Source: Luteibacter jiangsuensis (GTDB lineage Bacteria > Pseudomonadota > Gammaproteobacteria > Xanthomonadales > Rhodanobacteraceae). From it: a stretch of 64,000 bases of DNA. A program made the position numbers and the translations under genes. Below the pieces are notes generated by a model. It saw nothing but the letters and a program-made list of their open reading frames with translations, made no database searches and was not told the DNA's origin. Location of the stretch: assembly GCF_030812295.1 (NCBI RefSeq), contig NZ_JAUSSK010000001.1:62001-126000 (forward strand), written 5' to 3'. Shown piece by piece: positions 1-64,000 of the stretch (position 1 is the stretch's first letter; every line of letters begins with the position of its first letter).

Positions 1-681
1 ACGCAGGCTCGCATGCGGCTCGGCACGGCGACGGCGGCGGCCGATGTGCAGACACGCTACCGTTATAACCCCGATGTACGCAGCCTTCCGGCGATGGTGC
101 CGGCGGTGATCCCCCTCTTGCTCCTGCTGCTTCCGGCGATGCTGACCGCGCTCGCCGTGGTGCGGGAAAAGGAAACCGGTTCCATCGTCAACCTGCATGT
201 CACCCCGGTGACCCGCACCGAGTTCCTGTTGGGCAAGCAACTGCCTTACGTGGCGCTGGCGATGGTCAACTTCGGGACGATGAGCCTGTTGGCGGTCACC
301 CTCTTCGGTGTTCCTGTCAGCGGCAGTTACGCTTTCCTGCTGCTTTCCGCGTTGGTCTTCAGCATCTGCGCCACCGGCCTGGGCCTGGTGGCCTCCGCCG
401 CCACCCGAAGCCAGATCGCCGCCATGTTCATCACCCTCGTGGGTACCCTCATTCCCGCCATCCAGTTCGGCGGCCTGATCGATCCGGTCAGTTCGTTGAG
501 CGGCATGGGGCGTCTTATCGGCACGATCTATCCCGTCAGCTACATGTTCACCATCAGCCGTGGCGTGTTCAACAAGGGCCTGGGCATCGTCGACCTGTAT
601 GGCTCGCTGTGGCCGTTGCTGGTGTCGGCACCGGTGATCGTCGGCGCGGCCGTCGCCCTGCTTCGAAAACAGGACCGGTAG
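1..681 (+). CDS. rbbA: RbbA-type ribosome-associated ATPase/ABC-2 permease, C-terminal part (5' end outside window)
   Basis: Only the last 226 codons are present; the frame is open to the left edge, so the gene begins upstream. The visible part is an ABC-2 type membrane domain. It has a hydrophobic helix (IPLLLLLLPAMLTAL), then VVREKETGSIVNL and VTRTEFLLGKQLPY, the charged loop typical of the RbbA C-terminus, and further helices ending in a short basic tail. The E. coli relative fuses two ATP-binding cassettes to this permease domain, and I infer the same here because YhhJ follows. The downstream yhhJ-type gene starts 2 bases after this stop, so the two are cotranscribed. It could instead be a separate ABC-2 permease subunit; the missing 5' end would decide. 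Confidence 0.8.
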   Translation, partial: TQARMRLGTATAAADVQTRYRYNPDVRSLPAMVPAVIPLLLLLLPAMLTALAVVREKETGSIVNLHVTPVTRTEFLLGKQLPYVALAMVNFGTMSLLAVTLFGVPVSGSYAFLLLSALVFSICATGLGLVASAATRSQIAAMFITLVGTLIPAIQFGGLIDPVSSLSGMGRLIGTIYPVSYMFTISRGVFNKGLGIVDLYGSLWPLLVSAPVIVGAAVALLRKQDR

Positions 682-683
682 GC

Positions 684-1808
684 ATGCCCTCGATCGCCAA
701 CATCTTCCGGCTGGGCGTGAAGGAACTGTGGAGCCTGGCCCGGGATCCGATGATGCTCGTGTTGATCGTCTATACGTTCACCGTATCGGTGTACACGGCG
801 GCGACGGCCATGCCGGAAACCCTGCACAACGCCCCCATCGCCATCGTGGACGAGGACGGGTCGCCGTTGTCCGCACGCTTGTCGTCGGCGTTCTACCCGC
901 CCCAGTTCACCAAGCCGGTGCTCATCGGCATGGCCGATGTCGATCCGGGCATGGACGCGGGTCACTACACGTTCGTCCTCGATATCCCGCCGAATTTCCA
1001 GCGCGATGTGTTGGCCGGCGACGGTGCCCAACTCCAGTTGAACGTGGACGCGACCCGCATGAGCCAGGCGCTGACCGGAAGTGCCTACGTGCAGCAGATA
1101 GCCCTGGGCGAGGTGGACGAGTTCGTGCGCCGGTATCGGGGCCAGAGTGCGCCGCCGGTGGAACTTGCCTTGCGCGCGCGCTTCAATCCGGGGCTGGACA
1201 AGAGCTGGTTCGGTGGCCTCATGGAGGTGATCGACAATGTCACGATGCTGTCGATCATCCTCGCCGGTGCCGCGCTCATACGGGAACGCGAGCACGGCAC
1301 GATCGAACACCTGCTGGTGATGCCGGTGTCGCCGCTTGAAATCATGCTGGCCAAGATATGGTCGATGGGGGCGGTCGTGTTGCTTGCGGCAAGCCTGTCG
1401 CTGTACTTCGTCGTTCGTGGACTCCTGCACGTGCCTGTGAGCGGATCGGTGCCGCTGTTCCTGGCAGGGGCCGCGTTATGCGTGTTCGCGACGACGTCGA
1501 TGGGCATCTTCATGGCGACGCTGGCACGCGGCATGCCGCAGTTCGGCCTGCTGCTGATCCTCACGCTCATTCCATTGCAACTGCTCTCCGGCGGCGTCAC
1601 GCCCCGTGAAAGCATGCCGCCTTTCGTGCGATTCCTGATGCAGGCGGCGCCGACCACGCATTTCGTCGAACTGGCCCAGGCCATACTGTTTCGCGGCGCA
1701 GGCATTCAAACGGTATGGAAGCCATTCCTCGCCCTGCTGGCGATCGGCACGATACTTTTCCTCGTGTCGCTCGCACGTTTTCGCAAGACGGTAGGGCAGA
1801 CGAACTGA
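684..1808 (+). CDS. yhhJ: YhhJ-family ABC-2 transporter permease
   Basis: A 374-residue inner-membrane permease, the usual length for YhhJ. A first membrane helix lies near residues 20-40 (VLIVYTFTVSVYTAATA). A large periplasmic domain of about 130 residues follows, starting with PIAIVDEDGSPLSARL. Five more hydrophobic segments make up the C-terminal half, with LIREREHGTIEHLLVMPVSP after the second helix, the conserved ABC-2 loop. The ATG at 684 was preferred to upstream in-frame codons because it lies 2 bases after the preceding stop and gives the expected family N-terminus. With the RbbA-like protein it probably forms an export system; family members usually pair with an HlyD-like periplasmic protein, which would lie left of the window. 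Confidence 0.88.
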   Translation: MPSIANIFRLGVKELWSLARDPMMLVLIVYTFTVSVYTAATAMPETLHNAPIAIVDEDGSPLSARLSSAFYPPQFTKPVLIGMADVDPGMDAGHYTFVLDIPPNFQRDVLAGDGAQLQLNVDATRMSQALTGSAYVQQIALGEVDEFVRRYRGQSAPPVELALRARFNPGLDKSWFGGLMEVIDNVTMLSIILAGAALIREREHGTIEHLLVMPVSPLEIMLAKIWSMGAVVLLAASLSLYFVVRGLLHVPVSGSVPLFLAGAALCVFATTSMGIFMATLARGMPQFGLLLILTLIPLQLLSGGVTPRESMPPFVRFLMQAAPTTHFVELAQAILFRGAGIQTVWKPFLALLAIGTILFLVSLARFRKTVGQTN

Positions 1809-1827
1809 CGGCCGTCGCCGCCATGGC

Positions 1828-2394
1828 CTACACGGCAGCGGAGGTGGCGCTCCCTGCAAGCATGAGTCGCCACAGTCCCGTCACCATCAGCCAGAATCCG
1901 GTGAGAAAGCCGATGATGGCGATCGAGTTTCCCGGCCAACCGATCACCAGGAGGATCGCGAGCAGGATCGAGAGCAGGCCATCGAAAAGCACCCAGCCCC
2001 AGCCGGCCAGGGGTTTTACAACGAATGCCAGGGCGGAGCGGATGAAGCCTCCGATGAAAAGCAACGTGGCGAACCACAGCGCCAGCGTGGCTGCGCCGAC
2101 CACTGGCATGACCACGATGATCAGGCCGAGCAGCAGGGTCATGATGCCGGAGAAGAGTTTCCAGCCGAAGCCGGGAACCGGGCGGCTTCGTGCGGCGTAC
2201 ACGATTTCGATCACCCCCACGAGGAGCAGCATGTAGCCGAGGAACCATGCGGTGGCCACGGCCGCCAGCATGGGCATCGCAACAGCGAGCAGGCCGGTGA
2301 GGATGAGAAGGACGCCGCAGGCGATCCGCCATCCCCGTCCCGGCGCGGCGCCTTTCGCGGCGGTGGGACCGCCCATGGTTCCAGTGACGTGCAT
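1828..2394 (-). CDS. HdeD-family (DUF308) membrane protein
   Basis: A 188-residue protein with about six evenly spaced hydrophobic helices, matching the DUF308/HdeD fold and length. HdeD relatives are linked to acid resistance in enteric bacteria; the biochemical role is unknown. The N-terminal 30 residues are polar and Gly/Ala rich, and the first helix starts near residue 30. The ATG at 2394 is preceded by a good Shine-Dalgarno sequence (GAGGAG, about 6 bases upstream). The gene converges on yhhJ, with 19 bases between the two ends. A TTGAC-N4-GTCAA palindrome about 90 bases upstream (see 2485-2500) suggests control by a CRP/FNR-type regulator, in keeping with a stress role. This regulatory link is inference. 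Confidence 0.85.
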   Translation of the reverse strand: MHVTGTMGGPTAAKGAAPGRGWRIACGVLLILTGLLAVAMPMLAAVATAWFLGYMLLLVGVIEIVYAARSRPVPGFGWKLFSGIMTLLLGLIIVVMPVVGAATLALWFATLLFIGGFIRSALAFVVKPLAGWGWVLFDGLLSILLAILLVIGWPGNSIAIIGFLTGFWLMVTGLWRLMLAGSATSAAV

Positions 2395-2484
2395 GGCGCT
2401 TCTCCTCGGCAGTGGTGTTCGTCGTGCCCTCGCGATATCGGCGGGCTTCGGCGATCGACATTAGAAGAGACCCTGCGGAAGGGG

Positions 2485-2500
2485 GTTGACCCAGGTCAAC
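2485..2500. promoter_or_regulatory. CRP/FNR-like palindrome upstream of the hdeD-like gene
   Basis: A perfect palindrome, GTTGACC-CA-GGTCAAC. It contains TTGAC-N4-GTCAA, the architecture of FNR/Dnr/CRP-family operators (FNR consensus TTGAT-N4-ATCAA). It lies 91-106 bases upstream of the start at 2394. It also contains a TTGACC that could serve as a -35 element, so the same bases may be promoter and operator. Confidence 0.5.
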
Positions 2501-2560
2501 TGCCTCGGTGGGTAGGGCCGCTCGACGTGGGGTGGAGCGGCTTTGACGGAGTGCAAACAG

Positions 2561-2591
2561 AAAAGGCCGCGGACTGACGTCCCGGCCTTTT
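2561..2591 (-). terminator. Rho-independent terminator of tRNA-Ala
   Basis: An inverted repeat AAAAGGCCG...CGGCCTTTT about 17 bases downstream of the tRNA-Ala 3' end in the minus-strand direction. It gives a GC stem followed by a short U run. Symmetry means it could also act on plus-strand transcripts. Confidence 0.75.
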
Positions 2592-2608
2592 CGTGACTAC
2601 CCGATTTT

Positions 2609-2684
<76 letters not shown>

Positions 2685-2734
2685 ACACGAGCGAGGCATG
2701 TTAGCAGGGCTTCCGGCGGTCGCCAAGAGGGGTT

Positions 2735-3622
2735 TCAGGCGCGCAATTGCGAGAGGAAGGCGCGCGCCATGGGGCCCGGAAGGCTGTCCTTGCGGTAGAC
2801 CACGTGCATCGGCAGCGTCATGTTGCGCGTGTTGTAGCCCTCGACTTCCAGGGTGACGAGCGATCCCTCGTCGAGCTCGTTCCGCACCATGTGCAACGGC
2901 ATGTGACCCCAGCCTAGCCCGGCGACGAGGAAGGCGTGCTTGGCGCCCATGTCGGCCAGGCGCCAGGTCAGCGGCGAGAGGACGCCGAAGCTGCGGCCGT
3001 CCGATAGCGCGGTGCGGTCGGTGAGAACCAGCTGCACATGTTTCCCGGCCGTGTCCTTGTCGACCTCGCCCTTGATCGCGGCCAGCGGATGCGCCGGTGA
3101 GGCGACGGTGGTGAAGGGCAGGTCCAGCAACGGCTCGGCGCGTACCTCGTCCGGTATCAGCGGCAGCGAGCCGACGATGCCGATCCGGCAGGTGCCGTCG
3201 ATGACCGGCTGTATCACTCCGCCCAGCGCTTCCACGTAGAGCCGTAGGGGTGTGTGCGGGAAGAATTCACGGCAGTAACCGGCGGCGCGGGTGACACCAT
3301 CCATGGGGTACATCACGTCGATCGCCACCGACAGCTCGGGCTCCAGCCCTTCCTTCATGGAGCGGGCGCGTGCCTTGAAGCCGTCCATGCCGTCGGCGAC
3401 ACCGCGCGCATCGCGGAGCAGGGCGCGTCCGGCTTCCGTCAGCCGCGGGTAGCGCTGGCTGCGATCGAACAAGGTGATGCCCAGTTGGGCCTCCAGGTTC
3501 AGCAGCGTCTGGCTGACGACCGACTGCGCGCGACGCAACTTGCGTCCCGCCGCGGAAAAACTGCCTTCCTCCGCGGCGGCGATGAAGGTCCGGAGTTGAT
3601 CGAGGGTGACGCCGTCGAGCAT
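2735..3622 (-). CDS. LysR-family transcriptional regulator
   Basis: A 295-residue regulator of normal LTTR length. The N-terminal winged helix-turn-helix spans residues 1-60 (LDQLRTFIAAAEEGSFSAAGRKLRRAQSVVSQ, then LEAQLGITLFDR). A linker helix and a two-lobed effector-binding domain (about 90-295) follow. It is divergent from the doxX-reductase pair, with 146 bases between them, and an inverted repeat TATCCGA/TCGGATA lies just upstream of its start. By LTTR convention it should control itself and that pair. The inducer cannot be told from sequence, though the neighbours suggest a redox or electrophile signal. Confidence 0.93.
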   Translation of the reverse strand: MLDGVTLDQLRTFIAAAEEGSFSAAGRKLRRAQSVVSQTLLNLEAQLGITLFDRSQRYPRLTEAGRALLRDARGVADGMDGFKARARSMKEGLEPELSVAIDVMYPMDGVTRAAGYCREFFPHTPLRLYVEALGGVIQPVIDGTCRIGIVGSLPLIPDEVRAEPLLDLPFTTVASPAHPLAAIKGEVDKDTAGKHVQLVLTDRTALSDGRSFGVLSPLTWRLADMGAKHAFLVAGLGWGHMPLHMVRNELDEGSLVTLEVEGYNTRNMTLPMHVVYRKDSLPGPMARAFLSQLRA

Positions 3623-3631
3623 GTATCGTTT

Positions 3632-3672
3632 TATCCGATGGATATTATCGAAACATATAGTCTATTCGGATA
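3632..3672. promoter_or_regulatory. Candidate LysR operator in the lysR-doxX divergent region
   Basis: TATCCGA at 3632-3638 and its inverse TCGGATA at 3666-3672 flank an AT-rich core. The core is unusual in this GC-rich window and probably holds the overlapping promoters. The left arm begins 10 bases upstream of the lysR start codon, which fits autoregulation. This is a pattern-based call only. Confidence 0.4.
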
Positions 3673-3768
3673 TCGCGCTACCGCCTAACCTTTCCTCGAC
3701 CGGGGGAGGAGACGGCATCGGCCGCCCGCCCCGCCGGGACATCGCACACTACGTACTCGAGGATCTTT

Positions 3769-4179
3769 ATGAACGGCAACGTCGAAAACCCTGTTCTCAA
3801 AAGCACCACCGAACTGGTGGGCCGCCTCCTTCTCGTCGGGCTGTTCCTGCTCTCCGGATTCGGCAAGATCACGGCCTATACCGCCACCGCCGGCTACATG
3901 ACCGCGATGGGCGTACCGCCCGCCGTACTGCCCCTGGTGATCGCGATCGAGGTTCTGGGTGGACTCGCCATCCTGCTGGGTTGGAAGACCCGCATCGTCG
4001 CCGTCCTGCTGGCCGGGTTCACCCTGCTCACCGGGGTCGTCTTCCATCACGACTTCGCCGACCAGATCCAGATGATCATGTTCATGAAGAACGTCTCCAT
4101 CGCGGGCGCCTTCCTCCTGCTCGCCGCCAACGGTGCCGGCCGGTTCAGTCTCGACGCCCGCACGCGTCGTCTTTCCTAA
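3769..4179 (+). CDS. DoxX-family membrane protein
   Basis: A 136-residue inner-membrane protein with four hydrophobic helices. It carries the DoxX signature near the N-terminus (LVGRLLLVGLFLLSGFGKI, residues 12-30), with GWKTRIVAVLLAGFTLLTG and a family-typical PxxxLPLVIAIEVLGG stretch. DoxX proteins are small quinone- or thiol-linked oxidoreductase partners of unclear function. The start ATG follows a GGATCT-type weak ribosome site. The gene is first in a two-gene unit with the NADP-binding protein 20 bases downstream, divergent from the LysR regulator. Confidence 0.88.
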   Translation: MNGNVENPVLKSTTELVGRLLLVGLFLLSGFGKITAYTATAGYMTAMGVPPAVLPLVIAIEVLGGLAILLGWKTRIVAVLLAGFTLLTGVVFHHDFADQIQMIMFMKNVSIAGAFLLLAANGAGRFSLDARTRRLS

Positions 4180-4199
4180 GCGAATCCAGAGGCACGGCC

Positions 4200-4787
4200 A
4201 TGAACTACGCCATCATCGGGTCGGGCGCCATCGGCGGCGCCCTTGCCACCCAGTTCGCCCGCAGCGGCATTGCCGCCGTCATCGCCAACCGCAGGGGCCC
4301 GGATTCATTCCACGAAGACTTCACCACGCGGGTCACGCCGGTCGATATCGGTCGCGCGCTCGAAGCCGACATCGTGATCCTTGCCGTGCCCTTCGACGCG
4401 GTGGCCGACGTCGCGGCGCTGCGCGCCGACTGGACGGGAAAGATCGTGGTCGACGCCACCAATGCCATCGAGTTTCCGGCCTTCAGACCACGTGACCTCG
4501 GCGGCCGTCCGTCCACGGCCATCGTGCAGACGTCGTTTCCTGGCGCGCAGGTGGTCAAGGCGTTCAATACCTTGCCCGCGCCCGTACTTGCCGAGGACCC
4601 GCGGCGAGATGGAGGTAGCCGGGTGCTCTTCGTTTCAGGGGATCATGCCGGGGCGAACGGCACCGTGGCCTCGCTGGTCGCCTCGCTGGGATTCAGCCCG
4701 ATTGTCCTCGGCACGATCGCCGAAGGCGGATTGCTGCAGCAATTCGGTGGCGCGCTGATGGTGCAGGACCTGTTGAAGCGGCGCTGA
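4200..4787 (+). CDS. NADPH-dependent F420 reductase-like (NAD-binding) protein
   Basis: A 195-residue Rossmann protein. It starts MNYAIIGSGAIGGALATQFA, which contains the GxGxxG dinucleotide-binding loop at residues 7-12. ANRRGPDS follows the second strand, a basic patch that favours NADPH. It has the DIVILAVPFDAV and VVDATNAIEF segments of the F420-dependent NADP reductase/YcaC-like family (COG2085). Similar short proteins are common in LysR-controlled units with DoxX, where F420 is unlikely to be the partner; the substrate is unknown. The ATG at 4200 gives the correct first strand. A terminator at 4810-4846 ends the unit. Confidence 0.85.
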   Translation: MNYAIIGSGAIGGALATQFARSGIAAVIANRRGPDSFHEDFTTRVTPVDIGRALEADIVILAVPFDAVADVAALRADWTGKIVVDATNAIEFPAFRPRDLGGRPSTAIVQTSFPGAQVVKAFNTLPAPVLAEDPRRDGGSRVLFVSGDHAGANGTVASLVASLGFSPIVLGTIAEGGLLQQFGGALMVQDLLKRR

Positions 4788-4809
4788 GAAGGGGCTGGAG
4801 GAAGGAGAT

Positions 4810-4846
4810 CCGCCGGGCGTTACGAGAATGGCGCCGGCGGTTTTTT
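4810..4846 (+). terminator. Rho-independent terminator after the DoxX-reductase unit
   Basis: A stem CCGCCGG...CCGGCGG followed immediately by six T residues, 23 bases after the stop of the NADP-binding gene. It sits just before the convergent end of the RNase D gene. Confidence 0.8.
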
Positions 4847-4848
4847 CG

Positions 4849-5964
4849 TTACGGCAGAAGCGCCGACAGGCGTTCGAAGAGGATCTCGCGGCGCCAGCCT
4901 TCCAAAGCTTCGGGCCATGCGCCGGTCATCACGAATTCCTCCATCGAGCGACGCGCGCATAGCAGGCCCGGGGGAATGTCGAGTTGCGTGGCGAGCGTGT
5001 CGACGGCGCTACGCATCTCGTTGATGGCTCGCTTCGACTCACCCAAGGGATGGCCGACGACAGGGGCCGTGGCGGCGACTTCGTCGGTATCCACCGGACG
5101 TCGCAGGAGCTCGAACAGTTCCTGCCGCTGCGCGGAACGCAGGGCACGGGTGCCGCGGGTTCGTTCGTCGAGGTTTGCCTGCGTGCCGGGGATGCTGCCG
5201 GCGAGGTCGAGCGCCTGGACATCCTCCAGGAGCCACGAGCGCGGCTTGTCCAGTTCGCGCGCCGTGGTTTCGCGCCAGCGCAGCACGCGGCGGAGCAGGG
5301 CTTGTTTCTCCGCTGGCCATTCGCTGGCCGCCTTGAACCCGCGTTGTGGTTGCGGATCGCCTTCGCGGTGGCTTGCACGGCGCTTCATGCGCGCGCAATC
5401 CTCGGCATGCCAGCCGGTGCGGCCGCGCTCGTCCAGGCGCTCGGCCAGGATGGCGTGCACGGGGTGCAGGTGGACGACATCCAGCGCGGCGTAGAGTTTC
5501 TGCGATTCGGTGAGCGGACGCTGCAGCCAGTCGCTGCGGGTTTCGCCCTTGTCGAGTTCGGCGCCGACCAACTCGGCCACCAGCGCGCGGTAACTGATGC
5601 CCAGGCCCATGCCGACGAAGGCGGCCGCGATTTGCGTGTCGAACAACGTATGCGGGCCATCCGGCAGGCATGGCGACATCGCTTCCAGGTCTTCGCCCGC
5701 GCTGTGCATCACGGTGACCACGGGCTGCGTCGCGAAAGTCGGCGTCAGGGCATCGGCCAGGGGTACGGCGAGGGGGTCGATCAACGCGTATCGCCCGTCG
5801 TGGGCGAGCTGGAGCAATGCCAGTTGGGGATAGAAGGTATTGCGCCGCATGAATTCCGTGTCCAGCCCGACGACGGCGGCGGGGCCGATAGGGGCGATCC
5901 AGGCATCCAGCGCCTCGCGGCGGTCGATCCAGGGGGCGTCGGGAGCGAGTTCGCTCGATGTCAT
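4849..5964 (-). CDS. rnd: Ribonuclease D
   Basis: A 371-residue 3'-5' exoribonuclease that trims tRNA precursors. The DEDDy exonuclease motifs are all visible: Exo I LDTEF (D35, E37), Exo II around D92 (HSAGEDLEAM), and Exo III LYAALDVVHL (Y158, D162). A helical HRDC region fills about residues 215-290, and an RNase D C-terminal helical domain follows. The frame is open upstream as far as 6303, but the ATG at 5964 gives the normal N-terminus (MTSSELAPDAPWI). It converges on the doxX-reductase unit and is divergent from the SUMF1-like gene, with 110 bases between the starts. Confidence 0.93.
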   Translation of the reverse strand: MTSSELAPDAPWIDRREALDAWIAPIGPAAVVGLDTEFMRRNTFYPQLALLQLAHDGRYALIDPLAVPLADALTPTFATQPVVTVMHSAGEDLEAMSPCLPDGPHTLFDTQIAAAFVGMGLGISYRALVAELVGAELDKGETRSDWLQRPLTESQKLYAALDVVHLHPVHAILAERLDERGRTGWHAEDCARMKRRASHREGDPQPQRGFKAASEWPAEKQALLRRVLRWRETTARELDKPRSWLLEDVQALDLAGSIPGTQANLDERTRGTRALRSAQRQELFELLRRPVDTDEVAATAPVVGHPLGESKRAINEMRSAVDTLATQLDIPPGLLCARRSMEEFVMTGAWPEALEGWRREILFERLSALLP

Positions 5965-6074
5965 GCAGGCGTCCTTGTTGAACTTGGGAGCGCGCCGACG
6001 TTCGTGTTGCCCTGCCGCGCGCGATTCCCTAAGGTGGCAGCGCACGATAGCAGGCCTGCACGGAACCGCCCACC

Positions 6075-8030
6075 ATGCCGAATAACGAGACCGTCCGCCG
6101 ACAGCGCGCCATTGGCGGCGCGTTGGGCGTCGCCGTGCTCGCGTTCGCGCTGTTCTACCATTTCTTCCCGCAGGCCCTGCACGTCCGGCCCACGCAGAAC
6201 ACCTCGCGCTCGCCGCTGCGCGGGCAGCCCACCGTGATGGGCTTCGACCAGCGTCCGCAAGCCGCGCCGCCGGCGGTGGTGTCCGAGATCGACGCCGGGC
6301 CACCGATCATGCTCGCCCCGGCCTCGGTGATCGCCGCACGCCGCCGCGAGAAGACCAACGAGATCGAGCTGCCCGCGCAGAAGACGCCGGATTCGCCGGA
6401 ACTCACGGCCTTGCTCGATCGAGCCGACAAGGCGTTGGCGGTCGATCGGCTGGTGGGCGGCAAGGACAGTGCCGCCGTGCTCTTCACCAGTGCGCTCAAG
6501 GAAAAGGCGGATAGCCAGCGCGCCCTGGAGGGCATGAACGAGGTGCGCGCGCGCCTCGCCGCGGAGATCGAGCAGGACATCGCCCTGGGCGACGCCGACG
6601 CCGCGCGTGAATCGCTGGCGGCGCTCAAGTCGCTTCCGTCCAGCGCCAAGGATGCCGCGCCCTTGCAGCAGAAACTGGCCGTGCTCGACAAGGTCCGCCC
6701 GCTGCTCGGCAAGGCTGCCACCCAGCTGCAGGAGGGGAAGGCCAGCCAGCCACGCGGCGACAGCGCACTGGATACCTATCGCGACGTGCTCCAGATCGAT
6801 CCGGAGAACGCGGTGGCCGAGCAGGGCATCACCACCGTGCAACGCAGCGTGTTGGACAAGGCACTGGCGGCTGTCGCGCAGAACGACTTCGCCGCCGTCG
6901 ACGCGGCGCTGGCGGAGGCCGCCACCATCGCGCCGGAGTCGCAGGCGTTGCAGGACACGCGTGGGCGCATCGAGGGCATGCGCCGGCAGAGCGCCACGGC
7001 GATGCTCGCGCAGGCCCGTTCGGCCCTCGATGCCGGCAATATCGACCTCGCCCAGCAACTGGCGGCCAAGGCGCAACAGGTGAGTCCCGACCTGGCCGGG
7101 ATCGATGACTTCAACGAGCGGGTGACCAACGCGAAGCTCTATTCCAGTTACAAGCCGGGCCAGGTGTTCGCAGACCGTTTCATCGATTCCACGGGGCAGG
7201 CGCCGGCGATGGTCGTGGTTCCCACCGGCAAGTTCCTCATGGGCTCGCCCGATGGCGAGACCGGGCACGACGCCGACGAGGCGCCCGTGCACGAGGTACG
7301 GGTCGACAAGGGTTTCGCCATGGCGCGCAGCAGCGTCACCATCGGCCAGTTCCGCGATTTCGTGCGTTCGTCCGGCTATGTGCCGCAGTCGCAGTCGATG
7401 GGCGGCGGTAGCGTGTACGACGAGCAGAGCGGCGGACTTCGCGACGACCCCTCGGTCACCTGGCAGGACGACTACGCGGGCAAGCCGGGACAGGAACGGC
7501 TGCCCGTGATCAACGTATCGTGGAACGACGCCAAGGCGTACGCCGACTGGCTCTCGCAGCGCACGGGCAAGAAGTACCGCCTGCCGAGCGAGGCGGAATT
7601 CGAATACTCACTGCGCGCCGGCAGCACCACCCGCTACTGGTGGGGCGACGGCAATCCCGGCTCGCGTGTCGAAAACCTCACCGGCGGCAACGACCGCTCC
7701 GGGTCGGGCCGGCGCTGGAGCAACGCGTTCTCGGGTTACAAGGATGGCTATTGGGGACCGGCGCCGGTGATGAGCTTCACGCCCAATCCCTTCGGTCTCT
7801 ACGACATGGGCGGCAATGTCTCGGAATGGGTGGCGGATTGCTGGCATGACAACTACGTCCGCGCGCCACGCACGGCCGAGGCCTGGGTCAACCCCGGTTG
7901 CAGCCGCCGCGTGATTCGTGGCGGTTCCTGGGGCAGTGCCCCGGACATGGTCCGCTCCGCGTACCGCCAGGGAGCATCGGCCGACCTGCGCAACGCCCGC
8001 GTCGGTTTCAGGATCGTCCGCGAACTTTGA
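6075..8030 (+). CDS. Membrane-anchored SUMF1-fold (FGE-sulfatase domain) protein
   Basis: A 651-residue protein. One N-terminal helix (about residues 12-32) anchors it in the inner membrane. A helical, repeat-like region (about 105-350, TPR/tetratrico-like in composition) should lie in the periplasm. A C-terminal formylglycine-generating-enzyme-fold domain fills about 375-650 (MVVVPTGKFLMGS, INVSWNDAKAYADWLS, YRLPSEAEFEYSLRAG, PFGLYDMGGNVSEWV, RVIRGGSWGSAPDMVRSAYR). The two active-site cysteines of true FGEs should fall in the stretch after RGGSW, and they are absent. It is therefore unlikely to convert sulfatase cysteines, and a binding or structural role is more likely. No sulfatase gene is nearby. 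The gene stands alone. Confidence 0.85.
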   Translation: MPNNETVRRQRAIGGALGVAVLAFALFYHFFPQALHVRPTQNTSRSPLRGQPTVMGFDQRPQAAPPAVVSEIDAGPPIMLAPASVIAARRREKTNEIELPAQKTPDSPELTALLDRADKALAVDRLVGGKDSAAVLFTSALKEKADSQRALEGMNEVRARLAAEIEQDIALGDADAARESLAALKSLPSSAKDAAPLQQKLAVLDKVRPLLGKAATQLQEGKASQPRGDSALDTYRDVLQIDPENAVAEQGITTVQRSVLDKALAAVAQNDFAAVDAALAEAATIAPESQALQDTRGRIEGMRRQSATAMLAQARSALDAGNIDLAQQLAAKAQQVSPDLAGIDDFNERVTNAKLYSSYKPGQVFADRFIDSTGQAPAMVVVPTGKFLMGSPDGETGHDADEAPVHEVRVDKGFAMARSSVTIGQFRDFVRSSGYVPQSQSMGGGSVYDEQSGGLRDDPSVTWQDDYAGKPGQERLPVINVSWNDAKAYADWLSQRTGKKYRLPSEAEFEYSLRAGSTTRYWWGDGNPGSRVENLTGGNDRSGSGRRWSNAFSGYKDGYWGPAPVMSFTPNPFGLYDMGGNVSEWVADCWHDNYVRAPRTAEAWVNPGCSRRVIRGGSWGSAPDMVRSAYRQGASADLRNARVGFRIVREL

Positions 8031-8099
8031 GCCGTGACGTGCCGGTGCCTGGGCGGGATGGTATTCTTTGTGGACTCTTCGTTCCAGAAAGGGCCTCGC

Positions 8100-8684
8100 A
8101 TGGCGCGTCCACGTGAATTCGACCGGGATACGGCCCTGCAACGGGCCATCGAGACCTTCGCCATGCACGGTTTCGAAGGCACGACCACGCCCATGCTGCT
8201 GTCCGCGATGAAGATCGGGCGTCAAAGCCTTTACGACACCTTCGGCGACAAGCGGAAGCTGTATCTCGAGGCGCTGCGCCGTTACTCGGAAGACAGCGTC
8301 GGAGCCACGCTTTCGGCGATGTTCGCCAGTGACTCGGTGCTCGACGGTATCGAGCAGGCGCTGCTTCGTTTCGCCAAGGAGGCGACGACGGGTACCGGAC
8401 AGGCCTGCCTCGGCATCCATGCGGTAACCGAGTTCGGTACCACCGCTTCGGATGTGGCGGCGGTGACGGCGGATGTGACGGCGCGAACGCTGCTCGCGTT
8501 CGAAAGCAGGATTCGCGACGGCATCGCCCGTGGCGAACTGGCGACGGGACTGGACCCCTCGGACGCGGCGCATTTCCTCCTTGCGACCCTGTCGGGTCTC
8601 AAGGTGGCGGCGCGGGGCGGCGCATCTTTCGAGGTCTTGCGGGGGATCGTCAGGGTAGCGCTGGGCGCGCTGGCGACCCGCTAA
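8100..8684 (+). CDS. TetR-family transcriptional regulator
   Basis: A 194-residue repressor. The helix-turn-helix sits at about residues 8-50 (FDRDTALQRAIETFAMHGFEGTT, then GRQSLYDTFGDKRKLYLEAL), and a helical ligand domain follows (TetR_C, about 80-190). The ATG at 8100 places the HTH at the usual distance from the N-terminus. It is followed on the same strand by an SDR oxidoreductase 140 bases away, a very common repressor-target pair. Two near-identical inverted 11-mers flank the region between them (8695-8705 and 8795-8805), so self-repression of the pair is likely. Confidence 0.9.
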   Translation: MARPREFDRDTALQRAIETFAMHGFEGTTTPMLLSAMKIGRQSLYDTFGDKRKLYLEALRRYSEDSVGATLSAMFASDSVLDGIEQALLRFAKEATTGTGQACLGIHAVTEFGTTASDVAAVTADVTARTLLAFESRIRDGIARGELATGLDPSDAAHFLLATLSGLKVAARGGASFEVLRGIVRVALGALATR

Positions 8685-8694
8685 AATAGTGGAC

Positions 8695-8705
8695 TGATAA
8701 GTCAA
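8695..8705 (-). promoter_or_regulatory. Candidate TetR operator, left copy
   Basis: On the minus strand this reads TTGACTTATCA. A second copy, TTGACTAATCA, lies on the plus strand at 8795-8805, matching at 10 of 11 positions in inverted orientation. Each has its own TGA-N4-TCA symmetry. The copy starts 11 bases after the tetR stop codon. Confidence 0.4.
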
Positions 8706-8761
8706 GTATTTGATAGGCTACGCAGCACGCGCCCTAACAGGCGCGCGAATGTAGCTTGAGC

Positions 8762-8783
8762 AGGGGCTGTGGCCCCTTCTTTT
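8762..8783 (+). terminator. Terminator-like hairpin between tetR and the SDR gene
   Basis: AGGGGC-TGTG-GCCCCT followed by TCTTTT. A second, weaker GCGCC/GGCGC hairpin precedes it. The structure sits upstream of the SDR start, so it may end tetR transcription or attenuate read-through into the SDR gene. Confidence 0.5.
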
Positions 8784-8794
8784 CCCTTCATTTA

Positions 8795-8805
8795 TTGACT
8801 AATCA
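8795..8805 (+). promoter_or_regulatory. Candidate TetR operator, right copy
   Basis: TTGACTAATCA, the inverted partner of the element at 8695-8705, 20 bases upstream of the SDR start codon. This is where a repressor would block the SDR promoter or early elongation. TTGACT could also act as a -35 hexamer. Confidence 0.4.
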
Positions 8806-8824
8806 TTCCATAACGAGGTACGTC

Positions 8825-9562
8825 ATGACCATCCAGGTTCTCGAAGGCAGGTCCGCGTTCGTCACGGGCGGTTCCCGTGGCATCGGCGCCGGCATCGTCC
8901 GCTCGCTAGCGGCGGCAGGTGCCCATGTGACATTCACGTATGCCCGTTCGCCGGACGCCGCCCAGGCGCTGGTGGACGAAGTGCGCGCGACGGGCGGCAA
9001 GGCCGAAGCCGTTCGTGCCGATAGCGCCGATGAAGCGTCGCTCGTCGGCGCGATCGACGACGCGGCCAAGGCGACCGGCGGCCTCGACATCCTGGTGAAC
9101 AATGCGGGCGTGCTCGTGTACGCCACGCTCGACGACACCTCGCTGGCCGACTTCGACCGGCTGTTCGCGATCAACGTGCGCTCGGTCTTCATCGCCACGA
9201 AGGCGGCGGCGGCCCATTTGCGCAACGGAGGCAGCATCGTCAACGTCGGCAGCGTTTCGGCCGATCGCGCCGGCCTGCCGGGGGCCTCGATCTACGGCGC
9301 GTCGAAAGGCGCCATCCAGGCCATGACGCGTGGACTGGCCCGCGACCTGGGCCCGCGCGGCATCACGGTGAACAACGTGCAGCCCGGACCGATCGCCACC
9401 GACATGTCGGCTGGCCACGAGGACATGCTGATCCCGATGCTTCCGGTGGGCCGTCTCGGTAAGCCGATGGAAGTGGGCGCGCTCGTGGCCTATCTCGCCG
9501 GTCCGCAAGCGCGTTACATCAACGGTGCCAGCTTCACCATCGACGGTGGTTTCCTGAGCTGA
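8825..9562 (+). CDS. Short-chain dehydrogenase/reductase (SDR), FabG-like
   Basis: A 245-residue classical SDR. The nucleotide-binding TGGSRGIGAG loop lies at about residues 14-23, NNAG is near residue 90, the catalytic Ser is in IVNVGSVSADR, and YGASK supplies Tyr and Lys. The C-terminus ends in the family-typical INGASFTIDGGF. The ATG at 8825 has GAGG 9 bases upstream. Substrate is not predictable; the TetR partner and lack of pathway genes suggest a detoxification or xenobiotic carbonyl reductase. It converges on the GH35 gene, and a perfect 10-bp hairpin lies at the junction (9570-9599). Confidence 0.9.
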   Translation: MTIQVLEGRSAFVTGGSRGIGAGIVRSLAAAGAHVTFTYARSPDAAQALVDEVRATGGKAEAVRADSADEASLVGAIDDAAKATGGLDILVNNAGVLVYATLDDTSLADFDRLFAINVRSVFIATKAAAAHLRNGGSIVNVGSVSADRAGLPGASIYGASKGAIQAMTRGLARDLGPRGITVNNVQPGPIATDMSAGHEDMLIPMLPVGRLGKPMEVGALVAYLAGPQARYINGASFTIDGGFLS

Positions 9563-9569
9563 GGCGCGC

Positions 9570-9599
9570 GGTCCGGCTCAGTAGCTACCGAGCCGGACC
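9570..9599. terminator. Hairpin at the convergent SDR/GH35 junction
   Basis: A perfect 10-bp stem, GGTCCGGCTC/GAGCCGGACC, with a 10-base loop. It overlaps the last codons and stop of the GH35 gene. There is no T run on either side, so it may act through Rho or RNA stability rather than as an intrinsic terminator. Confidence 0.35.
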
Positions 9600-11170
9600 T
9601 TGAGGAGCACGGGCTTGTCCGTGAAGTTGAGCCCGTAGTCGGTCTCGTCGCCGTTCCACCAGCGGATCGATTTCCACCGGCCCTCGACATAGCTGCCTTC
9701 CTCCACGCGCAGCAGCTGGCCGCGACGTCCGTCCGCATGGTCGCGGCCGAACTCGACGCGTGCGTCGAAGCCGGCCACCAGGTACTCGTCCGCGCCGAGC
9801 GGCACGAAGAGCACGTGCCCGGTCGCGTCGGGCGTGCCCGGCAGTTCAGCGGGCGCATCGCCCCAGCGGGGTGCCCCGTAGGAGACATCGGCGTGCCAGT
9901 GGTTATCCAGTTCGATGGTTCGCTTCGGCTGCCCGCGTTGTTCCACGGAAGCACGCAGCGTACCCCGATAGGCGGCGGCCGCGACCTGCTCATTGATCGA
10001 GTCCACGAGCGCGAAATTGCGCGCATGCGCCTGGGTGGCCTTGCGGCGCTCCGGTGTGTCGGGATCGTTGTCGACGCCGAAGACGGAGAAGCCGACGCCG
10101 CCGTTCGCCAGCACATGGAACAGGTAGGGCGCGTTGCCGGCGTCGTAGCCGGTCTCGGAGATCCATGGCGGATTGTCGGCGCGCGTGTACTGGCCCACCA
10201 CCTTGGTGAACTCGTTGTAGTCGGTGCTGTAGAGGTCGGTGCCGATGAGGTCGATGTGCGGTGCGCTGGCTCTCCACAGGTCCAGGACGTTCCACGTGGC
10301 GCCGCCACTGGGATAATCGTTCCCGGGAAGGTGCTTGCCCTTGTAGCGCAGCCAGGTGTTGACGTACATCGGCAGCGGATACGCTGCCTTGCCGGCAGCC
10401 GCCACCTGGTCGATGTATCGCGCGATCCCATAGGCGTTGAACTGCTCGTCGGCGTCCGCCCCGAATACGTCCGTCCATGTCTTGCCGGCCGGCTTGCCGA
10501 GCGCCTTCGCCAGGTCGGAGGGCACGTTTCCAAGGAAGGCTTCTTCGGCGGCGGGCGAGTGGTCGCGAACCGTGCCGATGGTGCCCGGCTCGTTTTCCAC
10601 CTGCACCATGATCACGGTATGGCGATCGCCATCGATGCGCTCGATATGCGCCATCAACGCGGCGAACGCGGCCTTGTCGGCTTCCAGGTTGGAGGTGGCG
10701 TGGGTCGAGAGGTCGTCGACCGGCTGGCCGTGCTCGTCCAGCACGCGCGGGTAGCGGGCGGGATCGGACTTGATCCATTCCGGAACGTAATGCATCTGTC
10801 CGTTCTTCCAGCTGCCGAACCACAAGATGACCAGGCGCAGTCCGTGTTCCCGTGCGCCTTCGACCAGCGCGTCGACGTGGCGGGTGTCGAAGCGGCCCCG
10901 GGCCGGTTCGAACTGTTCCCAGTAGACCGGCGCTTCCAGCGTGTTCGGATGGAGGGCCAGCACGTCGTTCCATACGCCCGGCAGCATGGCTGGCCAGGCG
11001 CTGGAATTGTGCAACTGGGCCGCGAGCACCGTGTAGGGCCGGCCGTCCACGAGCAGGGCGTGGCGGCCCTGCTCGTGGACGACCCTCGGCAGGGACGTGG
11101 CGGCGCGCGCCGCCGACGACGCGGCGACGGCCAACCACAGCATCGCGACCAGGAAAAGCAACCGCCTCAA
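9578..11170 (-). CDS. Secreted GH35 beta-galactosidase (DUF5597 type)
   Basis: A 530-residue protein. A clear signal peptide covers residues 1-24 (MRRLLFLVAMLWLAVAAS, cleavage after ARA). A GH35-type TIM barrel follows: the acid/base Glu sits in VQVENEPG (E194) and the probable nucleophile Glu in WISETGYD (E339). The C-terminal part is beta-rich, as in DUF5597 relatives. It should remove terminal beta-galactose in the periplasm or outside the cell. The start is a TTG whose bases overlap the TonB-receptor stop (TTGA, 11167-11170), so it is translationally coupled to the receptor. An internal ATG at codon 10 would break the signal peptide. Confidence 0.85.
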   Translation of the reverse strand: MRRLLFLVAMLWLAVAASSAARAATSLPRVVHEQGRHALLVDGRPYTVLAAQLHNSSAWPAMLPGVWNDVLALHPNTLEAPVYWEQFEPARGRFDTRHVDALVEGAREHGLRLVILWFGSWKNGQMHYVPEWIKSDPARYPRVLDEHGQPVDDLSTHATSNLEADKAAFAALMAHIERIDGDRHTVIMVQVENEPGTIGTVRDHSPAAEEAFLGNVPSDLAKALGKPAGKTWTDVFGADADEQFNAYGIARYIDQVAAAGKAAYPLPMYVNTWLRYKGKHLPGNDYPSGGATWNVLDLWRASAPHIDLIGTDLYSTDYNEFTKVVGQYTRADNPPWISETGYDAGNAPYLFHVLANGGVGFSVFGVDNDPDTPERRKATQAHARNFALVDSINEQVAAAAYRGTLRASVEQRGQPKRTIELDNHWHADVSYGAPRWGDAPAELPGTPDATGHVLFVPLGADEYLVAGFDARVEFGRDHADGRRGQLLRVEEGSYVEGRWKSIRWWNGDETDYGLNFTDKPVLLKVRLGSY

Positions 11171-14067
11171 AACGACACCGTCGCGCGCATCCAGTAGAAG
11201 CGGCCCAGCAAGTCGTAAGTGGCCACGTCGGTATTCGCGTTGGTCGTGTTGTTCGCGTAGTACAACGGCGGCTGCTTGTCGGTGAGGTTGTCCACGCCCA
11301 GCTCCAGCTTCGTGTGCCAGGATTCGACGTTATAGCCCACCTGCACGTTGTGGTAGACGTACGCGCCGATCTTGCGCTCGACACCGGCCTGGTCGTAGTC
11401 GGCGGAGAGTCCCTGGCGGAGATCCGCGTTGCCGATCTGGCTGCGGCCCACGTAGCGCAGGCGCCACGATGCGCTCCAGTCGCCCCGGGACCAGTTCAAC
11501 GTGCCCAGTGCGCGCCAGCGGGGGAAGTTGCCATAGCTGTAGGTGAAGATGCCCGCGTTATGGATCACGACCGAGCTGGGATCGGTGGTGTCGGGATTGA
11601 TGTCGTAACGCTTCATGTAGGTGCCGTTGAGGCTGGCGGTGAAGCGTCCGTAGCGGGTCTCGGGCAGACGATAGGTCGCGGCGAAGTCGGTACCGGCGGC
11701 CCAGAGCTTGCCCAGGTTCACGGTGGGCTCGGCCACGTAGTTGATCGTGCCGTTGCCATTGCGATGGATCAGTGCGCAGAAGGCGCTGGAGGGATTGGCA
11801 TAGCACTGGTTGAGCACGGTCTGCGCGGAAACCGTGGAGATCGTGTCCTTCAGGTTGATCTTCCAGCTGTCGACGCTGAACGACAGGCCTTCCAGCCAGT
11901 GTGGGTCGTAGACCAGGCCGATGTCGTATGAACGGCCCGTCTCCGGTTTCAGCTGGTAGCCGGCCACTTCCGATCCGGACGCCTTGCCCGATATCTGGCC
12001 ATCCGCCTGGCGATAGCTGCCATCGGTGGGCACGTTGGCACAGGCGACATCGTGACCGCCGGTGTAGCCGTTGCAGGGATCGTTCACCGTGGCGGCGTCG
12101 CCGGCCACGCCCGCATAGAGTTCACTGGTGTTCGGTGCGCGGAACACCTCCGACACCGTGCCGCGCAGGAGCAGGTCTTCCACGGGACGCCATTCCAGCG
12201 ACACCTTGCTGTTCGTGCTGCTGCCCACGGTGCTGTAGTCGGACCAGCGCGTGCCCACGGTGAGGTTGAGCGAGCGCACGCCGGGCAGGTTGGCCAGCAA
12301 GGGGATCAGGGTTTCGGCGTAGGCCTCCTTCACGTTGAAGCGTCCGGCCAGGGTGGATGCGCAATACTCGATGACGCCGCAAAGGCCGTTTTCGTCCGCT
12401 GTCCACAAGGGATCGGCGCTCGTGGACGTGCTCTCCTTGCGATACGACAGCCCCGTGGCGAGGCTCACCGTGCCCGCCGGAAGGTCGAACAGGTCGCCGT
12501 TGGCGTTGGCCTCCAGCTGTTTCACGGTGTAGACGCTGCCCACCGAGGGATTCACCACCATCGATTGCAGGTTGGACAGGCCGGATGGATCGTTGATGTT
12601 GAAGATGTTCAGTGGCGTGCAGCCGGCGATCGCGTTGCCGGCCGTGCCGCAACGCACCGTGCCATCCGTATCCATGAAGGATGGGCCGACAGCCTGGTTG
12701 AACTTCGCGTAATCGAGGAATCCATAGTTGATCGAATCCTGTCGCACGCGCCCATAGTTGATCGAGGTGTCCCATTGCCATGAGCTGTCGCCGAAACTTC
12801 CGCGCAGGCCGGGATTCACCTGGAGGTTGTACGTGTTGTATTGGTATCGCCGGTTGCCCAGCACGGTGAGGCGCGTATTCAGGTCGTTGGTGGACGTACC
12901 CGTGCCGCGGTCGGTGCCGAAGTCCACGCCGAAGGGGTTGTAATAGCTGCTGGCCGAAGCGAGGAAGTTGTCGCCATTGGCGAAGATCGGTATCGGGGCG
13001 ATCACCGACGAGGATTTCGTCTTGCTGAAATAGCTGTTGACGTAGGCCTGTACGTAGTCGTTGAACTTGTAGTGGCCGAGCAGGAACGCGTTGGTACGCT
13101 TCTGCGGTGTTTGCAGCAGGTTATATGGCTGGTAGTTGTACGAGTCCGAGCCGGTGTAGCAATGGAAATCGCCCGGGCCCGTGGCGCCGGTCACGCCGGG
13201 GTTGAGGGTGACGCGCGAGCAGCCGTTCGTGCCGGCCAACGCCTTGGAGGCGGCCGAACCGTCGTTGAAGTTGACCGAGCCGGTCGGCGTGGCCGACGAG
13301 CCTTGTTTCACCGGGGCGCCGTCGATCAGGTACAGGGCGTCCTTGGAGTAATTGCGCGCATCGGCCGAGACGGCGTCGATGTCGCTGTAGGACAGGCCGG
13401 CGATCACGCCGTAGTCCTTGCCGGTATGGCCGGCGGTCAACGAGAAGTTCCGGCGATTGCCGTCGCTGCGCTTGCTGGTGCCGAAGTCGCTGGAGATCTG
13501 TACTCCGTCGAAATGGTCGCGCAGGATGAAGTTGACCACGCCCCCGATCGCATCGGAACCGTAGATCGCGGAAGCACCGTCGCTGAGCACCTCGATGCGA
13601 TCGATCATGTTCGCCGGAATGGCGTTCACGTCGTTGTACGCGAGGCGGATGCCGTTGACGAGCACGAGGGTGCGTTTCTCGCCGAGGCCACGCAGCGAGA
13701 CGGTGGAGGCGCCCGTGCCGCCGCCGTTGTTGGTGTTGGGATTGGTGGCGTTGCCCGCGATCGAGGGCAGTTCCTGTACCAGGTCGCCGAGCGTGGCCTT
13801 GCCGGTGGCCTCGATGGCCGCGCGATCGAGGGTGACCACGGGGTTGGCCGTCTCCACGTCCACGCGGCGGATGCGCGAACCGGTGACGGTGATGCCTTCC
13901 AGGTCCTTGGCCTTGCTCGCTTCAGCGGCGTCGCCGCCGGCAGCGTCCTGCGCGTGCAGTGTTCCGGCACCGCTGATGAGACCGATGAGGAGGGTTGCAC
14001 GTACGGCGTGACCCAGCACGTGGCGGCGGGGCGTGTGGTCGGGCGAATCGCTGTGGCGCTGGTGCAT
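11167..14067 (-). CDS. TonB-dependent outer-membrane receptor
   Basis: A 966-residue receptor of the large carbohydrate/peptide type. The signal peptide has a polar N-terminus and hydrophobic core (VRATLLIGLISGAGTLHA, cleaved near residue 40). The plug domain begins ITVTGSRIRRVDVETANPV, with LGDLVQELPSIAGN and the plug signature DRIEVLSDGASAIYGSDAIG. A 22-strand barrel follows, ending in an aromatic residue (ATVSF), as outer-membrane proteins do. The ATG at 14067 has GAGGGA upstream and was chosen over one 20 codons earlier. It is coupled to the GH35 gene, which points to import of a galactose- or arabinose-bearing glycan or glycopeptide. Confidence 0.92.
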   Translation of the reverse strand: MHQRHSDSPDHTPRRHVLGHAVRATLLIGLISGAGTLHAQDAAGGDAAEASKAKDLEGITVTGSRIRRVDVETANPVVTLDRAAIEATGKATLGDLVQELPSIAGNATNPNTNNGGGTGASTVSLRGLGEKRTLVLVNGIRLAYNDVNAIPANMIDRIEVLSDGASAIYGSDAIGGVVNFILRDHFDGVQISSDFGTSKRSDGNRRNFSLTAGHTGKDYGVIAGLSYSDIDAVSADARNYSKDALYLIDGAPVKQGSSATPTGSVNFNDGSAASKALAGTNGCSRVTLNPGVTGATGPGDFHCYTGSDSYNYQPYNLLQTPQKRTNAFLLGHYKFNDYVQAYVNSYFSKTKSSSVIAPIPIFANGDNFLASASSYYNPFGVDFGTDRGTGTSTNDLNTRLTVLGNRRYQYNTYNLQVNPGLRGSFGDSSWQWDTSINYGRVRQDSINYGFLDYAKFNQAVGPSFMDTDGTVRCGTAGNAIAGCTPLNIFNINDPSGLSNLQSMVVNPSVGSVYTVKQLEANANGDLFDLPAGTVSLATGLSYRKESTSTSADPLWTADENGLCGVIEYCASTLAGRFNVKEAYAETLIPLLANLPGVRSLNLTVGTRWSDYSTVGSSTNSKVSLEWRPVEDLLLRGTVSEVFRAPNTSELYAGVAGDAATVNDPCNGYTGGHDVACANVPTDGSYRQADGQISGKASGSEVAGYQLKPETGRSYDIGLVYDPHWLEGLSFSVDSWKINLKDTISTVSAQTVLNQCYANPSSAFCALIHRNGNGTINYVAEPTVNLGKLWAAGTDFAATYRLPETRYGRFTASLNGTYMKRYDINPDTTDPSSVVIHNAGIFTYSYGNFPRWRALGTLNWSRGDWSASWRLRYVGRSQIGNADLRQGLSADYDQAGVERKIGAYVYHNVQVGYNVESWHTKLELGVDNLTDKQPPLYYANNTTNANTDVATYDLLGRFYWMRATVSF

Positions 14068-14178
14068 GGCTTCCCTCGTTGACGGTGGGCGTACGAAAGA
14101 CGGGCGAGTTCGCTCGGCGCTCGGCATGGGACCGATCGCTCAGGGGCGCGGCGGGACCGCGGCCTCGGGAGTTGGAAC

Positions 14179-14202
14179 GCGATCGCGCGGCTGCGCGATC
14201 GC
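14179..14202 (-). terminator. Strong hairpin just after the GH127 gene
   Basis: A perfect 10-bp stem, GCGATCGCGC/GCGCGATCGC, with a 4-base loop, 6 bases after the GH127 stop codon and upstream of the TonB receptor. It lacks a U run. It may stabilise the upstream message or reduce read-through into the receptor. Confidence 0.4.
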
Positions 14203-14208
14203 AGGGGC

Positions 14209-16146
14209 TCAGCTCGTGCCGTCGGCAGGCATGTCGGCCTGCCAATAGACGGCGTAGCGTTCACCCTGGATCTGGTGAAGCGGGATCACGGACAGCATGC
14301 CGTCGCGCGTGTTCGCGCGGAACGTCAGCGGCTCGTCGGCCGGCGTCAGCCAGTCGAGTCGGTCCGGTCCGTCCATGGCGATGCGGGGTGCGGCTTGGGC
14401 TTTCGGTTCGGGCGATGGGCTCGCGTCGTACTTGCCGTACTGCTGGTCGTGCGTCAGCCCCTTGCCGCCGAGCCGGGCGGCGAGCACCAGCGGACCGTAG
14501 AGCACGGCCTGGAGGCTGTCGTCGCCCGGCAACGGCATGGCATGCAGGCGCATCGGCAGGGTGATGGTGAGGCGATCGCCGGTTTGCCAGTGGCGCTTGA
14601 GGGTCAGGTAGCTTCCCGGCGAGGCGAACACATCCAGTGGCGTGCCGTTCAACGCAACGCTGGCGCCTGGCGCGACCCAGGAAGGAATGCGCAGATTCAC
14701 CGTCAGTTCGCGAGGATCGTCGAGCGTGAACTCGAACGCGCTGGAGGGTTCCTTCGGGAACTCGGTGCGTTGGACCACGCGCAAGCCGCGTTCGGGCCAG
14801 CGCAGTTCCGAGGCGATGTAGAGGTTCACGTGCAGTTCGTCGCCGTCATGCGCGTAGATGGCGTCGTTGAAGCGGGCGAATTCCTCGGCGCCGGACCCGG
14901 TGCAGCACCAGAACGAATCGGTGGGCGAGTTGTAGAACTTCGCGCCGCCCGGCTGCAGCGAGTAGTAGTAGAGCTTCATGCCCTTGGCATCCTGGGTGCC
15001 AAGGCGTGCGTTGTAGAGCGTGCGCTCGTAATAGTCGAACGCACGCGGATCGCCATTCCACGCGTAGACATGGCGGGTCAGCTTCAACAGGTTGTAGGCG
15101 ACGCAGCACTCGGCGGCATACAGTCCGAGTTGGCCCTTGAGGTCGCCGGGGCCGGTCTTCCAGAATTCGTCGTTGCTGGAACCGCCGGTGGCATAACATC
15201 GGTTCTGCGTCACCGTTTCCCAGAAATACTCGGCGATGCGGCGATAACGGGGTTCGCCCGTCAGTTCGTAGCGGCGCGCGGCGCCGAGAATCTTCGGGAT
15301 CTGCGTGTTGCTATGCAGACCCTTCAACTCGTCGCGGTGCGCGGCCAGCGGCTCGAAAAGCGATGCCTGGTCGAAACGATGCGCGGCATCCAGGTAACGG
15401 CTGTTGCCGGTGATGGCATACAGGTCGTACATCGACTCGTTCATGCCGCCGTATTCGGTCTTCAGGATGTGCGCGATCTCCGTATCGGAGAACCCGTTCA
15501 GCCAGCGCACGGTCCAGTTGCCGATACCGGTGGCGACATCCAGCGCCTGGCGGTTGCCGGCGAGCCGGTACATGTCGAGCATGCCGGCCTGGATCTTGTG
15601 GATGGTGTAGAACGGCGCCCAGACCTTTTCGCCGCGGCTCAGGCGGTCGAAGAAGCTTTCGGGGAACGCGCTGAGGTAACCGTTGGATCGTTGGCAGGAA
15701 GCGAGGATGCCAACCAGTTCATCGCCACGCGCTTTCAGGACGGCATCGCCCTGGGCGGCCCACGCCAACGCCGCCGCGGAAAGGTAATGGCCGCCACTGA
15801 AGTGGCCACGCAGTTCGCAGTCGGGTTTCTCCCAGCCACCGAGCGGGGCGGCGTTGGTCGGCTTGCCGGCTTGCACGAGGAAGGCCCGCGCGAGCCGGTC
15901 CACCGGCAGGCTGTGCAGGTAGTCCAGGTTGATCGTGGCGGCGCGGCGGAAATCGCTGTCCAGGAGTGTCACACGGTCGAGCGCGAAGGCTTGCATCCGG
16001 TTGACAGGCTTGTCGCGCACGGCGGCGGTCGCGGTGCCGGCCGGATCGGCGGTGTCGAAGGCGCGCAACGGCGTCGCCAACAGGGCGCCGGCAAGCGTGG
16101 ATGCGCTCGCCTTCAGGAAACGCCTTCTCCGATCGACACCTTGCAT
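14209..16146 (-). CDS. GH127 beta-L-arabinofuranosidase (DUF1680), Tat-exported
   Basis: A 645-residue protein. A Tat signal leads (RRRRFLKASASTLAGALLA, residues 6-24), then an (alpha/alpha)6 barrel and beta domains. The residues that bind zinc and act in catalysis in HypBA1 (E322, E338, C340, C417, C418) have clear counterparts: E327 (NDEFW), E346 and C348 (AAECC), and C414/C415 (SFWCCTGSG). The family releases beta-L-arabinofuranose, classically from the hydroxyproline-linked arabinooligosaccharides of extensin. The ATG at 16146 gives the Tat motif at the right place. It lies in the same strand block as GH35, the receptor and the hydroxyproline genes. Confidence 0.9.
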   Translation of the reverse strand: MQGVDRRRRFLKASASTLAGALLATPLRAFDTADPAGTATAAVRDKPVNRMQAFALDRVTLLDSDFRRAATINLDYLHSLPVDRLARAFLVQAGKPTNAAPLGGWEKPDCELRGHFSGGHYLSAAALAWAAQGDAVLKARGDELVGILASCQRSNGYLSAFPESFFDRLSRGEKVWAPFYTIHKIQAGMLDMYRLAGNRQALDVATGIGNWTVRWLNGFSDTEIAHILKTEYGGMNESMYDLYAITGNSRYLDAAHRFDQASLFEPLAAHRDELKGLHSNTQIPKILGAARRYELTGEPRYRRIAEYFWETVTQNRCYATGGSSNDEFWKTGPGDLKGQLGLYAAECCVAYNLLKLTRHVYAWNGDPRAFDYYERTLYNARLGTQDAKGMKLYYYSLQPGGAKFYNSPTDSFWCCTGSGAEEFARFNDAIYAHDGDELHVNLYIASELRWPERGLRVVQRTEFPKEPSSAFEFTLDDPRELTVNLRIPSWVAPGASVALNGTPLDVFASPGSYLTLKRHWQTGDRLTITLPMRLHAMPLPGDDSLQAVLYGPLVLAARLGGKGLTHDQQYGKYDASPSPEPKAQAAPRIAMDGPDRLDWLTPADEPLTFRANTRDGMLSVIPLHQIQGERYAVYWQADMPADGTS

Positions 16147-16223
16147 GCTTCTCCCCAACGTGATGACGCACATCCCCCGATGCGCGCTTTCATCGTGCGG
16201 TCACACGACCGTGCTGTCTTGTG

Positions 16224-18620
16224 TCATTTGCGGATGCTCGATGCGGAATCCCGCATAGTCGACACGATGCGCAGGATCTGTCCCGGTTTTCCGTGCAGGC
16301 GGATGGCATCGCCACGCCGGTCGGCTTCCGCGACGGTTTCGCCGTCGATGTGAACGTGGGGACCCGCACCGCGCAGGCTGATCCAGATGGCTTTGGGATT
16401 CGCGTCAGCCGGCAAGGTGACCGTTGCGGACAGCTGCGAACCGTCCTTCCTCAGCGTGACGCCGCAGCGCCCCCAGCGCGTGGGAGCGGCGTCCAGACTC
16501 ACCGGCTCGCCGGTATCGAGCCACGCGTGGGGAATCGCACGGGCCAGCCACAGCGTCTCGCCCGCGCTGTCGTCGAAGACGAAGGCCCAGCGCAGCAGCA
16601 GCGGGATCGTCATCTGCGCGGGCATGCAGAACAACGGCATGCCGCCGGTGATGTCGGCGACCTCGCCGGCCGTCCAGCTGCCGGGCGTATGCGCATGGTG
16701 GCGATGCGCATAAAGAAACAGCAGGTACTCGTCGACGCGGCCCAGGCGCAACAGTTGCTGTGCATAGCCATAGGAGATGAAACCAAGGATATCCCTGCTT
16801 TTCGGGTCGACGGGCCCGATGTTCGCGACCACGCCGAGGGTGGTGGCGCCATGGCCGCGCATGCCATCGATGACCACGTTGGCGAGGTCGTCGGATAGCA
16901 CGTCGGCTTGCAGGAGCTCGGCGTAGACCCGGTGTGGCCATTGTTGCTCGCTGGGCTTTTCCTGCGCGAGCGATTCGCGGAAGGTGAGCCTGACGCCCGG
17001 CAACGGCGGAACGTAGGGCGGTTTCAGGTCGTGGCGGATGTTGGCACGCACGCTTTCTTCCACGCGCCGGGCCAATGCTTCGGCGTGCGTCTTCCACATC
17101 GAGGCGGCATTTGCAGCGTTCGCCTCGACATCGGGCCAGACGGCGGCGAGGTCGAGCAGGCCACGGGCGGCGAGTGCGCTGTTGGCGTAGTAGGGTTTCC
17201 ACCAGAGTGCCGGATCGGGAAACAGACAGGCATCCGATTCGTTCCAGCCGTGGATCAGTCCGTGTCCGGGATCGCTGGCGGGAAGGCGCAGGCTCTCGTC
17301 ATGCAATTCCAGCAGCGTCGCGACCGTGGCCTCGATCTTCATGCGGTGCTTGCGCAGGAGGGACGCGTCGCTCGTGTAACGCAGGTAGCGCGCCAGGAGC
17401 GAAAGGGTCAGGCCGAACTGCCCCGTCTCCGCGCCGCGCATGTTGATCATGCCGTCGTCCTGGACGAAGTCGCGGAAATAGCCGTCCAGCACGGCGGCGG
17501 CCTGCTCGAAACGGCCCCATTCCAGGTTGGCGTAGAGCGAACTGGTGAAGGTGTCCTGGAAGCCGTCGTATTCGTTGCCGTAGTAGTCGCGGTCGACAGC
17601 CCCGTACTTGGGGTAGGTGCCATCCGGACGAACCACCAGTTCCCGGGCGAAGGCATGGGCGGCCATGTCGGACCATCCCGCCACGGGGACACGCACGGGC
17701 GGGAGGTCGGTCAGCTGGGCATGCCAGTAGTCGTGGAAGCGCAGCAGCGCCGCGTAGAAGGCATCGGCCTGCGGCGGTTCTCGGCGCGGGGGATAGGCGG
17801 GGTAGCTGTGTCCGTAGACCACGCGGGTGAAACGGCCTTGTTCGACCAGCGCGGTCCGGTGCCAGGTCTGCACGACGAAACGGTCGTTGGCGTCCACGTC
17901 GGCGAACACGAGCACGTCGTACCAGCGGCCGTCGTCCAGCGGCACGACCTTGTGCACCGCGGGCAGCCAGCCGCCCAGCAAGCCCTCGCGCCGGCGCGCG
18001 ACCTTCTTCGGGTCGTGCAGATCGGCGAAGACCTGGTCCGCGTGATACGTGCGCGTGCTTCCGGAGGTATAGACGGGCATGGTGTCCGCGCATTGGCGGG
18101 TGCCGACGAAGCTGGTCCAGGGCAGGCGGCCGTAGTAGTTCTCGGGGTCCAGCGACGATGCCGCCGGCGGCGCGGCCAGGCGTACCTGCGTCTCGTCCGG
18201 TTCGCCCCGTGCAAGGAGATGCTCCGCGAGGAGGTCTGCCCCGGCCAGTGCGACATCGGCCAGTTTCATGCCGAAGTAGGGTTGCGCGGCTTCGTCGTAG
18301 GTGGCTTCGGTGCGCTTGCCGATCACGCAGGCCTGCGTGCCATCGTGGAGCACGATCGGGCCGTCCGGGTGGGACAGGTCCTCGCCCACCTTCCAGTCGC
18401 GCCCTTGCAGGCGAAAACCGGGCAGGCCGACGAGGTGCTCGCGCGGAACGCCGGCAAGCGGAACACGCACAGGCAACGTGGTCCCGCGAACCGCCGAGGT
18501 GGGGTGCGGCGCGAACGCTTCCGCCGTCAGCGGACCCAGGCTGGCGGCGGCGCCCGTTGCCGCCAGCACACGGAGGAAGTGGCGCCGGTCCATGGCAGTC
18601 TCATCGCCGCGCTCACTCAT
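16224..18620 (-). CDS. Tat-exported six-hairpin glycosidase-like protein, family unassigned
   Basis: About 798 residues. A Tat signal (MDRRHFLRVLAATGAAASLG) starts at residue 10. The N-terminal half is beta-rich (about 40-330). The middle has the repeating helix pairs of an (alpha/alpha)6 barrel (about 340-690) with acidic motifs YGNEYDGFQDTFTSSLY and LIHGWNESDACLFPDP, as in GH78/GH63/GH142-like clans. A short beta tail closes it. The ATG at 18620 overlaps the permease stop by 8 bases; the ATG at 18593, directly before the Tat motif, is an alternative. I cannot name the family; a glycosidase acting on arabinose- or rhamnose-containing plant glycans is an inference from fold and neighbours. 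Confidence 0.75.
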   Translation of the reverse strand: MSERGDETAMDRRHFLRVLAATGAAASLGPLTAEAFAPHPTSAVRGTTLPVRVPLAGVPREHLVGLPGFRLQGRDWKVGEDLSHPDGPIVLHDGTQACVIGKRTEATYDEAAQPYFGMKLADVALAGADLLAEHLLARGEPDETQVRLAAPPAASSLDPENYYGRLPWTSFVGTRQCADTMPVYTSGSTRTYHADQVFADLHDPKKVARRREGLLGGWLPAVHKVVPLDDGRWYDVLVFADVDANDRFVVQTWHRTALVEQGRFTRVVYGHSYPAYPPRREPPQADAFYAALLRFHDYWHAQLTDLPPVRVPVAGWSDMAAHAFARELVVRPDGTYPKYGAVDRDYYGNEYDGFQDTFTSSLYANLEWGRFEQAAAVLDGYFRDFVQDDGMINMRGAETGQFGLTLSLLARYLRYTSDASLLRKHRMKIEATVATLLELHDESLRLPASDPGHGLIHGWNESDACLFPDPALWWKPYYANSALAARGLLDLAAVWPDVEANAANAASMWKTHAEALARRVEESVRANIRHDLKPPYVPPLPGVRLTFRESLAQEKPSEQQWPHRVYAELLQADVLSDDLANVVIDGMRGHGATTLGVVANIGPVDPKSRDILGFISYGYAQQLLRLGRVDEYLLFLYAHRHHAHTPGSWTAGEVADITGGMPLFCMPAQMTIPLLLRWAFVFDDSAGETLWLARAIPHAWLDTGEPVSLDAAPTRWGRCGVTLRKDGSQLSATVTLPADANPKAIWISLRGAGPHVHIDGETVAEADRRGDAIRLHGKPGQILRIVSTMRDSASSIRK

Positions 18621-20196
18621 CGTCGTCGTCCAGGGCAAGTTCGTGGGCCGGGACGCCGGTGTTCGCGCCCCAGTAATAGATGCCCGTCGCCATGACCAGT
18701 ACGACGAGGGAATCCCATGGATGCGCGATGACGCCCATGCCACCGAACGTGCCCAGCCACGAGACGATCATCGTCAATGCGTAAAAGCCGATGAGCCAGA
18801 GCGAGGACCGCACGTTGCGGACCAGCGAGGAGCGCTCGCCGCCTGTCACCAGTTTGTATGCGACGTAAGCGGCGAACATCACGATCTGCAAGCCCAGTAG
18901 CCACGACACCGTGGCCCACGTGGACCAATAGACGATCAGCGCCGCCACGGCGAAGGAGAGCGGTCCGATCAGGCCGAAGGCCTTGACCCGGAACGGCCGA
19001 GCGAGGCCCGGTGCATTGCGGCGCAGGGCGGCGACGGTTACCGGGGCGACGGCGTAGCTGAGCACCAGGGCCGCGGAAACCACCTGGATCAGCGCCTCCC
19101 ATGAAGGAAACGGGAGGGTCCAGAACACCGACAGTGCGAAGGTCAGCCAGAGCGCTGGCCGCGGGATGCCCGACTCGCGGTCGATACGCGTGAGGACCGG
19201 AAGGAACGATCCGCTGCGAGCCCAGCCATAGACGATGCGCGGCGTGGCGTTCATGTAGATGTTGCCCGTGCCGCTGGGCGAGATCACCGCGTCGCACACC
19301 ACCAGCGTGGCCAGCCAGCCCAGGCCGAGGGCCATGGCGATGTCGTGGTACGGCAGGGCGAAGGCCTTGTCCACGCCGGCCCATCCTCCAGCCAGCAATT
19401 CGGTGGGAATGCCGCCGAGGAACGCGAGTTGGAGCAGCACGTAGATCACCGTGGACAGCACCACGGAAAGGATCAATGCGATGGGGATCGTGCGTTGTGG
19501 ATCGCGCACCTCGCTGGCGACCGACACGATCGGCGTCAGGCCCAGGTAGGCGAAGATGATGCCGCCTGCCGAGATCGCCGCCTCCACGCCCGATAGGCCG
19601 TTCGGGGCGATGCCATGGAGGGTCAGGTTGTCCGGATGGAAGTGCGTCAACAGCAGCACGATGACCAGCAGGGGCACGACGAACTTGAAAATGCTGACGA
19701 TGTTGTTCGCCTTGGCGAACGCCTTCACGCTGAAGTAGTTCAGAACGAAGAACGCCGCGAGCAGGGCGAACTGCACGATCCATCCGAGAAGGCTGGCGTG
19801 CGAACTGCCGGGCACGTTCAGCGCCGGCATCCAGGCCGCTGCATACTGGCGGCAGGCCACCACCTCGATCGCGATCAGGCTGGAGAACGCGATCAGCGTG
19901 ATGAAGCCCATCAACGAGCCAAGCAACGGACCGTGCGAATACTCCGGATAGCGCACGGCCCCACCGGCGCGGGGAAGCGCGGCGCCCAGCTCGCAGTACA
20001 CCAGCCCGAGCAACAATACGGCCACGCCGCCGATCACCCACGAGAGGATGCCTGCCGGCCCCGCCAATGCGCTGACGTGGCTGGCGGCGAAGAGCCAGCC
20101 CGAACCGAAGATGGCGCCGAGGCCGATGAAGGTGAGGTCCACCAGGCTGAGTTGCTTATGAAACCTGCCCTGCGGCGGTGCGGAAGCGTCGGCCAT
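18613..20196 (-). CDS. APC-family amino acid permease
   Basis: A 527-residue inner-membrane transporter with twelve or more helices. The N-terminal signature is that of the APC superfamily: LSLVDLTFIGLGAIFGSGWL (residues 16-35), with the GxGxxxGxG-like unwound segment of helix 1, then YCELGAALPRAGGAVRYPEY (helix 2-3). The C-terminus is acidic (ALDDDDE). It should take up an amino acid or small peptide-derived compound by cation symport or exchange. Given its position between peptidases and the hydroxyproline operon, hydroxyproline, proline or an X-Hyp dipeptide is a plausible substrate. It follows the DUF885 gene by 2 bases and so is in the same transcript. Confidence 0.88.
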   Translation of the reverse strand: MADASAPPQGRFHKQLSLVDLTFIGLGAIFGSGWLFAASHVSALAGPAGILSWVIGGVAVLLLGLVYCELGAALPRAGGAVRYPEYSHGPLLGSLMGFITLIAFSSLIAIEVVACRQYAAAWMPALNVPGSSHASLLGWIVQFALLAAFFVLNYFSVKAFAKANNIVSIFKFVVPLLVIVLLLTHFHPDNLTLHGIAPNGLSGVEAAISAGGIIFAYLGLTPIVSVASEVRDPQRTIPIALILSVVLSTVIYVLLQLAFLGGIPTELLAGGWAGVDKAFALPYHDIAMALGLGWLATLVVCDAVISPSGTGNIYMNATPRIVYGWARSGSFLPVLTRIDRESGIPRPALWLTFALSVFWTLPFPSWEALIQVVSAALVLSYAVAPVTVAALRRNAPGLARPFRVKAFGLIGPLSFAVAALIVYWSTWATVSWLLGLQIVMFAAYVAYKLVTGGERSSLVRNVRSSLWLIGFYALTMIVSWLGTFGGMGVIAHPWDSLVVLVMATGIYYWGANTGVPAHELALDDDDE

Positions 20197-20198
20197 GG

Positions 20199-21962
20199 TC
20201 AGTGATCCTTTCCTGCGTAGGGCGACTTGCCGCCGCTGTCGATGAAGGCGTCGATCCGTGCCGCCAGCACGGGAAGCGGCACCGAACCCGTCGATAGCAC
20301 GGTGTCGTGGAAGGCGCGGATGTCGAAGCGCTTGCCGAGCGCCTTCTCCGCTTTCGAGCGGCCGTCGCGGATCGCCATCTCACCGAGGTAGTACGAGAGC
20401 GCCTGGGCGGGCCATGCGATGTAGCGGTCCACTTCCGTATCGATCTCGTGCTCGGCCAGGGCCGTGTTGTCGCGCAGGTACTGGCGTGCCTGCTCGCGTG
20501 TCCAGTGCATCTGGTGGATACCGGTGTCGACCACCAGGCGCGCGGCGCGCCATGCCTGGTAGCTGAGGTAACCGAAGCGTTCGTAGGGAGTGTGGTAGAT
20601 GCCCATCTCCTGGCCCAGGTACTCGCAGTACAACGCCCAGCCTTCGCCATAGGCGGAGATATACGTATAGCGGCGGAAGTCCGGAAGACCGTCCATCTCA
20701 GCGGCCAAGGGCATTTGCAGCGCATGGCCCGGCGAGGATTCGTGCAAGGTCAGCGCGGGCAGCGAGTAGAGCGGACGGGCGGGAAGGTTGTACGTGTTGA
20801 CCAGGTAGATACCGGGCCCGCCGCGCCCGCCGGTGTAGATCGGGGCGAGATCGGCGGGGACGGGCTTGATCGCGAATCGCCGGCGCGGCAAGCGGCCGAT
20901 ATAGTCGCCGACCACGCCGTCCACTTCCTTCGCTATCCACGCCGCGTCCTTGAGCAGTTCGTCCGGTGTCTTCGCGTAGAAGCGCGGATCGCTGCGCAGG
21001 AACTGGAGGAAATCGGCGAAGCTTCCCTTGAATCCCACCTCCTCGATGATGTCGAGCATCTGCTGGTGGATCGAGGCCATCTCCTTCAGGCCCAGCGCGT
21101 GGATCGCATCGGGGCTCATGTCGAGCGTGGTGTATTCGAGTATCTGCGACCGGTAGAACGCCTCGCCGTCGGGCAGGTCCACGGCGGCGAGGCTGGCGCG
21201 TGCCTTCGGCGCGTACTCCTCGCGCAGGAAACGCAGCAGCTTCGCATACGACGGGATCACCTGCGTATCGATGACGGCGAGCGCTTCCGCGCGCAACCTG
21301 GCCTGTTCGGCGGCAGGCACGCTGGCCGGCATCTTCTGGAACGGCGTATAGAAGAGGTTGGCTTCTCCCTTCGTTCCGGCGGTCTGCTGGATGCCGTCGT
21401 ACTGGCTTTCGACGATGAGCTTCGGCTGGGTGAATCCCCGCGCCATGCCCCGGCGCATGTTGGCGATCTGGTCGTCGAAGTAGCGCGGGATGTCACGCAG
21501 CTTGCCCAGGTAATGCCGGTAATCGTCCTCGCGCAAGAAGGTGCCGCGCGCGCTGAAACCGAGGTTGCTCCAGAACGCCGAGTCCGCGTTGAACGGCATC
21601 TGCCACGTCTTGTCGCGCTGGTCGGCGAGCAGGACCTCGACCTGCTGCCGGTAGACCGCGTAGTCGACCGGGCCTTCCCCGCGCAGTTGTTTCGGGTCGA
21701 TCGCCTGCAGTTGCTTCAGCACGTCGGCCCAGTACCGTTCGCGTGCTTCCTGCGTGGCGGCGTCCACCTTGGGGAGGTTCGACGAGGCACGGCCGGGACC
21801 GTCCTCGTCATCGGCCCCGGCGAACTGCTGCTGGCGCCAGGTCCATTCGCGTTTATAGATCGCCTCGAACCGTTGGTTCGCATCCTCCGTGGCGTGGGCG
21901 ATGGGCAGGGCGCCTAGGATGAGTCCAAGCAGGCAGGCCACGCGGGCAACGGATAGGGGCAC
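20199..21962 (-). CDS. Secreted DUF885 metallopeptidase-like protein (copy 1)
   Basis: A 587-residue protein. It has a signal peptide (LSVARVACLLGLILGALPIAHA, about residues 3-24), then the all-helical DUF885 fold. The HExxxxH-like zinc motif is LTLHESSPGHALQM, with a downstream acidic helix (YGEGWALYCEYLGQEMG) likely to supply the third ligand, as in M2/M3-type helical peptidases. The start is GTG. It is 12 bases downstream of a second DUF885 gene and 2 bases upstream of the permease. The pair looks like a tandem duplication. In this setting the likely job is trimming periplasmic peptides before uptake. Confidence 0.85.
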   Translation of the reverse strand: MPLSVARVACLLGLILGALPIAHATEDANQRFEAIYKREWTWRQQQFAGADDEDGPGRASSNLPKVDAATQEARERYWADVLKQLQAIDPKQLRGEGPVDYAVYRQQVEVLLADQRDKTWQMPFNADSAFWSNLGFSARGTFLREDDYRHYLGKLRDIPRYFDDQIANMRRGMARGFTQPKLIVESQYDGIQQTAGTKGEANLFYTPFQKMPASVPAAEQARLRAEALAVIDTQVIPSYAKLLRFLREEYAPKARASLAAVDLPDGEAFYRSQILEYTTLDMSPDAIHALGLKEMASIHQQMLDIIEEVGFKGSFADFLQFLRSDPRFYAKTPDELLKDAAWIAKEVDGVVGDYIGRLPRRRFAIKPVPADLAPIYTGGRGGPGIYLVNTYNLPARPLYSLPALTLHESSPGHALQMPLAAEMDGLPDFRRYTYISAYGEGWALYCEYLGQEMGIYHTPYERFGYLSYQAWRAARLVVDTGIHQMHWTREQARQYLRDNTALAEHEIDTEVDRYIAWPAQALSYYLGEMAIRDGRSKAEKALGKRFDIRAFHDTVLSTGSVPLPVLAARIDAFIDSGGKSPYAGKDH

Positions 21963-21974
21963 GGCGATCTCCGC

Positions 21975-23756
21975 TCAGGGTTGGTTGGTCTTTCCGGCTT
22001 TCACGGCGGCGATCCATGCGTTGGTGCGCGCGTCCAGCATGTCCAGCGGCATGGCGCCACCGGAGAGCATCTGGTCGTGGAAGGCGCGGATGTCGAAGCG
22101 GTCCCCGAGTTCCTTCCGTGCGCGCTGGCGGAGTTCGAGGAATTTCAGCTGGCCCAGCTTGTAACCGAGCGCCTGGCCCGGCCACGCGATGTAGCGGTCG
22201 GTCTCGGCCTGCATGCTCGGTTCGTCCTCGGCCGGATGGGCGTGGAAGAAATCGATCATCTGTTGCCGGTTCCAATGCAGCGCGTGCGTCCCCGTGTCCA
22301 GCACGAGGCGATCGGCACGCAGCAGTTCGCCGCTCAACCGGCCGTAATCCTCGTAGGCATCCTTGTAGAAGCCCACGTCCTTCGCCAGCTGCTCGGCATA
22401 GAGCGCCCAGCCCTCGATGTACGCGTTGTAGCCCGCCTGTTGGCGGAACGGCGGCAGGGGCAGGGTCTGCGCGATGGAGATCTGCAGGTGATGCCCGGGC
22501 ACGCCTTCGTGGTAGGCGGTGTCCTCGATCGTGTACAGGCCACGCTGTTCGTAGTCGCCGGTGTTGACGAAGACGATGCCGGGACGCGAACCGTCGGGTG
22601 TGCCCTGATGGTATTCCGCGCCGGCGGCATCCTTTTCACGGTAACGCTCCACCGCCTGTACCCGAAGCGCTGTCTTCGGCAGGGTGCCGAACAGCTTGGG
22701 CAACTCCGGCTGCATGCCCGCGATGTACGTCCGGTAGTCGTCGAGGATCTGCTCGCGCGAACCCGCATACAGCTTGCGATCGCTGGCCACGGCCTTGCGC
22801 AAGGCGGCGAGGTCCGCATAGCCGAGCTTGTGCGCGATGGCGGTCATCTCGCCTTCGATGCGCTTCACCTCGTCCAGGCCGATCTGGTGGATGCGCTGCG
22901 GGGACAGCTCGGTGGTCGTCTGTGTGTGGATGGCGAAGCGGTAGCGCGCATCGCCGTCGGGCAGCGACCAGATGCCTTCCTGGCTGCGGCCGTGCGGCGC
23001 GTATTCCTTCGCGACGAAGTCGGCCAGCTTGCGGTACGCCGGCCGCACCTTGTCGTCGACGGCGGCGAGGATCGCCTTGCGCAACCGGGCCTGGTCGGCG
23101 GCGGAAACGCTCTTCGGGAACTGCGTCACGGGCTGGCCGAAGACGTTGTCCTCGTCTTTCGCGGCGGCGATGTCCTGGGCCTGCTTGATCACCTTTTCCA
23201 GGAGGTAGCGTGGCTGCATCAATCCATCCGCCATGCCCAGGCGCGAGGCGGCGATCATCTGGTCGATAGCCCTGGGGACGGCTTCAAGACGCTTGAGGTA
23301 GTCCTCGTAATGCGCCGTGCTGTCGAAGGGAATGGTCGAGACGAAACCGGGGAGGGCGAGATGGGCGCCGCCGATCTGGTCGAGCGGCATCTCGTAGTTT
23401 TTCAGGCGGATCGCTTCCAGGCGGTCCTGCAGTTCGCGGATCGCCATGTCGCGGCTGAGCCGGCGTTGCTCGTCCAGGTCCGTGGGGTCCACCGCGTCGA
23501 AACGTTTGAGGAAGGCTTCGGTGGCCTTGCGGTCGTCCACCACGTGGGCGGGTGAGTAGTCGGTCCAGCGGTCGTTGTAGCGATAGTCGCCGATCGTGGT
23601 GGCGAGTTCCGGACTTTCCTTCAGCTGGTACTCCCAGCGCTGCGCCACCAGGGCGTCGAAGGCGGTGGCCCCCGTCGTTGCGCCGTGGGCGGCGATGAAG
23701 GGCCCGGCGAGCAGGCCGCACAGGCAGAGTCCCCGGACGATCGGGCGAAGCTTCAT
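21975..23756 (-). CDS. Secreted DUF885 metallopeptidase-like protein (copy 2)
   Basis: A 593-residue paralogue of the adjacent gene. The signal peptide is PIVRGLCLCGLLAGPFIAAHGA (about residues 5-26). The zinc-binding motif is TAYHEGVPGHHLQIS, and the following helix is YIEGWALYAEQLAKDVGFY. The ATG at 23756 has a strong ribosome site (AAGGGG, 6 bases upstream) and is preferred over the start 27 codons earlier. The two copies differ at the residue after HE (HESSPGH versus HEGVPGH) and elsewhere, so they may differ in peptide preference. It lies 111 bases downstream of the M24 peptidase, so it may have its own promoter. Confidence 0.87.
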   Translation of the reverse strand: MKLRPIVRGLCLCGLLAGPFIAAHGATTGATAFDALVAQRWEYQLKESPELATTIGDYRYNDRWTDYSPAHVVDDRKATEAFLKRFDAVDPTDLDEQRRLSRDMAIRELQDRLEAIRLKNYEMPLDQIGGAHLALPGFVSTIPFDSTAHYEDYLKRLEAVPRAIDQMIAASRLGMADGLMQPRYLLEKVIKQAQDIAAAKDEDNVFGQPVTQFPKSVSAADQARLRKAILAAVDDKVRPAYRKLADFVAKEYAPHGRSQEGIWSLPDGDARYRFAIHTQTTTELSPQRIHQIGLDEVKRIEGEMTAIAHKLGYADLAALRKAVASDRKLYAGSREQILDDYRTYIAGMQPELPKLFGTLPKTALRVQAVERYREKDAAGAEYHQGTPDGSRPGIVFVNTGDYEQRGLYTIEDTAYHEGVPGHHLQISIAQTLPLPPFRQQAGYNAYIEGWALYAEQLAKDVGFYKDAYEDYGRLSGELLRADRLVLDTGTHALHWNRQQMIDFFHAHPAEDEPSMQAETDRYIAWPGQALGYKLGQLKFLELRQRARKELGDRFDIRAFHDQMLSGGAMPLDMLDARTNAWIAAVKAGKTNQP

Positions 23757-23867
23757 CGAACACCCCTTCACGAATATGACACCCCGATGCTCACCTGTGT
23801 GGCCGCCGGGCGCTAGAAGCGATTGCCCGGCGACCATGCGGAATTGGGCACAATGGATGCGGAGGTC

Positions 23868-25070
23868 TCAATCGGCGAATGGCTGGTCGATCGCGGGGGA
23901 TGGCTGGGTGAACCACGCACCGCCATCCCCGGTCACGTAAAAATGATCCTCCAGGCGGATGCCGAAGCGACCGGGCACGACGATCATCGGCTCGTTGCTG
24001 CAGCACATGCCGGGTCCGAGCGGGGTGCGATTGCCGCGAACGAGATAGGGCGCCTCGTGAATGGCCAGTCCGCAACCGTGCCCGGTGCGGTGGGGCAGGC
24101 CGGGAAGCCGGTAGTCCGGGCCCAGTCCACCCGCTTCGAGCACCCGCCGCGCCGCCGCGTCGATCTCGGCACAAGCCACGCCGGGGCGTACCGCGTCGAA
24201 CGCGGCCTGCTGCGCGGCGCGCTCCAGTTCCCAGATGCGTGCCTGGTCGGCGTCGGGCGTGCCGAAGACGTAGCTCCGGGTGATGTCGGACTGGTAACCC
24301 TGCACGCTGCATCCCGTATCGATCAGCACCAGGTCGCCGCGCTCCAGGTATTGCTCGCCGGGGATGCCGTGGGGGAACGCCGTGGCATGCCCGAACTGGA
24401 CGATGCAGAACGTCGAGCCATTGTCGGCACCCAGGGCGCGATGGGCTTCGTCGATGAAGCGTTTCACCTCACCGGTGCCGATGCCTTCGTGGAGCATGCC
24501 GGCGGCCAGCCGCTGCACCCGCAGCGTCATGGCCGTGGCCTGCTTCATCAGGGCCAGTTCGGCGTCGGATTTCGACATGCGGCAACCGTCGATGACGGCC
24601 GTGCCGTCGACGATCTCGCCGTACGGGAATACGCGGCGCAACGCCTCGAAGACACCGAAAGGCGCCGCCGGATCGAGCGCCAGGATGCGTCCGCCGGCAG
24701 CTCCCAGGCGGTTCGCCACCAAGGTTTGCGGGTCCTCGTGCTCTTCCCACATGGCCAATTCGACCGGATGGGCCATCACGGCGCGCAGGGATCCCTCCTC
24801 GAACGCGGGGCAGACCAGCACGGGCTCGCCCCGGCGCGGAAGCAGCAAGGCCACCAGGCGTTCGGTGGCACCCCAGGGAATCCCGGTGAAATAGCGAAGC
24901 GAATTGCCGGCGCCGACCAGCAACGCATCGGCGCCGATGTCATGGAGGAGTGTCCGGGCGTGTTCGATGCGCGCGAGGTATTCCTCGCGGGCGATGGGTG
25001 CGGCGACGGCACTCCATGGGGCCAGGGCGGCACGCGCGTCCGCCGGTGAGAGGTGGCCGATCTGGATCAT
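23868..25070 (-). CDS. M24-family X-Pro peptidase (aminopeptidase P/prolidase-like)
   Basis: A 400-residue cytoplasmic metallopeptidase. An N-terminal creatinase-like domain (about 20-160) comes before the pita-bread catalytic domain. All five metal ligands can be placed: Asp in VLIDTGCSVQGYQSDITRSY (two Asp), His in GHGCGLAIHEAPY, Glu in CCSNEPMIV, and Glu in GIRLEDHFYV. Relatives cleave the bond between an N-terminal residue and proline. Its ATG overlaps the ALDH stop (ATGA, 25067-25070), so it is the last gene of the hydroxyproline operon. I infer it frees proline and hydroxyproline from imported peptides. Confidence 0.9.
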   Translation of the reverse strand: MIQIGHLSPADARAALAPWSAVAAPIAREEYLARIEHARTLLHDIGADALLVGAGNSLRYFTGIPWGATERLVALLLPRRGEPVLVCPAFEEGSLRAVMAHPVELAMWEEHEDPQTLVANRLGAAGGRILALDPAAPFGVFEALRRVFPYGEIVDGTAVIDGCRMSKSDAELALMKQATAMTLRVQRLAAGMLHEGIGTGEVKRFIDEAHRALGADNGSTFCIVQFGHATAFPHGIPGEQYLERGDLVLIDTGCSVQGYQSDITRSYVFGTPDADQARIWELERAAQQAAFDAVRPGVACAEIDAAARRVLEAGGLGPDYRLPGLPHRTGHGCGLAIHEAPYLVRGNRTPLGPGMCCSNEPMIVVPGRFGIRLEDHFYVTGDGGAWFTQPSPAIDQPFAD

Positions 25071-26662
25071 CGGGAGACTCCCACGTCGGCATCGGTCCAT
25101 CGGCCGTCGATGCGTCGTTGAACCGGTCCTGGATTGCGATCGCGCAGTTCCGGCGGCAGCAACGCGTCGGGCACGTTGTCGTAGCTGTGCAGCGCGGCGA
25201 AGCGATGGATCGCGGTGGGCATGCCCACCGCGGTGAAGCCGGGATGGCCCGTCGCGGGGTAGGGGCCACCATGATTCATCGCCGGGCTGACCGCCACGCC
25301 CGTGGGCATGCGGTTGGCGATGAGGCGGCCCACGCGCTTGCGCAAGGGTGGCGCGACCGCTTGCCAGAGCGCGTCGTCGCTGCCGTCGGCGGCGCGGTAC
25401 AGCGTCGCCGTGAGGTTGCCCTCGAAGGCTTCGGCGATCGCCACCATCGTGGTCTCGTCCCCGCCGCTGACGAGCAGGCTCACGGGACCGAACGCTTCCG
25501 CCTGCAGGGCCTCGCGATGGGCGAGGAAGGTCGCGGCGTCGACATGGAGCAAGGTGGGTTCGAAGCGGTAGCCCTGGCCGTCACCCTTGCTTCCGCCGGC
25601 CAGCACGCCGGCACCGGCGTCGACGAGATCCCGCACGGCGCGCGCGAGGTTCTCTTGCACGCCACGGGAGAACAGCGGACGCGGCGTCGCCGACGCGAAC
25701 TGTTTCGTGGCGGTGGCGACGAAGGTGTCGCCGGCCTCGCCCTGCGCGACCACGACGATGCCGGGGTTGGTGCAGAACTGGCCGCTGCCCATGGTGCACG
25801 AGGCGAAGAACTCCTGCGCGAGCGACTCCGCGCGTTCCGCCAACGCACCGGGCAACAGGAACACAGGGTTGACGCTGGAAAGTTCCGCGTACATCGGAAC
25901 GCCGGCCACATCGGCGGCGACCTTCAGGGCGAGGCCGCCTGCGCGGCTACCCGTGAAGCCAATCGCGCCCAGCCTCGCGTCACCGGCCAGGGCCACGCCC
26001 AGCGCATTGTCGAAGTGGTAGAGCATCTGCACCGACGCGGCGGGCAGGCCGGCATCGTGCAACGCCTTGTGCGCCAGTTCGGCGAGGCGGCGGCTGGTCG
26101 CCGGATGCGACGGATGGGCCTTGGCGATCACCGGGTTGCGCGCGGCGATGGCCGAGGCGAAGTCGCTGCCGGCGATGGCGTTGAAGGCGAAGGGGAAGTT
26201 GTTCGGACCGAACACCAGTACCGGCTTGACCAGCGGTGCGCGGTGCGCGCGCAGGCCGGTGGCGGTGTCGATGACCGGCTCGGTCCACGCGTAGTCGCGA
26301 ACGGCACGTGCCGCCTGCCGAAGCTGCCCGCTCGTGCGCGGCAATTCCACCGAGCGCAGGCGTGGCTCGGCAGGCAGCGCGGTTTCCTCCGCGGCCAGCG
26401 CGACCAGCGTGTCCGTCTCCTCTTCGATCGCCGTGGCGTACCGTTCGAGGAAATCGGCGATGCGCGCCGGAGGTGTCGCCGCCAGTTCCACCGCGACCGA
26501 GGAAGCGGCGGCGAGCGCGGCTTCCAGATCGGCCGCGCCGCTGATGGGAAACGCGGGGCCGATCGGCTCGGCCCGCGTCGGGTCTTCCGCGCGGAACGCG
26601 CCGGCCGCATCGAGCGATGCGCACCAGCGGCCGCCGAGCAGCAGTTTCGCATCGGCCGGCAT
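25067..26662 (-). CDS. 2,5-dioxovalerate (alpha-ketoglutarate semialdehyde) dehydrogenase
   Basis: A 531-residue aldehyde dehydrogenase, longer than the usual 490, as in the KGSADH type III group tied to hydroxyproline and sugar-acid pathways. The catalytic Asn region is GPNNFPF (N154), the general-base Glu is in YAELSSVNP (E260) and the catalytic Cys in GSGQFCTNPG (C297). It oxidises 2-oxoglutarate semialdehyde to 2-oxoglutarate with NAD(P)+, the last step of hydroxyproline breakdown. It is 3 bases downstream of the dapA-like gene and overlaps the M24 peptidase gene. Confidence 0.92.
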   Translation of the reverse strand: MPADAKLLLGGRWCASLDAAGAFRAEDPTRAEPIGPAFPISGAADLEAALAAASSVAVELAATPPARIADFLERYATAIEEETDTLVALAAEETALPAEPRLRSVELPRTSGQLRQAARAVRDYAWTEPVIDTATGLRAHRAPLVKPVLVFGPNNFPFAFNAIAGSDFASAIAARNPVIAKAHPSHPATSRRLAELAHKALHDAGLPAASVQMLYHFDNALGVALAGDARLGAIGFTGSRAGGLALKVAADVAGVPMYAELSSVNPVFLLPGALAERAESLAQEFFASCTMGSGQFCTNPGIVVVAQGEAGDTFVATATKQFASATPRPLFSRGVQENLARAVRDLVDAGAGVLAGGSKGDGQGYRFEPTLLHVDAATFLAHREALQAEAFGPVSLLVSGGDETTMVAIAEAFEGNLTATLYRAADGSDDALWQAVAPPLRKRVGRLIANRMPTGVAVSPAMNHGGPYPATGHPGFTAVGMPTAIHRFAALHSYDNVPDALLPPELRDRNPGPVQRRIDGRWTDADVGVSR

Positions 26663-26665
26663 GAC

Positions 26666-27571
26666 TCAGAGCTCCGGCTTCGTGGCGATGGCGTGGTCGA
26701 TCACGGCCAGCGCGGCCTCGCGTTCGGCGCCCGTGACCGTCAAGCGCGGCGCGCGTACGGTTTCGCTGCCCATGCCGGTCTTGGCCTGCACGAGCTTGAT
26801 CAGCTGCACGAAGGTGGGCACCGTGTCGAGACGGAGCAATGGCAGGAACCATGCGTACAGCGATTCAGCCGCGCGGGGTCCGCCGTCGCGCGCGAGTTCG
26901 AACAGCTTCACCGATTCCTTCGGATACGCGTTGACCAGGCCCGCGATCCAGCCCACCGCACCCATGCTCACGCCTTCGACGAGGGCATCGTCCATGCCGA
27001 CAAGGAGGTCGAGGCGATCGCCGAGCAGGGCACGGATGGCGGCGAAACGGCGCACGTCGCCGGAGGACTCCTTCACCGCCTGCAGGTTGGGGAACTGCGC
27101 GGCGAGTTCGGCGATCTGCGCGGGCGCGAAGTCGGTCTTGTAGGCGACCGGGTTGTTGTAAAGCATGCAGGGCAGGTCGGTGGCCGCGATGACGGCCTTC
27201 ACATGCGCGCTCATTTCACGCCAGTCGGTGGAATACACATACGGTGGCAGCACCATCAAGCCGGCGCAGCCGATGGCCTTGGCTTCCTTCGCGAGGCGCA
27301 CGGCTTCATCGGTCGAGAGCGACGCGATGCCGGGAATCACCGGCGCACGGCCGTCGAGTGCCTTGACCAGGGTGCGCAGGATGTCGGTCTTCTCCTCGAA
27401 GCTCAGCGTGGCCGCTTCGCCGAGGGAACCGAGGGGCACGATGCCCTTGCACCCGGCGTCGATCATCTGCAACGCATGGCTGGCGAGGAAGGCGTGGTCG
27501 ACCTTGCCATCGGCGGTGAAGGGCGTGGTGACGGCCGGCAGGACGCCGCGCCAGAAAGTGGCCTTGCTCAT
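26666..27571 (-). CDS. Pyrroline-4-hydroxy-2-carboxylate deaminase (DHDPS family)
   Basis: A 301-residue DapA-superfamily TIM barrel. It has the Schiff-base lysine in LQAVKESSGD (K167), the catalytic Tyr in MLYNNP (Y138) and the phosphate/carboxylate loop GSLGEAATLS (48-57). Context identifies it as the deaminase that turns delta-1-pyrroline-4-hydroxy-2-carboxylate into 2-oxoglutarate semialdehyde and ammonia, rather than a lysine-pathway enzyme. It follows the D-hydroxyproline dehydrogenase subunit with an ATGA overlap (27568-27571) and precedes the semialdehyde dehydrogenase. Confidence 0.9.
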   Translation of the reverse strand: MSKATFWRGVLPAVTTPFTADGKVDHAFLASHALQMIDAGCKGIVPLGSLGEAATLSFEEKTDILRTLVKALDGRAPVIPGIASLSTDEAVRLAKEAKAIGCAGLMVLPPYVYSTDWREMSAHVKAVIAATDLPCMLYNNPVAYKTDFAPAQIAELAAQFPNLQAVKESSGDVRRFAAIRALLGDRLDLLVGMDDALVEGVSMGAVGWIAGLVNAYPKESVKLFELARDGGPRAAESLYAWFLPLLRLDTVPTFVQLIKLVQAKTGMGSETVRAPRLTVTGAEREAALAVIDHAIATKPEL

Positions 27572-28863
27572 GGTGTGTAGCCTCTCGTATCGCTGACGGA
27601 AGAAAGAACGGGTTCGCCCAGCGTGGCCAGGCGAGTGGGAAAGAGGGGCGGCCGCATGCCGCCGCGCGGGCCATGCCCGAGTTCGGCGAGCGCGCCGCCG
27701 CAGATGCGGCCCTGGCAGGCGCCCATGCCGCAGCGCGTGGCGAGCTTCGCTTCGCGGGCGTCCGTGTGCGTGCGCACGGCGCCGAGGGAGACGTCTTCGC
27801 ACCGGCAGATCGTCGTATCGTCGTTCGCGAGCCCGCGCACGTCGTCGCGGAGCGCGAAGTGTTGGCGTAGCGAGGCGGCGAAGGCGCGCGCGCGATCGCG
27901 CCGCTGCACCAGCGCTCGGGGCACCGCCGCCCCGGCGGCGGCCAGCCCGGCGATGTGGCCTTCCACCCTGGCGCAGTCGATTCCGCCGATACCGCAGGCT
28001 TCGCCGGCGGCGAACACGCGCGGTTGGCTCGTGGCCTGCCACGGGCCGACCTGTACACGCGCATGTGCGCCTTCCGGCTCCAGCGCGCAACCGAGCAATT
28101 GGGCCAGTTCCACCTGTGGCAGCAGGCCGTAGCCCACCGCCAGCAGATCGCACTCGATGCGTTCGTCACCCTGGCCGCCGCGTACATGCGCGCCGCTGAC
28201 GCCATGGTCGCCCTCGGCGGTGGTCACGATGCTGCCGGTCCGATAAGGGACGCGCGCGAGTTCGAGTCGCAGCCGTGCCGCTTGCGCGAGCTTACCCGGC
28301 CAACGCCAGAGACCGGCGGCGAAGCGGTGCACGGCAGATGCGCCGGCCTGCTCGTGGATGCCCACGACGTGCGCGCCGTGCCGCTGCGCGGTCGCCGCGG
28401 CCGCGAACAGCAGCGGCCCGCTGCCGGCGATGAGCACACGCTTGCCGCGCAAGGGCCAGCCTTGCTTGGCCAGTGCCTGTAGACCGCCAGCACCGGTGAC
28501 GCCAGGCAGGGTCCAGCCAGGGAAGGGCAGCAGGAGCTCGCGTGCGCCGGTGGCGAGTACCAGCGCGCCATAGGCAAGATGGAAGCCGCGTCGCGCATCC
28601 TGCAGGAGCAGTCGCTCCGGCTCGACCGCGACGACCTGCGTTCCTTCGAGGTACGTGACGTTGGCATTTCCGGCGGCGGCGCGGATCGCATCCATCGCCA
28701 CACGCGGTTGGCCGTGCAGCGCATCGTGCCGCCATACCTGACCGCCTGCGCGTGGCTGGCTATCGATCAGCACCACCCGCTTGCCGTGGCTCGCGGCGGC
28801 CTCCGCCGCGGCGAGGCCCGCCGGTCCGGCGCCGACGACGACGATGTCGCAGGCGTCAACCAT
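27568..28863 (-). CDS. cis-4-hydroxy-D-proline dehydrogenase, FAD/NAD-binding subunit
   Basis: A 431-residue flavoprotein of the HcnB/opine-oxidase-A type. The GAGPAG loop is at residues 11-16, a second nucleotide fold begins KRVLIAGSGPLL, and a BFD-like [2Fe-2S] site lies at the C-terminus (CRCED near 353-355 and CGMGACQGRIC near 378-388). With the small ferredoxin-like protein and the D-amino-acid-oxidase-like subunit next door it forms the three-part membrane-linked dehydrogenase known from Pseudomonas hydroxyproline operons. It overlaps the ferredoxin-like gene by 8 bases and the deaminase gene by 4. Confidence 0.88.
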   Translation of the reverse strand: MVDACDIVVVGAGPAGLAAAEAAASHGKRVVLIDSQPRAGGQVWRHDALHGQPRVAMDAIRAAAGNANVTYLEGTQVVAVEPERLLLQDARRGFHLAYGALVLATGARELLLPFPGWTLPGVTGAGGLQALAKQGWPLRGKRVLIAGSGPLLFAAAATAQRHGAHVVGIHEQAGASAVHRFAAGLWRWPGKLAQAARLRLELARVPYRTGSIVTTAEGDHGVSGAHVRGGQGDERIECDLLAVGYGLLPQVELAQLLGCALEPEGAHARVQVGPWQATSQPRVFAAGEACGIGGIDCARVEGHIAGLAAAGAAVPRALVQRRDRARAFAASLRQHFALRDDVRGLANDDTTICRCEDVSLGAVRTHTDAREAKLATRCGMGACQGRICGGALAELGHGPRGGMRPPLFPTRLATLGEPVLSSVSDTRGYTP

Positions 28864-29104
28864 CGGTTTCCACCCGCATGCCAGGATTGACGACGCGCTG
28901 GCAGGCGCGCTGCTGGGCCACGCCGTCGATGCGCACGCGGCATTCGAAGCACACGCCCATGCCGCACAGCGGCGCGCGCGGCTCGCCTGTCACGGAATGG
29001 CGGAACGGTTGGCCAACGAGCGCGATCGCCGTCGCGACGGATATGCCTGCCGGCACGTGCACGCGAAGTCCGTTGATGGTGAGTCGCACGGTGCTCATCT
29101 TCAT
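28856..29104 (-). CDS. cis-4-hydroxy-D-proline dehydrogenase, [2Fe-2S] subunit
   Basis: An 82-residue ferredoxin-like protein (Fer2_4). Cluster cysteines are C47, C52, C55 and C68 (LCGMGVCFECRV, RACQRV), the plant-type spacing C-x4-C-x2-C-x12-C. It is the small gamma subunit of the heterotrimeric dehydrogenase and should pass electrons between the flavoprotein subunits. It starts inside the stop of the upstream oxidase (ATGA at 29101-29104) and ends inside the downstream subunit, so all three are made together. An ATG two codons later is possible. Confidence 0.9.
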   Translation of the reverse strand: MKMSTVRLTINGLRVHVPAGISVATAIALVGQPFRHSVTGEPRAPLCGMGVCFECRVRIDGVAQQRACQRVVNPGMRVETDG

Positions 29105-30198
29105 GGCTGCACCCGTGAGGGATCGTAGGGGGTCGGATCGATCGCGGGAGCACGGCCGAGGATCTGGTCGACGACCACGCGCGCGCTACCCAGTGAAGTC
29201 GTCACGCCCAGCCCTTCGTGCGCGGCTGCCACCCAGACGTCGTCGCGGCCTGGTGCACGGCCAAGATAGGGCAAGCCGTCCACGCTCACCGGACGAAAAC
29301 CCGTCCACAGGCGAATCGCGTCCAGTTCGCGCAGTCGTGGCAGGAAGTGGAAGCTCCGCTCCAGCATGCGCCGGATCATTTCCATCGAAACGCCGGTGTC
29401 GACGGCGTCGTACTCTCGCGACGAACCGATCAGGATCTGTCCGGTAGGCCGTGGCTGCACGTTGAATGCGACACTGGCGGCATCGCCGCCATGTGCACTG
29501 TCCGCATAGCCGAGTTCCAGCAACTGGTGCCGGATCACGCCGGGATAGCGATCGGTGATCACCAGATGTCCCTTGCGCAACCGTACGGGCAATCCTGGCA
29601 GCAAGCTCGGCAACGCACCGCCGGTCGCGAGCAACACGGGACCATGCAGTCGCTGGCCACCATGCAGGAGCACGCCGCGGTCGTCGAGGCGGAAGACCGC
29701 ATCGGCGTGATACGTGGCACCCCGCGTGATCGCCCGGTCGACCCAATGACGGGCGACGGCCGGTGGAAACACTACCGCTTCGTTCGCGACACGCATGCCA
29801 CCGGCGAGGCCAGGTGCGAGCGAGGGCTCAAGGCGGTAAAGCTCCCGCGCATCGACCCGCTCGGCGGCCACGCCCGAGGCGGCAAGCCGCGCGATCTTTT
29901 CCGGAATACGCGCGAACTCTTCATCGTTGCTGGCCACCCACAGGGTTCCGCAGCGGCTGAACTCCGCCTGTGGCAGGTTCGCGAACGCTTCCCAGAGGCC
30001 TAGCGAGTAATGCGCCAGCGCGAGTTCCGCGGGGTCGTCGTCCATGGCCACGAGGTGACCCATCGCCGCGGCGGTCGCGCCGCCCCCGACGACGCCCGGT
30101 TCCACGATCGCGATGCGCATGCCCTGCATGGTGGCGTAGTCGGCGCATGCCGCGCCAACGATGCCGGCACCGACGATGATCAGGTCGTGACCGCTCAC
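29101..30198 (-). CDS. cis-4-hydroxy-D-proline dehydrogenase, DAO-type FAD subunit
   Basis: A 365-residue glycine/D-amino-acid-oxidase-type flavoprotein (DAO superfamily). The FAD-binding [13 protein letters not shown] loop is at about residues 10-22. [21 protein letters not shown] and [17 protein letters not shown] are family-typical substrate-domain motifs. It oxidises cis-4-hydroxy-D-proline, the epimerase product, to the pyrroline. The start is GTG, sharing bases with the epimerase stop (GTGA, 30195-30198). The three subunit genes lie in the order DAO, ferredoxin, HcnB type. Confidence 0.9.
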
Positions 30199-31136
30199 CC
30201 CGCGCCGATACCCCAGGCCAGCGGATCGGCCTCGTCGATCAGGATCTGCCCCTTCATGGTGACGTGCGCGCTACCGGTGATGCGGGGCAGGACGCCCGAC
30301 GCACCGGGCTGGAAGGTGACCTCGAACACGCTGCCGAGGATGCCGGCCTGCCGCCAGACGGCGCCCACGGCCAGCTTTCCGTCGGCGGCCAGGCAGGCGA
30401 CCTTGGCACTGGTACCGGTGCCGCACGGCGAGCGGTCGTAGGCCATGCCGGGACAGAGCACGAAGTTGCGGCCGTCGGCGTCGGGTTGCCCGGGCGCCGC
30501 GTTCAATTCGATATGGTCGATCTCCGCGCCGTCCGCGCCGGTGATGCCCTCGCGTTCCAGCGCCGCGCGGATGGCCTCCGTATAGACGGTCAGCGCGCGT
30601 TGATGGTCGAGGGTCAGCGGCAGCGGCGTGTCGGCCGTGATGAAGAACCAGTTGCCACCCCAGGCGACATCGCCGACGACACTGCCGTAGCCCGGTACCT
30701 CAAGGCGAACATCCTTGCGGTGGCGATAACTTTCCACGTTGTCGATCGACACGCGGCCATCGTCCAGCAGTTCGATGCCGACGGTACCCACGGGCGTCTC
30801 GAGGCGGTGGCGGCCCGGACCGATGCGTCCGAGGTGCTGCAACGTCCGGATCGTGCCGATGGTGCCGTGGCCGCACATGCCGAGATAGCCGACGTTGTTG
30901 AAGAAAATCACCCCGGCGCAGGCCTCGGGATCGGCTGGCGGGACGAGCAGGGCGCCCACCATCGTGTCCGAGCCACGCGGCTCGCAGGCGATCGCCTGGC
31001 GCCAGCGATCGTGCTCCGCGCGCATGAGCCGCCGACGTTCGGCGAGGGAGCCATTGCCCAGATCGGGGAAGCCGGACAGGACGACGCGTGTGGGTTCGCC
31101 GCCGGTATGCGAATCGATGAAGTCGAGGGTGTGCAT
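30195..31136 (-). CDS. 4-hydroxyproline 2-epimerase
   Basis: A 313-residue member of the proline racemase superfamily. Both catalytic cysteines are present, C88 in GMCGHGTIG and C238 in [10 protein letters not shown]. That pair marks racemase/epimerase activity; trans-3-hydroxyproline dehydratases carry Thr at the second site. The N-terminus [14 protein letters not shown] matches Pseudomonas epimerases. It converts trans-4-hydroxy-L-proline to cis-4-hydroxy-D-proline, the entry step. It is first in the minus-strand operon. An ATG at 31145 (three codons upstream) is an equally possible start. The promoter must lie in the 200-base region shared with the AraC regulator. Confidence 0.93.
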
Positions 31137-31252
31137 GGGGTTCATGCTCGCCGGGCAGTGCCTCGGCGGGATAGAAACCTTTGCCGGATTCGGATGCGGA
31201 ATTCGGCATACCTTCTGAAGGCGGCATGATCGCCGCGGCGACACCGCCGTAC

Positions 31253-31283
31253 TTGCCATCCGACCGCCCATCGGCTTTATGAT
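31253..31283 (+). promoter_or_regulatory. Possible sigma-70 promoter of the PAS-AraC regulator
   Basis: TTGCCA at 31253-31258 and TATGAT at 31278-31283 resemble -35 and -10 hexamers, with 19 bases between them (17 if TTTATG is taken as the -10). It lies 68 bases upstream of the regulator start. The hydroxyproline operon promoter should lie on the other strand in the same region, but no convincing hexamer pair was found there. Confidence 0.3.
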
Positions 31284-31350
31284 GCGGTGCGGCAGCGAAA
31301 TATACCGTTGCCCATGCCGTCGCCGCTCGCCCCGGAGGAGCCCCGCGCCC

Positions 31351-32055
31351 GTGAAGATTTCCGCCGATGAACTCGAGCCGCTCTTCGATGCGCTTCCCGA
31401 TGTGGTGTTCTTCGTCAAGGACACCCAGGGCCGCTACACGCACGCCAATCTGACCCTGGTCCGCCGGTTGGGTCTGAAGCATCGCAGCGACATCATCGGC
31501 AAGGACGTGACCGAGCTGTTCCCGACGACGATGGGCGGTTCCTACGCGGCCCAGGATCGTCGCGTGCTGGCCGGCGAGCTGATCGAGAACCAGCTCGAAG
31601 TGCATATCTTCAACAACCGCGCGCCGGGTTGGTGCCTGACCTGCAAGCGACCGTTGATCGCGCGCGGCGAGGTGCGCGGCGTCATCGGCATTTCGCGAGA
31701 CCTGGGCCAGCCGGATGGCAGGCATCCCACCTATGACCGCCTGCGCCGCGTGCTTGCGCACATGCAGGAACACTATGCGGACAACGTGCGCGTGCATACG
31801 CTGGCGACGCTCGCGGGCTTGTCGGTCGCGCAACTGGAACGGCATTTCCGCCGGGTTTTCCAGCTCACGCCGCAACAGGTGTTGACCAAGGTACGCATCG
31901 AGAGCGCGATGCGCCTGCTCGGCGGCGAGGACAGCATCGCGGCCATCGGCATGGCATGCGGTTTCGTCGATCAGAGCGCCTTCGCACGGCAATTCAAGGC
32001 GACGGTGGGGATGACGCCAAGCGCTTATCGCACGATGGTGACGGCTGAGCGTTGA
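31351..32055 (+). CDS. PAS-domain AraC-family activator of the hydroxyproline operon
   Basis: A 234-residue regulator. An N-terminal PAS domain covers about 5-115 ([22 protein letters not shown], then [11 protein letters not shown]), followed by an AraC double helix-turn-helix covering about 135-230 ([21 protein letters not shown] and [20 protein letters not shown]). The GTG at 31351 has GGAGGAG about 10 bases upstream; an ATG at 31279 would add 24 unusual Arg/Pro-rich residues. It is divergent from the epimerase, the usual place for the hydroxyproline regulator in Pseudomonas. PAS input rather than an AraC cupin suggests it senses a small metabolite such as hydroxyproline or a pyrroline. Target assignment is inferred from position. 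Confidence 0.85.
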
Positions 32056-32429
32056 GCTCTGTTGATGACTCGGCTTCGCCTTCGTGGTTGAGGTGGTGTA
32101 GGGGCGGAGCCGTCGGCCGCCACCCTCGTCGCTCCGGTTACACCGTCGCTCGGGAAAGGAGGCCTGTGGGAGCCGACCCTGTCGGCGATGGGTGCTTGCC
32201 GTCATCTGGCCGCTGCCGCGGGATCGCCGACAAGGTCGGCTCCCACAACGGGGTTTCCAATTCGCCCTCCTGGCTCAGCGGAAACGGCCGGCCATCCATG
32301 GCCGGGCCCCTACGTGCCTTGTCGCCCGGCGCTCCTCGGTTCCGCACCTCGCGACGAGGGTGGCGCCCGGCAGCTCCCCCCGCGCCGCAAAACAAAAAAA
32401 CCGCCCTCGGGGAGGACGGTTTCCATATG
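32056..32429. repeat. Intergenic region of nested inverted repeats (REP pair inside a larger palindrome)
   Basis: 374 bases without a gene. The core is a REP-like pair: GTGGGAGCCGACCCTGTCGG at 32166-32185 (element continuing to 32192), and its inverse at 32223-32246. Outside it lie longer inverted matches: GTAGGGGC (32098-32105) with GCCCCTAC (32305-32312), and GCCACCCTCGTCGC (32119-32132) with GCGACGAGGGTGGC (32351-32364). The right end holds the tRNA-Leu terminator. No open frame here looks coding. Confidence 0.75.
32389..32423 (-). terminator. Rho-independent terminator of tRNA-Leu
   Basis: On the minus strand, a stem AACCGTCCTC/GAGGGCGGTT is followed by a run of seven T residues, seven bases downstream of the tRNA-Leu 3' end. 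Confidence 0.85.
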
Positions 32430-32514
32430 TGGTGCCCGAGGTCGGACTCGAACCGACAAGCCTTGCGGCGGAGGATTTTGAGTCCTCTGCGTCTACCAAT
32501 TCCACCACTCGGGC
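32430..32514 (-). tRNA. tRNA-Leu (anticodon CAA)
   Basis: An 85-base class II tRNA with a long variable arm. The acceptor is GCCCGAG/CTCGGGC with encoded CCA. The anticodon stem-loop GAGGA-CTCAAAA-TCCTC gives CAA, reading TTG. A variable arm of CGCCGCAAGGCTTGT type and T-loop GGTTCGAGTCC follow. It sits 21 bases beyond the stop of the thiol dioxygenase gene on the same strand. Confidence 0.96.
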
Positions 32515-32535
32515 ATGAACGCGATTATGCGGGAA

Positions 32536-33114
32536 TTAATGGACCCGGTCGAGGCCCAACTGGCGTTCATCGCGCAGGTACCAATCGTCGCCCTGGGGGT
32601 TGAACACGGCGCATTGGGTCATGCGGCCCGAGTAGATGTGCAGGCTGACGGCCACCGAATCCTCGCTCGGATTGCGGATGGTGTGGTACTCGTGCGGGGG
32701 GATGAGGCTGCCGGCGGAGCCGGGGCCGGCCTGGATCGAGCCGACGGGGCGGAAGTGGTAACGCTGGGCGTCGTGGTCGAGCAGTTCGTACTGGACGATC
32801 TCCAGCGCGCCGTTCCAGACGCCCTCGACGCACCACATGCCGCTATGGTCGTGGATCAGGGTGCCCTGGCCGGGGCCCCAGGTCATGGCGACCACGCTGT
32901 AGCCGTGTTCCTCGCTGCGGTAGAGCTCGCGGCGAGCGTAGTGGTCGCCGGCGGTCTCGAACACGCACTGGGGCAGCTGTACCTCCTGCGAGCGGATCAG
33001 CCGGCACAGCGCGTTGCGCAGGGTGTCGGTGATCGCCGGGGTGCTCGGCTGGGCGACCGAGGCGTCGATGGCCTCGATGAGCTTGCGGCTGCCCGGGAAG
33101 TCGACCGTGATCAT
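32536..33114 (-). CDS. Cysteine dioxygenase-family thiol dioxygenase
   Basis: A 192-residue cupin. The iron ligands follow the CDO pattern: H88 and H90 in LIHDHSGMWC, and H141 or H144 in PPHEYHTI. A cysteine (C95) and a tyrosine (Y161, HIYSG) stand where mammalian CDO forms its Cys-Tyr cross-link. It should oxidise cysteine to cysteine sulfinate; 3-mercaptopropionate dioxygenase is an alternative that sequence alone cannot exclude. It is 123 bases downstream of the metX-type gene on the same strand, which links it to sulfur amino acid metabolism. Confidence 0.85.
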   Translation of the reverse strand: MITVDFPGSRKLIEAIDASVAQPSTPAITDTLRNALCRLIRSQEVQLPQCVFETAGDHYARRELYRSEEHGYSVVAMTWGPGQGTLIHDHSGMWCVEGVWNGALEIVQYELLDHDAQRYHFRPVGSIQAGPGSAGSLIPPHEYHTIRNPSEDSVAVSLHIYSGRMTQCAVFNPQGDDWYLRDERQLGLDRVH

Positions 33115-33237
33115 GGGGTGGAACCTCGTCTTGCGATGCGTTGGGGACGCCTCTGGCGGTCGATCATATCAAAGGTGGCCGGAATCCGGGGTCGCGCCGT
33201 CAGCGGAACGCGGCGCCTTGTCCGGTCGTGGACCGGT

Positions 33238-34341
33238 TCAGAGCGAGCGCAGGAACCCGCCGATGGCCCGGCTATAGTTCTCGATGTCCACCAGGAAGGC
33301 GTCGTGGCCCTGTGGCGAATCCAGTGCCACGAACTCCACCCGAGCCCCGGCGGCCTCGAGGCCCTTGGCGATGGTTTCCTGCTGCTCCAGCGGGAAGAGG
33401 ATATCGGTGCTCACCCCGATGACGAGGGCTCGGTCGATGTGGATCCGGGCCAGCCCGCGCATCACGTCGCCGCCACCGTACTCGGCCACGTCGAACCAGT
33501 CGCTGGCGCGTGAGAGGTAGAGATAGCTGTTCGGGTCGAACTGGCGGTTGAAGCGCCGCGCATGGCCTTCCAGGTAGGACTCCACCTGGAACTCGAAGCC
33601 GAACGGCTCGTTGTCGTCGCGCTGTTCCGGGTCGAGTCGGATACGGGCGAAGCGTCCGTTCCATTCCATCGCCGAGCGGTAGGTGATGACGCCGAGCTTG
33701 CGTGCGATGCTCATGCCGTGTTCCGGCCATTCGTCGCCGTCGTAGCGGCCTTCGTTCCAGTGCGGGTCGAGGCGGATCGCTTCGCGCTGCAGCGAGCGGA
33801 TGGCGATGGCGAAAGGCTGAGCCTGTGGCGCGGTGTCGACGCTGATGTGGGTCCGCGTGGCGCCCGGATGCAGCAGCATATAGGCAAGTGCGCTCATGCC
33901 GCCCATGGAGCAGCCGACGAGGCAGGCCAGTTGTTCGATACCCAGCCCGACGACGGCCTCGTACGCGGCGTTGGCCACGTCCTCGAGCGAGAGTTCCGGG
34001 AAGGTCAGTCGGTACGGTTCGCCGGTGGCCGGATCGATGGAAGCGGCACAGGTGGAGCCCTTGTCGCTGCCGAGGGAATTCACGCAGATGACGAAATAGC
34101 GATCGGTGTCGAACGCCCGGCCCGGGCCGATCATGTCGTTCCACCAGCCGGGGCTGGGGTCCTCGGCGTTGGCCGCGGCGTGCGCGCTGGGCGACAGGCC
34201 GGTGAGGATCAGGATGGCATTGTCACGGTTGGCGGCAAGCGTGCCCCAGGTCTCGAACGCCACGCGGGCGCCGTGCAGATCTCCGCCGCGCTTCATGCGG
34301 AAAGGGGAGGACAGCGTGTGGTAGCGTCGGGCGTCGCCCAT
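33238..34341 (-). CDS. metX: MetX-type homoserine/serine O-acyltransferase
   Basis: A 367-residue alpha/beta-hydrolase acyltransferase. The nucleophile Ser is S145 in LVGCSMGGMSAL, with Asp in STDILFP and His in SPQGHDAF completing the triad. ILTGLSPSAHAAAN replaces the ALTGDSHV type loop of classical homoserine acetyltransferases. Xanthomonadaceae relatives with such a loop have been described as serine O-succinyltransferases in cysteine synthesis, so both acceptor and acyl donor are uncertain. The ATG at 34341 has a strong AAGGAG site. It follows ccmI by 11 bases at the end of the cytochrome c operon. A CCGGTC/GACCGG hairpin lies just after the stop. Confidence 0.85.
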   Translation of the reverse strand: MGDARRYHTLSSPFRMKRGGDLHGARVAFETWGTLAANRDNAILILTGLSPSAHAAANAEDPSPGWWNDMIGPGRAFDTDRYFVICVNSLGSDKGSTCAASIDPATGEPYRLTFPELSLEDVANAAYEAVVGLGIEQLACLVGCSMGGMSALAYMLLHPGATRTHISVDTAPQAQPFAIAIRSLQREAIRLDPHWNEGRYDGDEWPEHGMSIARKLGVITYRSAMEWNGRFARIRLDPEQRDDNEPFGFEFQVESYLEGHARRFNRQFDPNSYLYLSRASDWFDVAEYGGGDVMRGLARIHIDRALVIGVSTDILFPLEQQETIAKGLEAAGARVEFVALDSPQGHDAFLVDIENYSRAIGGFLRSL

Positions 34342-34352
34342 GGGGTGCTCCT

Positions 34353-35024
34353 TCACGGGGGGTGCTCTTCGCCGGCGCGCTTGTCGGCAAGGGCGATCTG
34401 CTGGGCCACGGCGTGCGCCACGTTGGAGTCTGGATCGAGCAGGGGTTGCAGCTTACGCCATGTGCTCGCGGCGTCGGTGTAGCGCTCCTGCTGGAACTGC
34501 GCGATGCCGAGCAGCCACAGGGCGCGCTGGCTCTGCGGCTCGATGGCCAGTGCACCGTCCAGCAGGTCCATGGCGCGGCCTTCGATGCGGTGGTCCGGCC
34601 GCACCAGCGAATCGGCTTCAGCCCATCCGACCATCGCCGCGACATTCTTCGGATCGGCCTTCAGGGCACGGTCGTACGCGTCGCGCGCATCCGGCGATTG
34701 CTTGAGCATGCTGTAGGTCTGACCGAGGAGAACCCATCCCTGGGCATCGTCGGGGTGCTCCTTGAGGCGTGCCAGCAGGCTGTCGATGGCTTCGCCGACG
34801 GTCATTTCCTTCGGCGGCTCGACGCCACCGAGGGTCGACGGCGTGCCCACGAGCATGTAGATGCCCGCACTGCCCAGGGGCAGGATCAGGGCGATGGCCA
34901 CGACCCATGCGAACACACCGCGCGGGCGGCCATGCAGGCGGCCCTGGCGAACGAGTGGAACAAGCAGCAAGGCGAGCGCGAGGGTGAGCATCACCGCCGC
35001 GACGAGATAGAACGCGAGTGTCAC
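34353..35024 (-). CDS. ccmI: Cytochrome c biogenesis protein CcmI (CycH)
   Basis: A 223-residue protein. Two N-terminal helices (about 1-20 and 35-55) are followed by a periplasmic TPR domain (WVLLGQTYSMLKQSPDARDAYDRAL, ALWLLGIAQFQQERY). It acts as the apocytochrome chaperone of the haem lyase complex with CcmF and CcmH. It is shorter than E. coli CcmH/I fusions, with a TPR part but no CXXC. The GTG start overlaps the ccmH stop (GTGA, 35021-35024). It is the last ccm gene before metX. Confidence 0.88.
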   Translation of the reverse strand: MTLAFYLVAAVMLTLALALLLVPLVRQGRLHGRPRGVFAWVVAIALILPLGSAGIYMLVGTPSTLGGVEPPKEMTVGEAIDSLLARLKEHPDDAQGWVLLGQTYSMLKQSPDARDAYDRALKADPKNVAAMVGWAEADSLVRPDHRIEGRAMDLLDGALAIEPQSQRALWLLGIAQFQQERYTDAASTWRKLQPLLDPDSNVAHAVAQQIALADKRAGEEHPP

Positions 35025-35464
35025 CAGTCGTCCTCGGTGTCGTTGGCCGGCGTGCCGACGGTGGGATTCTGTCGTGCGCGACGGCGCACCTGCACCGCGA
35101 CGACGACGGCGCCGGCGGCGAGCAACGCGAGCGGGCCGAACCAGAGCAGCCACGTGGACGGTTCGACGGGCGGCTTGTACAGCACGAACTGCGAGTAACG
35201 GTCGACGAGGTAGGTCTTGATCTCGTCGTCGCTCTTGCCCGCCTGGATCATCTCGAACACCTGCCGGCGCAAGTCGTGCGCGATCGGCGCGTTGGAGTCG
35301 GCCAGTGTTTCGTTCTGGCACATCGGGCAGCGCAGCTCGGAGGTCAGTTTCTGGAAACGCACCTCTTCCGCGCGGTCGTGGAACGGCAGCGGTTGGATGG
35401 CCTGCGTGTATGCCACGACCGGCAGCAGGCACAGGGCCAGCCAGAGGAGGGCGCGGCGGATCAC
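35021..35464 (-). CDS. ccmH: Cytochrome c haem lyase thiol-reductase subunit CcmH
   Basis: A 147-residue protein. A signal/anchor leads (ALLWLALCLLPVVAYTQA, about residues 5-22), with the CcmH redox motif LRCPMCQN (C46, C49) and a C-terminal helix (LLWFGPLALLAAGAVVVAV) tethering it to the inner membrane. It reduces the haem-binding cysteines of apocytochrome c. The GTG start overlaps the ccmG stop. Confidence 0.93.
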   Translation of the reverse strand: MIRRALLWLALCLLPVVAYTQAIQPLPFHDRAEEVRFQKLTSELRCPMCQNETLADSNAPIAHDLRRQVFEMIQAGKSDDEIKTYLVDRYSQFVLYKPPVEPSTWLLWFGPLALLAAGAVVVAVQVRRRARQNPTVGTPANDTEDDW

Positions 35465-36003
35465 GGCGCTTCCTTTGCCAGCGCGGCCAGGGCGGGACGG
35501 ATTTCCTTCTCGATCACCTCGGGGGTGATCGGGCCGATGCGCTTGTAGCGGATCACGCCCTTCGCATCGATGAGGAAGGTTTCCGGCGCAGCGTACACGC
35601 CGAAATCGATGCCGGCGCGTCCGTCGCGGTCGGCAACGATCACGTCGAACGGATCGCCGTGCTCCGACAGCCACGCCATGGCGGCTTCCGGCTCGTCCTT
35701 GTAATTGAAACCGACGATCGGCAGGCCGAGCCGCTTCATGTCCGTCATCAACATCGGGTGTTCGTGCACGCACTCGATGCACCAGCTGGCGAACACGTTG
35801 AGGAAATAGGGCTTGCCGAGCAGGGACGCCTTGTCCACGGTGCGCGACGGTTCGCCGAGCACCGGCAGCGCGAACGCGGGCGCGGGCTTGTCGATCAGCG
35901 GCGAGGCGATCTCGCGCTGGTCGTGCTGCGTGTTCCACCAGATGCCGAAGCCGAACAGGCCCACCAGCAGGAGGAAGCCGATCAGGGGAAGCAGGCGGCT
36001 CAT
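35461..36003 (-). CDS. dsbE: Thioredoxin-like protein CcmG/DsbE
   Basis: A 180-residue membrane-anchored thioredoxin. One N-terminal helix (3-23) is followed by a thioredoxin fold with active site SWCIECVH (C75, C78) and the cis-proline loop GVYAAPETFL, which carries the CcmG-type acidic signature. It keeps CcmH and apocytochrome thiols reduced in the periplasm. The CIEC pair is less common than CPTC/CVPC but fits CcmG. The ATG overlaps the ccmF stop (ATGA, 36000-36003). Confidence 0.93.
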   Translation of the reverse strand: MSRLLPLIGFLLLVGLFGFGIWWNTQHDQREIASPLIDKPAPAFALPVLGEPSRTVDKASLLGKPYFLNVFASWCIECVHEHPMLMTDMKRLGLPIVGFNYKDEPEAAMAWLSEHGDPFDVIVADRDGRAGIDFGVYAAPETFLIDAKGVIRYKRIGPITPEVIEKEIRPALAALAKEAP

Positions 36004-37964
36004 GCCGGCGTCGCCTTCGGTTCGAGCGTGCTCTCGGCGGCGATCTTCTTCGCCCGGAAGCGGCGCTCGCACGCGGCGAGGAAGCCACCGGCCATCATGA
36101 ACAGGCCGCCGAGCCAGATCCAGCGGACGAAGGGCTTGTGGTACAGGCGCAAGGCCCACGCGCCCTGCACGTCGTTCGCGTCCATCGGTTCGCCCAGCGC
36201 CACATAGATGTCGCGGAACAGGCCGGCGTCGATGGCCGACTCGGTCTGTACCTGGCCGCGTGAATAGGTACGCTTCTGCGGATGCATCGTGCCCACCGTG
36301 GCGCCGTCGCGGAGGATCGTGACGATGCCTTCGTCCGCGCGCCAGTTGGGGCCCTCGGTTTCTTCGACACCGTCGAAACGGAAGTCGTAGCCGCCGATGG
36401 ATTGGGACTGACCGGGCGCGAGGCGCACGTCGCGTTCGACACTGAGCGATTCGGAAAGCATCACCCCGATCACGAAGATCGCGACGCCCGTGTGCGCCAC
36501 CAGCATGCCGGCCATCTCCGCGGGATAACGGCGGCCGCGCGGCATCTCGCGCCAACGCTTGACGATGTAGGCGAGCGTGCCCGCGCCGACCCACACCGCG
36601 CCGGCCACGCCGGCGATCGCACGCAGGTGGCCTTGCGCGAAAACAGCGGCCACGACGGCGCAGATCACGGCGGCCACGCCGGCGCGCCACGCCATGGCCG
36701 TGAGTTGCCGTCCTTCGGCACGGCCCCAGCGCAGGTACGGACCGAACGGCAGCAAGAGCACCGCGGGTGCCATCAGCATCACGAACAGGAAACCGAAGTA
36801 GGGCGGACCGACCGAGATGCGGCCGAGATTCAACGCATCGCCGATCAGCGGGAACAACGTGCCGAGCAAGACCATCGCCGCGGCCGTGGTGAACAACAGG
36901 TTGGCGACCATGACGCCGGTTTCGCGCGACAGTGGCGCGAAGGGCTTGCCCGTGGCCACCTTGGGCGCACGGATCGCGTACAGCAGGAGCGAGCCGCCGA
37001 TCACGACGATGAGGAAACCGAGGATGTACAGGCCGCGACGCGGATCGGAGGCGAACGCGTGCACCGAGGTGAGCACGCCGGAACGGACGAGGAAGGTGCC
37101 CAGCAACGACAGCGAGAAGGCGAACAGCGAGAGCAGCACCGTCCATGCCGGAAGCGAGCCGCGCTTTTCCGTCACCGCCTGCGCGTGGATCAACGCGACG
37201 CCGACCAGCCAGGGCATGAACGACGCGTTTTCCACCGGGTCCCAGAACCACCAGCCGCCCCAGCCCAGTTCCGCATAGGCCCACCAGCTGCCGGCGACGA
37301 TGCCGAGGGTCAGGAAGGCCCAGGCCACGTTCGTCCACGGCCGCGCCCAGCGCACCCAGGCCTGCTCCATGCCGCCGCCCAGCAAGGCGGCGATCGAGAA
37401 GGCGAAGGCGACCGAGAAGCCCACGTAGCCCATGTACAGCACGGGTGGGTGGAAGGTCATGCCCGGGTCTTGCAGGACGGGATTCAGGTCACCGCCATCC
37501 GCGGGCATCGGCAGTTCGCGCAGGAAGGGATTGGAGGTGAACAGGATGAAGGCGAGGAAGCCGACACCGATCAGGCCCAGCACGCCGAGCACGCGCGCGA
37601 CGAAGGCGGGCGGGAGGTGCCGGCTGAAAGCGGCCAGTGCGACCGACCAGATGTTGAGGATGAAGACCCACAGCAACATCGATCCCTCGTGCGCGCCCCA
37701 TACCGCGGTGATGCGGTAGTACCAGGGCAGGGCGAGGTTCGAGTTGTCGGCGACGTAGGCCACCGAGAAGTCGTAGTGCAGGAAGGCGTGGATGAGGATC
37801 GCCATCGCCGTGAACACGAAGATGCCCTGGCCCGCGGCGGCCGGACGCGCCACGGCGATCAGGGCGGCGTTACCGCGCCATGCGCCGAGGATCGGCAACA
37901 CGCCCTGGACGAGCGCGAGCAGCAACGCGAGCGCGAGCGCGAACTGGCCGAGTTCGGGGATCAC
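36000..37964 (-). CDS. ccmF: Haem lyase CcmF
   Basis: A 654-residue inner-membrane protein with about 14-15 helices. The tryptophan-rich haem-handling motif [19 protein letters not shown] lies near residue 235, with flanking conserved histidines. The large periplasmic domain near the C-terminus ([12 protein letters not shown] onward) is normal. It attaches haem from CcmE to apocytochrome. It overlaps ccmE by 4 bases and ccmG by 4 bases. Confidence 0.96.
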
Positions 37965-38422
37965 CGCGGCATGTCCTTCTTGTCGTCGATCTTGCGGTTC
38001 TCGTGCGCCTTGGCCATGGCGTCCTTGAGTTCCTTCGGCATGTAGTTCTCGTCGTGCTTGGCGAGGACTTCACTGGCGATGAAGCGGCCGCTGTCCATGC
38101 GTCCGGTGGCGATCACGGACTGGTTGTCGCGGAACAGGTCCGGAAGGATGCCGGTGTATTCCACGGGCATCGCGCCGCCGTCGTCGACGACGATGAAGCT
38201 CACCTTCAAGGTGTCGCCGGCGCGCTGGATGGAGCCGGACTTGACCATGCCGCCGAGGCGGAAGGTGGCGTACTGCGCGGCCTGGCCTTCCTGCACCTGG
38301 CTCGGGGTGAACAGGTAATTCATGTTCCGCTGCAGGGCGAACACGGTCAGGCCCACCGCCACGGCGGCGGCGGCGATGACCGAGATCACGATGGCGAGGC
38401 GGCGTTTACGCGTCGGATTCAT
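37961..38422 (-). CDS. ccmE: Periplasmic haem chaperone CcmE
   Basis: A 153-residue protein. An N-terminal anchor (about 9-29) is followed by an OB-fold domain. The haem-binding histidine is H123 in [13 protein letters not shown], the strictly conserved CcmE motif. A charged C-terminal tail follows. The start codon lies inside the end of ccmD (17-base overlap), so the two are translated together. Confidence 0.95.
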
Positions 38423-38606
38423 TGCTTGGAGGGGTTCCCGGCCGGCGGCGGTTTTCCTGGCGCGCGAGTCGTGCGCGGAGTTCGCGCAGGTTGCGGCGGC
38501 GCCGGGCCAACGGGGCCAGCGTGTCGATCAAGAGGACGATGAAGAAGACGGCGACGGCGGACCAGACGTAGAAACCGTAGTCGCCCATGGCGAAGGCGTG
38601 GCTCAT
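38406..38606 (-). CDS. ccmD: Haem exporter accessory protein CcmD
   Basis: A 66-residue protein with one membrane helix (about 12-31: [19 protein letters not shown]) and a strongly basic cytoplasmic tail ([16 protein letters not shown]). This is the CcmD topology: it connects CcmC to CcmE. The ATG overlaps the ccmC stop (ATGA, 38603-38606). It is too small to be called on similarity alone; position between ccmC and ccmE makes the assignment firm. Confidence 0.9.
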
Positions 38607-39370
38607 GCGGGATCGTTTCCCGTGCGGCCGGCCAACAGGTCGCGCACCCAGCCCTTGCCACTTTCGGAGGCGACGAGGTCCGCGCGCGCGCGGGCGAACA
38701 GGCTGGCGATGTAATAGAGCTTGGTGGCGGCCATCATGGTCAACAGCGGCCAGAGCATGCTCGCCTCGATGTGCGATGGGCCGAGCAGGCGCACCGTCGA
38801 ACCCTGGTGCAGCGTGTTCCACCAATTCACCGAGAAGTGCACGATGGGCACGTTGACCGCGCCCACGAGTACGAGGAAGGATGCCGCGCGGGCACCCTGG
38901 CGACGGTCCTCGAACGAGTGATAGAGGCCGATCACGCCGAGATAGATGAAGAGCAGCACCAGTTCGGACGTGAGGCGCGCGTCCCAGGTCCACCACGTCC
39001 CCCACATCGGCTTGCCCCAAAGGGAGCCGGTCACGAGGGTGATGAAGGTGAAGGCCGCGCCGACCGGTGCGGATTCCATCGCCACCGTTTCGGCGATCTT
39101 GATCCGCCAGACCAGGCCGATGAAGGCGGCGACGGCCATCGCGCCGTAGATGAAGAGGCTCATCCATGCGCTGGGCACGTGGATGAAGATGATCCGGTAG
39201 GCGTCACCCTGCTGGTAATCCGCCGGCGCGACGAACAGGCCGCCATACAACGCCACGGCGCCGAGGACGAGCGCAAGGCCGAGCGCCCACGGCCGCACGG
39301 CCCCGGCGAAGCGGTAGAACACCGGCGGCGAGCCGAGGCGGTGAAGCCAGAGCGGAACCCAGTTAGCCAT
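38603..39370 (-). CDS. ccmC: Haem exporter/handling protein CcmC
   Basis: A 255-residue membrane protein with six helices. It carries the WWD-type motif MWGTWWTWDARLTSELVLL that presents haem to CcmE, and a conserved HVPSAWMS stretch before it. The start ATG at 39370 gives the usual amphipathic N-terminus. It lies 66 bases downstream of ccmB, a gap with nothing evident in it. Confidence 0.95.
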   Translation of the reverse strand: MANWVPLWLHRLGSPPVFYRFAGAVRPWALGLALVLGAVALYGGLFVAPADYQQGDAYRIIFIHVPSAWMSLFIYGAMAVAAFIGLVWRIKIAETVAMESAPVGAAFTFITLVTGSLWGKPMWGTWWTWDARLTSELVLLFIYLGVIGLYHSFEDRRQGARAASFLVLVGAVNVPIVHFSVNWWNTLHQGSTVRLLGPSHIEASMLWPLLTMMAATKLYYIASLFARARADLVASESGKGWVRDLLAGRTGNDPA

Positions 39371-39436
39371 CGATCCTCGTCGCAGGTTCGTTCAAGCACC
39401 GTGAGTCCCCCGATGGGACCGTGTGGTTGCGTGCGT

Positions 39437-40123
39437 TCATGTGTCCATGGCGATGCGTAGCGCGGCGGCGCAGGCCAGCGGTGCGAGGACGAGCGCCAGG
39501 GCGAGTCCGGCTCCCAGCCAGGCGATCGGCGCGATCCACGGCAATCCTTCCTGCGCGGCGGCCACGGCTCCGGCGGCGAAGATCACGACCGGCACGCACA
39601 ACGGCAGCAACATGAGCGCCAGAAGCATACCAGAGCGTCTTGTCCCCGCCGTCAGGGCGACCAGCACGGCACCCATGAGGCTCAGCAGCGGCGTGGCGAG
39701 CAACAGCGCGGCGACCAGTACGGGCATGGCCTCCGGTGGCAACCTGAGCATGCCAGCCAGCAGTGGCGCGACCACGATCAGGGGCAGCGCGGCGGTGATC
39801 CAGTGGGCGAGGATCTTCATGGCCACCAGCAGGGCCAGCGGCTGCGGCGCGAGCATCAGCTGCTCCATCGAGCCATCCTCGATGTCGGCGCGGAAGAGCT
39901 GGTCGAGCGAGAGCAGGATGGCGAGCAGCACGGTGACGAACACCACGCCACCGGCGATCCGCGACAGCAGCGCCGGATCGGGGCCTAGCGCGAACGGGAA
40001 CAGGGTGGCCACGATGACGGCGTACAGCACGGGCAGGGCGATGTCGCCGCGGCGGCGCCAGGCCAGGGTGAGGTCGCGCCGCAGCAACGCGGCGCAGGCG
40101 GCGGACGTGCTGCCGGGCCTCAC
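39437..40123 (-). CDS. ccmB: Haem exporter permease CcmB
   Basis: A 228-residue permease with six helices, the family length. The conserved cytoplasmic stretch FRADIEDGSMEQLMLAPQP contacts the ATPase CcmA. The start is GTG, overlapping the ccmA stop (GTGA, 40120-40123). With CcmA it supplies ATP-driven release of holo-CcmE. Confidence 0.95.
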   Translation of the reverse strand: MRPGSTSAACAALLRRDLTLAWRRRGDIALPVLYAVIVATLFPFALGPDPALLSRIAGGVVFVTVLLAILLSLDQLFRADIEDGSMEQLMLAPQPLALLVAMKILAHWITAALPLIVVAPLLAGMLRLPPEAMPVLVAALLLATPLLSLMGAVLVALTAGTRRSGMLLALMLLPLCVPVVIFAAGAVAAAQEGLPWIAPIAWLGAGLALALVLAPLACAAALRIAMDT

Positions 40124-40755
40124 GCGTGCAGCCGGATACGTCGGGGTTCGCCGCCGGCGAAGCTGACCGCGCCGTGGCTGGTGACCAGGGCCGCTCCGCC
40201 GCGTGCGGTGTGGCGCTCGAGCAGGCGATTGACCAGGGCGATGCCCTCGCGGTCGAGGTTCGCATACGGTTCGTCGAGCAGCCAGATGCGTGCGGGCACG
40301 AGGAGGAGCCGGGCCAGCGCGGCGCGTTTCTTCTGTCCCGCCGAGAGCCGCCGCACGGGCTCGTCCTCGAAACCGGCCAGGCCGACCTCGGCCAGCGCGG
40401 CGCCCGCGTCCACGCCCTCGCGCAGGCCGTAAAGGCCGGCGCTCACGGCAAGGTTCTCGCGTGGCGAAAGGTCGAACTTGAGACCGAGGTGATGGCCGAG
40501 GAACACCACCGTTCCGGCCATGGTGTCGAGCGAGAAGGTGGCGCCTTCGACGCGCACCTCGCCCTCACCGGGCCGCAGCATGCCCGTGAGCACGCGCATG
40601 AGGGTCGTCTTGCCGCTGCCGTTGTCGCCTTCGACCAGGGCGATCTCGCCCGCGTGCAGCGCGAAATCCAACGGTCCGAACACCGGCTCGTCCTGGCGAA
40701 AGAAGCCGAGCGCGCGGGCTTCGAGCAGGATCGGGGGTTCGGTGGCGACGGTCAT
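40120..40755 (-). CDS. ccmA: Haem exporter ATPase CcmA
   Basis: A 211-residue ABC ATPase. The Walker A motif is EGDNGSGKTT (42-51), the signature RRLSAGQKKRAALAR and Walker B IWLLDEPYANLD, followed by the H-loop TSHG. The short length is that of CcmA. First gene of the ccm operon; the ATG at 40755 was chosen because an earlier ATG would add 12 Arg-rich residues. A REP-like element lies between it and kmo, so the operon may start its own transcript here. Confidence 0.94.
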   Translation of the reverse strand: MTVATEPPILLEARALGFFRQDEPVFGPLDFALHAGEIALVEGDNGSGKTTLMRVLTGMLRPGEGEVRVEGATFSLDTMAGTVVFLGHHLGLKFDLSPRENLAVSAGLYGLREGVDAGAALAEVGLAGFEDEPVRRLSAGQKKRAALARLLLVPARIWLLDEPYANLDREGIALVNRLLERHTARGGAALVTSHGAVSFAGGEPRRIRLHA

Positions 40756-40806
40756 CCCGCGATTGTTGCGGGCGGCCGCGCGGATGTCCATGCACCGGCG
40801 CGCCCG

Positions 40807-40830
40807 GTGGGAGCCGACCTTGTCGGCGAT
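40807..40830 (+). repeat. REP-like element (GTCGG type)
   Basis: A single GTGGGAGCCGACCTTGTCGG palindromic unit (imperfect stem GCCGAC/GTCGGC) in the gap between kmo and ccmA. It belongs to the same family as the elements at 32166 and 32223. Confidence 0.8.
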
Positions 40831-40847
40831 TCCCGCGGAGCCAACCC

Positions 40848-42227
40848 TCACCCGCGCTCGAACGCCCGCCCAGGCAGCGGCGGCAGCGTCGCCTTCAGCG
40901 TGCGCACGGCGGCATCGATATCCACCGAGGCCACCGCCTCATGCCCCCGCAGCAACTGCTCCACCAGCACGTCCTGCGCACGCCCGCGCTCCAGCGCGTA
41001 CGCATACGGCAGGTGGGTAAAGGTGACCATGCGATAGCGCGGCAGGTAATGCGTGGGCGATCGCTCGGCCAGCAACGCGCCAAGCTCGCGCTTGCGCAGG
41101 TAATGCGGATCGGCGACCGAATCACGCATTTCCACGTAGTTTTCCAACGCCATTTGCGCGATGGCGTCGGCGTTGGGCTTGCGCCGGTGCTCGAACTCAG
41201 CGAACACGGCCGCGGCGTCGCCGGGCTGCGCGGCGAACAGTTCCGCCAGTTCCGCCGCGTCTTCGAAGCCGCAATTCATGCCCTGCCCATGGAAGGGCAC
41301 GATCGCGTGCGCGGCGTCGCCGATCAGCAAGGCCCGCCCGCCGACATGCCAGCGGTCGAGGTAGAGCGTGCCGAGGGTACCCACGGGATGCGCCGCCCAG
41401 TCGGCCGCGAACTCGGGCATGAGGGCCAGCGCATCGGGAAAATCGGCGCGGAAGAATGCCTCCGCGGCGCCCGCGCCGGCGATCGTGCGGAAGCTGGGAT
41501 GCTCGCCGTCGTTGGGCAGGAAGAGGGTGACGGTGAAGCTGCCCTCGCGATTGGGCAGCGCGATGCACATGTAATGCCCACGCGGCCAGATGTGCAGCGC
41601 GTTGCGCTCGATCGCGAACGGAGCGGCGGGATCGCGTCCCGGCGGGATCTCCAGTTCCTTGTAGCCGTGGCCGAGTTCCTCCACGCGCTCGCCCAATGGC
41701 GAGTGCAGGTGCATGGCCGCACGCAGCGCGGAGCCGGCGCCGTCCGCGCCGATGACGATGGGCGCCTCGACCGTGCGTTCCACGCCATGGGCATCGCGTA
41801 GCGAGAGCGTGCCCGCATCGAGGTCGGCGCCTACCAGGCCCTGGTCGAAATGCACCGTGGCGCCGGCCGCCTCGGCGGCGTCCAACATCAAGGTGTTGAG
41901 GCCGCCGCGCGACACGGACCAGATCACTTCGGAATCGTCCACGCCGTATCGCTGCAGGCCGCTATGGCCCGCGGGATCGTGGACCATGCGCCCGCGCATC
42001 ATCACCGCCTGTTCGAGCACGCGATCCGCGAGGCCGGTGGCACGCAAGGCATGCAGGCCGCGTTCGGCCAGGGCGAGATTGATCGAGCGACCGCCCTGGA
42101 AACCCGCCTTGCGGGGATCGGAGCGCTTCTCGTAGACGGTAACGCGGAAGCCGCGCTGGGTGAGCAAGGTGGCGACCAGGGCGCCGACCAGTCCGGCGCC
42201 GACCACGGCGATGTCGTTACGGGGCAT
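40848..42227 (-). CDS. kmo: Kynurenine 3-monooxygenase
   Basis: A 459-residue flavoprotein hydroxylase. The FAD loop is VVGAGLVGALVATLL (residues 7-21). GGRSINLALAERGLHAL carries the arginine of the kynurenine-binding region, and GDAAHAIVPFHGQGMNCGFED is the second FAD motif. A C-terminal MRDSVADPHYLRKRELG segment is characteristic of KMO. It hydroxylates L-kynurenine to 3-hydroxykynurenine in tryptophan breakdown or quinolinate/NAD synthesis. No other kynurenine gene is in the window. An ATG four codons upstream (42239) is possible. It follows phaR on the same strand. Confidence 0.92.
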   Translation of the reverse strand: MPRNDIAVVGAGLVGALVATLLTQRGFRVTVYEKRSDPRKAGFQGGRSINLALAERGLHALRATGLADRVLEQAVMMRGRMVHDPAGHSGLQRYGVDDSEVIWSVSRGGLNTLMLDAAEAAGATVHFDQGLVGADLDAGTLSLRDAHGVERTVEAPIVIGADGAGSALRAAMHLHSPLGERVEELGHGYKELEIPPGRDPAAPFAIERNALHIWPRGHYMCIALPNREGSFTVTLFLPNDGEHPSFRTIAGAGAAEAFFRADFPDALALMPEFAADWAAHPVGTLGTLYLDRWHVGGRALLIGDAAHAIVPFHGQGMNCGFEDAAELAELFAAQPGDAAAVFAEFEHRRKPNADAIAQMALENYVEMRDSVADPHYLRKRELGALLAERSPTHYLPRYRMVTFTHLPYAYALERGRAQDVLVEQLLRGHEAVASVDIDAAVRTLKATLPPLPGRAFERG

Positions 42228-42316
42228 GGAGGCCTGCATCCGGGCGCGAGATATTGCGGGGCAGCGCATCGTGCGCCGCAGCGCCGCCGGGGGCAAGTCC
42301 GCGGCGGCGGGGCTTC

Positions 42317-42817
42317 TTAGCTGGGTTTCTTGCCCGTGCGGCCCGCGGGGCGGACCGGCTCAGCCGGCTTGGCCGTGGCGGCATCGAGGAAGCCGCGCTG
42401 CATCGACTTCCAGACGTCGAGATTGCGCTCGGTCATCTCGTTGAGCATGGACCAGGGCGTCTGGCCCATCAGGCTGTTCAGCTGATTGCGGAACTGCTGC
42501 TGCTGGTCGAGGAAGACCTGCAAGCTCCGCTCCAGGTACGGCCCCATGAAGCCCTGCAGGGAGTCGCCGTAGAAGCGAATGATGTGCGAGAGCAGCTGCG
42601 GCGACAGCATGGGCTGGCCGTGCTCCTCGTGCTCCGCGATGATCTGCAGCAACACCGAACGGGTCAGGTCTTCACCGGACTTGGCGTCTCGGACCTCGAA
42701 AGTTTCCCCGTCGAGCACCAGCTGGCGGACCTCCTCCAGCGTGATATAGCTCGAGATTTCCGTATCGTAGAGACGACGGTTCGGATACTTCTTAATGATG
42801 CGTAGGGTTTGTGCCAT
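42317..42817 (-). CDS. phaR: Polyhydroxyalkanoate synthesis repressor PhaR
   Basis: A 166-residue regulator. The DNA-binding PHB_acc_N domain starts RIIKKYPNRRLYDTEISSYITLEEV (6-30), nearly invariant in the family. Two PHB accumulation helices follow, with a C-terminal Lys/Pro-rich tail. It binds granules and represses phasin/PHA genes. No pha gene is next to it. Two perfect palindromes upstream (42851-42883) may be its autoregulatory site. Confidence 0.93.
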   Translation of the reverse strand: MAQTLRIIKKYPNRRLYDTEISSYITLEEVRQLVLDGETFEVRDAKSGEDLTRSVLLQIIAEHEEHGQPMLSPQLLSHIIRFYGDSLQGFMGPYLERSLQVFLDQQQQFRNQLNSLMGQTPWSMLNEMTERNLDVWKSMQRGFLDAATAKPAEPVRPAGRTGKKPS

Positions 42818-42850
42818 GCGGCGAAAGCTACCACGAGGTATTGCGCCGCA

Positions 42851-42883
42851 CCAGTTGCGGCAACTGGCCGTAATCGTTTACGG
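42851..42883. promoter_or_regulatory. Two adjacent palindromes upstream of phaR
   Basis: CCAGTTG-CGG-CAACTGG (42851-42867) is directly followed by CCGTAA-TCGT-TTACGG (42868-42883). Both have perfect arms, 34-66 bases upstream of the phaR start. They could be operators for PhaR itself or another regulator, or the first could be a hairpin in the leader. Confidence 0.45.
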
Positions 42884-42924
42884 ATTTCACATTCGACGTT
42901 TGGATCGATTTAGCTAACTTTGTT

Positions 42925-44493
42925 TTAATGTGCTGCCGCACCGCCCGCGTTGCCGAACGGCGGCTTCGCCAGCCAGAGGATCGGGATCAGCGAGAGGAAA
43001 AGCAGCGCACAGCCCCAGAACACGTCGTTCACCGCCAGCGTCGCCGCTTCCCGGGTCACCAGTTGATCGACCACCGCGAGTCCCGGCTTGCCCGGAATGC
43101 CGAGCGACGTGAGTTGCTGGGTGAAGGCCGTGGTCGCGGGCGATGCATGCGTCACGTATTCGGTGAGCGAGGCATGGTGCGATTCGGTGCGGTGCTGCCA
43201 GAGGGTGACGGTCACCGCGGTGGACACGCTGGATGCCAGCGTGCGGCAGAAGTTCGCCAGTCCCGACGCACCCGCCACCTGGTCCGGGTTGAGGCCGGAG
43301 AGGAAGATCTGGTTGAGCGGGATGAAGAAGCAGGCGATCGCGATGCCCATGATGAAACGCGGCAACACCAGCGTGGCGAACGACGCGCCGCTGTTGAACT
43401 CCGAGAACCAGAACGCGGTGAAGGCGAACACGATGAAGGCGAACGTCACCACGGCGCGCAATTCGAGCCGCTGGATGTTCTTGCCGATGAACGGTGACAC
43501 CAGGAAGGCGAGGATGCCCACCGGCGCGGTGGCGAGGCCCGCCCATGTCGCGGTGTAGCCCAGCGTGGTCTGCAACCACAGCGGGAACACCACGTTGATG
43601 CCGAAGAAAGCGAGCATGCCCAGTGACAACGCGGTGACGCCCACCGCGAAATTGCGTCGCGTGAACAGCGAGAGATCCACCACGGGATGCTTCGCGGTGA
43701 GTTCCCATATCACCAGGAAGACGAGGGCCACGAGCGCGATCAGCCCGAGGGTGAGAATCATCGGCGAGGCGAACCAGTCGTGGTCGTTGCCGTTGTCCAG
43801 CATGAACTGCAACGAACCCACGCCGATCACCAGCAAGGCCAGTCCGACGGTGTCGATGGGCGCACGCGTGATCTTCGTCTCGCGGTGGCGAAGGATGCTC
43901 CAGGTCACCACGCCGGCGGCGGCACCGACCGGCACGTTGATGTAGAAGATCCACGGCCAGGAGAAATTGTCGGTGAGGTAGCCGCCCAGGATCGGACCGA
44001 AGATCGGCGCCACCACCACGGTCATCGCCCACATCGCCAGTGCGATGCCTTGCTTGGTCTTGGGGTAGCTCGACAGCAACAGCGACAGCGACAACGCCAC
44101 CATCGGCCCCGAGCCCGCGCCCTGCAGGAGACGGAAGATCACCAGCGTCGGCATGCTGGTGGCAAGGCCACACAGCATGGAGAACACGACGAACAAACCC
44201 ACCGACACACAGAACGTGCGCACTTCACCGAAGCGTTTCGCCAGCCAGCCCGTCAACGGCTGCATGATCGCGCTGGCCAGGGCGTAGGAACTGATCGCCC
44301 ATGTGCCCTCGCTCGGGCTCACGCCGAGGCTGCCGGCGATGTGCGGCACCGCGACGTTCACGATCGTCATGTCGAGGATCTCCATGAAGGTGGAGAACGC
44401 GACGGCGATCGTCAGCAGGACCAGCGGCCCGCCATGCAGCGGCTTCGGGCCGTTGGCGGGGGCGTCGTCGGAGAGGGCGGTGGCGTCGCTCAA
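42925..44493 (-). CDS. emrB: EmrB/QacA-family multidrug efflux transporter (DHA2, 14 TM)
   Basis: A 522-residue major facilitator with 14 helices. The DHA2 signature is present in helix 1 (LDMTIVNVAVPHIAGSLG) and motif A-like sequence in loop 2-3 (GWLAKRFGEVRTF). Motif C follows in helix 5 (GPILGGYLTDNFSWPWIFYINVPVG). The start is TTG overlapping the emrA stop (TTGA). With EmrA and the outer membrane factor it makes a tripartite proton-driven pump for hydrophobic compounds. Confidence 0.92.
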   Translation of the reverse strand: MSDATALSDDAPANGPKPLHGGPLVLLTIAVAFSTFMEILDMTIVNVAVPHIAGSLGVSPSEGTWAISSYALASAIMQPLTGWLAKRFGEVRTFCVSVGLFVVFSMLCGLATSMPTLVIFRLLQGAGSGPMVALSLSLLLSSYPKTKQGIALAMWAMTVVVAPIFGPILGGYLTDNFSWPWIFYINVPVGAAAGVVTWSILRHRETKITRAPIDTVGLALLVIGVGSLQFMLDNGNDHDWFASPMILTLGLIALVALVFLVIWELTAKHPVVDLSLFTRRNFAVGVTALSLGMLAFFGINVVFPLWLQTTLGYTATWAGLATAPVGILAFLVSPFIGKNIQRLELRAVVTFAFIVFAFTAFWFSEFNSGASFATLVLPRFIMGIAIACFFIPLNQIFLSGLNPDQVAGASGLANFCRTLASSVSTAVTVTLWQHRTESHHASLTEYVTHASPATTAFTQQLTSLGIPGKPGLAVVDQLVTREAATLAVNDVFWGCALLFLSLIPILWLAKPPFGNAGGAAAH

Positions 44494-45689
44494 GGCACGT
44501 CGGCTCCGAGATTGTCACGAACGATGGCGTCGGCGGCGGCATCGGCCTTCGTGGCGACCTCGTCGTAGACCCGGGTCTGCGCGACGGGCGTCGTTGATGG
44601 CTGCTTGGCGAGCACATCGCCCTTGTCGTCGGTGATGTCCACCGTCACGGCGGTGGACAGTCCGATGCGCAGCGGGTGCTTGTCGAGGTCCCGGGGATCG
44701 AGCGCGATGCGCACGGGCACGCGCTGCACGACCTTGATCCAGTTGCCGGTGGCGTTTTGCGCGGGCAATAGTGAAAAGGCGCTGCCCGTGCCCGCGCCGA
44801 GGCCGACGACCTTGCCGTGGTACTCCACGCCACCGCCGTAGATATCCGCCTCGATCTTCGCCGGCTGGCCGATGCGCACGTGGCGCAGCTGGCTTTCCTT
44901 GAAGTTCGCGTCGACCCAGAGGTCGTGCAGCGGCACCACGGTCATCAGTTGCTGGCCGGGCTGCACGCTGTTGCCGACCTGCACGCTGCGCTGGGCGACA
45001 TAGCCATCGACCGGGGCGACGATCGCGTTGCGCTGCGCTGCGACCCAGGCCTGGCGGAAGTTGGCGCGGGCCTGTTCCACGGCGGGGTTGCCCTGCACGT
45101 CGCTGCCGTCGACCAAGGCGCGCGCGGCGTCGGCCTGGCGCTGCGCGGTGTCGAGCGCGGATTGCGCGCTGGTGACCGCGTCCCGTGCATGTTGCACTTC
45201 CTCGGGCGCCACGGCCTTTTCCGCCAGCAACGGCAGGCGGCGCGTGAGATCGTCCTGCGCACGCTTGAGGTCTTGCCGCCGGGCGACGAGCGAGGCATCC
45301 GCGCCGGCCGCCGACTGGGTCTGCTGACGTACTTGCCGCACCGCCTGGGCAAGCGCGCTGCTGGCCTTGCGCAAGGCCACGTCGGCATCGATCGGATCGA
45401 GCCGGACGAGCACCTGTCCGGCGTTCACTCGCTGCGTGTCGTCGGCATAGACACCGACGACGATACCCGGCACCTGGGCCGAGATGCCCACCTGGTTGCC
45501 GCCGACATAGGCATCGTCCGTGGTTTCACGCGTGGAGAAGACGAACAGCCAGAGGAGGGCCCAGGTGATGGCGGCGAGGACGAAGACGGTCAGCGCGATC
45601 AACAGCGCTCGGGTGCGCTTGCGCTTGTCCTTCGGCGCGTTGCCGCCATCGTCCTGGGCGCGCGGCGTGTCGGTCGGGTTGGCGCTCAT
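44490..45689 (-). CDS. emrA: EmrA-family membrane fusion protein
   Basis: A 399-residue adaptor. A short cytoplasmic basic tail (KDKRKRTR) and one membrane helix (about 28-50) come first. A lipoyl half-motif then starts TTDDAYVGGNQVGISAQVPG, followed by a long coiled-coil hairpin (about 110-220) and the second lipoyl half (AIVAPVDGYVAQRSVQVG), then a beta-barrel domain. It bridges EmrB and the outer membrane channel. The ATG overlaps the outer-membrane-factor stop (45686-45689). Confidence 0.92.
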   Translation of the reverse strand: MSANPTDTPRAQDDGGNAPKDKRKRTRALLIALTVFVLAAITWALLWLFVFSTRETTDDAYVGGNQVGISAQVPGIVVGVYADDTQRVNAGQVLVRLDPIDADVALRKASSALAQAVRQVRQQTQSAAGADASLVARRQDLKRAQDDLTRRLPLLAEKAVAPEEVQHARDAVTSAQSALDTAQRQADAARALVDGSDVQGNPAVEQARANFRQAWVAAQRNAIVAPVDGYVAQRSVQVGNSVQPGQQLMTVVPLHDLWVDANFKESQLRHVRIGQPAKIEADIYGGGVEYHGKVVGLGAGTGSAFSLLPAQNATGNWIKVVQRVPVRIALDPRDLDKHPLRIGLSTAVTVDITDDKGDVLAKQPSTTPVAQTRVYDEVATKADAAADAIVRDNLGADVP

Positions 45690-47146
45690 GGGCTCGTGGC
45701 TCCGTTCGTGCGAGGCGTGGAAGGGGATGCGATGGTTTCGGCGCGGTATCCGCCGCCGAGGGCCTTGATCAGGGCGACGTCGGTGGCCAGGGCCTGGCCA
45801 TGGAGGTCGGTTTCCATGTCCTGTTGCTGGATCAACGCGGCTTCGGTCGCCAGCGATTCGCGATCGTCGCGAACGCCGCGCGCGGCACGGGCGTGGGCGC
45901 TGGCGAGCAAGGCGTCGGCGGCCTCGACCTGCGCGTCCTGCTGCGCGCGCCGCGCGGCGATCTGCTGGGCGCCGAGCGCCTGCGTGGCCACGTCGCGCGC
46001 GGCGCTCGCCACGGCGGCGTTGTACTGGGCGACCGCCGCACCGAGTTGCGCACGGCTGACACCGTGATTGGCTTCCAGCGCGCCGCCCTCGAAGATCGGC
46101 AGGTGGATCGCCGGCGTGAGGGAGAAGACGCGGCTGTCGGCCGAGAAGACCTTGTCCATGTCGATGCTCGACAGGCCGGCCATGGCGCTCAGGCTCACGT
46201 CGGGGAAGAATTGCGCGCGCGCCGCATCCGTCTGGCGCAGCGCGGCTTCCACCTGCCAGCGGCTGGCGGCGATATCGGGCCGGCGTGCCATGAGGTCCGT
46301 GCCCGCGTCCGTCGGCAGCCCCGGCGTCACCGCCGGCAGCGGGCGTGGCGTCAACGCGGGGAGCTCGGCGGGCGACACGCCCACCAGGGTGGCGAGCGAG
46401 GCGCGGCGGATATCCGCCGAACCCTGCAGGGCGACGCGTTGCTGCCGTGCGCCGGCCAGTTCGGCCCGCGCCTGCTGCGCCGTGTCGGGTACGTCCACGC
46501 CCTGTTTCACCCGCAGTTCCGCGATGCGCAAGGCGCGTTCGCGCGCGGCGACGAGGCGGTCGGCGAGTGCGACGCGGGACTCGTCTGCCAGCCATCCGAA
46601 ATAGGTATCCGCGACCACGGCCTGGATATCGAGCGAAGCGGCCGAGCGTTCCGCTTCCGCGGCGCGTGCGCTGTCGATCGCCGATTCGATCGTGTAGCGC
46701 TTCTTGCCCCACCAGTCGAAGTCGTAGCGCACCTGGACGCCCAGGTCGGCCTGGTTGTACCAGGTGAAACCGAGGAATTGCGAAGGAATGAGGCCGTGCT
46801 CGCTCATCCGCTGGCGCGCGACCTGGCCGCTGCCGTCGACACGCAGGCCGGCCTGCGCGGCGGCCACGCGGATGTTCTGTTCGGCGGATTCCACGCGCGT
46901 CCTGGCCTGGGCGAGGTCCGGCGCACCGCGCAGCGCGAGGTCCATCAGGGTGTCGAGTTGCGGGTCGTTGTAGACGCGCCACCAGTCGGCCGCGGGCCAG
47001 CCGGCACGGGTGCCGGTGGAAAGACCCGCCAGGGGCGCCTCCTCGCGTAGTGCCGGCCGGTCGATCTTCGCCGGCACGTGGCAGGCGGCGAGCAACACGG
47101 CCACCGCGCCTGCGAGCAGGGTGGGGCGGAATGATGTACGAATCAT
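45686..47146 (-). CDS. Outer membrane efflux lipoprotein (NodT/OprM family)
   Basis: A 486-residue TolC-like channel. The signal peptide ends in a lipobox, LLAAC, with C22 to be lipidated. Two OEP repeats follow (about 55-245 and 265-470) with long helices (PDLAQARTRVESAEQNIRVA, GGALEANHGVSRAQLGAAVAQYNAAV). It is the exit duct for the EmrAB pump. The ATG overlaps the marR stop (47143-47146), so the whole marR-OMF-emrA-emrB set is one coupled operon. Confidence 0.92.
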   Translation of the reverse strand: MIRTSFRPTLLAGAVAVLLAACHVPAKIDRPALREEAPLAGLSTGTRAGWPAADWWRVYNDPQLDTLMDLALRGAPDLAQARTRVESAEQNIRVAAAQAGLRVDGSGQVARQRMSEHGLIPSQFLGFTWYNQADLGVQVRYDFDWWGKKRYTIESAIDSARAAEAERSAASLDIQAVVADTYFGWLADESRVALADRLVAARERALRIAELRVKQGVDVPDTAQQARAELAGARQQRVALQGSADIRRASLATLVGVSPAELPALTPRPLPAVTPGLPTDAGTDLMARRPDIAASRWQVEAALRQTDAARAQFFPDVSLSAMAGLSSIDMDKVFSADSRVFSLTPAIHLPIFEGGALEANHGVSRAQLGAAVAQYNAAVASAARDVATQALGAQQIAARRAQQDAQVEAADALLASAHARAARGVRDDRESLATEAALIQQQDMETDLHGQALATDVALIKALGGGYRAETIASPSTPRTNGATSP

Positions 47147-47670
47147 GGGCAGGCGTCCGTGTCGACCGTGCGGTCGATGTGCAGGGCGAGTTTCTTGAGC
47201 AGTTTCTCGAAAGTCTTCCGTTCCGTGGCGCTGAAGCAGGCGAACGACTCCGCCACGGCCGGGAACATGGGCGGCAGCAGCTTGGCGACGAAGCGCCGGC
47301 CGGCTGGCGTGATCCGCAACAACACCTGGCGCCGGTCATGCGTGGCATGTGAGCGCGAGATGAGGTCGCGCTTGGCCAGCACGTTGGCGATGCGTGTCAT
47401 GTTGGTGGGCTTCTGCTCGGCGAGCACGCACAACTCGCTAGGCGTGGCGCTGCCGTCCTCGCTGCTGTACAGCATCATCAGTGTGCGGAAATCGCTGTCG
47501 TTCAAGCCGTGGGGCTTGAGCCTGTCCTCGAACTCACGCAGCAGCGCACCCGCGGTCAGCATCAGCAGGCGGACGAGGACCACTTCGGACTTCGGCAGCT
47601 CCGGGATGCGGTCGGCGACGCGGCCAACGCCCTCGTAGAGCGCCTCCACGCATGGCTTGAGGCTGGACAT
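47143..47670 (-). CDS. MarR-family regulator of the efflux operon
   Basis: A 175-residue regulator with the winged helix in its middle: SELCVLAEQKPTNMTRIANVLAKRDLISRSHATHDRRQVLLRITPAG carries the recognition helix and beta wing (quoted parts only are motifs TNMTRIANVL and HDRRQVLLRI). It is first in the efflux operon, and a perfect ATAGTTC/GAACTAT palindrome lies 12 bases upstream of its start. It should repress itself and the pump until a substrate drug binds. Confidence 0.92.
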   Translation of the reverse strand: MSSLKPCVEALYEGVGRVADRIPELPKSEVVLVRLLMLTAGALLREFEDRLKPHGLNDSDFRTLMMLYSSEDGSATPSELCVLAEQKPTNMTRIANVLAKRDLISRSHATHDRRQVLLRITPAGRRFVAKLLPPMFPAVAESFACFSATERKTFEKLLKKLALHIDRTVDTDACP

Positions 47671-47681
47671 TTTGCTGGTAA

Positions 47682-47701
47682 ATAGTTCGCTGGTGAACTA
47701 T
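47682..47701. promoter_or_regulatory. Operator palindrome upstream of marR
   Basis: ATAGTTC-GCTGGT-GAACTAT, perfect 7-bp arms, size and symmetry of MarR-family operators. It is nested in a looser TTGCT...AGCAA pair (47672-47713). The position just ahead of the marR start would let bound MarR block transcription of the efflux operon. Confidence 0.7.
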
Positions 47702-47755
47702 CAGGTTAGCAAGCATCGACTGGATACCGCAACATTCCGCCTTGCCATGGGTGGG

Positions 47756-48520
47756 CTATAGCCCGAACAGTCGCTCGGCATTGGCCGTGGTCGCCGCGGC
47801 GATGTCCGCTTCCGGCTCGTCGCGCAACGTCGATATGGCGCGCAGTACGTCTCGCATATAGGCAGGCTCGTTGCGCTTGCCGCGGTGCTGCGAGCAGGGC
47901 TGGTCGGGCGCATCCGTTTCGAGCAGCAGCCAGTCCAGCGGCATGCCGGCGACCACCCGATGGATGCGGCTGGCCCGGTCGTAAGTCACCGGTCCGCCGA
48001 TGCCGATATGGATGCCGAGGTCGAACAACTGGCGGGCCTGTTCCTCGCTGCCGGAGAAACTGTGCACGACACCACGCAGGCCGCCGATGCGGCGCAGCGT
48101 GAGGATGGTTTCCTCGAAGGCGCGGCGCGCATGGACGATGACGGGCAATCCGTGCTCCTTCGCGATGTGCAACTGGCGAACGAACAGGTCTCGTTGACGT
48201 GCGGGGTCGAGGCCGTCGACATGGAAGTCGAGTCCGATTTCGCCGACGGCCACCGCATCGTGTCCCTCCAGCCAATCCGGCAACTCGTCGAGATGGATAT
48301 CGCGGTGGCGTTCGAGGAACAGCGGGTGCAAGCCGTAGGCGGGAAAGACGCCCGCGCGTGCCGCGGCCAGCTTCTCCACCCGTTCCCAGTTTCCCCGGTC
48401 GATCGCCGGCACGACCCAGCGCCGCACGCCGGCCTCGGCGGAGCGGGTGAACATCGTGCTCCGGTCGGCATCGAACGAGGCGTCGTCGAGATGGGCGTGG
48501 CTGTCTACGAGATCGAGCAT
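47756..48520 (-). CDS. TatD-family metal-dependent hydrolase/DNase
   Basis: A 254-residue TIM-barrel amidohydrolase-like enzyme. Metal ligands are visible: H8 and H10 in DSHAHLDD, Glu in AVGEIGLDF, His in VIVHARRA, His in GVVHSFSG and Asp in LLLETDAP. TatD proteins act as 3'-5' DNases/RNases in repair and turnover. The ATG at 48520 puts SHAHLD at the usual site; upstream in-frame codons add an unrelated leader. It is divergent from the glycine-zipper lipoprotein gene. Confidence 0.9.
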   Translation of the reverse strand: MLDLVDSHAHLDDASFDADRSTMFTRSAEAGVRRWVVPAIDRGNWERVEKLAAARAGVFPAYGLHPLFLERHRDIHLDELPDWLEGHDAVAVGEIGLDFHVDGLDPARQRDLFVRQLHIAKEHGLPVIVHARRAFEETILTLRRIGGLRGVVHSFSGSEEQARQLFDLGIHIGIGGPVTYDRASRIHRVVAGMPLDWLLLETDAPDQPCSQHRGKRNEPAYMRDVLRAISTLRDEPEADIAAATTANAERLFGL

Positions 48521-48663
48521 GTCGGTGTGATGCCGGGATGAAGGGTGGAGGGAGTCTAAGGCGTCGTTCAGTTTACCGACTGTCAAATGTGACCGAGGCG
48601 ACTTCCGGGTGATGGGGCTCTGGCGCCATCGAGGTCGCTGACCTTTGTTAGGAGATTAGGGTT

Positions 48664-49266
48664 ATGAGCAGGTTGAAGATTTCCGTCCTGAACGCTGGTT
48701 TGGGTGCGGCCCTGGTATTGAGCCTTTCCGCCTGCAATCGCGATGCGAATGCCGACATCGCGAATGCCCCGGCTCCGGCTCCCGAGACCGCCCCGGCGCC
48801 GGCGCCCGAGCCGCCGGGCCCGAAGTACGGCCGTGTGGTCAGCGTGGACCCGGTTCGCCAGGAGGCATCGGCACCGCAGCGGGAGTGCCATGACGAGGTC
48901 GTGACGCGGCGTGCCCCGGTCAAGGACCAGCACCAGATCGCTGGTACCGCCATCGGTGCGGTGGCGGGTGGCCTGCTCGGCAACCAGATCGGTGGCGGCA
49001 AGGGCCGCACGCTGGCGACGGTGGCGGGTGCGGTCGGTGGCGGCTACGCGGGCCACGAGATCCAGGAGCGCCGCCAGGAAACCAATACGGTGACCAGCAC
49101 GGTCCGTAAGTGCAGCACCGTGTCGGCGGGCGGCAGCGACAAGATCGTGGCCTACGATGTGCGCTATGAATACAAGGGCGTGACCCGCACGGTGCGCATG
49201 GACCACGATCCGGGCGATCGCGTGGAAGTACAGGAAGGCGTGTCGGTCGTATCCGACGCGCGTTGA
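48664..49266 (+). CDS. Glycine-zipper lipoprotein (SlyB/RcnB-like)
   Basis: A 200-residue protein. The signal peptide ends in a lipobox, LSAC, with C24. An Ala/Pro-rich linker (APAPAPETAPAPAPEP) comes next. A glycine-zipper 2TM region lies at about 95-140 (IAGTAIGAVAGGLLGNQIGG, then GAVGGGYAGHEI). A beta-rich C-terminus follows (KIVAYDVRYEYKGVTRTVRM). A ribosome site AGGAG lies 8 bases upstream of the ATG. It is expected in the outer membrane envelope; function unknown. A shorter gene with the same architecture follows 29 bases downstream. Confidence 0.85.
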   Translation: MSRLKISVLNAGLGAALVLSLSACNRDANADIANAPAPAPETAPAPAPEPPGPKYGRVVSVDPVRQEASAPQRECHDEVVTRRAPVKDQHQIAGTAIGAVAGGLLGNQIGGGKGRTLATVAGAVGGGYAGHEIQERRQETNTVTSTVRKCSTVSAGGSDKIVAYDVRYEYKGVTRTVRMDHDPGDRVEVQEGVSVVSDAR

Positions 49267-49295
49267 TCCACGAACCACTCATGAGGGCGTAAGCC

Positions 49296-49763
49296 ATGCA
49301 TAGCATCGTCCGCAAGATCGGCCTCGTCGCCGTGGCCCTGGCCACGCTGTCGTTGTCCGCGTGTTACGAACAACCGCGTCGCGTGTATCGCGAGGATCGC
49401 GTGGTGTATTCCGGTGCGCAGCGAGGATGTGCGCAGTGCGGCGTCGTGGACGACATCGAGCAGGTTTACGTGCAAAGGGATTCCTCACCCTTGGGCGCCG
49501 TGATCGGTGCCGTCGCCGGTGGCGTGCTGGGCAACACCATCGGCAAGGGCGACGGTCGTTCCGCGGCCACGGTGGGTGGTGCCGTGGTAGGCGGCCTCGT
49601 CGGCAACCAGGTCGGCAAGCGCAACGGTTCCGACGATGTGGCATTTCGCGTGCGGATCCGCCTCGACGACGGCCGTTGGGCCACGGTGACGCAGCGCGAG
49701 GATCCACAGTTGCGGCGTGGCGATTATGTCGAGGTTCGCGGGGATCGCGTTTACAGGCGTTGA
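49296..49763 (+). CDS. Second glycine-zipper lipoprotein
   Basis: A 155-residue protein with the same plan as its neighbour. The lipobox is LSAC (C23), the glycine zipper lies at about 63-110 (LGAVIGAVAGGVLGNTIGKG and VGGAVVGGLVGNQVG), and the C-terminus is an SH3-like stretch ending DYVEVRGDRVYRR. The two look like an old tandem duplication that has diverged outside the zipper. A strong terminator with a 16-bp stem follows (49784-49819). Confidence 0.83.
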   Translation: MHSIVRKIGLVAVALATLSLSACYEQPRRVYREDRVVYSGAQRGCAQCGVVDDIEQVYVQRDSSPLGAVIGAVAGGVLGNTIGKGDGRSAATVGGAVVGGLVGNQVGKRNGSDDVAFRVRIRLDDGRWATVTQREDPQLRRGDYVEVRGDRVYRR

Positions 49764-49783
49764 TTGTTTAGCCGTAAAGAAGT

Positions 49784-49819
49784 CCAAGAAAAGCCCGCCT
49801 CATGGCGGGCTTTTCTTGG
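49784..49819. terminator. Strong bidirectional terminator
   Basis: A perfect 16-bp stem, CCAAGAAAAGCCCGCC/GGCGGGCTTTTCTTGG, with a 4-base loop. Its A/T-rich base gives U runs on both strands. It ends the two-lipoprotein transcript. Confidence 0.88.
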
Positions 49820-49858
49820 TTGATACCGCCGAAATACCATCGATGAAGGCCGCTATCC

Positions 49859-49938
49859 GTGGGAACCGCTTCAGCGGCGATCCCGAGGCAGTGGGCATGC
49901 TTGAGTCAAGCATCCAGCGCCGAAGGGTCGGCTCCCAC
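49859..49938. repeat. Inverted pair of REP-like elements
   Basis: The left unit, GTGGGAACCGCTTCAGCGGC (49859-49881), is of the GCTTCAGC type with one change. The right unit (49919-49938) is inverted and of the GTCGG type. The pair lies between the lipoprotein terminator and the SleB-like gene terminator. Confidence 0.7.
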
Positions 49939-49957
49939 CAGGGTGCTTTTCCACAGG

Positions 49958-49990
49958 CAAAAAAAAGACCCTCATCCGAGGGCCCCTTTT
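49958..49990 (-). terminator. Rho-independent terminator of the SleB-like gene
   Basis: On the minus strand, CCCTCGGATGAGGG is followed by TC and a run of eight T residues, about 55 bases downstream of the stop at 50046. Confidence 0.8.
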
Positions 49991-50045
49991 CCCGGAGATC
50001 CCAAGCTGCCCGCCTGGATCCCTTTTTCCCCCGCACGTTCTCGCG

Positions 50046-50480
50046 TCAGTTGACGGCGTAGAACGCGTGGTCGCCTATCTTGCGAACGACCCGGCTGCTC
50101 GACCAGCTCGGCGCCACCGCCACGGTGGCGAAATGATCGGCCTGTGGTACGTAAACGAGGCGCTCGCTCTTTGGCAGGTTCCAGTTGTTCATGGAATCGC
50201 CGGCGATTTTCCATGCCTTGTTCCACGCGACGAGATCGTTGATCTCGAAATCCTTCGGCGTGGTCGTAATCGCGAACTGGCGCGGTGCCTTCACGACTTC
50301 ACAGACATTGTTGCCACCCATGCCGCGATCGCGGCGACGGAGGGCGACTTCCGCCACGGCATACTGGCCGATGGTCGGTTCACTGCGTGCTTCGAGGTAC
50401 ACCGTCGTCGCCAGGCAGGTCTGGTCGGCGAGGTGGCTTGGAAGGACGGACGCCATCCAGAGCAAAGCGGAAAGTTTCAT
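50046..50480 (-). CDS. Cell wall hydrolase, SleB family
   Basis: A 144-residue small secreted hydrolase. A short hydrophobic start (LSALLWMASVLPSHLA) may be a signal peptide. The SleB/CwlJ domain begins CLATTVYLEARSEPTIGQYAVAEV, with the catalytic Glu in YLEARSE, and continues to DHFATVAVAPSW. The family cleaves peptidoglycan as a lytic transglycosylase or amidase. The ATG at 50480 has GGAGG 9 bases upstream. It stands alone with its own terminator. Confidence 0.83.
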   Translation of the reverse strand: MKLSALLWMASVLPSHLADQTCLATTVYLEARSEPTIGQYAVAEVALRRRDRGMGGNNVCEVVKAPRQFAITTTPKDFEINDLVAWNKAWKIAGDSMNNWNLPKSERLVYVPQADHFATVAVAPSWSSSRVVRKIGDHAFYAVN

Positions 50481-50935
50481 GTGTATCTGCCTCCAACGAG
50501 CTTTTCCGTCACTTGCGGCCTTGGAAGAGCCATGGGGGACGTATGAGCGGTAGACGGGCGGGCAGGCCGTTACTACCTGGACCAACCGACGACATCCGAT
50601 ACATGCAGGAAACACGGATGACGCGGGCGTCACACACTGTGACTTAACTGGGCGGCTGTCCGGAGCCGCCCGGCATAGGGTGTCGCCGAATGAGTTCGGC
50701 TCACGACGCGCCATGGGGGGGCGCGTTTCGTTGTGCTCCGGCGGGGGCCGGGTCGCGCCAGAACCGTCATCGTCGACGGATCGTCGCGGGTGTAACCGTG
50801 CAGTGACAGCACGGCCACGCAAATGGATCGGCGGAGCCTAGTGGCGCGTGTCGATTTGCGCAAGTGCGCGAGTGGCGCGGTTCAGCTTTGACTCACACAT
50901 GCACTGGAACATTTTTTTACGACGTTATCGCACGT
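50481..50935. other. 455-base intergenic region between sleB-like and ygfZ
   Basis: No convincing gene. It contains one GC hairpin, GGGCGGCT/AGCCGCCC (50650-50671), without a U run, a possible stop signal for ygfZ read-through. The rest has no recognisable motif. The promoter for the sleB-like gene must lie at its left end. Confidence 0.6.
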
Positions 50936-51718
50936 TCATTCGGCAAACGTCGACAAGACGTGTAGTTGTATGCCTTGTGATTCAAGAGTCTCCGCCTGCG
51001 ACATCGTGTCGTCCAGTACAACTAGCGATGTAGGCAAAGGCGAGTACATGTGTTGCATCAACACGATGCCCGCATCACGGCCGTCGATGTGCAGCGAATG
51101 TCCTTCTTGCAGCGCAGCATCGCTACGCACGATGCGCAGGTGGCGCTTGTGTCCACCGAGAAAATGCAGCCTCGCGGCGATTTCCTGTCCAGGGAAGCAA
51201 CCCTTGTCGAACGCCACGGCATCGAGCCGTTCCATCGATAGCGCGGGCGGAAGCAACATGCCGAGCGCTCGTTCGGGAAGCCATGCAAACCCCCTGTCGA
51301 TGTGTCGCGCGATCCACGCGTCGTCACCCTCGTGCGCGCCGATGCGCAACGACGCGTCGCCTTCGCCCAGTACCAACGCGTCGTCTTCCTCGCGTGCGTC
51401 GCCGTCGGCAACGGCCTTGCCATCCGACACGTGCAGTTCGCCGGACACATCGATCTTCACCTTCGAACGAAAGACGAAGCGCTTCAGGTCCGCGGCAAGC
51501 GACGACGCATCGCCACCTCGCGGCATGACGACATAACGATCGTCCGCGATGCGGGCGATCTGCAGCAGCGCGCGTACCCGTCCCTTCGGGTCCAGCCAGC
51601 CGCTCCACTGCCAGCGTCCGGTCGCGAGTGCCAGGACGTCGCTGCTGAACTGGGCGTTGGCGAACGCGCCGGCATCGGGGCCGGCGAGGGTGATGGTTCG
51701 AGTGGTACGGCTCGGCAT
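50936..51718 (-). CDS. ygfZ: YgfZ/GcvT-domain folate-binding protein
   Basis: A 260-residue protein. It has the YgfZ signature DKGCFPGQE (K172-E179 plus flanks), which contains the cysteine needed for function. The GcvT-like folate-binding fold starts at TLAGPDAGAF. YgfZ helps keep certain Fe-S enzymes, including succinate dehydrogenase, active under oxidative stress. It is divergent from the sdhAF4-sdhCDAB operon, with 127 bases between the starts. The ATG at 51718 gives the standard N-terminus; an in-frame GTG at 51778 is less likely. Confidence 0.9.
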   Translation of the reverse strand: MPSRTTRTITLAGPDAGAFANAQFSSDVLALATGRWQWSGWLDPKGRVRALLQIARIADDRYVVMPRGGDASSLAADLKRFVFRSKVKIDVSGELHVSDGKAVADGDAREEDDALVLGEGDASLRIGAHEGDDAWIARHIDRGFAWLPERALGMLLPPALSMERLDAVAFDKGCFPGQEIAARLHFLGGHKRHLRIVRSDAALQEGHSLHIDGRDAGIVLMQHMYSPLPTSLVVLDDTMSQAETLESQGIQLHVLSTFAE

Positions 51719-51845
51719 GGGGGAGGCGCAAGGCAGGGCGGAGGGGTAAGATATACGGTCCAGCCTTGGCCAAACCAAGCCTCGCGGCTTTCGTCAAGGT
51801 TGTGCTGCCGTTGCACAGGTATTACGCTTTTAGGGCTTTATAACC

Positions 51846-52013
51846 ATGTCCGACAACCCCTCCGAACCCCAGGACGCGAACGATTCCGCTCCGGCGAAGC
51901 CGCTCGTCACGCCGATCGCCCCCACGAACGGTGGACCCGGGGTCGAAAAAGCGCCCTTGGACCCCACGCGTTATGGCGACTGGGAAAAGAACGGACGCTG
52001 CATCGACTTCTGA
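51846..52013 (+). CDS. Succinate dehydrogenase assembly factor 4 (DUF1674)
   Basis: A 55-residue protein. It ends in the DUF1674/SdhAF4 signature: DPTRYGDWEKNGRCIDF (positions 39-55). The N-terminal part is Pro/Ala/Asp rich and probably disordered. SdhAF4 binds flavinylated SdhA and shields it before the complex assembles. It is the first gene of the sdh operon, 61 bases before sdhC. The tail residues are nearly identical to the family consensus, so the call is firm despite the size. Confidence 0.92.
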   Translation: MSDNPSEPQDANDSAPAKPLVTPIAPTNGGPGVEKAPLDPTRYGDWEKNGRCIDF

Positions 52014-52074
52014 CGACCGGAAGGCGAAGGGGAGGCTGTCGGGCATCTAGCGATTCCAATCCAGGATAGCCGCC

Positions 52075-52467
52075 ATGGCACAAACGGGACGACCGCTCTC
52101 ACCGCATCTCCAGGTCTACAAGTGGCAAGTGCAGATGGTCTCGTCCATCCTGCATCGCGTCACCGGCATCCTCAATGCCGTCGGTAGCCTCATCATCGTC
52201 TGGGGGCTCGCCTCCATCGCCGCCGGTCCGGAAGCCTTCGGAACCTTCACCAGCGTGGCCGGCAGTCCGTTCGGAACGGTCGTGATGGTCGGCTGGACGC
52301 TGAACTTCTTCTACCATCTGTGCAATGGCATCCGTCATCTCGTGCAGGACACCGGCGCCGGCTATGCGATCGAATCGTTCGTCCGCTCGAGCTGGCTTTC
52401 CATCGTCGGTGCGATCGTGCTGACCGCCCTGGTCTGGGGTTACGTACTGCTGGGAGCCCAGGCATGA
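52075..52467 (+). CDS. sdhC: Succinate dehydrogenase cytochrome b556 subunit
   Basis: A 130-residue membrane anchor with three helices. The SdhC signature is SPHLQVYKWQVQMVSSILHR (11-30), where the Ser and Arg line the quinone site. The probable haem-axial His is in CNGIRHLVQD. It overlaps sdhD by 4 bases (ATGA, 52464-52467). Confidence 0.95.
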   Translation: MAQTGRPLSPHLQVYKWQVQMVSSILHRVTGILNAVGSLIIVWGLASIAAGPEAFGTFTSVAGSPFGTVVMVGWTLNFFYHLCNGIRHLVQDTGAGYAIESFVRSSWLSIVGAIVLTALVWGYVLLGAQA

Positions 52468-52850
52468 ACAAGGACCTGCGCAACCCGCTCGCCCGTGCCC
52501 GTGGCCTCGGATCGGCAAAGGAAGGCGTCAGCCACTGGATGCTCCAGCGCGTCACCGCGCTCGGCTTGATCTTCCTCACGCTCTGGTTCGTCGTCACCGT
52601 GGTGAGCCTGGCGCACGCCGACTTCGACACGGCCCGCGCCACGCTGGCGAAACCCTGGAACGCGGTGCTGCTCATCGCGCTCATCATCACGATGTTCCGG
52701 CATGCCGTCCTCGGTTTGCAGGTCGTGATCGAAGACTACGTCCATACCCGCTGGCTCGAAGTAGCCTCGCTGGTCGTCATCAAGTTCATCGCCGTACTCG
52801 CCACGCTCACGGGCGTACTGGCCGTGTTGCGCGTCGCGCTCGGAAGCTGA
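52464..52850 (+). CDS. sdhD: Succinate dehydrogenase hydrophobic anchor subunit
   Basis: A 128-residue three-helix anchor. GVSHWMLQRVTALGLIFL (22-39) precedes the first helix, and the haem/quinone segment is FRHAVLGLQVVIEDYVH. It forms the membrane part of complex II with SdhC and hands electrons to ubiquinone. It starts inside the sdhC stop and ends 3 bases before sdhA. Confidence 0.94.
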   Translation: MNKDLRNPLARARGLGSAKEGVSHWMLQRVTALGLIFLTLWFVVTVVSLAHADFDTARATLAKPWNAVLLIALIITMFRHAVLGLQVVIEDYVHTRWLEVASLVVIKFIAVLATLTGVLAVLRVALGS

Positions 52851-52853
52851 TCG

Positions 52854-54638
52854 ATGGAATCCTACAAGGTTCAACAACACAAGTACGACGTGATCGTGGT
52901 CGGCGCCGGTGGCGCGGGCCTGCGCGCCACCTTCGGCCTCGCCGAGAAGGGTCTCAAGGCCGCCTGCATCACGAAAGTCTTTCCGACCCGCTCGCACACC
53001 GTGGCGGCGCAGGGCGGCATCTCGGCCGCCCTCGGCAACATGGGCGAGGACGACTGGCGCTTCCATTTCTACGACACGATCAAGGGTTCCGACTGGCTCG
53101 GCGACCAGGACGCGATCGAGTACATGTGCCGTGAGGCCATCCCGGCCATCATCGAGCTCGAACATTACGGCGTGCCGTTCTCGCGTACCGAGGAAGGCAA
53201 GATCTACCAGCGCCCGTTCGGTGGCATGACCACGCATTACGGCCAGGGCACCGCGCAGCGCACCTGCGCCGCCGCGGACCGCACCGGCCACGCCATCCTG
53301 CACACGCTGTACCAGCAGGCGCTCGCGCACGACGCCACGTTCTTCATCGAGTACTTCGCCATCGACCTCGTCTTCGAGGATGGCAAGTGCGTGGGCGTGC
53401 TCGCGCTCGACATGAACGAGGGCACGCTGCATCTGTTCCGCGGCCATGCGGTCGTCATGGCGACCGGTGGCTACGGCCGGGCCTACTTCAGTGCCACCTC
53501 GGCGCATACCTGCACGGGCGATGGCGGTGGCATGGTGCTGCGCGCCGGCCTGCCATTGCAGGACATGGAATTCGTGCAGTTCCATCCGACCGGCATCTAC
53601 GGTGCCGGCTGTCTGATCACCGAAGGCGTCCGTGGCGAAGGTGGCTATCTCACCAACTCCGAGGGCGAGCGCTTCATGGAGCGCTATGCGCCGAACGCGA
53701 AGGATCTCGCCTCGCGCGACGTGGTCAGCCGCGCGATGACCATCGAGATCCGGGAAGGACGTGGCGTGGGCCCCAACAAGGACCACATCCACCTCAACCT
53801 GATGCACCTGGGTCCCGAGGTCATCGGCGAGCGCTTGCCGGGCATCGCGGAGTCCGCGCGCATCTTCGCGGGCGTCGACGTCACCAAGGAACCGATCCCG
53901 GTCCTGCCGACCGTCCACTACAACATGGGCGGCATCCCGACCAACTATCACGGTGAAGTGGTCACCAAGCGCGACGACGATCCGGATTCGATCGTGCCGG
54001 GCCTGTTCGCGATCGGCGAGGCCGCTTGTGTATCGGTGCACGGTGCCAACCGCCTGGGCTCGAACTCGCTGCTCGACCTGGTGGTGTTCGGCCGTGCCGT
54101 GGCCCACCGCTGTGCCGAGCTGATCAAGCCGGACACGCCGCACAAGGATCTCCCGGCCAATGCGCTGGACAAGGTCCTGGGCCGCTTCGACGCGCTTCGT
54201 CACGCCAATGGCGGCACGCCGACCGCGCAGATCCGTGCCGAGATGCAGAAGACCATGCAGTCCGACGCCGCGGTGTTCCGCACGGGCGAGACCCTGAGGG
54301 AAGGCAAGGCGAAGATCTCCTCGGTCTACGACTCGTTCAAGGACGTCAAGGTCAGCGATCGCTCGATGGTCTGGAATTCCGACCTCATCGAGACGCTGGA
54401 ATTGTCCAACCTGCTCGCGCAGGCGGTGGCCACCATGCACTCGGCGGAGCAGCGCCCGGAAAGCCGTGGCGCCCATGCACGCGAGGACTTCCCCGATCGC
54501 GACGACCACGACTGGCAGAAGCACACGCTGGTGTGGATCGACGAGGCTGGCCAGTCCAGCTTCGACTTCCGCCCGGTGCACATGTACACCCTGACGGACG
54601 ATGTCGACGTCGTGCCGCCGAAAAAGCGCGTTTACTGA
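52854..54638 (+). CDS. sdhA: Succinate dehydrogenase flavoprotein subunit
   Basis: A 594-residue catalytic subunit. The FAD loop is [15 protein letters not shown] (17-31), and the covalent FAD histidine is in [20 protein letters not shown]. The substrate region carries [20 protein letters not shown], and [20 protein letters not shown] is the C-terminal FAD motif. It oxidises succinate to fumarate in the TCA cycle. SdhAF4 upstream and SdhE downstream supply its flavinylation/maturation factors. Confidence 0.97.
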
Positions 54639-54659
54639 TACCGGACCGGAGAGGCAATC

Positions 54660-55445
54660 GTGGCAGAGTTCACGCTACCCAAGAATTCCAAGATCCAGGC
54701 CGGCAAGCATTTCCCGGCGAAGGGCGCGAAGAACGTGCGCACCTTCAAGGTCTACCGCTGGACGCCGGACGACGGCCAGAACCCGCGCACCGACACGTAC
54801 GAGGTCGATCTCGACGCGTGTGGCCCGATGGTTCTCGACGCCCTGTTGAAGATCAAGAACGAGATCGACTCGACGCTCTCGCTGCGCCGCTCGTGCCGCG
54901 AAGGCATCTGCGGTTCGTGCGCGATGAACATCGACGGCACCAATACACTGGCGTGCACCAAGGCCATCGAGGATTGTGGCGGTGGTACGGTCAACATCTA
55001 CCCGTTGCCGCATATGCCGGTGGTGAAGGATCTCGTTCCCGATCTCACCCATTTCTACGCGCAGTTCGCCTCGATTAAGCCGTGGATGCGCACGCAGAGC
55101 CCGGCGCCGGCCGACAAGGAGCGCCTGCAATCGCCGGAAGACCGCAAGAAGCTCGACGGTCTCTACGAATGCATCCTCTGCGCCTGCTGCTCGACCTCGT
55201 GCCCGAGCTACTGGTGGAACGGCGACCGTTACCTCGGCCCGGCGATCCTCCTGCAGGCCTACCGCTGGATCGTCGACAGCCGCGACGAGGACACTGGCGC
55301 CCGCCTGGACGACCTGGAAGATCCGTTCAAGCTCTACCGTTGCCACACGATCATGAACTGCGCGCGCACCTGCCCGAAGGGTCTCAACCCGGCAAAGGCG
55401 ATCGCGGAGATCAAGAAGCTGATCGTGCAGCGGCGCTCGGCCTGA
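54660..55445 (+). CDS. sdhB: Succinate dehydrogenase iron-sulfur subunit
   Basis: A 261-residue protein with three Fe-S clusters: [2Fe-2S] CREGICGSC and downstream LAC, [4Fe-4S] [12 protein letters not shown], and [3Fe-4S] [15 protein letters not shown]. It carries electrons from SdhA to the membrane subunits. The start codon is GTG at 54660. The stop is followed within 10 bases by a short tandem-repeat array and REP elements (55455-55635), which separate it from sdhE. Confidence 0.97.
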
Positions 55446-55454
55446 CCCCGGCCC

Positions 55455-55560
55455 GGTGGAGTTCCGCTTGGTGGAAGCCCCGCTAGGTGGGAGCCCCGCT
55501 AGGTGGGAACTCCGCTAGGTAGGACCCCGCGAGGTAGGACCCCGCTAGGTGGGAGCCGCT
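55455..55560. repeat. Short tandem repeat array, unit about 16 bases
   Basis: About seven degenerate tandem units of GGTGGGAGCCCCGCTA type (unit variants begin GGTGGAG, GGTGGAAG, GGTGGGAG, GGTGGGAA, GGTAGGAC) directly follow sdhB. The last unit runs into a full REP-like element that starts with the same GTGGGAGCCGC. The array looks like local amplification of the head of that REP element. Confidence 0.85.
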
Positions 55561-55635
55561 TCAGCGGCGATGGGATGCGACAAGGCGAGTTCCCGATCGC
55601 CGCTGAAGCGGCTCCCACATGAAGCGGCTCCCACA
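55549..55635. repeat. REP-like inverted pair plus half element
   Basis: GTGGGAGCCGCTTCAGCGGC begins at 55549 (element to 55575). An inverted copy is at 55591-55618 and a third, partial inverted copy (GAAGCGGCTCCCACAG) at 55621-55635. Each folds on itself (GCCGCT/AGCGGC) and the pair can form a long hairpin. They sit between sdhB and sdhE and may set their relative expression. Confidence 0.85.
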
Positions 55636-55654
55636 GTGATTCCGGTGACCCGTA

Positions 55655-55903
55655 ATGGAAGAAGGCCGTTTCAAACGCCTGCGATGGCGTACCCGTCGGG
55701 GTACGCGTGAGCTCGATCGACTGTTCGGTGGGTGGCTCGACGAGCGCTTCGCCGACGCGGACGAAGGCACGCGGCTGGCTTTCGACGAACTGCTGGACGT
55801 GCAGGATCCCGATCTCTGGGATTGGGTGATGGGTCATGCACGGGCTCCCCGCGACGACTGGCAGGCGATCATCGATGACATCCGCTCCAGGCACCGGCTT
55901 TGA
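55655..55903 (+). CDS. sdhE: FAD assembly factor SdhE
   Basis: An 82-residue all-helical protein. The RGxxE motif that mediates FAD attachment to SdhA is RGTRE (15-19), followed by LDRLFGGWLDERF and ELLDVQDPDLWDWVMG, typical of the YgfY/Sdh5 family. It flavinylates SdhA and fumarate reductase. Its end overlaps the next gene by 29 bases, the usual sdhE-ygfX arrangement. Confidence 0.92.
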   Translation: MEEGRFKRLRWRTRRGTRELDRLFGGWLDERFADADEGTRLAFDELLDVQDPDLWDWVMGHARAPRDDWQAIIDDIRSRHRL

Positions 55904-56291
55904 CATACGGCCATCGGCCACGTTGAGTCGTCTCGGTGCGGGCGTCGTGGCGCTGGCCACAGTGGCCCCGTTGTTCACCGGGCTGCCCCGGATGATCGCA
56001 TGGCTGTTCGCCGCCGGCATCGCATGGCACGGATGCCGGCGGCTCGTGGCGTTCCGGCGACCGGCCATCGTCTCCTTGCGTTGGACCTTCGACGATGTCT
56101 GGTCGGTGCGCTTGCGCGGTGGCGGCGAGCGTCCCGCGGACCTGACCGACGCACGGATATTCGGCACATCGGTTTTCCTGCGCCTTCGTTGGCGCGATGG
56201 CCGGGGGCGGGTGGCCTTGCTTCCCGACAACGCGCCGGCTGACGATCTCCGCCTCCTGCGGGCCCGCCTTTCGACCCGTCAAGCCCCCTGA
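55875..56291 (+). CDS. YgfX/CptA-like membrane protein
   Basis: A 138-residue protein. Two close hydrophobic helices lie near the N-terminus (about 18-35 and 38-55: LSRLGAGVVALATVAPLF, MIAWLFAAGIAWHG). A small soluble domain follows (VSLRWTFDDVWSVRLRGG ... DLRLLRAR). Topology, length and position directly after sdhE match YgfX (formerly CptA). In E. coli YgfX was proposed as an inhibitor of cytoskeletal proteins, and in Serratia it is linked with SdhE in membrane stability. The similarity is judged from layout, not alignment. The ATG at 55875 lies within sdhE. Confidence 0.65.
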   Translation: MTSAPGTGFDIRPSATLSRLGAGVVALATVAPLFTGLPRMIAWLFAAGIAWHGCRRLVAFRRPAIVSLRWTFDDVWSVRLRGGGERPADLTDARIFGTSVFLRLRWRDGRGRVALLPDNAPADDLRLLRARLSTRQAP

Positions 56292-56415
56292 AACCCAACG
56301 CCTCGCTGTCTGGACGCGAGGCCCCGGCTTGCCCCGACCGTCCGCATCGGGCACTCTGCCGCGCGGTGCATGCCTTTCGTGGCGGCCCACTCACCAAAGG
56401 CTGTCGTCGACCGGT

Positions 56416-57657
56416 ATGTTCAGACCCCTCGAGCTCTTCATTGGTTTGCGCTACACCCGCGCGAAGCGCCGCAACCAGTTCATTTCCTTCATTTCCACGG
56501 TCTCGATCGTCTGCATAGCGATCAGCGTGACCGCACTCATCACCGTGATGTCGGTGATGAACGGCTTCGACAGCGAATTGCGCAACCGCATCCTCGGCGC
56601 CGTGTCCCACGTGACCGTCTCCGGCATCGACGAAACCGTGCAGGACTGGCAGCGGGCGGTGAAGACCGCCGAGGCGACGAAGCACGTGCGCGGTGCCGCT
56701 CCTTACGTCGAGATCCAGGCCTTCCTGCAGGGCCGCCGACCCAGTGGCGCCATCATCCGCGGCATCCTGCCGTCGATGGAGCCGAACGTCTCCGACATCG
56801 ACAAGCACATGGTCGAAGGCAAGATGAGCGATCTGACCGATCGCAGTTGGAAGATCATCCTCGGCCGCGAACTGGCCCTGGCATTGGGCGTGAGTGTCGG
56901 CGACAAGCTCACCGTCGTGGTACCTCAGTTCACGGCCACCCCGATGGGTGCGGTGCCGAAGCTGCGCAGCTTCACGGTCAGCGGCATCTTCGAACTGGGC
57001 ATGCAGGAATACGACGCGAACCTCGCGCTGATCGACATCCAGGACGCGCAGCGGCTCAACGGACTCGATGGCCCGACGGGCATCCGGCTCAAGCTCGACG
57101 ACATGCGTGCCGCCTTCCCGGTGGCGCAGGACCTGGTCAACACGCTCGGCCAGTCGTACCGCGTCGAGACCTGGATGGATACCCACGCCAACTTCTTCCG
57201 TGCGATCGACATGGAGAAGACGGTGATGTTCGTCATCCTTTCGCTGATCATCCTCGTCGCCGTGATCAACCTCATTTCCATGTTGATGATGCTGGTGACG
57301 GACAAGCAGGCCGATATCGCGATCCTGCGCACGCTGGGTTCGACGCCGCGCAGCATCATGGGCATGTTCATGGTGCAGGGCTTGCTGGTGGGTATCGTGG
57401 GCATCGGGCTCGGCGTGCTGCTCGGCTCGCTGCTGTCGTTCAACCTGCCTGGGCTGGTGAAATGGATCGAGCACGTGACCGGGCAGACCTTCCTCTCGCC
57501 GGATGTCTATTACATCAGCGAATTGCCCAGCCAATTGCTCTGGTCCGACGTGGGCTGGGTGGTGCTGGTGACATTCGCCTTCTCGCTGCTGGCCACCTTG
57601 TATCCGGCGTGGCGCGCCTCGCGCACGCAGCCCGCCCAGGCACTCCGCTATGAATAA
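56416..57657 (+). CDS. lolC: Lipoprotein-releasing system permease (LolC/E family)
   Basis: A 413-residue FtsX-type permease. One N-terminal helix (about 24-46) follows the LolC/E start FRPLELFIGLRYTRAKRRNQFISF. A periplasmic domain (about 50-270) and three C-terminal helices complete it, with ending AWRASRTQPAQALRYE. With LolD it extracts outer-membrane lipoproteins from the inner membrane and hands them to LolA. Only one permease gene is present here, so it may act as a LolF-type single permease or have a partner elsewhere. It overlaps lolD by 8 bases. Confidence 0.92.
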   Translation: MFRPLELFIGLRYTRAKRRNQFISFISTVSIVCIAISVTALITVMSVMNGFDSELRNRILGAVSHVTVSGIDETVQDWQRAVKTAEATKHVRGAAPYVEIQAFLQGRRPSGAIIRGILPSMEPNVSDIDKHMVEGKMSDLTDRSWKIILGRELALALGVSVGDKLTVVVPQFTATPMGAVPKLRSFTVSGIFELGMQEYDANLALIDIQDAQRLNGLDGPTGIRLKLDDMRAAFPVAQDLVNTLGQSYRVETWMDTHANFFRAIDMEKTVMFVILSLIILVAVINLISMLMMLVTDKQADIAILRTLGSTPRSIMGMFMVQGLLVGIVGIGLGVLLGSLLSFNLPGLVKWIEHVTGQTFLSPDVYYISELPSQLLWSDVGWVVLVTFAFSLLATLYPAWRASRTQPAQALRYE

Positions 57658-58342
57658 GCCGAACGACGACATCGTGCTGCGCGCCATCGGCGTCGCCAAG
57701 GTCTACGAGGAGGGCGACCTGCGCACGGGTGTCCTCTCGAACGTGAACTTCGCCCTGCGCAGGGGCGAGACCATGTCCATCGTGGGTGCGTCGGGGTCGG
57801 GAAAGTCGACCCTGCTGCACATCATCGGCGGCCTGGACACGTTGAGCGCGGGCAAGGTCGAGGTGAACGGCCGCGTCCTCTCCGAACTTTCGGATGCCGA
57901 GCGCGGCCGCGAGCGCAATCGCTCGCTGGGTTTCATCTACCAGTTCCATCACCTCTTGCCCGAGTTCACCGCGCTGGAAAACGTGTGCATGCCGCTGTTG
58001 ATCCGCGGCGTGTCGATCGGACAGGCGCAGAAAGAAGCCACCGCGTTGCTCGAGCGCGTGGGGCTGGGGGCGCGTCTGCGCCACCGCCCCGCCGAGATGT
58101 CGGGCGGCGAGCGCCAGCGCTGCGCGGTCGCGCGCGCGCTGGTCACGCGCCCGGCCTGCGTGCTCGGCGACGAACCCACGGGTAACCTCGACGAGGCCAA
58201 CGCGGCCCATGTCTACGAGTTGATGATCGAGCTCAACCACGAGATCGGCACCAGCTTCGTGCTGGTCACCCACGATTCGCGCCTGGCAGGCCGCATGGAC
58301 CGCACGCTCGAGTTGCACTCGGGCGAGTTGCACGAGCGTTAG
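57650..58342 (+). CDS. lolD: Lipoprotein-releasing system ATPase LolD
   Basis: A 230-residue ABC ATPase. The Walker A motif is GASGSGKSTLLH, the LolD-type Q-loop is YQFHHLLPEFTALENV, the signature EMSGGERQRCAVARAL and Walker B CVLGDEPTGNLDEAN, with H-loop VTHDS. It powers lipoprotein release. It converges on the anti-sigma gene, whose stop shares the TTAG at 58339-58342. Confidence 0.95.
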   Translation: MNKPNDDIVLRAIGVAKVYEEGDLRTGVLSNVNFALRRGETMSIVGASGSGKSTLLHIIGGLDTLSAGKVEVNGRVLSELSDAERGRERNRSLGFIYQFHHLLPEFTALENVCMPLLIRGVSIGQAQKEATALLERVGLGARLRHRPAEMSGGERQRCAVARALVTRPACVLGDEPTGNLDEANAAHVYELMIELNHEIGTSFVLVTHDSRLAGRMDRTLELHSGELHER

Positions 58343-59088
58343 ATCGACCTGCCCACCACCCGCTCGGCGGCCAAACGCCCCGCCTGGTCGGCCATGGCCA
58401 CGACGGCATAGTTGTGGCCCCCGTCGGACCAGTAATTCGCCAGCAGGCCGCTGTCCTCGCGGCTGCCGCGCGGTAGCAGGTGCCGTGCCGGGCCGGGCGG
58501 GCGTACGTAGAAGCTCACCATGTGACCGTTTCCATCGTCGTAGAGCACCATCGCCGCCGGTCCCTGGTCGGTGGCGAAGAGCCGCCCGCCCATGGGACGG
58601 AAGCCCGCATCGGCCAGGTCCGGCAAGCGCACGTTCGAGCCCACGCGGCCGGAAAGCCATGCCCGCAGGTCGCCTTCGTTGCCGGTGGTGATGTCCATGC
58701 CTACGCCGTGATCGAGCGCGAGGAGACGATAGGCCTGCATGGCGTCGGCCATGGGGGCATTTCCGGTACCCATGCCGCGCGCGGCCCAGCCGCCCAGGCC
58801 GCCCACGATCAGGCAAAGCAGCAGGCTGGCGGCCGTGGCCCAGCGGACAGCGTGGCGGTGCCGCGCGCGGGCGCGGATCCCGGCCGGGTCCAGCGAGGCC
58901 GGCATGTCCGTGAGGTCGCCGGCAAGCATGGCGCGCAGTTGCTGGGCATCCTGCCGCCAGCCCTGTACCTCATCGGCCTCGTCGGGGTGCCTGGCGAGGT
59001 AACGCTCGACCTCGCCACGGCGCGGCCCGTCCAGGTGCCCGTCCACATAGGCGTGGATATCGTGTTCGCTAGGGGGAGTGGTGTTCAT
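58339..59088 (-). CDS. Transmembrane anti-sigma factor
   Basis: A 249-residue protein. The cytoplasmic N-terminal domain (about 8-75) has the ZAS/RsiW-like helical start SEHDIHAYVDGHLDGPRRGEVERYL, but the zinc-site HxxxCxxC is not complete. One membrane helix (about 83-103, LLLCLIVGGLGGWAARG) leads to a periplasmic domain ending LAAERVVGRSI. It should sequester the ECF sigma factor encoded just upstream; the genes overlap by 4 bases (59085-59088). It converges on lolD. Confidence 0.85.
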   Translation of the reverse strand: MNTTPPSEHDIHAYVDGHLDGPRRGEVERYLARHPDEADEVQGWRQDAQQLRAMLAGDLTDMPASLDPAGIRARARHRHAVRWATAASLLLCLIVGGLGGWAARGMGTGNAPMADAMQAYRLLALDHGVGMDITTGNEGDLRAWLSGRVGSNVRLPDLADAGFRPMGGRLFATDQGPAAMVLYDDGNGHMVSFYVRPPGPARHLLPRGSREDSGLLANYWSDGGHNYAVVAMADQAGRLAAERVVGRSI

Positions 59089-59597
59089 TTCAGGAGTCGC
59101 AGGGAGGGGGGGCGAACCTCGCCTTCGCCCAGCCGGCGCAGGGTGCGGCGGGCGCGCGAGAGACGTGACATCACCGTGCCGATCGGAACCTGCAGGATGT
59201 CGGCGACCTCCTGGTAGCTCATGCCCTCGACGGTGATCCAGATCAGGAGGCTGCGTTGTTCCACCGGCAGCCCGGCAAACGCGGCCAGGGTGGAATGGGC
59301 CGTGGCGACGCGTTCGGCGGAGGGCCAACTGGCTTCCTCGTGGCTCAATGAGCCAAGCAGCCTGGCATAGCGGCCGGCGCGGCGCTTCCCATCGAGGAAC
59401 AACCGGTACAAGATCGAAAACAGCCAGGCACGCAGGCTCAGGTCGTCGCGCCTGGTGTGCCATTTGGTCAATGCCCGTTCGATCGTGGACTGGACCAGGT
59501 CGTCCGCCGCGCTGGAATCGCGGGCGAGCCACAGCGCGAAGCGCCGCAGGCGCGGCAGCATCGTACGCAGGGTTTCGTCGATTCCTGGATCGGACAT
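59085..59597 (-). CDS. ECF-family RNA polymerase sigma factor
   Basis: A 170-residue sigma factor. Region 2 covers about 10-80 (ARDSSAADDLVQSTIERALTKW, then LRAWLFSILYRLFLDGKRR) and region 4 about 105-160 (LPVEQRSLLIWITVEGMSYQEVADILQVPIGTVMSRLSRARRTL, of which EVADILQVPIGTVMSRLSRA is the DNA-binding helix-turn-helix). The ATG at 59597 gives the family N-terminus. It is divergent from the catalase-like/b561 pair, which is the likely target, and coupled to its anti-sigma. Confidence 0.9.
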   Translation of the reverse strand: MSDPGIDETLRTMLPRLRRFALWLARDSSAADDLVQSTIERALTKWHTRRDDLSLRAWLFSILYRLFLDGKRRAGRYARLLGSLSHEEASWPSAERVATAHSTLAAFAGLPVEQRSLLIWITVEGMSYQEVADILQVPIGTVMSRLSRARRTLRRLGEGEVRPPSLRLLK

Positions 59598-59648
59598 GCG
59601 GGTCCCGTAACGGGGGATGGTTGGATGTAGGACGTCCACTGGAACGAA

Positions 59649-59669
59649 TTATTCCCCTATCGGGAATAA
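59649..59669. promoter_or_regulatory. Inverted repeat in the sigma-catalase divergent region
   Basis: TTATTCCC-CTATC-GGGAATAA, perfect 8-bp arms. It follows a GGAAC at 59641-59645 that resembles an ECF -35 element for the plus strand. A GACGTACGTC palindrome follows at 59678-59687. All lie between the two start codons. They are good candidates for the promoter and operators of the peroxidase operon. Confidence 0.45.
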
Positions 59670-59734
59670 AAGAGCCTGACGTACGTCCCACCCTGCAATG
59701 CCACCCGAATACCTCACCGGTCGGAGAGATGACA

Positions 59735-60814
59735 ATGCAAGAACCCGAGACGCGACGACCCCCGGCACATGCCGTCTGGCGATGGGCACTGATTGGGCTG
59801 GTCGTGGCCGGCTTCGCCGCCGCCTTCGGCTATGTCGGCGGATGGCTGGCGCCAGGGCGCCTGACCCCGAAGCGGATCATCGATGCGCTCCAGGCCAATG
59901 GCGGCGAACACCCCGGCTTCCGCCGCAACCATGCCAAGGGAATCTGCGTGGCCGGCCGTTTCGAGTCGAGCGGCGCGCTGGCCGCGTATTCCACGGCGCC
60001 CTTGTTCGCCCCCGGCGACACCCCCGTCGTAGGCCGCCTCGCGATTCCGGGCGGAAATCCCTATGCGGCGGACAGTTCCGTTCCCATTCGCAGCTTCGCC
60101 CTGCGTTTCGACCTTGCGGACGGGGAGCAGTGGCGCACCGGCATGAATGCCATGCCGGTCTTCCCCGTGTCCACGGCCCAGGCCTTCTACGACCTGCAAC
60201 TGGCGACGCATCCCGATCCCGCCACGGGCAAGCCGGACCCGGCCAAACCGAAAGCGTTCTTCGCCGCGCATCCGGAGACGGCGGCCTTCCTCGCCTGGAT
60301 AAAGACGGCGAAGCCCTCGGCCAGCTACGTGACGGAGACGTATCAGAGCATCAACGCCTTCTATCTGCGTGACGCGGCGGAGCAGCGTCACGCCGTTCGC
60401 TGGAAAGTCGTGCCCGAACAACCCGCGAGCGGTGACGGCGGTCCGGCGGCGGGCGATCCGGATTACCTGGCGGCCGACCTCGCGAAGCGTCTCGGCGAGG
60501 GGCCGCTGCGCTGGCACCTTCAGATGGTGTTCGCTGCCGAAGGCGATCCGGTCGACGATGCGACCAAGGTCTGGCCGGCAGACCGGCGGACGGTGGATGC
60601 CGGCACGATCGTGATCGATCGCATGCAGGCACAGGACGACGGTCCCTGCCGCGACGTCAACTACGACCCGACCATCCTGCCGCGCGGCATCGAGGTGTCG
60701 AACGATCCGTTGCTCGTGGCCCGATCCGCGGCGTATGCGGATTCGTACCTGCGGCGCACCAGTGAGGAAGGTCACTTGCCCGGCACGGCCAGCCCGAAGG
60801 AGAACCACCCATGA
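59735..60814 (+). CDS. Catalase-family peroxidase, membrane-anchored
   Basis: A 359-residue small catalase-related protein (about 500 in true catalases). One N-terminal helix (about 13-38) places the haem domain in the periplasm. The catalytic His is H66 in FRRNHAKGICVAGRF, and the proximal Tyr region is RSAAYADSYLRR near the C-terminus. Such short forms tend to act as peroxidases rather than catalases. The ATG at 59735 has GGAG 8 bases upstream; the ATG at 59729 overlaps that site. It is followed by cytochrome b561 with a 4-base overlap. Confidence 0.88.
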   Translation: MQEPETRRPPAHAVWRWALIGLVVAGFAAAFGYVGGWLAPGRLTPKRIIDALQANGGEHPGFRRNHAKGICVAGRFESSGALAAYSTAPLFAPGDTPVVGRLAIPGGNPYAADSSVPIRSFALRFDLADGEQWRTGMNAMPVFPVSTAQAFYDLQLATHPDPATGKPDPAKPKAFFAAHPETAAFLAWIKTAKPSASYVTETYQSINAFYLRDAAEQRHAVRWKVVPEQPASGDGGPAAGDPDYLAADLAKRLGEGPLRWHLQMVFAAEGDPVDDATKVWPADRRTVDAGTIVIDRMQAQDDGPCRDVNYDPTILPRGIEVSNDPLLVARSAAYADSYLRRTSEEGHLPGTASPKENHP

Positions 60815-61353
60815 GCCACGCAGACACCTTCCATCCTTTCGCGCGCGTGCTGCACTGGCTGATGGCGCTGGCGATTCTCTCCATGCTGTTCGTCGGCGCG
60901 GGCATGGTGACCTCGGTCGAAGCCAGGCACGCGTGGCTCTTGGCGATTCACAAGCCGCTGGGCATCACCATCTTCGTGCTTGCGCTGATCCGCCTCGGCT
61001 TCCGCCTGACCCATCCGGCACCGCCGCTTCCCGCGGACATGCCCGAATGGCAGAAGCTGGCGGCACACGCTTCGCACTGGCTGCTGTACGGGTTGATGAT
61101 CGCGATGCCGCTCATCGGCTGGGGCATGCTGTCGGCGGGAAATTATCCGGTGACCCTGGGCGCGGGCTTGCGTCTGCCGCCGATCCTGCCGTCCGACGCC
61201 GCGCTCTTCGCCTGGCTGCGCGAGGCGCACCGTTACCTCGCATGGCTGTTCTTCCTGACCTTCCTCGCCCACATCGGCGCGGCGCTGATGCACGGGTTGA
61301 TCCGTCGTGACGGGGTGCTGCAGTCGATGACCGGAGGGAGACGATCCGCCTGA
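60811..61353 (+). CDS. Cytochrome b561
   Basis: A 180-residue di-haem membrane protein with four helices (about 13-33, 44-64, 87-107, 143-165). The axial histidines fit H in VLHWLMALAI, H in LLAIHKPLGIT, H in HASHWLLYGLM and H in LAHIGAALMHGLI. It should pass electrons from the quinone pool across the membrane, here most likely to the catalase-family peroxidase made from the same message (ATGA overlap, 60811-60814). Confidence 0.9.
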   Translation: MSHADTFHPFARVLHWLMALAILSMLFVGAGMVTSVEARHAWLLAIHKPLGITIFVLALIRLGFRLTHPAPPLPADMPEWQKLAAHASHWLLYGLMIAMPLIGWGMLSAGNYPVTLGAGLRLPPILPSDAALFAWLREAHRYLAWLFFLTFLAHIGAALMHGLIRRDGVLQSMTGGRRSA

Positions 61354-61391
61354 CCGTCTCGACGAACCTTTCCATGCGGCACAATGGCCCG

Positions 61392-62459
61392 ATGCGCCAT
61401 GTGCTTGCCGCCACGCTGATACTACTGCTCACCGGATGCCGCTCGTTCGGTTATTACGCCCATGTGACGCATGGGCAGGTCGCTCTGCTTGCCGAACGCC
61501 GTTCCATCGACAAGGTGGTGACCGACCCTAGGACACCGGACATCACGCGCCGGCGCCTCATGCTGGCGCGTGAGGCGCGCCGCTTCGCGTCGTCCACGCT
61601 GGACCTGCCGGACAATCGCAGCTACACGTATTACGTGCAGCTGGATCGTCCGTGGGTGGCATGGAATGTCTTCGCCACGCCCGAGCTATCGGTGTCAGCG
61701 GTGACGCATTGTTTCCCGGTCGCGGGCTGCGTGGCCTACCGGGGGTACTTCCGCCAGGACCTCGCCGAACGCGAAGCGGCGCGTGAGAGAACCCTTGGCC
61801 ACGATGTGGCCATCGGCGACGTGCCCGCGTATTCCACGCTGGGCTGGTTCGCCGACCCCATCCTCAGCAGCATGCTGCGTTGGGACGACGACGAACTGGC
61901 GGGCACCATCTTTCACGAACTGGCCCACCAGAAGATCTACGTCAGGAACGATTCCTCGTTCAACGAATCGTTCGCCACCTTCGTGGAGCGTGAAGGCCTG
62001 CGCGAGTGGCGAGGCGCGAGGAACCAGCCGGCACCGGACGAGAAGGGCGACGTACTGGAGCGGTCGTTCACGACGGAGGTCCTGGCCCTGCGCGATCGCC
62101 TCGCGGCGATCTACGCGCAGCCATGGACGGACGAGGCGAAGCGAGTGGCCAAGGCGGAGGAGTTCGAGGACTTCCGCGGACGCTACCTCGCCTGGCGCGA
62201 CAGCGAGGCGGGTGGCGACCACCGTTACGACCGCTGGATGAGGCGGCCGCTGAACAACGCGACCCTGCTGCCGTTCGGTCTCTACGATACGTGGGTGGTC
62301 TCGTTCGCCGCCTTGTTCGAGCAGGTGGGGGGTGACTGGCGGGCGTTCTTCGCGCGGGTCGATGACCTGGCGAAGCTTGGGCCGGTTGAGCGTACGCGGG
62401 AGCTGGAGGCGTTGCGGGACCGGGTTTCGCCGCTGAAGCGGCTCCCAAGGGAGCCCTGA
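61392..62459 (+). CDS. Lipoprotein zinc aminopeptidase-like protein
   Basis: A 355-residue protein. The signal peptide ends with a lipobox, LTGC (C16). The zinc motif HELAH is at 175-179 in IFHELAHQKIYV, with the third ligand Glu likely in FNESFATFVEREG. The same layout is seen in the putative aminopeptidase family of proteobacteria (COG4324). The ATG at 61392 was preferred over 61374, which adds six polar residues. The last codons (SPLKRLPR) are encoded by a REP-like half element (62428-62447), so the C-terminus seems to be of recent origin. Confidence 0.85.
   Translation: MRHVLAATLILLLTGCRSFGYYAHVTHGQVALLAERRSIDKVVTDPRTPDITRRRLMLAREARRFASSTLDLPDNRSYTYYVQLDRPWVAWNVFATPELSVSAVTHCFPVAGCVAYRGYFRQDLAEREAARERTLGHDVAIGDVPAYSTLGWFADPILSSMLRWDDDELAGTIFHELAHQKIYVRNDSSFNESFATFVEREGLREWRGARNQPAPDEKGDVLERSFTTEVLALRDRLAAIYAQPWTDEAKRVAKAEEFEDFRGRYLAWRDSEAGGDHRYDRWMRRPLNNATLLPFGLYDTWVVSFAALFEQVGGDWRAFFARVDDLAKLGPVERTRELEALRDRVSPLKRLPREP
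62428..62447 (-). repeat. REP-like half element within the 3' end of a gene
   Basis: CGCCGCTGAAGCGGCTCCCA, the same inverted GCTTCAGC-type sequence as at 55595-55618, here in frame inside the last codons of the aminopeptidase-like gene. Confidence 0.85.
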
Positions 62460-62583
62460 CTGACCAGCCCTCCCTGGAGGATCGGCCCGGGCGTTCACCA
62501 GGGGAAACACAGTGTCCGATGATGGACGTCCAGACGGCCAGTCGGCGGTGTAAGGTGGAGCTTCGTGTGAACAGGTGCCATCC

Positions 62584-63852
62584 ATGCCGCTTATATCTTC
62601 GTGGTTACGTATCCGCTTCTGGAAGCGCGTGGCGGCCGGCTTCGTGCTCGGCGCATTCACCGGCTGGCTGCTGGGCCCGGTGGCCGCGACATGGTTCGGC
62701 CCGCTGGGGGAACTCTACGTCACCCTCATCAAGATGATCGCGGTACCGCTGGTGTTCTTCGCGGTCCTGCACAGCGTATCGAGCCTGCATGGCGTGAAGG
62801 ATGTCGCCGCGTTGGGTGGGCGTACGTTCGCCTGGTTCGCCGCGACGGCGACGCTCGCCGTGTTGGTGGGGTTGCTCGTGGCGCACGTCACCCAGCCCGG
62901 CCTGGGCGTGGAAGGACTCACCACGCCGACAGGCTGGAAACCGAAGGTCGTGCCTGAGCCGGTCAAGGTCTTGCTGGATATCGTACCGGCCAATCCCTTC
63001 CGCGCCCTCAGCGAGGGAAAGATCCTGCAGGTGATCTTTTTCGCGGGACTGCTCGGCCTGGCACTGGTGAAGATCGGTGAGAAGTCGGCGCGCTTGCGCG
63101 CACTGGCCACGGAAGCCAACGACGGCATGATCCAGGTTACGCGGTTCGTGCTCGAGGTGACGCCATTGGGCACGTTCGGCCTCATCGCCGCGCTGGTGGG
63201 CGCGTACGGCTTCGAGAAACTGTTGCCGCTGGCCACCTTCGTCGGCGCGCTCTATCTCGCCTGTGCCCTGCAGATCGTCGTGGTGTATGGCGGTTTGTTG
63301 CTCACGCACGGTCTCAGTCCGCTCAAGTTCTTCCGCGCGGCGTTCCCCGCCATGCAGGTGGCCTTCACCTCGTCGTCGAGCTTCGCGGCGATGCCGATCG
63401 CGCTGCGCAGCGTGGTGCGCAACATGGGTGTGAAGGAGGAATACGCGGCATTCGCGGTGCCGCTGGGCGCGAGCATCAAGATGGATGGCTGTGGCGCGAT
63501 CTACCCGGCCATCTCCGCCGTGTTCATCGCGCAGTATTTCCACCTCGACATGCAGCCGGCGCAATACATCGTGATCCTGCTGGCCTCCGTGCTCGGTTCG
63601 TTCGGCACCGCCGGCGTACCCGGCACGGCCATGGTGATGGTCACGCTCGTGCTCAGTTCCGCCGGCTTGCCGTTGGAAGGCATCGGCTACCTGGTCGCGA
63701 TCGACCGCATCCTCGACATGATGCGCACGATGACCAATGTCACCGGTCAGATGGTGGTGCCGGTGCTGGTCGCGCGGGAGCGGGGGATTCTCGACCTGGA
63801 CGTTTACAACCGGGCGTCGAGCGAACTGGTGGTCGAGGGGGAGCGGGCCTGA
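62584..63852 (+). CDS. Dicarboxylate/amino acid:cation symporter (DAACS family)
   Basis: A 422-residue transporter with eight helices and two re-entrant loops. The GltPh/DctA signatures are present: the serine-rich loop AFTSSSSFAAMPIALR (HP1) and the HP2/helix 7 region KMDGCGAIYPAISAVFIAQ, then GTAGVPGTAMVM. The helix 7 motif reads MDGCGA where glutamate and aspartate carriers usually have NMDG(T/S), a change worth noting. It should take up glutamate, aspartate or C4-dicarboxylates with Na+ or H+. A GTG at 62575 is an alternative start. Confidence 0.9.
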   Translation: MPLISSWLRIRFWKRVAAGFVLGAFTGWLLGPVAATWFGPLGELYVTLIKMIAVPLVFFAVLHSVSSLHGVKDVAALGGRTFAWFAATATLAVLVGLLVAHVTQPGLGVEGLTTPTGWKPKVVPEPVKVLLDIVPANPFRALSEGKILQVIFFAGLLGLALVKIGEKSARLRALATEANDGMIQVTRFVLEVTPLGTFGLIAALVGAYGFEKLLPLATFVGALYLACALQIVVVYGGLLLTHGLSPLKFFRAAFPAMQVAFTSSSSFAAMPIALRSVVRNMGVKEEYAAFAVPLGASIKMDGCGAIYPAISAVFIAQYFHLDMQPAQYIVILLASVLGSFGTAGVPGTAMVMVTLVLSSAGLPLEGIGYLVAIDRILDMMRTMTNVTGQMVVPVLVARERGILDLDVYNRASSELVVEGERA

Positions 63853-63861
63853 GGGGCCGAT

Positions 63862-63944
63862 ATCGCCGCTGAAGCGGCTCCCACAGGAAACCTCGCGGAC
63901 CGCCGCCAGCCGTCAGTTTGTGTGGGCGCCGCTTCAGCGGCGAT
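63862..63944. repeat. Inverted pair of REP-like elements
   Basis: A unit of the GCTTCAGC type lies inverted at 63862-63885, and a direct unit, GTGGGCGCCGCTTCAGCGGC, at 63922-63941 (continuing to 63944). They lie between the symporter stop and the stop of the gene entering from the right edge, where they may act as a bidirectional 3' end signal. Confidence 0.85.
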
Positions 63945-63947
63945 GGC

Positions 63948-64000
63948 TCAGGGCGAGACCTTCCGCCCCGCCATATGCTTCAGGTAAGCCACCAGATCGT
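63948..64000 (-). CDS. C-terminal end of a probable c-type cytochrome (5' end outside window)
   Basis: Seventeen codons on the minus strand up to the stop at 63948, reading DLVAYLKHMAGRKVSP. DLVAYLKHM is the usual last helix of class I cytochromes c. The gene begins beyond the right edge. The assignment rests on this short stretch alone. Confidence 0.5.
   Translation of the reverse strand, partial: DLVAYLKHMAGRKVSP

Follow-up and report, generated by a model that had tools for sequence, protein, structure and literature searches.

Extensins and related proteins form a plant carbon and nitrogen pool that is hard to digest. The window analyzed here, a stretch of 64,000 nucleotides, carries glycosidase, receptor, and peptidase genes next to an operon for trans-4-hydroxyproline (Hyp) catabolism, which raises the question of whether both halves serve the use of such proteins. 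We conclude with good confidence that the block forms a single locus for using the hydroxyproline-rich glycoproteins (HRGPs) of plants (or green algae), with Hyp as the main nutrient.

Results

Gene content and layout of the locus

Every gene that the initial annotation had named at 9578-32055 was located, in the order given there and, except for the divergent regulator, on a single strand (Table 1). The block comprises 14 minus-strand genes with intergenic gaps of -34 to +81 nt (the 2Fe-2S gene and the start of DHDPS were positioned manually) and runs from the Hyp operon via a prolidase-like M24 peptidase, two DUF885 proteins, an APC permease, the protein termed SixH, a β-L-arabinofuranosidase, and a TonB receptor to a GH35 protein. 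Terminator-like sites across the block were not in excess (10 observed versus 9.2 expected); internal promoters or terminators were rejected, as the counts equaled the shuffled expectation.

Table 1. Features of the locus with their positions in the window
Feature	Position	Strand	Remarks
GH35 β-galactosidase with DUF5597 domain	9578..11170	-	signal-peptide-like N-terminus (by eye); best PDB match 8faa, 724.6 bits
TonB-dependent receptor	11167..14127	-	73-77% identity to the GH146-adjacent receptor of Xanthomonadaceae G434, G250, G283
GH146-like β-L-arabinofuranosidase (predicted)	14209..16173	-	Tat-like N-terminus (by eye); E355, C357, C423, C424, acid/base E336
SixH, Tat-exported orphan, predicted (α/α)6 glycosidase	16224..18620	-	start codon overlaps APC stop
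APC-family amino-acid permease	18613..20196	-	family match
DUF885 protein	20199..21962	-	secreted-looking N-terminus; HE-x4-H motif
DUF885 protein	21975..23837	-	HE-x4-H motif; solved relatives 3o0y, 3iuk, 3u24, no function assigned to these
M24 peptidase, Xaa-Pro dipeptidase (prolidase) type	23868..25100	-	proline dipeptidase 4r60, 610 bits; likely start ~25070
Aldehyde dehydrogenase	25067..26662	-	α-ketoglutaric semialdehyde step assigned by context
DHDPS-superfamily lyase	26666..27565	-	Hyp pathway deaminase by context; start approximate
D-hydroxyproline dehydrogenase, Pyr_redox subunit	27568..28863	-	
D-hydroxyproline dehydrogenase, small 2Fe-2S subunit	28856..29104	-	cysteine motif by eye
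D-hydroxyproline dehydrogenase, DAO-type FAD subunit	29101..30198	-	
4-Hydroxyproline 2-epimerase	30195..31424	-	true start probably ~31140
PAS-AraC regulator, divergent from operon	31279..32055	+	ORF start uncertain

The trans-4-hydroxy-L-proline operon was complete, as claimed, with the epimerase, all D-Hyp dehydrogenase subunits, the DHDPS-type deaminase, the semialdehyde dehydrogenase, and the PAS-AraC regulator, which points the opposite way. The closest PDB entry to the epimerase was 4juu, named as X. campestris 4HypE (PMC4113996). The M24 protein, composed of Creatinase_N and Peptidase_M24 domains, was nearest to solved prolidases, in agreement with its earlier description as an X-Pro peptidase. 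Its proposed translational coupling to the Hyp pathway is plausible because a candidate ATG at ~25070 would overlap the aldehyde dehydrogenase stop, although the ORF is drawn from 25100. The DUF885 N-termini, judged by eye, fit the secretion assigned to them. The GH35 protein stayed narrowly under the cut-offs of Pfam GH35 (26.8 versus 27 bits) and NCBIfam (472 versus 500), but the family call is borne out by its matches to characterized β-galactosidases, namely the top-scoring 8faa and Bgl35A (435 bits); a literature search for the origin of structure 8faa found no paper.

A GH146-like arabinofuranosidase

The arabinofuranosidase had been filed as a GH127 enzyme with all HypBA1-type residues. 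This filing was ruled out, since GH146 chains scored far above GH127 ones: 326 bits were obtained with 5opj, which we take to be the GH146 enzyme BT0349, and 210 bits with Bll3HypBA1, versus 96.5 bits with 4qjy, the best chain named GH127, and 45 bits with 3wkw, presumably HypBA1. The chain 8k7y, named GH146, points to the same family, and by sequence the window protein is GH146-like. The residue part of the claim stood, as the alignment showed that the zinc/cysteine set (E, C, C, C) of clan GH-P and the acid/base E, whose roles are described in PMC10850190, are all kept. In a GH146 tree, the Hyp-linked proteins fell into at least two lineages, and the window GH146 lay in a separate clade with other Rhodanobacteraceae loci, the tree holding no characterized enzyme; 16 Rhodanobacteraceae rows taken from named records, most of which duplicate genomes of the G series, were omitted, and one row of the Xanthomonadaceae genome G434 was entered twice.

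The orphan protein SixH

The profile of SixH matched no PDB chain at E 10, the single sequence retrieved from the PDB only a mitochondrial processing peptidase (E 0.32), and Pfam gave nothing significant besides the Tat signal, so the protein remains unassigned as originally stated. For its description as a six-hairpin protein, sequence support was nil; low-confidence models resemble (α/α)6 glycosidases. Invariant acidic residues of SixH are candidates for the catalytic acids of such an enzyme. The first model, built from 11 sequences, was poor (mean pLDDT 52.4), and a domain model was little better (59.0). Enzymes from several GH families tied for the top of the structure search with these models, and for this reason no family is claimed; absence of a GH family from the match lists excludes nothing. 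Foldseek TM-scores were low, the four best-ranked rows reaching 0.13-0.19, and the domain model gave no row at E 0.001. A divergent GH121 or GH146 was unsupported by hhalign, with probabilities of 17% for GH146, 0.1% for GH121 (sequences crudely cut), and 2.4% for a DUF885 control. Mutual substitution of SixH and the GH27 α-galactosidase of related loci was refuted, as both occur together in five genomes (G052, G006, G106, G355, and G404).

Conservation of the linkage in relatives

Placement of the GH127-type gene and the TonB receptor away from Hyp genes in relatives had been named as evidence against a joint locus; the opposite was seen. GH146 lies at most 17 kb from the Hyp epimerase in 22 of the 24 Rhodanobacteraceae genomes that hold it, inside the 25 kb proposed for a co-occurrence search in Xanthomonadales, and SixH lies at most 30 kb from the epimerase in 41/44 Xanthomonadales, the remaining three being on split contigs. 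In relatives, the Hyp operon is accompanied by the arabinofuranosidase and in most cases also by SixH and the TonB receptor. In the window's genus, the epimerase was present in 4/19 genomes, and the same four carry full-length SixH and GH146 (≥60% identity). None of 16 ORFs flanking the block in the window was found in Rhodanobacteraceae regions with block and epimerase, a comparison in which some ORFs are probably non-genes and the flank beyond the regulator often spans only ~5-10 kb. DUF885 proteins (≥60% identity) accompanied 25 of 26 glycan blocks versus 10 of 20 sampled Hyp-only operons, the latter being stronger epimerase matches without GH146, selected non-randomly.

Extensin carries serine-linked α-galactose, which the GH27 α-galactosidase found in 7 of the 26 Rhodanobacteraceae blocks fits. 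GH35 was likewise present in seven; being of the β-galactosidase type, the linked GH35 fits α-galactose on serine poorly, which counts against our reading. Other observations also count against it: GH27 occurred near one of the 20 Hyp-only operons, G093 has GH146 and GH27 without epimerase, epimerase and GH146 are 1.76 Mb apart in G440, and in eight further Xanthomonadales with GH146 the epimerase is absent or represented only by a 36-38% paralogue. SixH and GH146 are not always paired, as the g13 genomes have no SixH, and G053 and G068 no intact GH146 in the block.

Part of the gene set recurs in a second phylum, Acidobacteriota, where SixH adjoins Hyp genes in two of three genomes with a full-length copy. 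Counting against the reading, no Hyp genes were present in the 30 kb covered of the SixH-containing G680, and no GH146 in the 36 kb covered of G726.

Xanthomonadaceae loci and their X. euvesicatoria counterparts

In G434, which belongs to a group (g58) considered Xanthomonas-like from gene lengths, gene order, and PIP box only, the block runs on into GH146 (791 aa), GH43 (528 aa), and GH121 (1471 aa) plus an S9 peptidase, with the full Hyp operon at its opposite end and a PIP-box pattern ~100 nt before GH121. In X. euvesicatoria, XCV2724/2728/2729 (XeHypBA1/AA/BA2) are reported to degrade Ara4-Hyp stepwise; their expression constructs end at residues 791, 528, and 1452, a PIP box lies in the GH121 promoter, and the neighboring peptidase is of the same kind as that of G434 (PMC6085000). 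The G434 block is continuous with a gene set whose putative X. euvesicatoria counterparts degrade Ara4-Hyp. Several Xanthomonadaceae loci have GH121 and GH43 added beside the same SixH, APC, DUF885, M24, and Hyp genes; the GH121 of G404 shares 64% identity with that of G434 and matches the β-L-arabinobiosidase 6m5a with 743 bits.

Two observations on the window genome count against our reading. Its GH146 shares 38% identity with the g58 protein taken for XeHypBA1, falls into a different clade, and is not its orthologue. GH121 had no match in this genome (E 1e-10), where Ara3/Ara4 chains would have to be removed in some other way; of the 12 genomes searched for GH121, the 4 that have it are all from Xanthomonadaceae.

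A PIP box ahead of the Hyp operon was considered as a conserved g58 feature and dropped, as it occurred only in G431 and G434 of 15, with identical sequence. PIP-type patterns often arise by chance; the 60 kb of G434 contain eight whose spacers measure 14-16 nt. The PIP match in G404, from another genus than g58, is unrelated.

Discussion

Gene content, the layout on one strand, the conserved linkage, and the matches to characterized families are observations; we infer in which direction transport runs, what SixH, GH35, and DUF885 act on, and that the block is co-regulated, as follows. The TonB receptor would take up Hyp-rich glycopeptides, from which exported GH146, SixH, and GH35 would strip arabinose and galactose, joined in some relatives by GH27, GH43, or GH121. 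Exported DUF885 proteins, in some relatives also S9 peptidases, may cleave the bared peptide, the APC permease would bring in Hyp or small imino-peptides, and the M24 prolidase would liberate Hyp for conversion to α-ketoglutarate by the epimerase-to-aldehyde dehydrogenase pathway under the PAS-AraC regulator. The annotated sequence of sugar removal, peptide cleavage, and Hyp oxidation is supported by the linkage in relatives, the differing flanks, and the Ara4-Hyp enzyme counterparts (PMC6085000). Its wording "extensin" was too narrow; HRGPs of the extensin type are the most likely substrate.

Arabinogalactan-type Hyp-glycoproteins or algal HRGPs could instead be the true substrates, with GH146 trimming terminal β-Araf from arabinogalactan and GH35 taking β-galactose including Gal-Hyp, while use of the peptide would be unchanged. 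The GH146 enzyme Bll3HypBA1 does act on Araf-β1,3-Araf of AGPs and arabinan (PMC10850190), and GH35 in 7/26 blocks agrees with this; we nevertheless consider it unlikely, as several Xanthomonadaceae versions contain Ara4-Hyp-type GH121 and GH43 enzymes and no AGP-backbone galactanase was recognized among the block proteins scanned. A role of the sugar genes in the breakdown of pectic arabinan or some other polysaccharide, beside an unrelated Hyp operon that is adjacent by inherited gene order, appears distinctly improbable. The best PDB match, 5opj, taken to be BT0349, is a GH146 characterized on arabinan oligosaccharides (PMC10850190), and Hyp operons without sugar genes are common (20 examined), but the block is kept while its flanks change, at least two GH146 lineages occur in Hyp loci, peptidase genes sit between the halves, and SixH adjoins Hyp genes in a second phylum. 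Least credible is a locus whose chief task is to degrade plant signal peptides with arabinosylated Hyp, nutrition being of lesser importance: such signals likewise bear O-arabinosylated Hyp (PMC8012813), whereas the full route to α-ketoglutarate points to nutrition; the present data do not separate short signal peptides from extensin fragments.

A literature search for HRGP sugar removal together with Hyp catabolism, from which subscription journals mostly fell outside, found none; the accessible parts of the nearest papers (PMC6085000, PMC4454575) do not link the two halves. None of the literature found describes in full how bacteria channel such a glycoprotein into central metabolism. Why X. 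euvesicatoria retains the HRGP-sugar enzymes, although arabinose is of no use to it and the deletion mutants remain pathogenic, is a published question (PMC6085000), to which the locus offers an answer. We see an even chance that three propositions hold jointly: that the Hyp-glycoprotein pathway is one conserved Xanthomonadales locus, reduced in Acidobacteriota; that SixH founds a new Hyp-glycan-specific GH family; and that Xanthomonas retains its HRGP glycosidases for the sake of Hyp rather than arabinose. SixH and DUF885, two families without assigned role, gain a testable substrate, and the locus is a possible tool set for taking off Hyp-linked glycans.

The Pseudomonas lhp operon is a proteobacterial 4-hydroxyproline operon. 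Such operons share the epimerase, dehydrogenase, deaminase, and aldehyde dehydrogenase set with the window, whereas glycosidases and a TonB receptor are not among the genes described in the accessible parts of PMC4113996 and PMC5343134, and the regulator in the window is PAS-AraC rather than the GntR-type HypR. The hypBA1-hypBA2-hypAA cluster of Bifidobacterium longum, with its ABC transporter, removes β-arabino-oligosaccharides from HRGPs, as proposed here, but takes the arabinose, no Hyp pathway being described in the sections available (PMC7263609, PMC5928203). BT0349 and Bll3HypBA1 have the GH146 sequence family and the zinc-cysteine catalytic site in common with the window protein, which differs in its clade of Rhodanobacteraceae loci (in a tree without characterized enzymes). 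XCV2724/2728/2729 share a GH146, the proposed substrate and, in G434-type loci, a GH146-adjacent receptor 73-77% identical to that of the window; they were published as three enzymes, in the parts available without a tie to Hyp catabolism (PMC6085000), whereas the window genome has another GH146 lineage and no GH121 match.

Gene organization

In the 4.32-Mb genome of L. jiangsuensis (seven contigs), the 14 genes of the block are spaced by −34 to +81 nt, and SixH, an orphan Tat-exported protein predicted to be an (α/α)6 glycosidase, starts within the 3' end of the APC permease gene. Promoter and terminator patterns were no more frequent in the block than in shuffled sequence. The tRNA-Leu next to the regulator was ruled out as a shared insertion mark because no tRNA turned up within the 40 kb surrounding the blocks of nine relatives in a search that detects the tRNA-Leu of the window. 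Both DUF885 proteins contain HE-x4-H with PGH, and their structural relatives are unnamed or labelled lipoproteins; the motif and the position in the block suggest metallopeptidases acting on imino-peptides.

Features of the block, its surroundings and related regions (window positions unless a genome is named; Hyp, hydroxyproline)
Feature	Position	Strand	Remark
14-gene block	31424 to 9578	minus	
Hyp half, in order		minus	4-Hyp 2-epimerase, DAO, 2Fe-2S and Pyr_redox subunits, DHDPS-type lyase, aldehyde dehydrogenase
Rest of block, in order		minus	M24, two DUF885, APC permease, SixH, GH146, TonB receptor, GH35
SixH	16224-18620	minus	
PAS-AraC regulator	31279-32055		divergent from operon
tRNA-Leu (CAA)	32430-32514		just past regulator
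CcmD, CcmF, CcmH-type TPR (cytochrome c maturation)	34353-39167		regulator side of block
Exonuclease and FGE-sulfatase-type pair	4849-8030		adjoins block
GH27 α-galactosidase	G000:C1 519232-520035		same genome as window, outside block; inside block in some relatives
GH146-like piece	G053:C1 138052-138174		between SixH and TonB receptor
GH146-like piece	G068:C25 213645-213893		between SixH and TonB receptor

Assignment of the arabinofuranosidase

The arabinofuranosidase had initially been annotated as GH127. Among PDB chains, it scored 326 bits with 5opj, which we take to be the GH146 enzyme BT0349, and 210 bits with Bll3HypBA1 (GH146), versus 96.5 bits for 4qjy, the best chain named GH127, and 45 bits for 3wkw, presumably HypBA1. 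These stronger scores rule out GH127 in favor of a GH146-like enzyme. The zinc and catalytic residues claimed earlier are indeed kept, as the zinc and cysteine residues listed in PMC10850190 were all found. According to the same paper, XeHypBA1 of X. euvesicatoria is a GH146 member and cleaves predominantly Araf-β1-Hyp; thus, the reassignment does not weaken the link to Hyp. The window enzyme shares only 38% identity with the protein taken for XeHypBA1 from g58, a Xanthomonas-like genus group, and the two fall into different clades.

Linkage of sugar and Hyp genes

Among 197 Rhodanobacteraceae genomes, SixH was present at full length in 15 (any match at E 0.001 in 21), GH146 at ≥60% identity in 23 (any match in 53), and an epimerase match of whatever strength in 105. 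The initial annotation had named consistent placement of the arabinofuranosidase and TonB receptor away from the Hyp genes in relatives as evidence against a joint locus; GH146 lay ≤17 kb from the epimerase in 22 of 24 family genomes (the 23 at ≥60% identity plus G457), the exceptions being G194 with the genes on separate contigs and G093 without epimerase. At the level of the order Xanthomonadales, 43 of 398 genomes had a SixH match at E 1e-60; with G127 added from the family search, the epimerase was ≤30 kb from SixH in 41 of 44 genomes and on separate contigs in three. As a rough yardstick, 30 kb on each side of a gene amount to ~1.3% of a 4.5-Mb genome. Outside the family, 41 genomes had GH146 at E 1e-60, and an epimerase search covered all of them: it gave no match at E 1e-40 in four and nothing but a 36 to 38% paralogue in another four, and the distance between the two genes was 19 to 45 kb in 27 of the remaining 33. 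In the other six, the two genes were 1.76 Mb apart (one genome) or on different contigs (five).

In two genomes, G053 and G068, the block retains just short GH146-like pieces, as if the gene were decaying there. The GH146 of L182, a MAG labelled Rhodanobacteraceae, groups with a Granulicella row (Acidobacteriota), and the remaining block genes are absent from the 22 kb covered; horizontal transfer or a binning error may account for this.

Inherited gene order could in principle produce such linkage. Around relatives' blocks, matches were sought to 16 ORFs from the flanks of the window block, some probably not genes, and none of the 16 occurred in Rhodanobacteraceae regions with block and epimerase, three of the same genus included. 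The only flank matches were short-chain dehydrogenase paralogues (29–36%; G093, G404, G355, G359) and an FGE-sulfatase/exonuclease pair in G355 and G283 (40–45% identity). In these two Xanthomonadaceae genomes, the pair sits on the regulator side of the Hyp operon, at a distance of several kb. Since the flanks of the window differ from those of relatives' blocks, the linkage of GH146 and SixH to the Hyp genes is very probably more than inherited gene order. Within the genus of the window, the epimerase was present in four of 19 genomes, and SixH plus GH146 in exactly those four; a twentieth genome outside this count (G470) lacks GH146 and SixH. In a quick, midpoint-rooted GH146 tree of 77 rows chosen from regions in hand (SH-aLRT support only), the Hyp-linked rows of Rhodanobacteraceae and Xanthomonadaceae formed separate clades with unlinked rows in between, and the acidobacterial L157 stood apart from both. 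GH146 thus seems, judged from this branching, to have been recruited to Hyp loci more than once.

Modules in Rhodanobacteraceae

Twenty Hyp operons without sugar genes (stronger epimerase matches without GH146, not a random sample; regions extending ~15 kb downstream) were set beside 26 regions with the sugar module at identity cut-offs of 60 to 70%. M24 was present in 11 and 20, DUF885 in 10 and 25, and the permease in 16 and 25 of them, respectively. This looks like a layered build-up from Hyp catabolism to the use of Hyp-peptides and then of Hyp-glycopeptides. GH35 occurred in seven of the 26 sugar-module regions; GH27 was within the block in seven of the 26 and near one of the 20 Hyp-only operons. 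The relatives' GH27 proteins scanned were Melibiase_2 (G052, G162, G006, G093, and one further in G355).

Acidobacteriota

In L157, a Bryobacteraceae MAG contig, DUF885, an outer-membrane receptor, GH146, SixH (53%), Hyp DAO, Pyr_redox, and DHDPS genes lie on one strand (3253–19934), with an S9/DPP-IV peptidase among them on the opposite strand; the epimerase of this MAG is on a different contig. The row thus occurs in a phylum distant from that of the window. SixH was full length in three of 297 Acidobacteriota genomes (any match at E 1e-10 in eight). In G726 it adjoins DUF885, a Hyp operon with epimerase is 11 to 15 kb away, and no GH146 was found in the 36 kb covered; G680 has three GH146-like genes (26–31%) near SixH and no Hyp genes in the 30 kb covered. 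On L178, from another Acidobacteriota MAG, a GH146 gene seemingly split in two adjoins Pyr_redox and DAO on the opposite strand.

Comparison with the X. euvesicatoria enzymes

Among seven fully mapped Xanthomonadaceae regions, the gene set was not complete in all: GH121 was not seen in three (G303, G208, G400) and SixH not in two (G303, G208). The g58 genome G434 carries a run of GH146 (791 aa), a TonB receptor (75% identity to the window receptor), an S9 peptidase, GH43 (528 aa), GH121 (1471 aa), a second receptor, SixH (59%), GH35 (62%), a second S9, APC (75%), two DUF885, M24, and a complete Hyp operon (Aldh, DHDPS, Pyr_redox, DAO, epimerase). A rough ORF caller puts the run on one strand, except for a subtilase-like gene and a divergent AraC. 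The G434 GH121 shares 64% identity with its G404 counterpart, whose match to 6m5a scores 743 bits, and is preceded by a PIP-box pattern ~100 nt upstream.

As described in PMC6085000, the products of XCV2724, 2728, and 2729 of X. euvesicatoria degrade the Hyp arabinoside Ara4-Hyp, a prolyl oligopeptidase gene adjoins these genes, and the GH121 operon promoter has a PIP box. The G434 run resembles this system, so far as described there, in its GH set, the S9-type neighbor, and the PIP box before GH121. The same source raises the question why X. euvesicatoria, unable to use arabinose, retains these enzymes; the Hyp operon at the far end of the same run offers a possible reason for keeping enzymes that act on hydroxyproline-rich glycoproteins.
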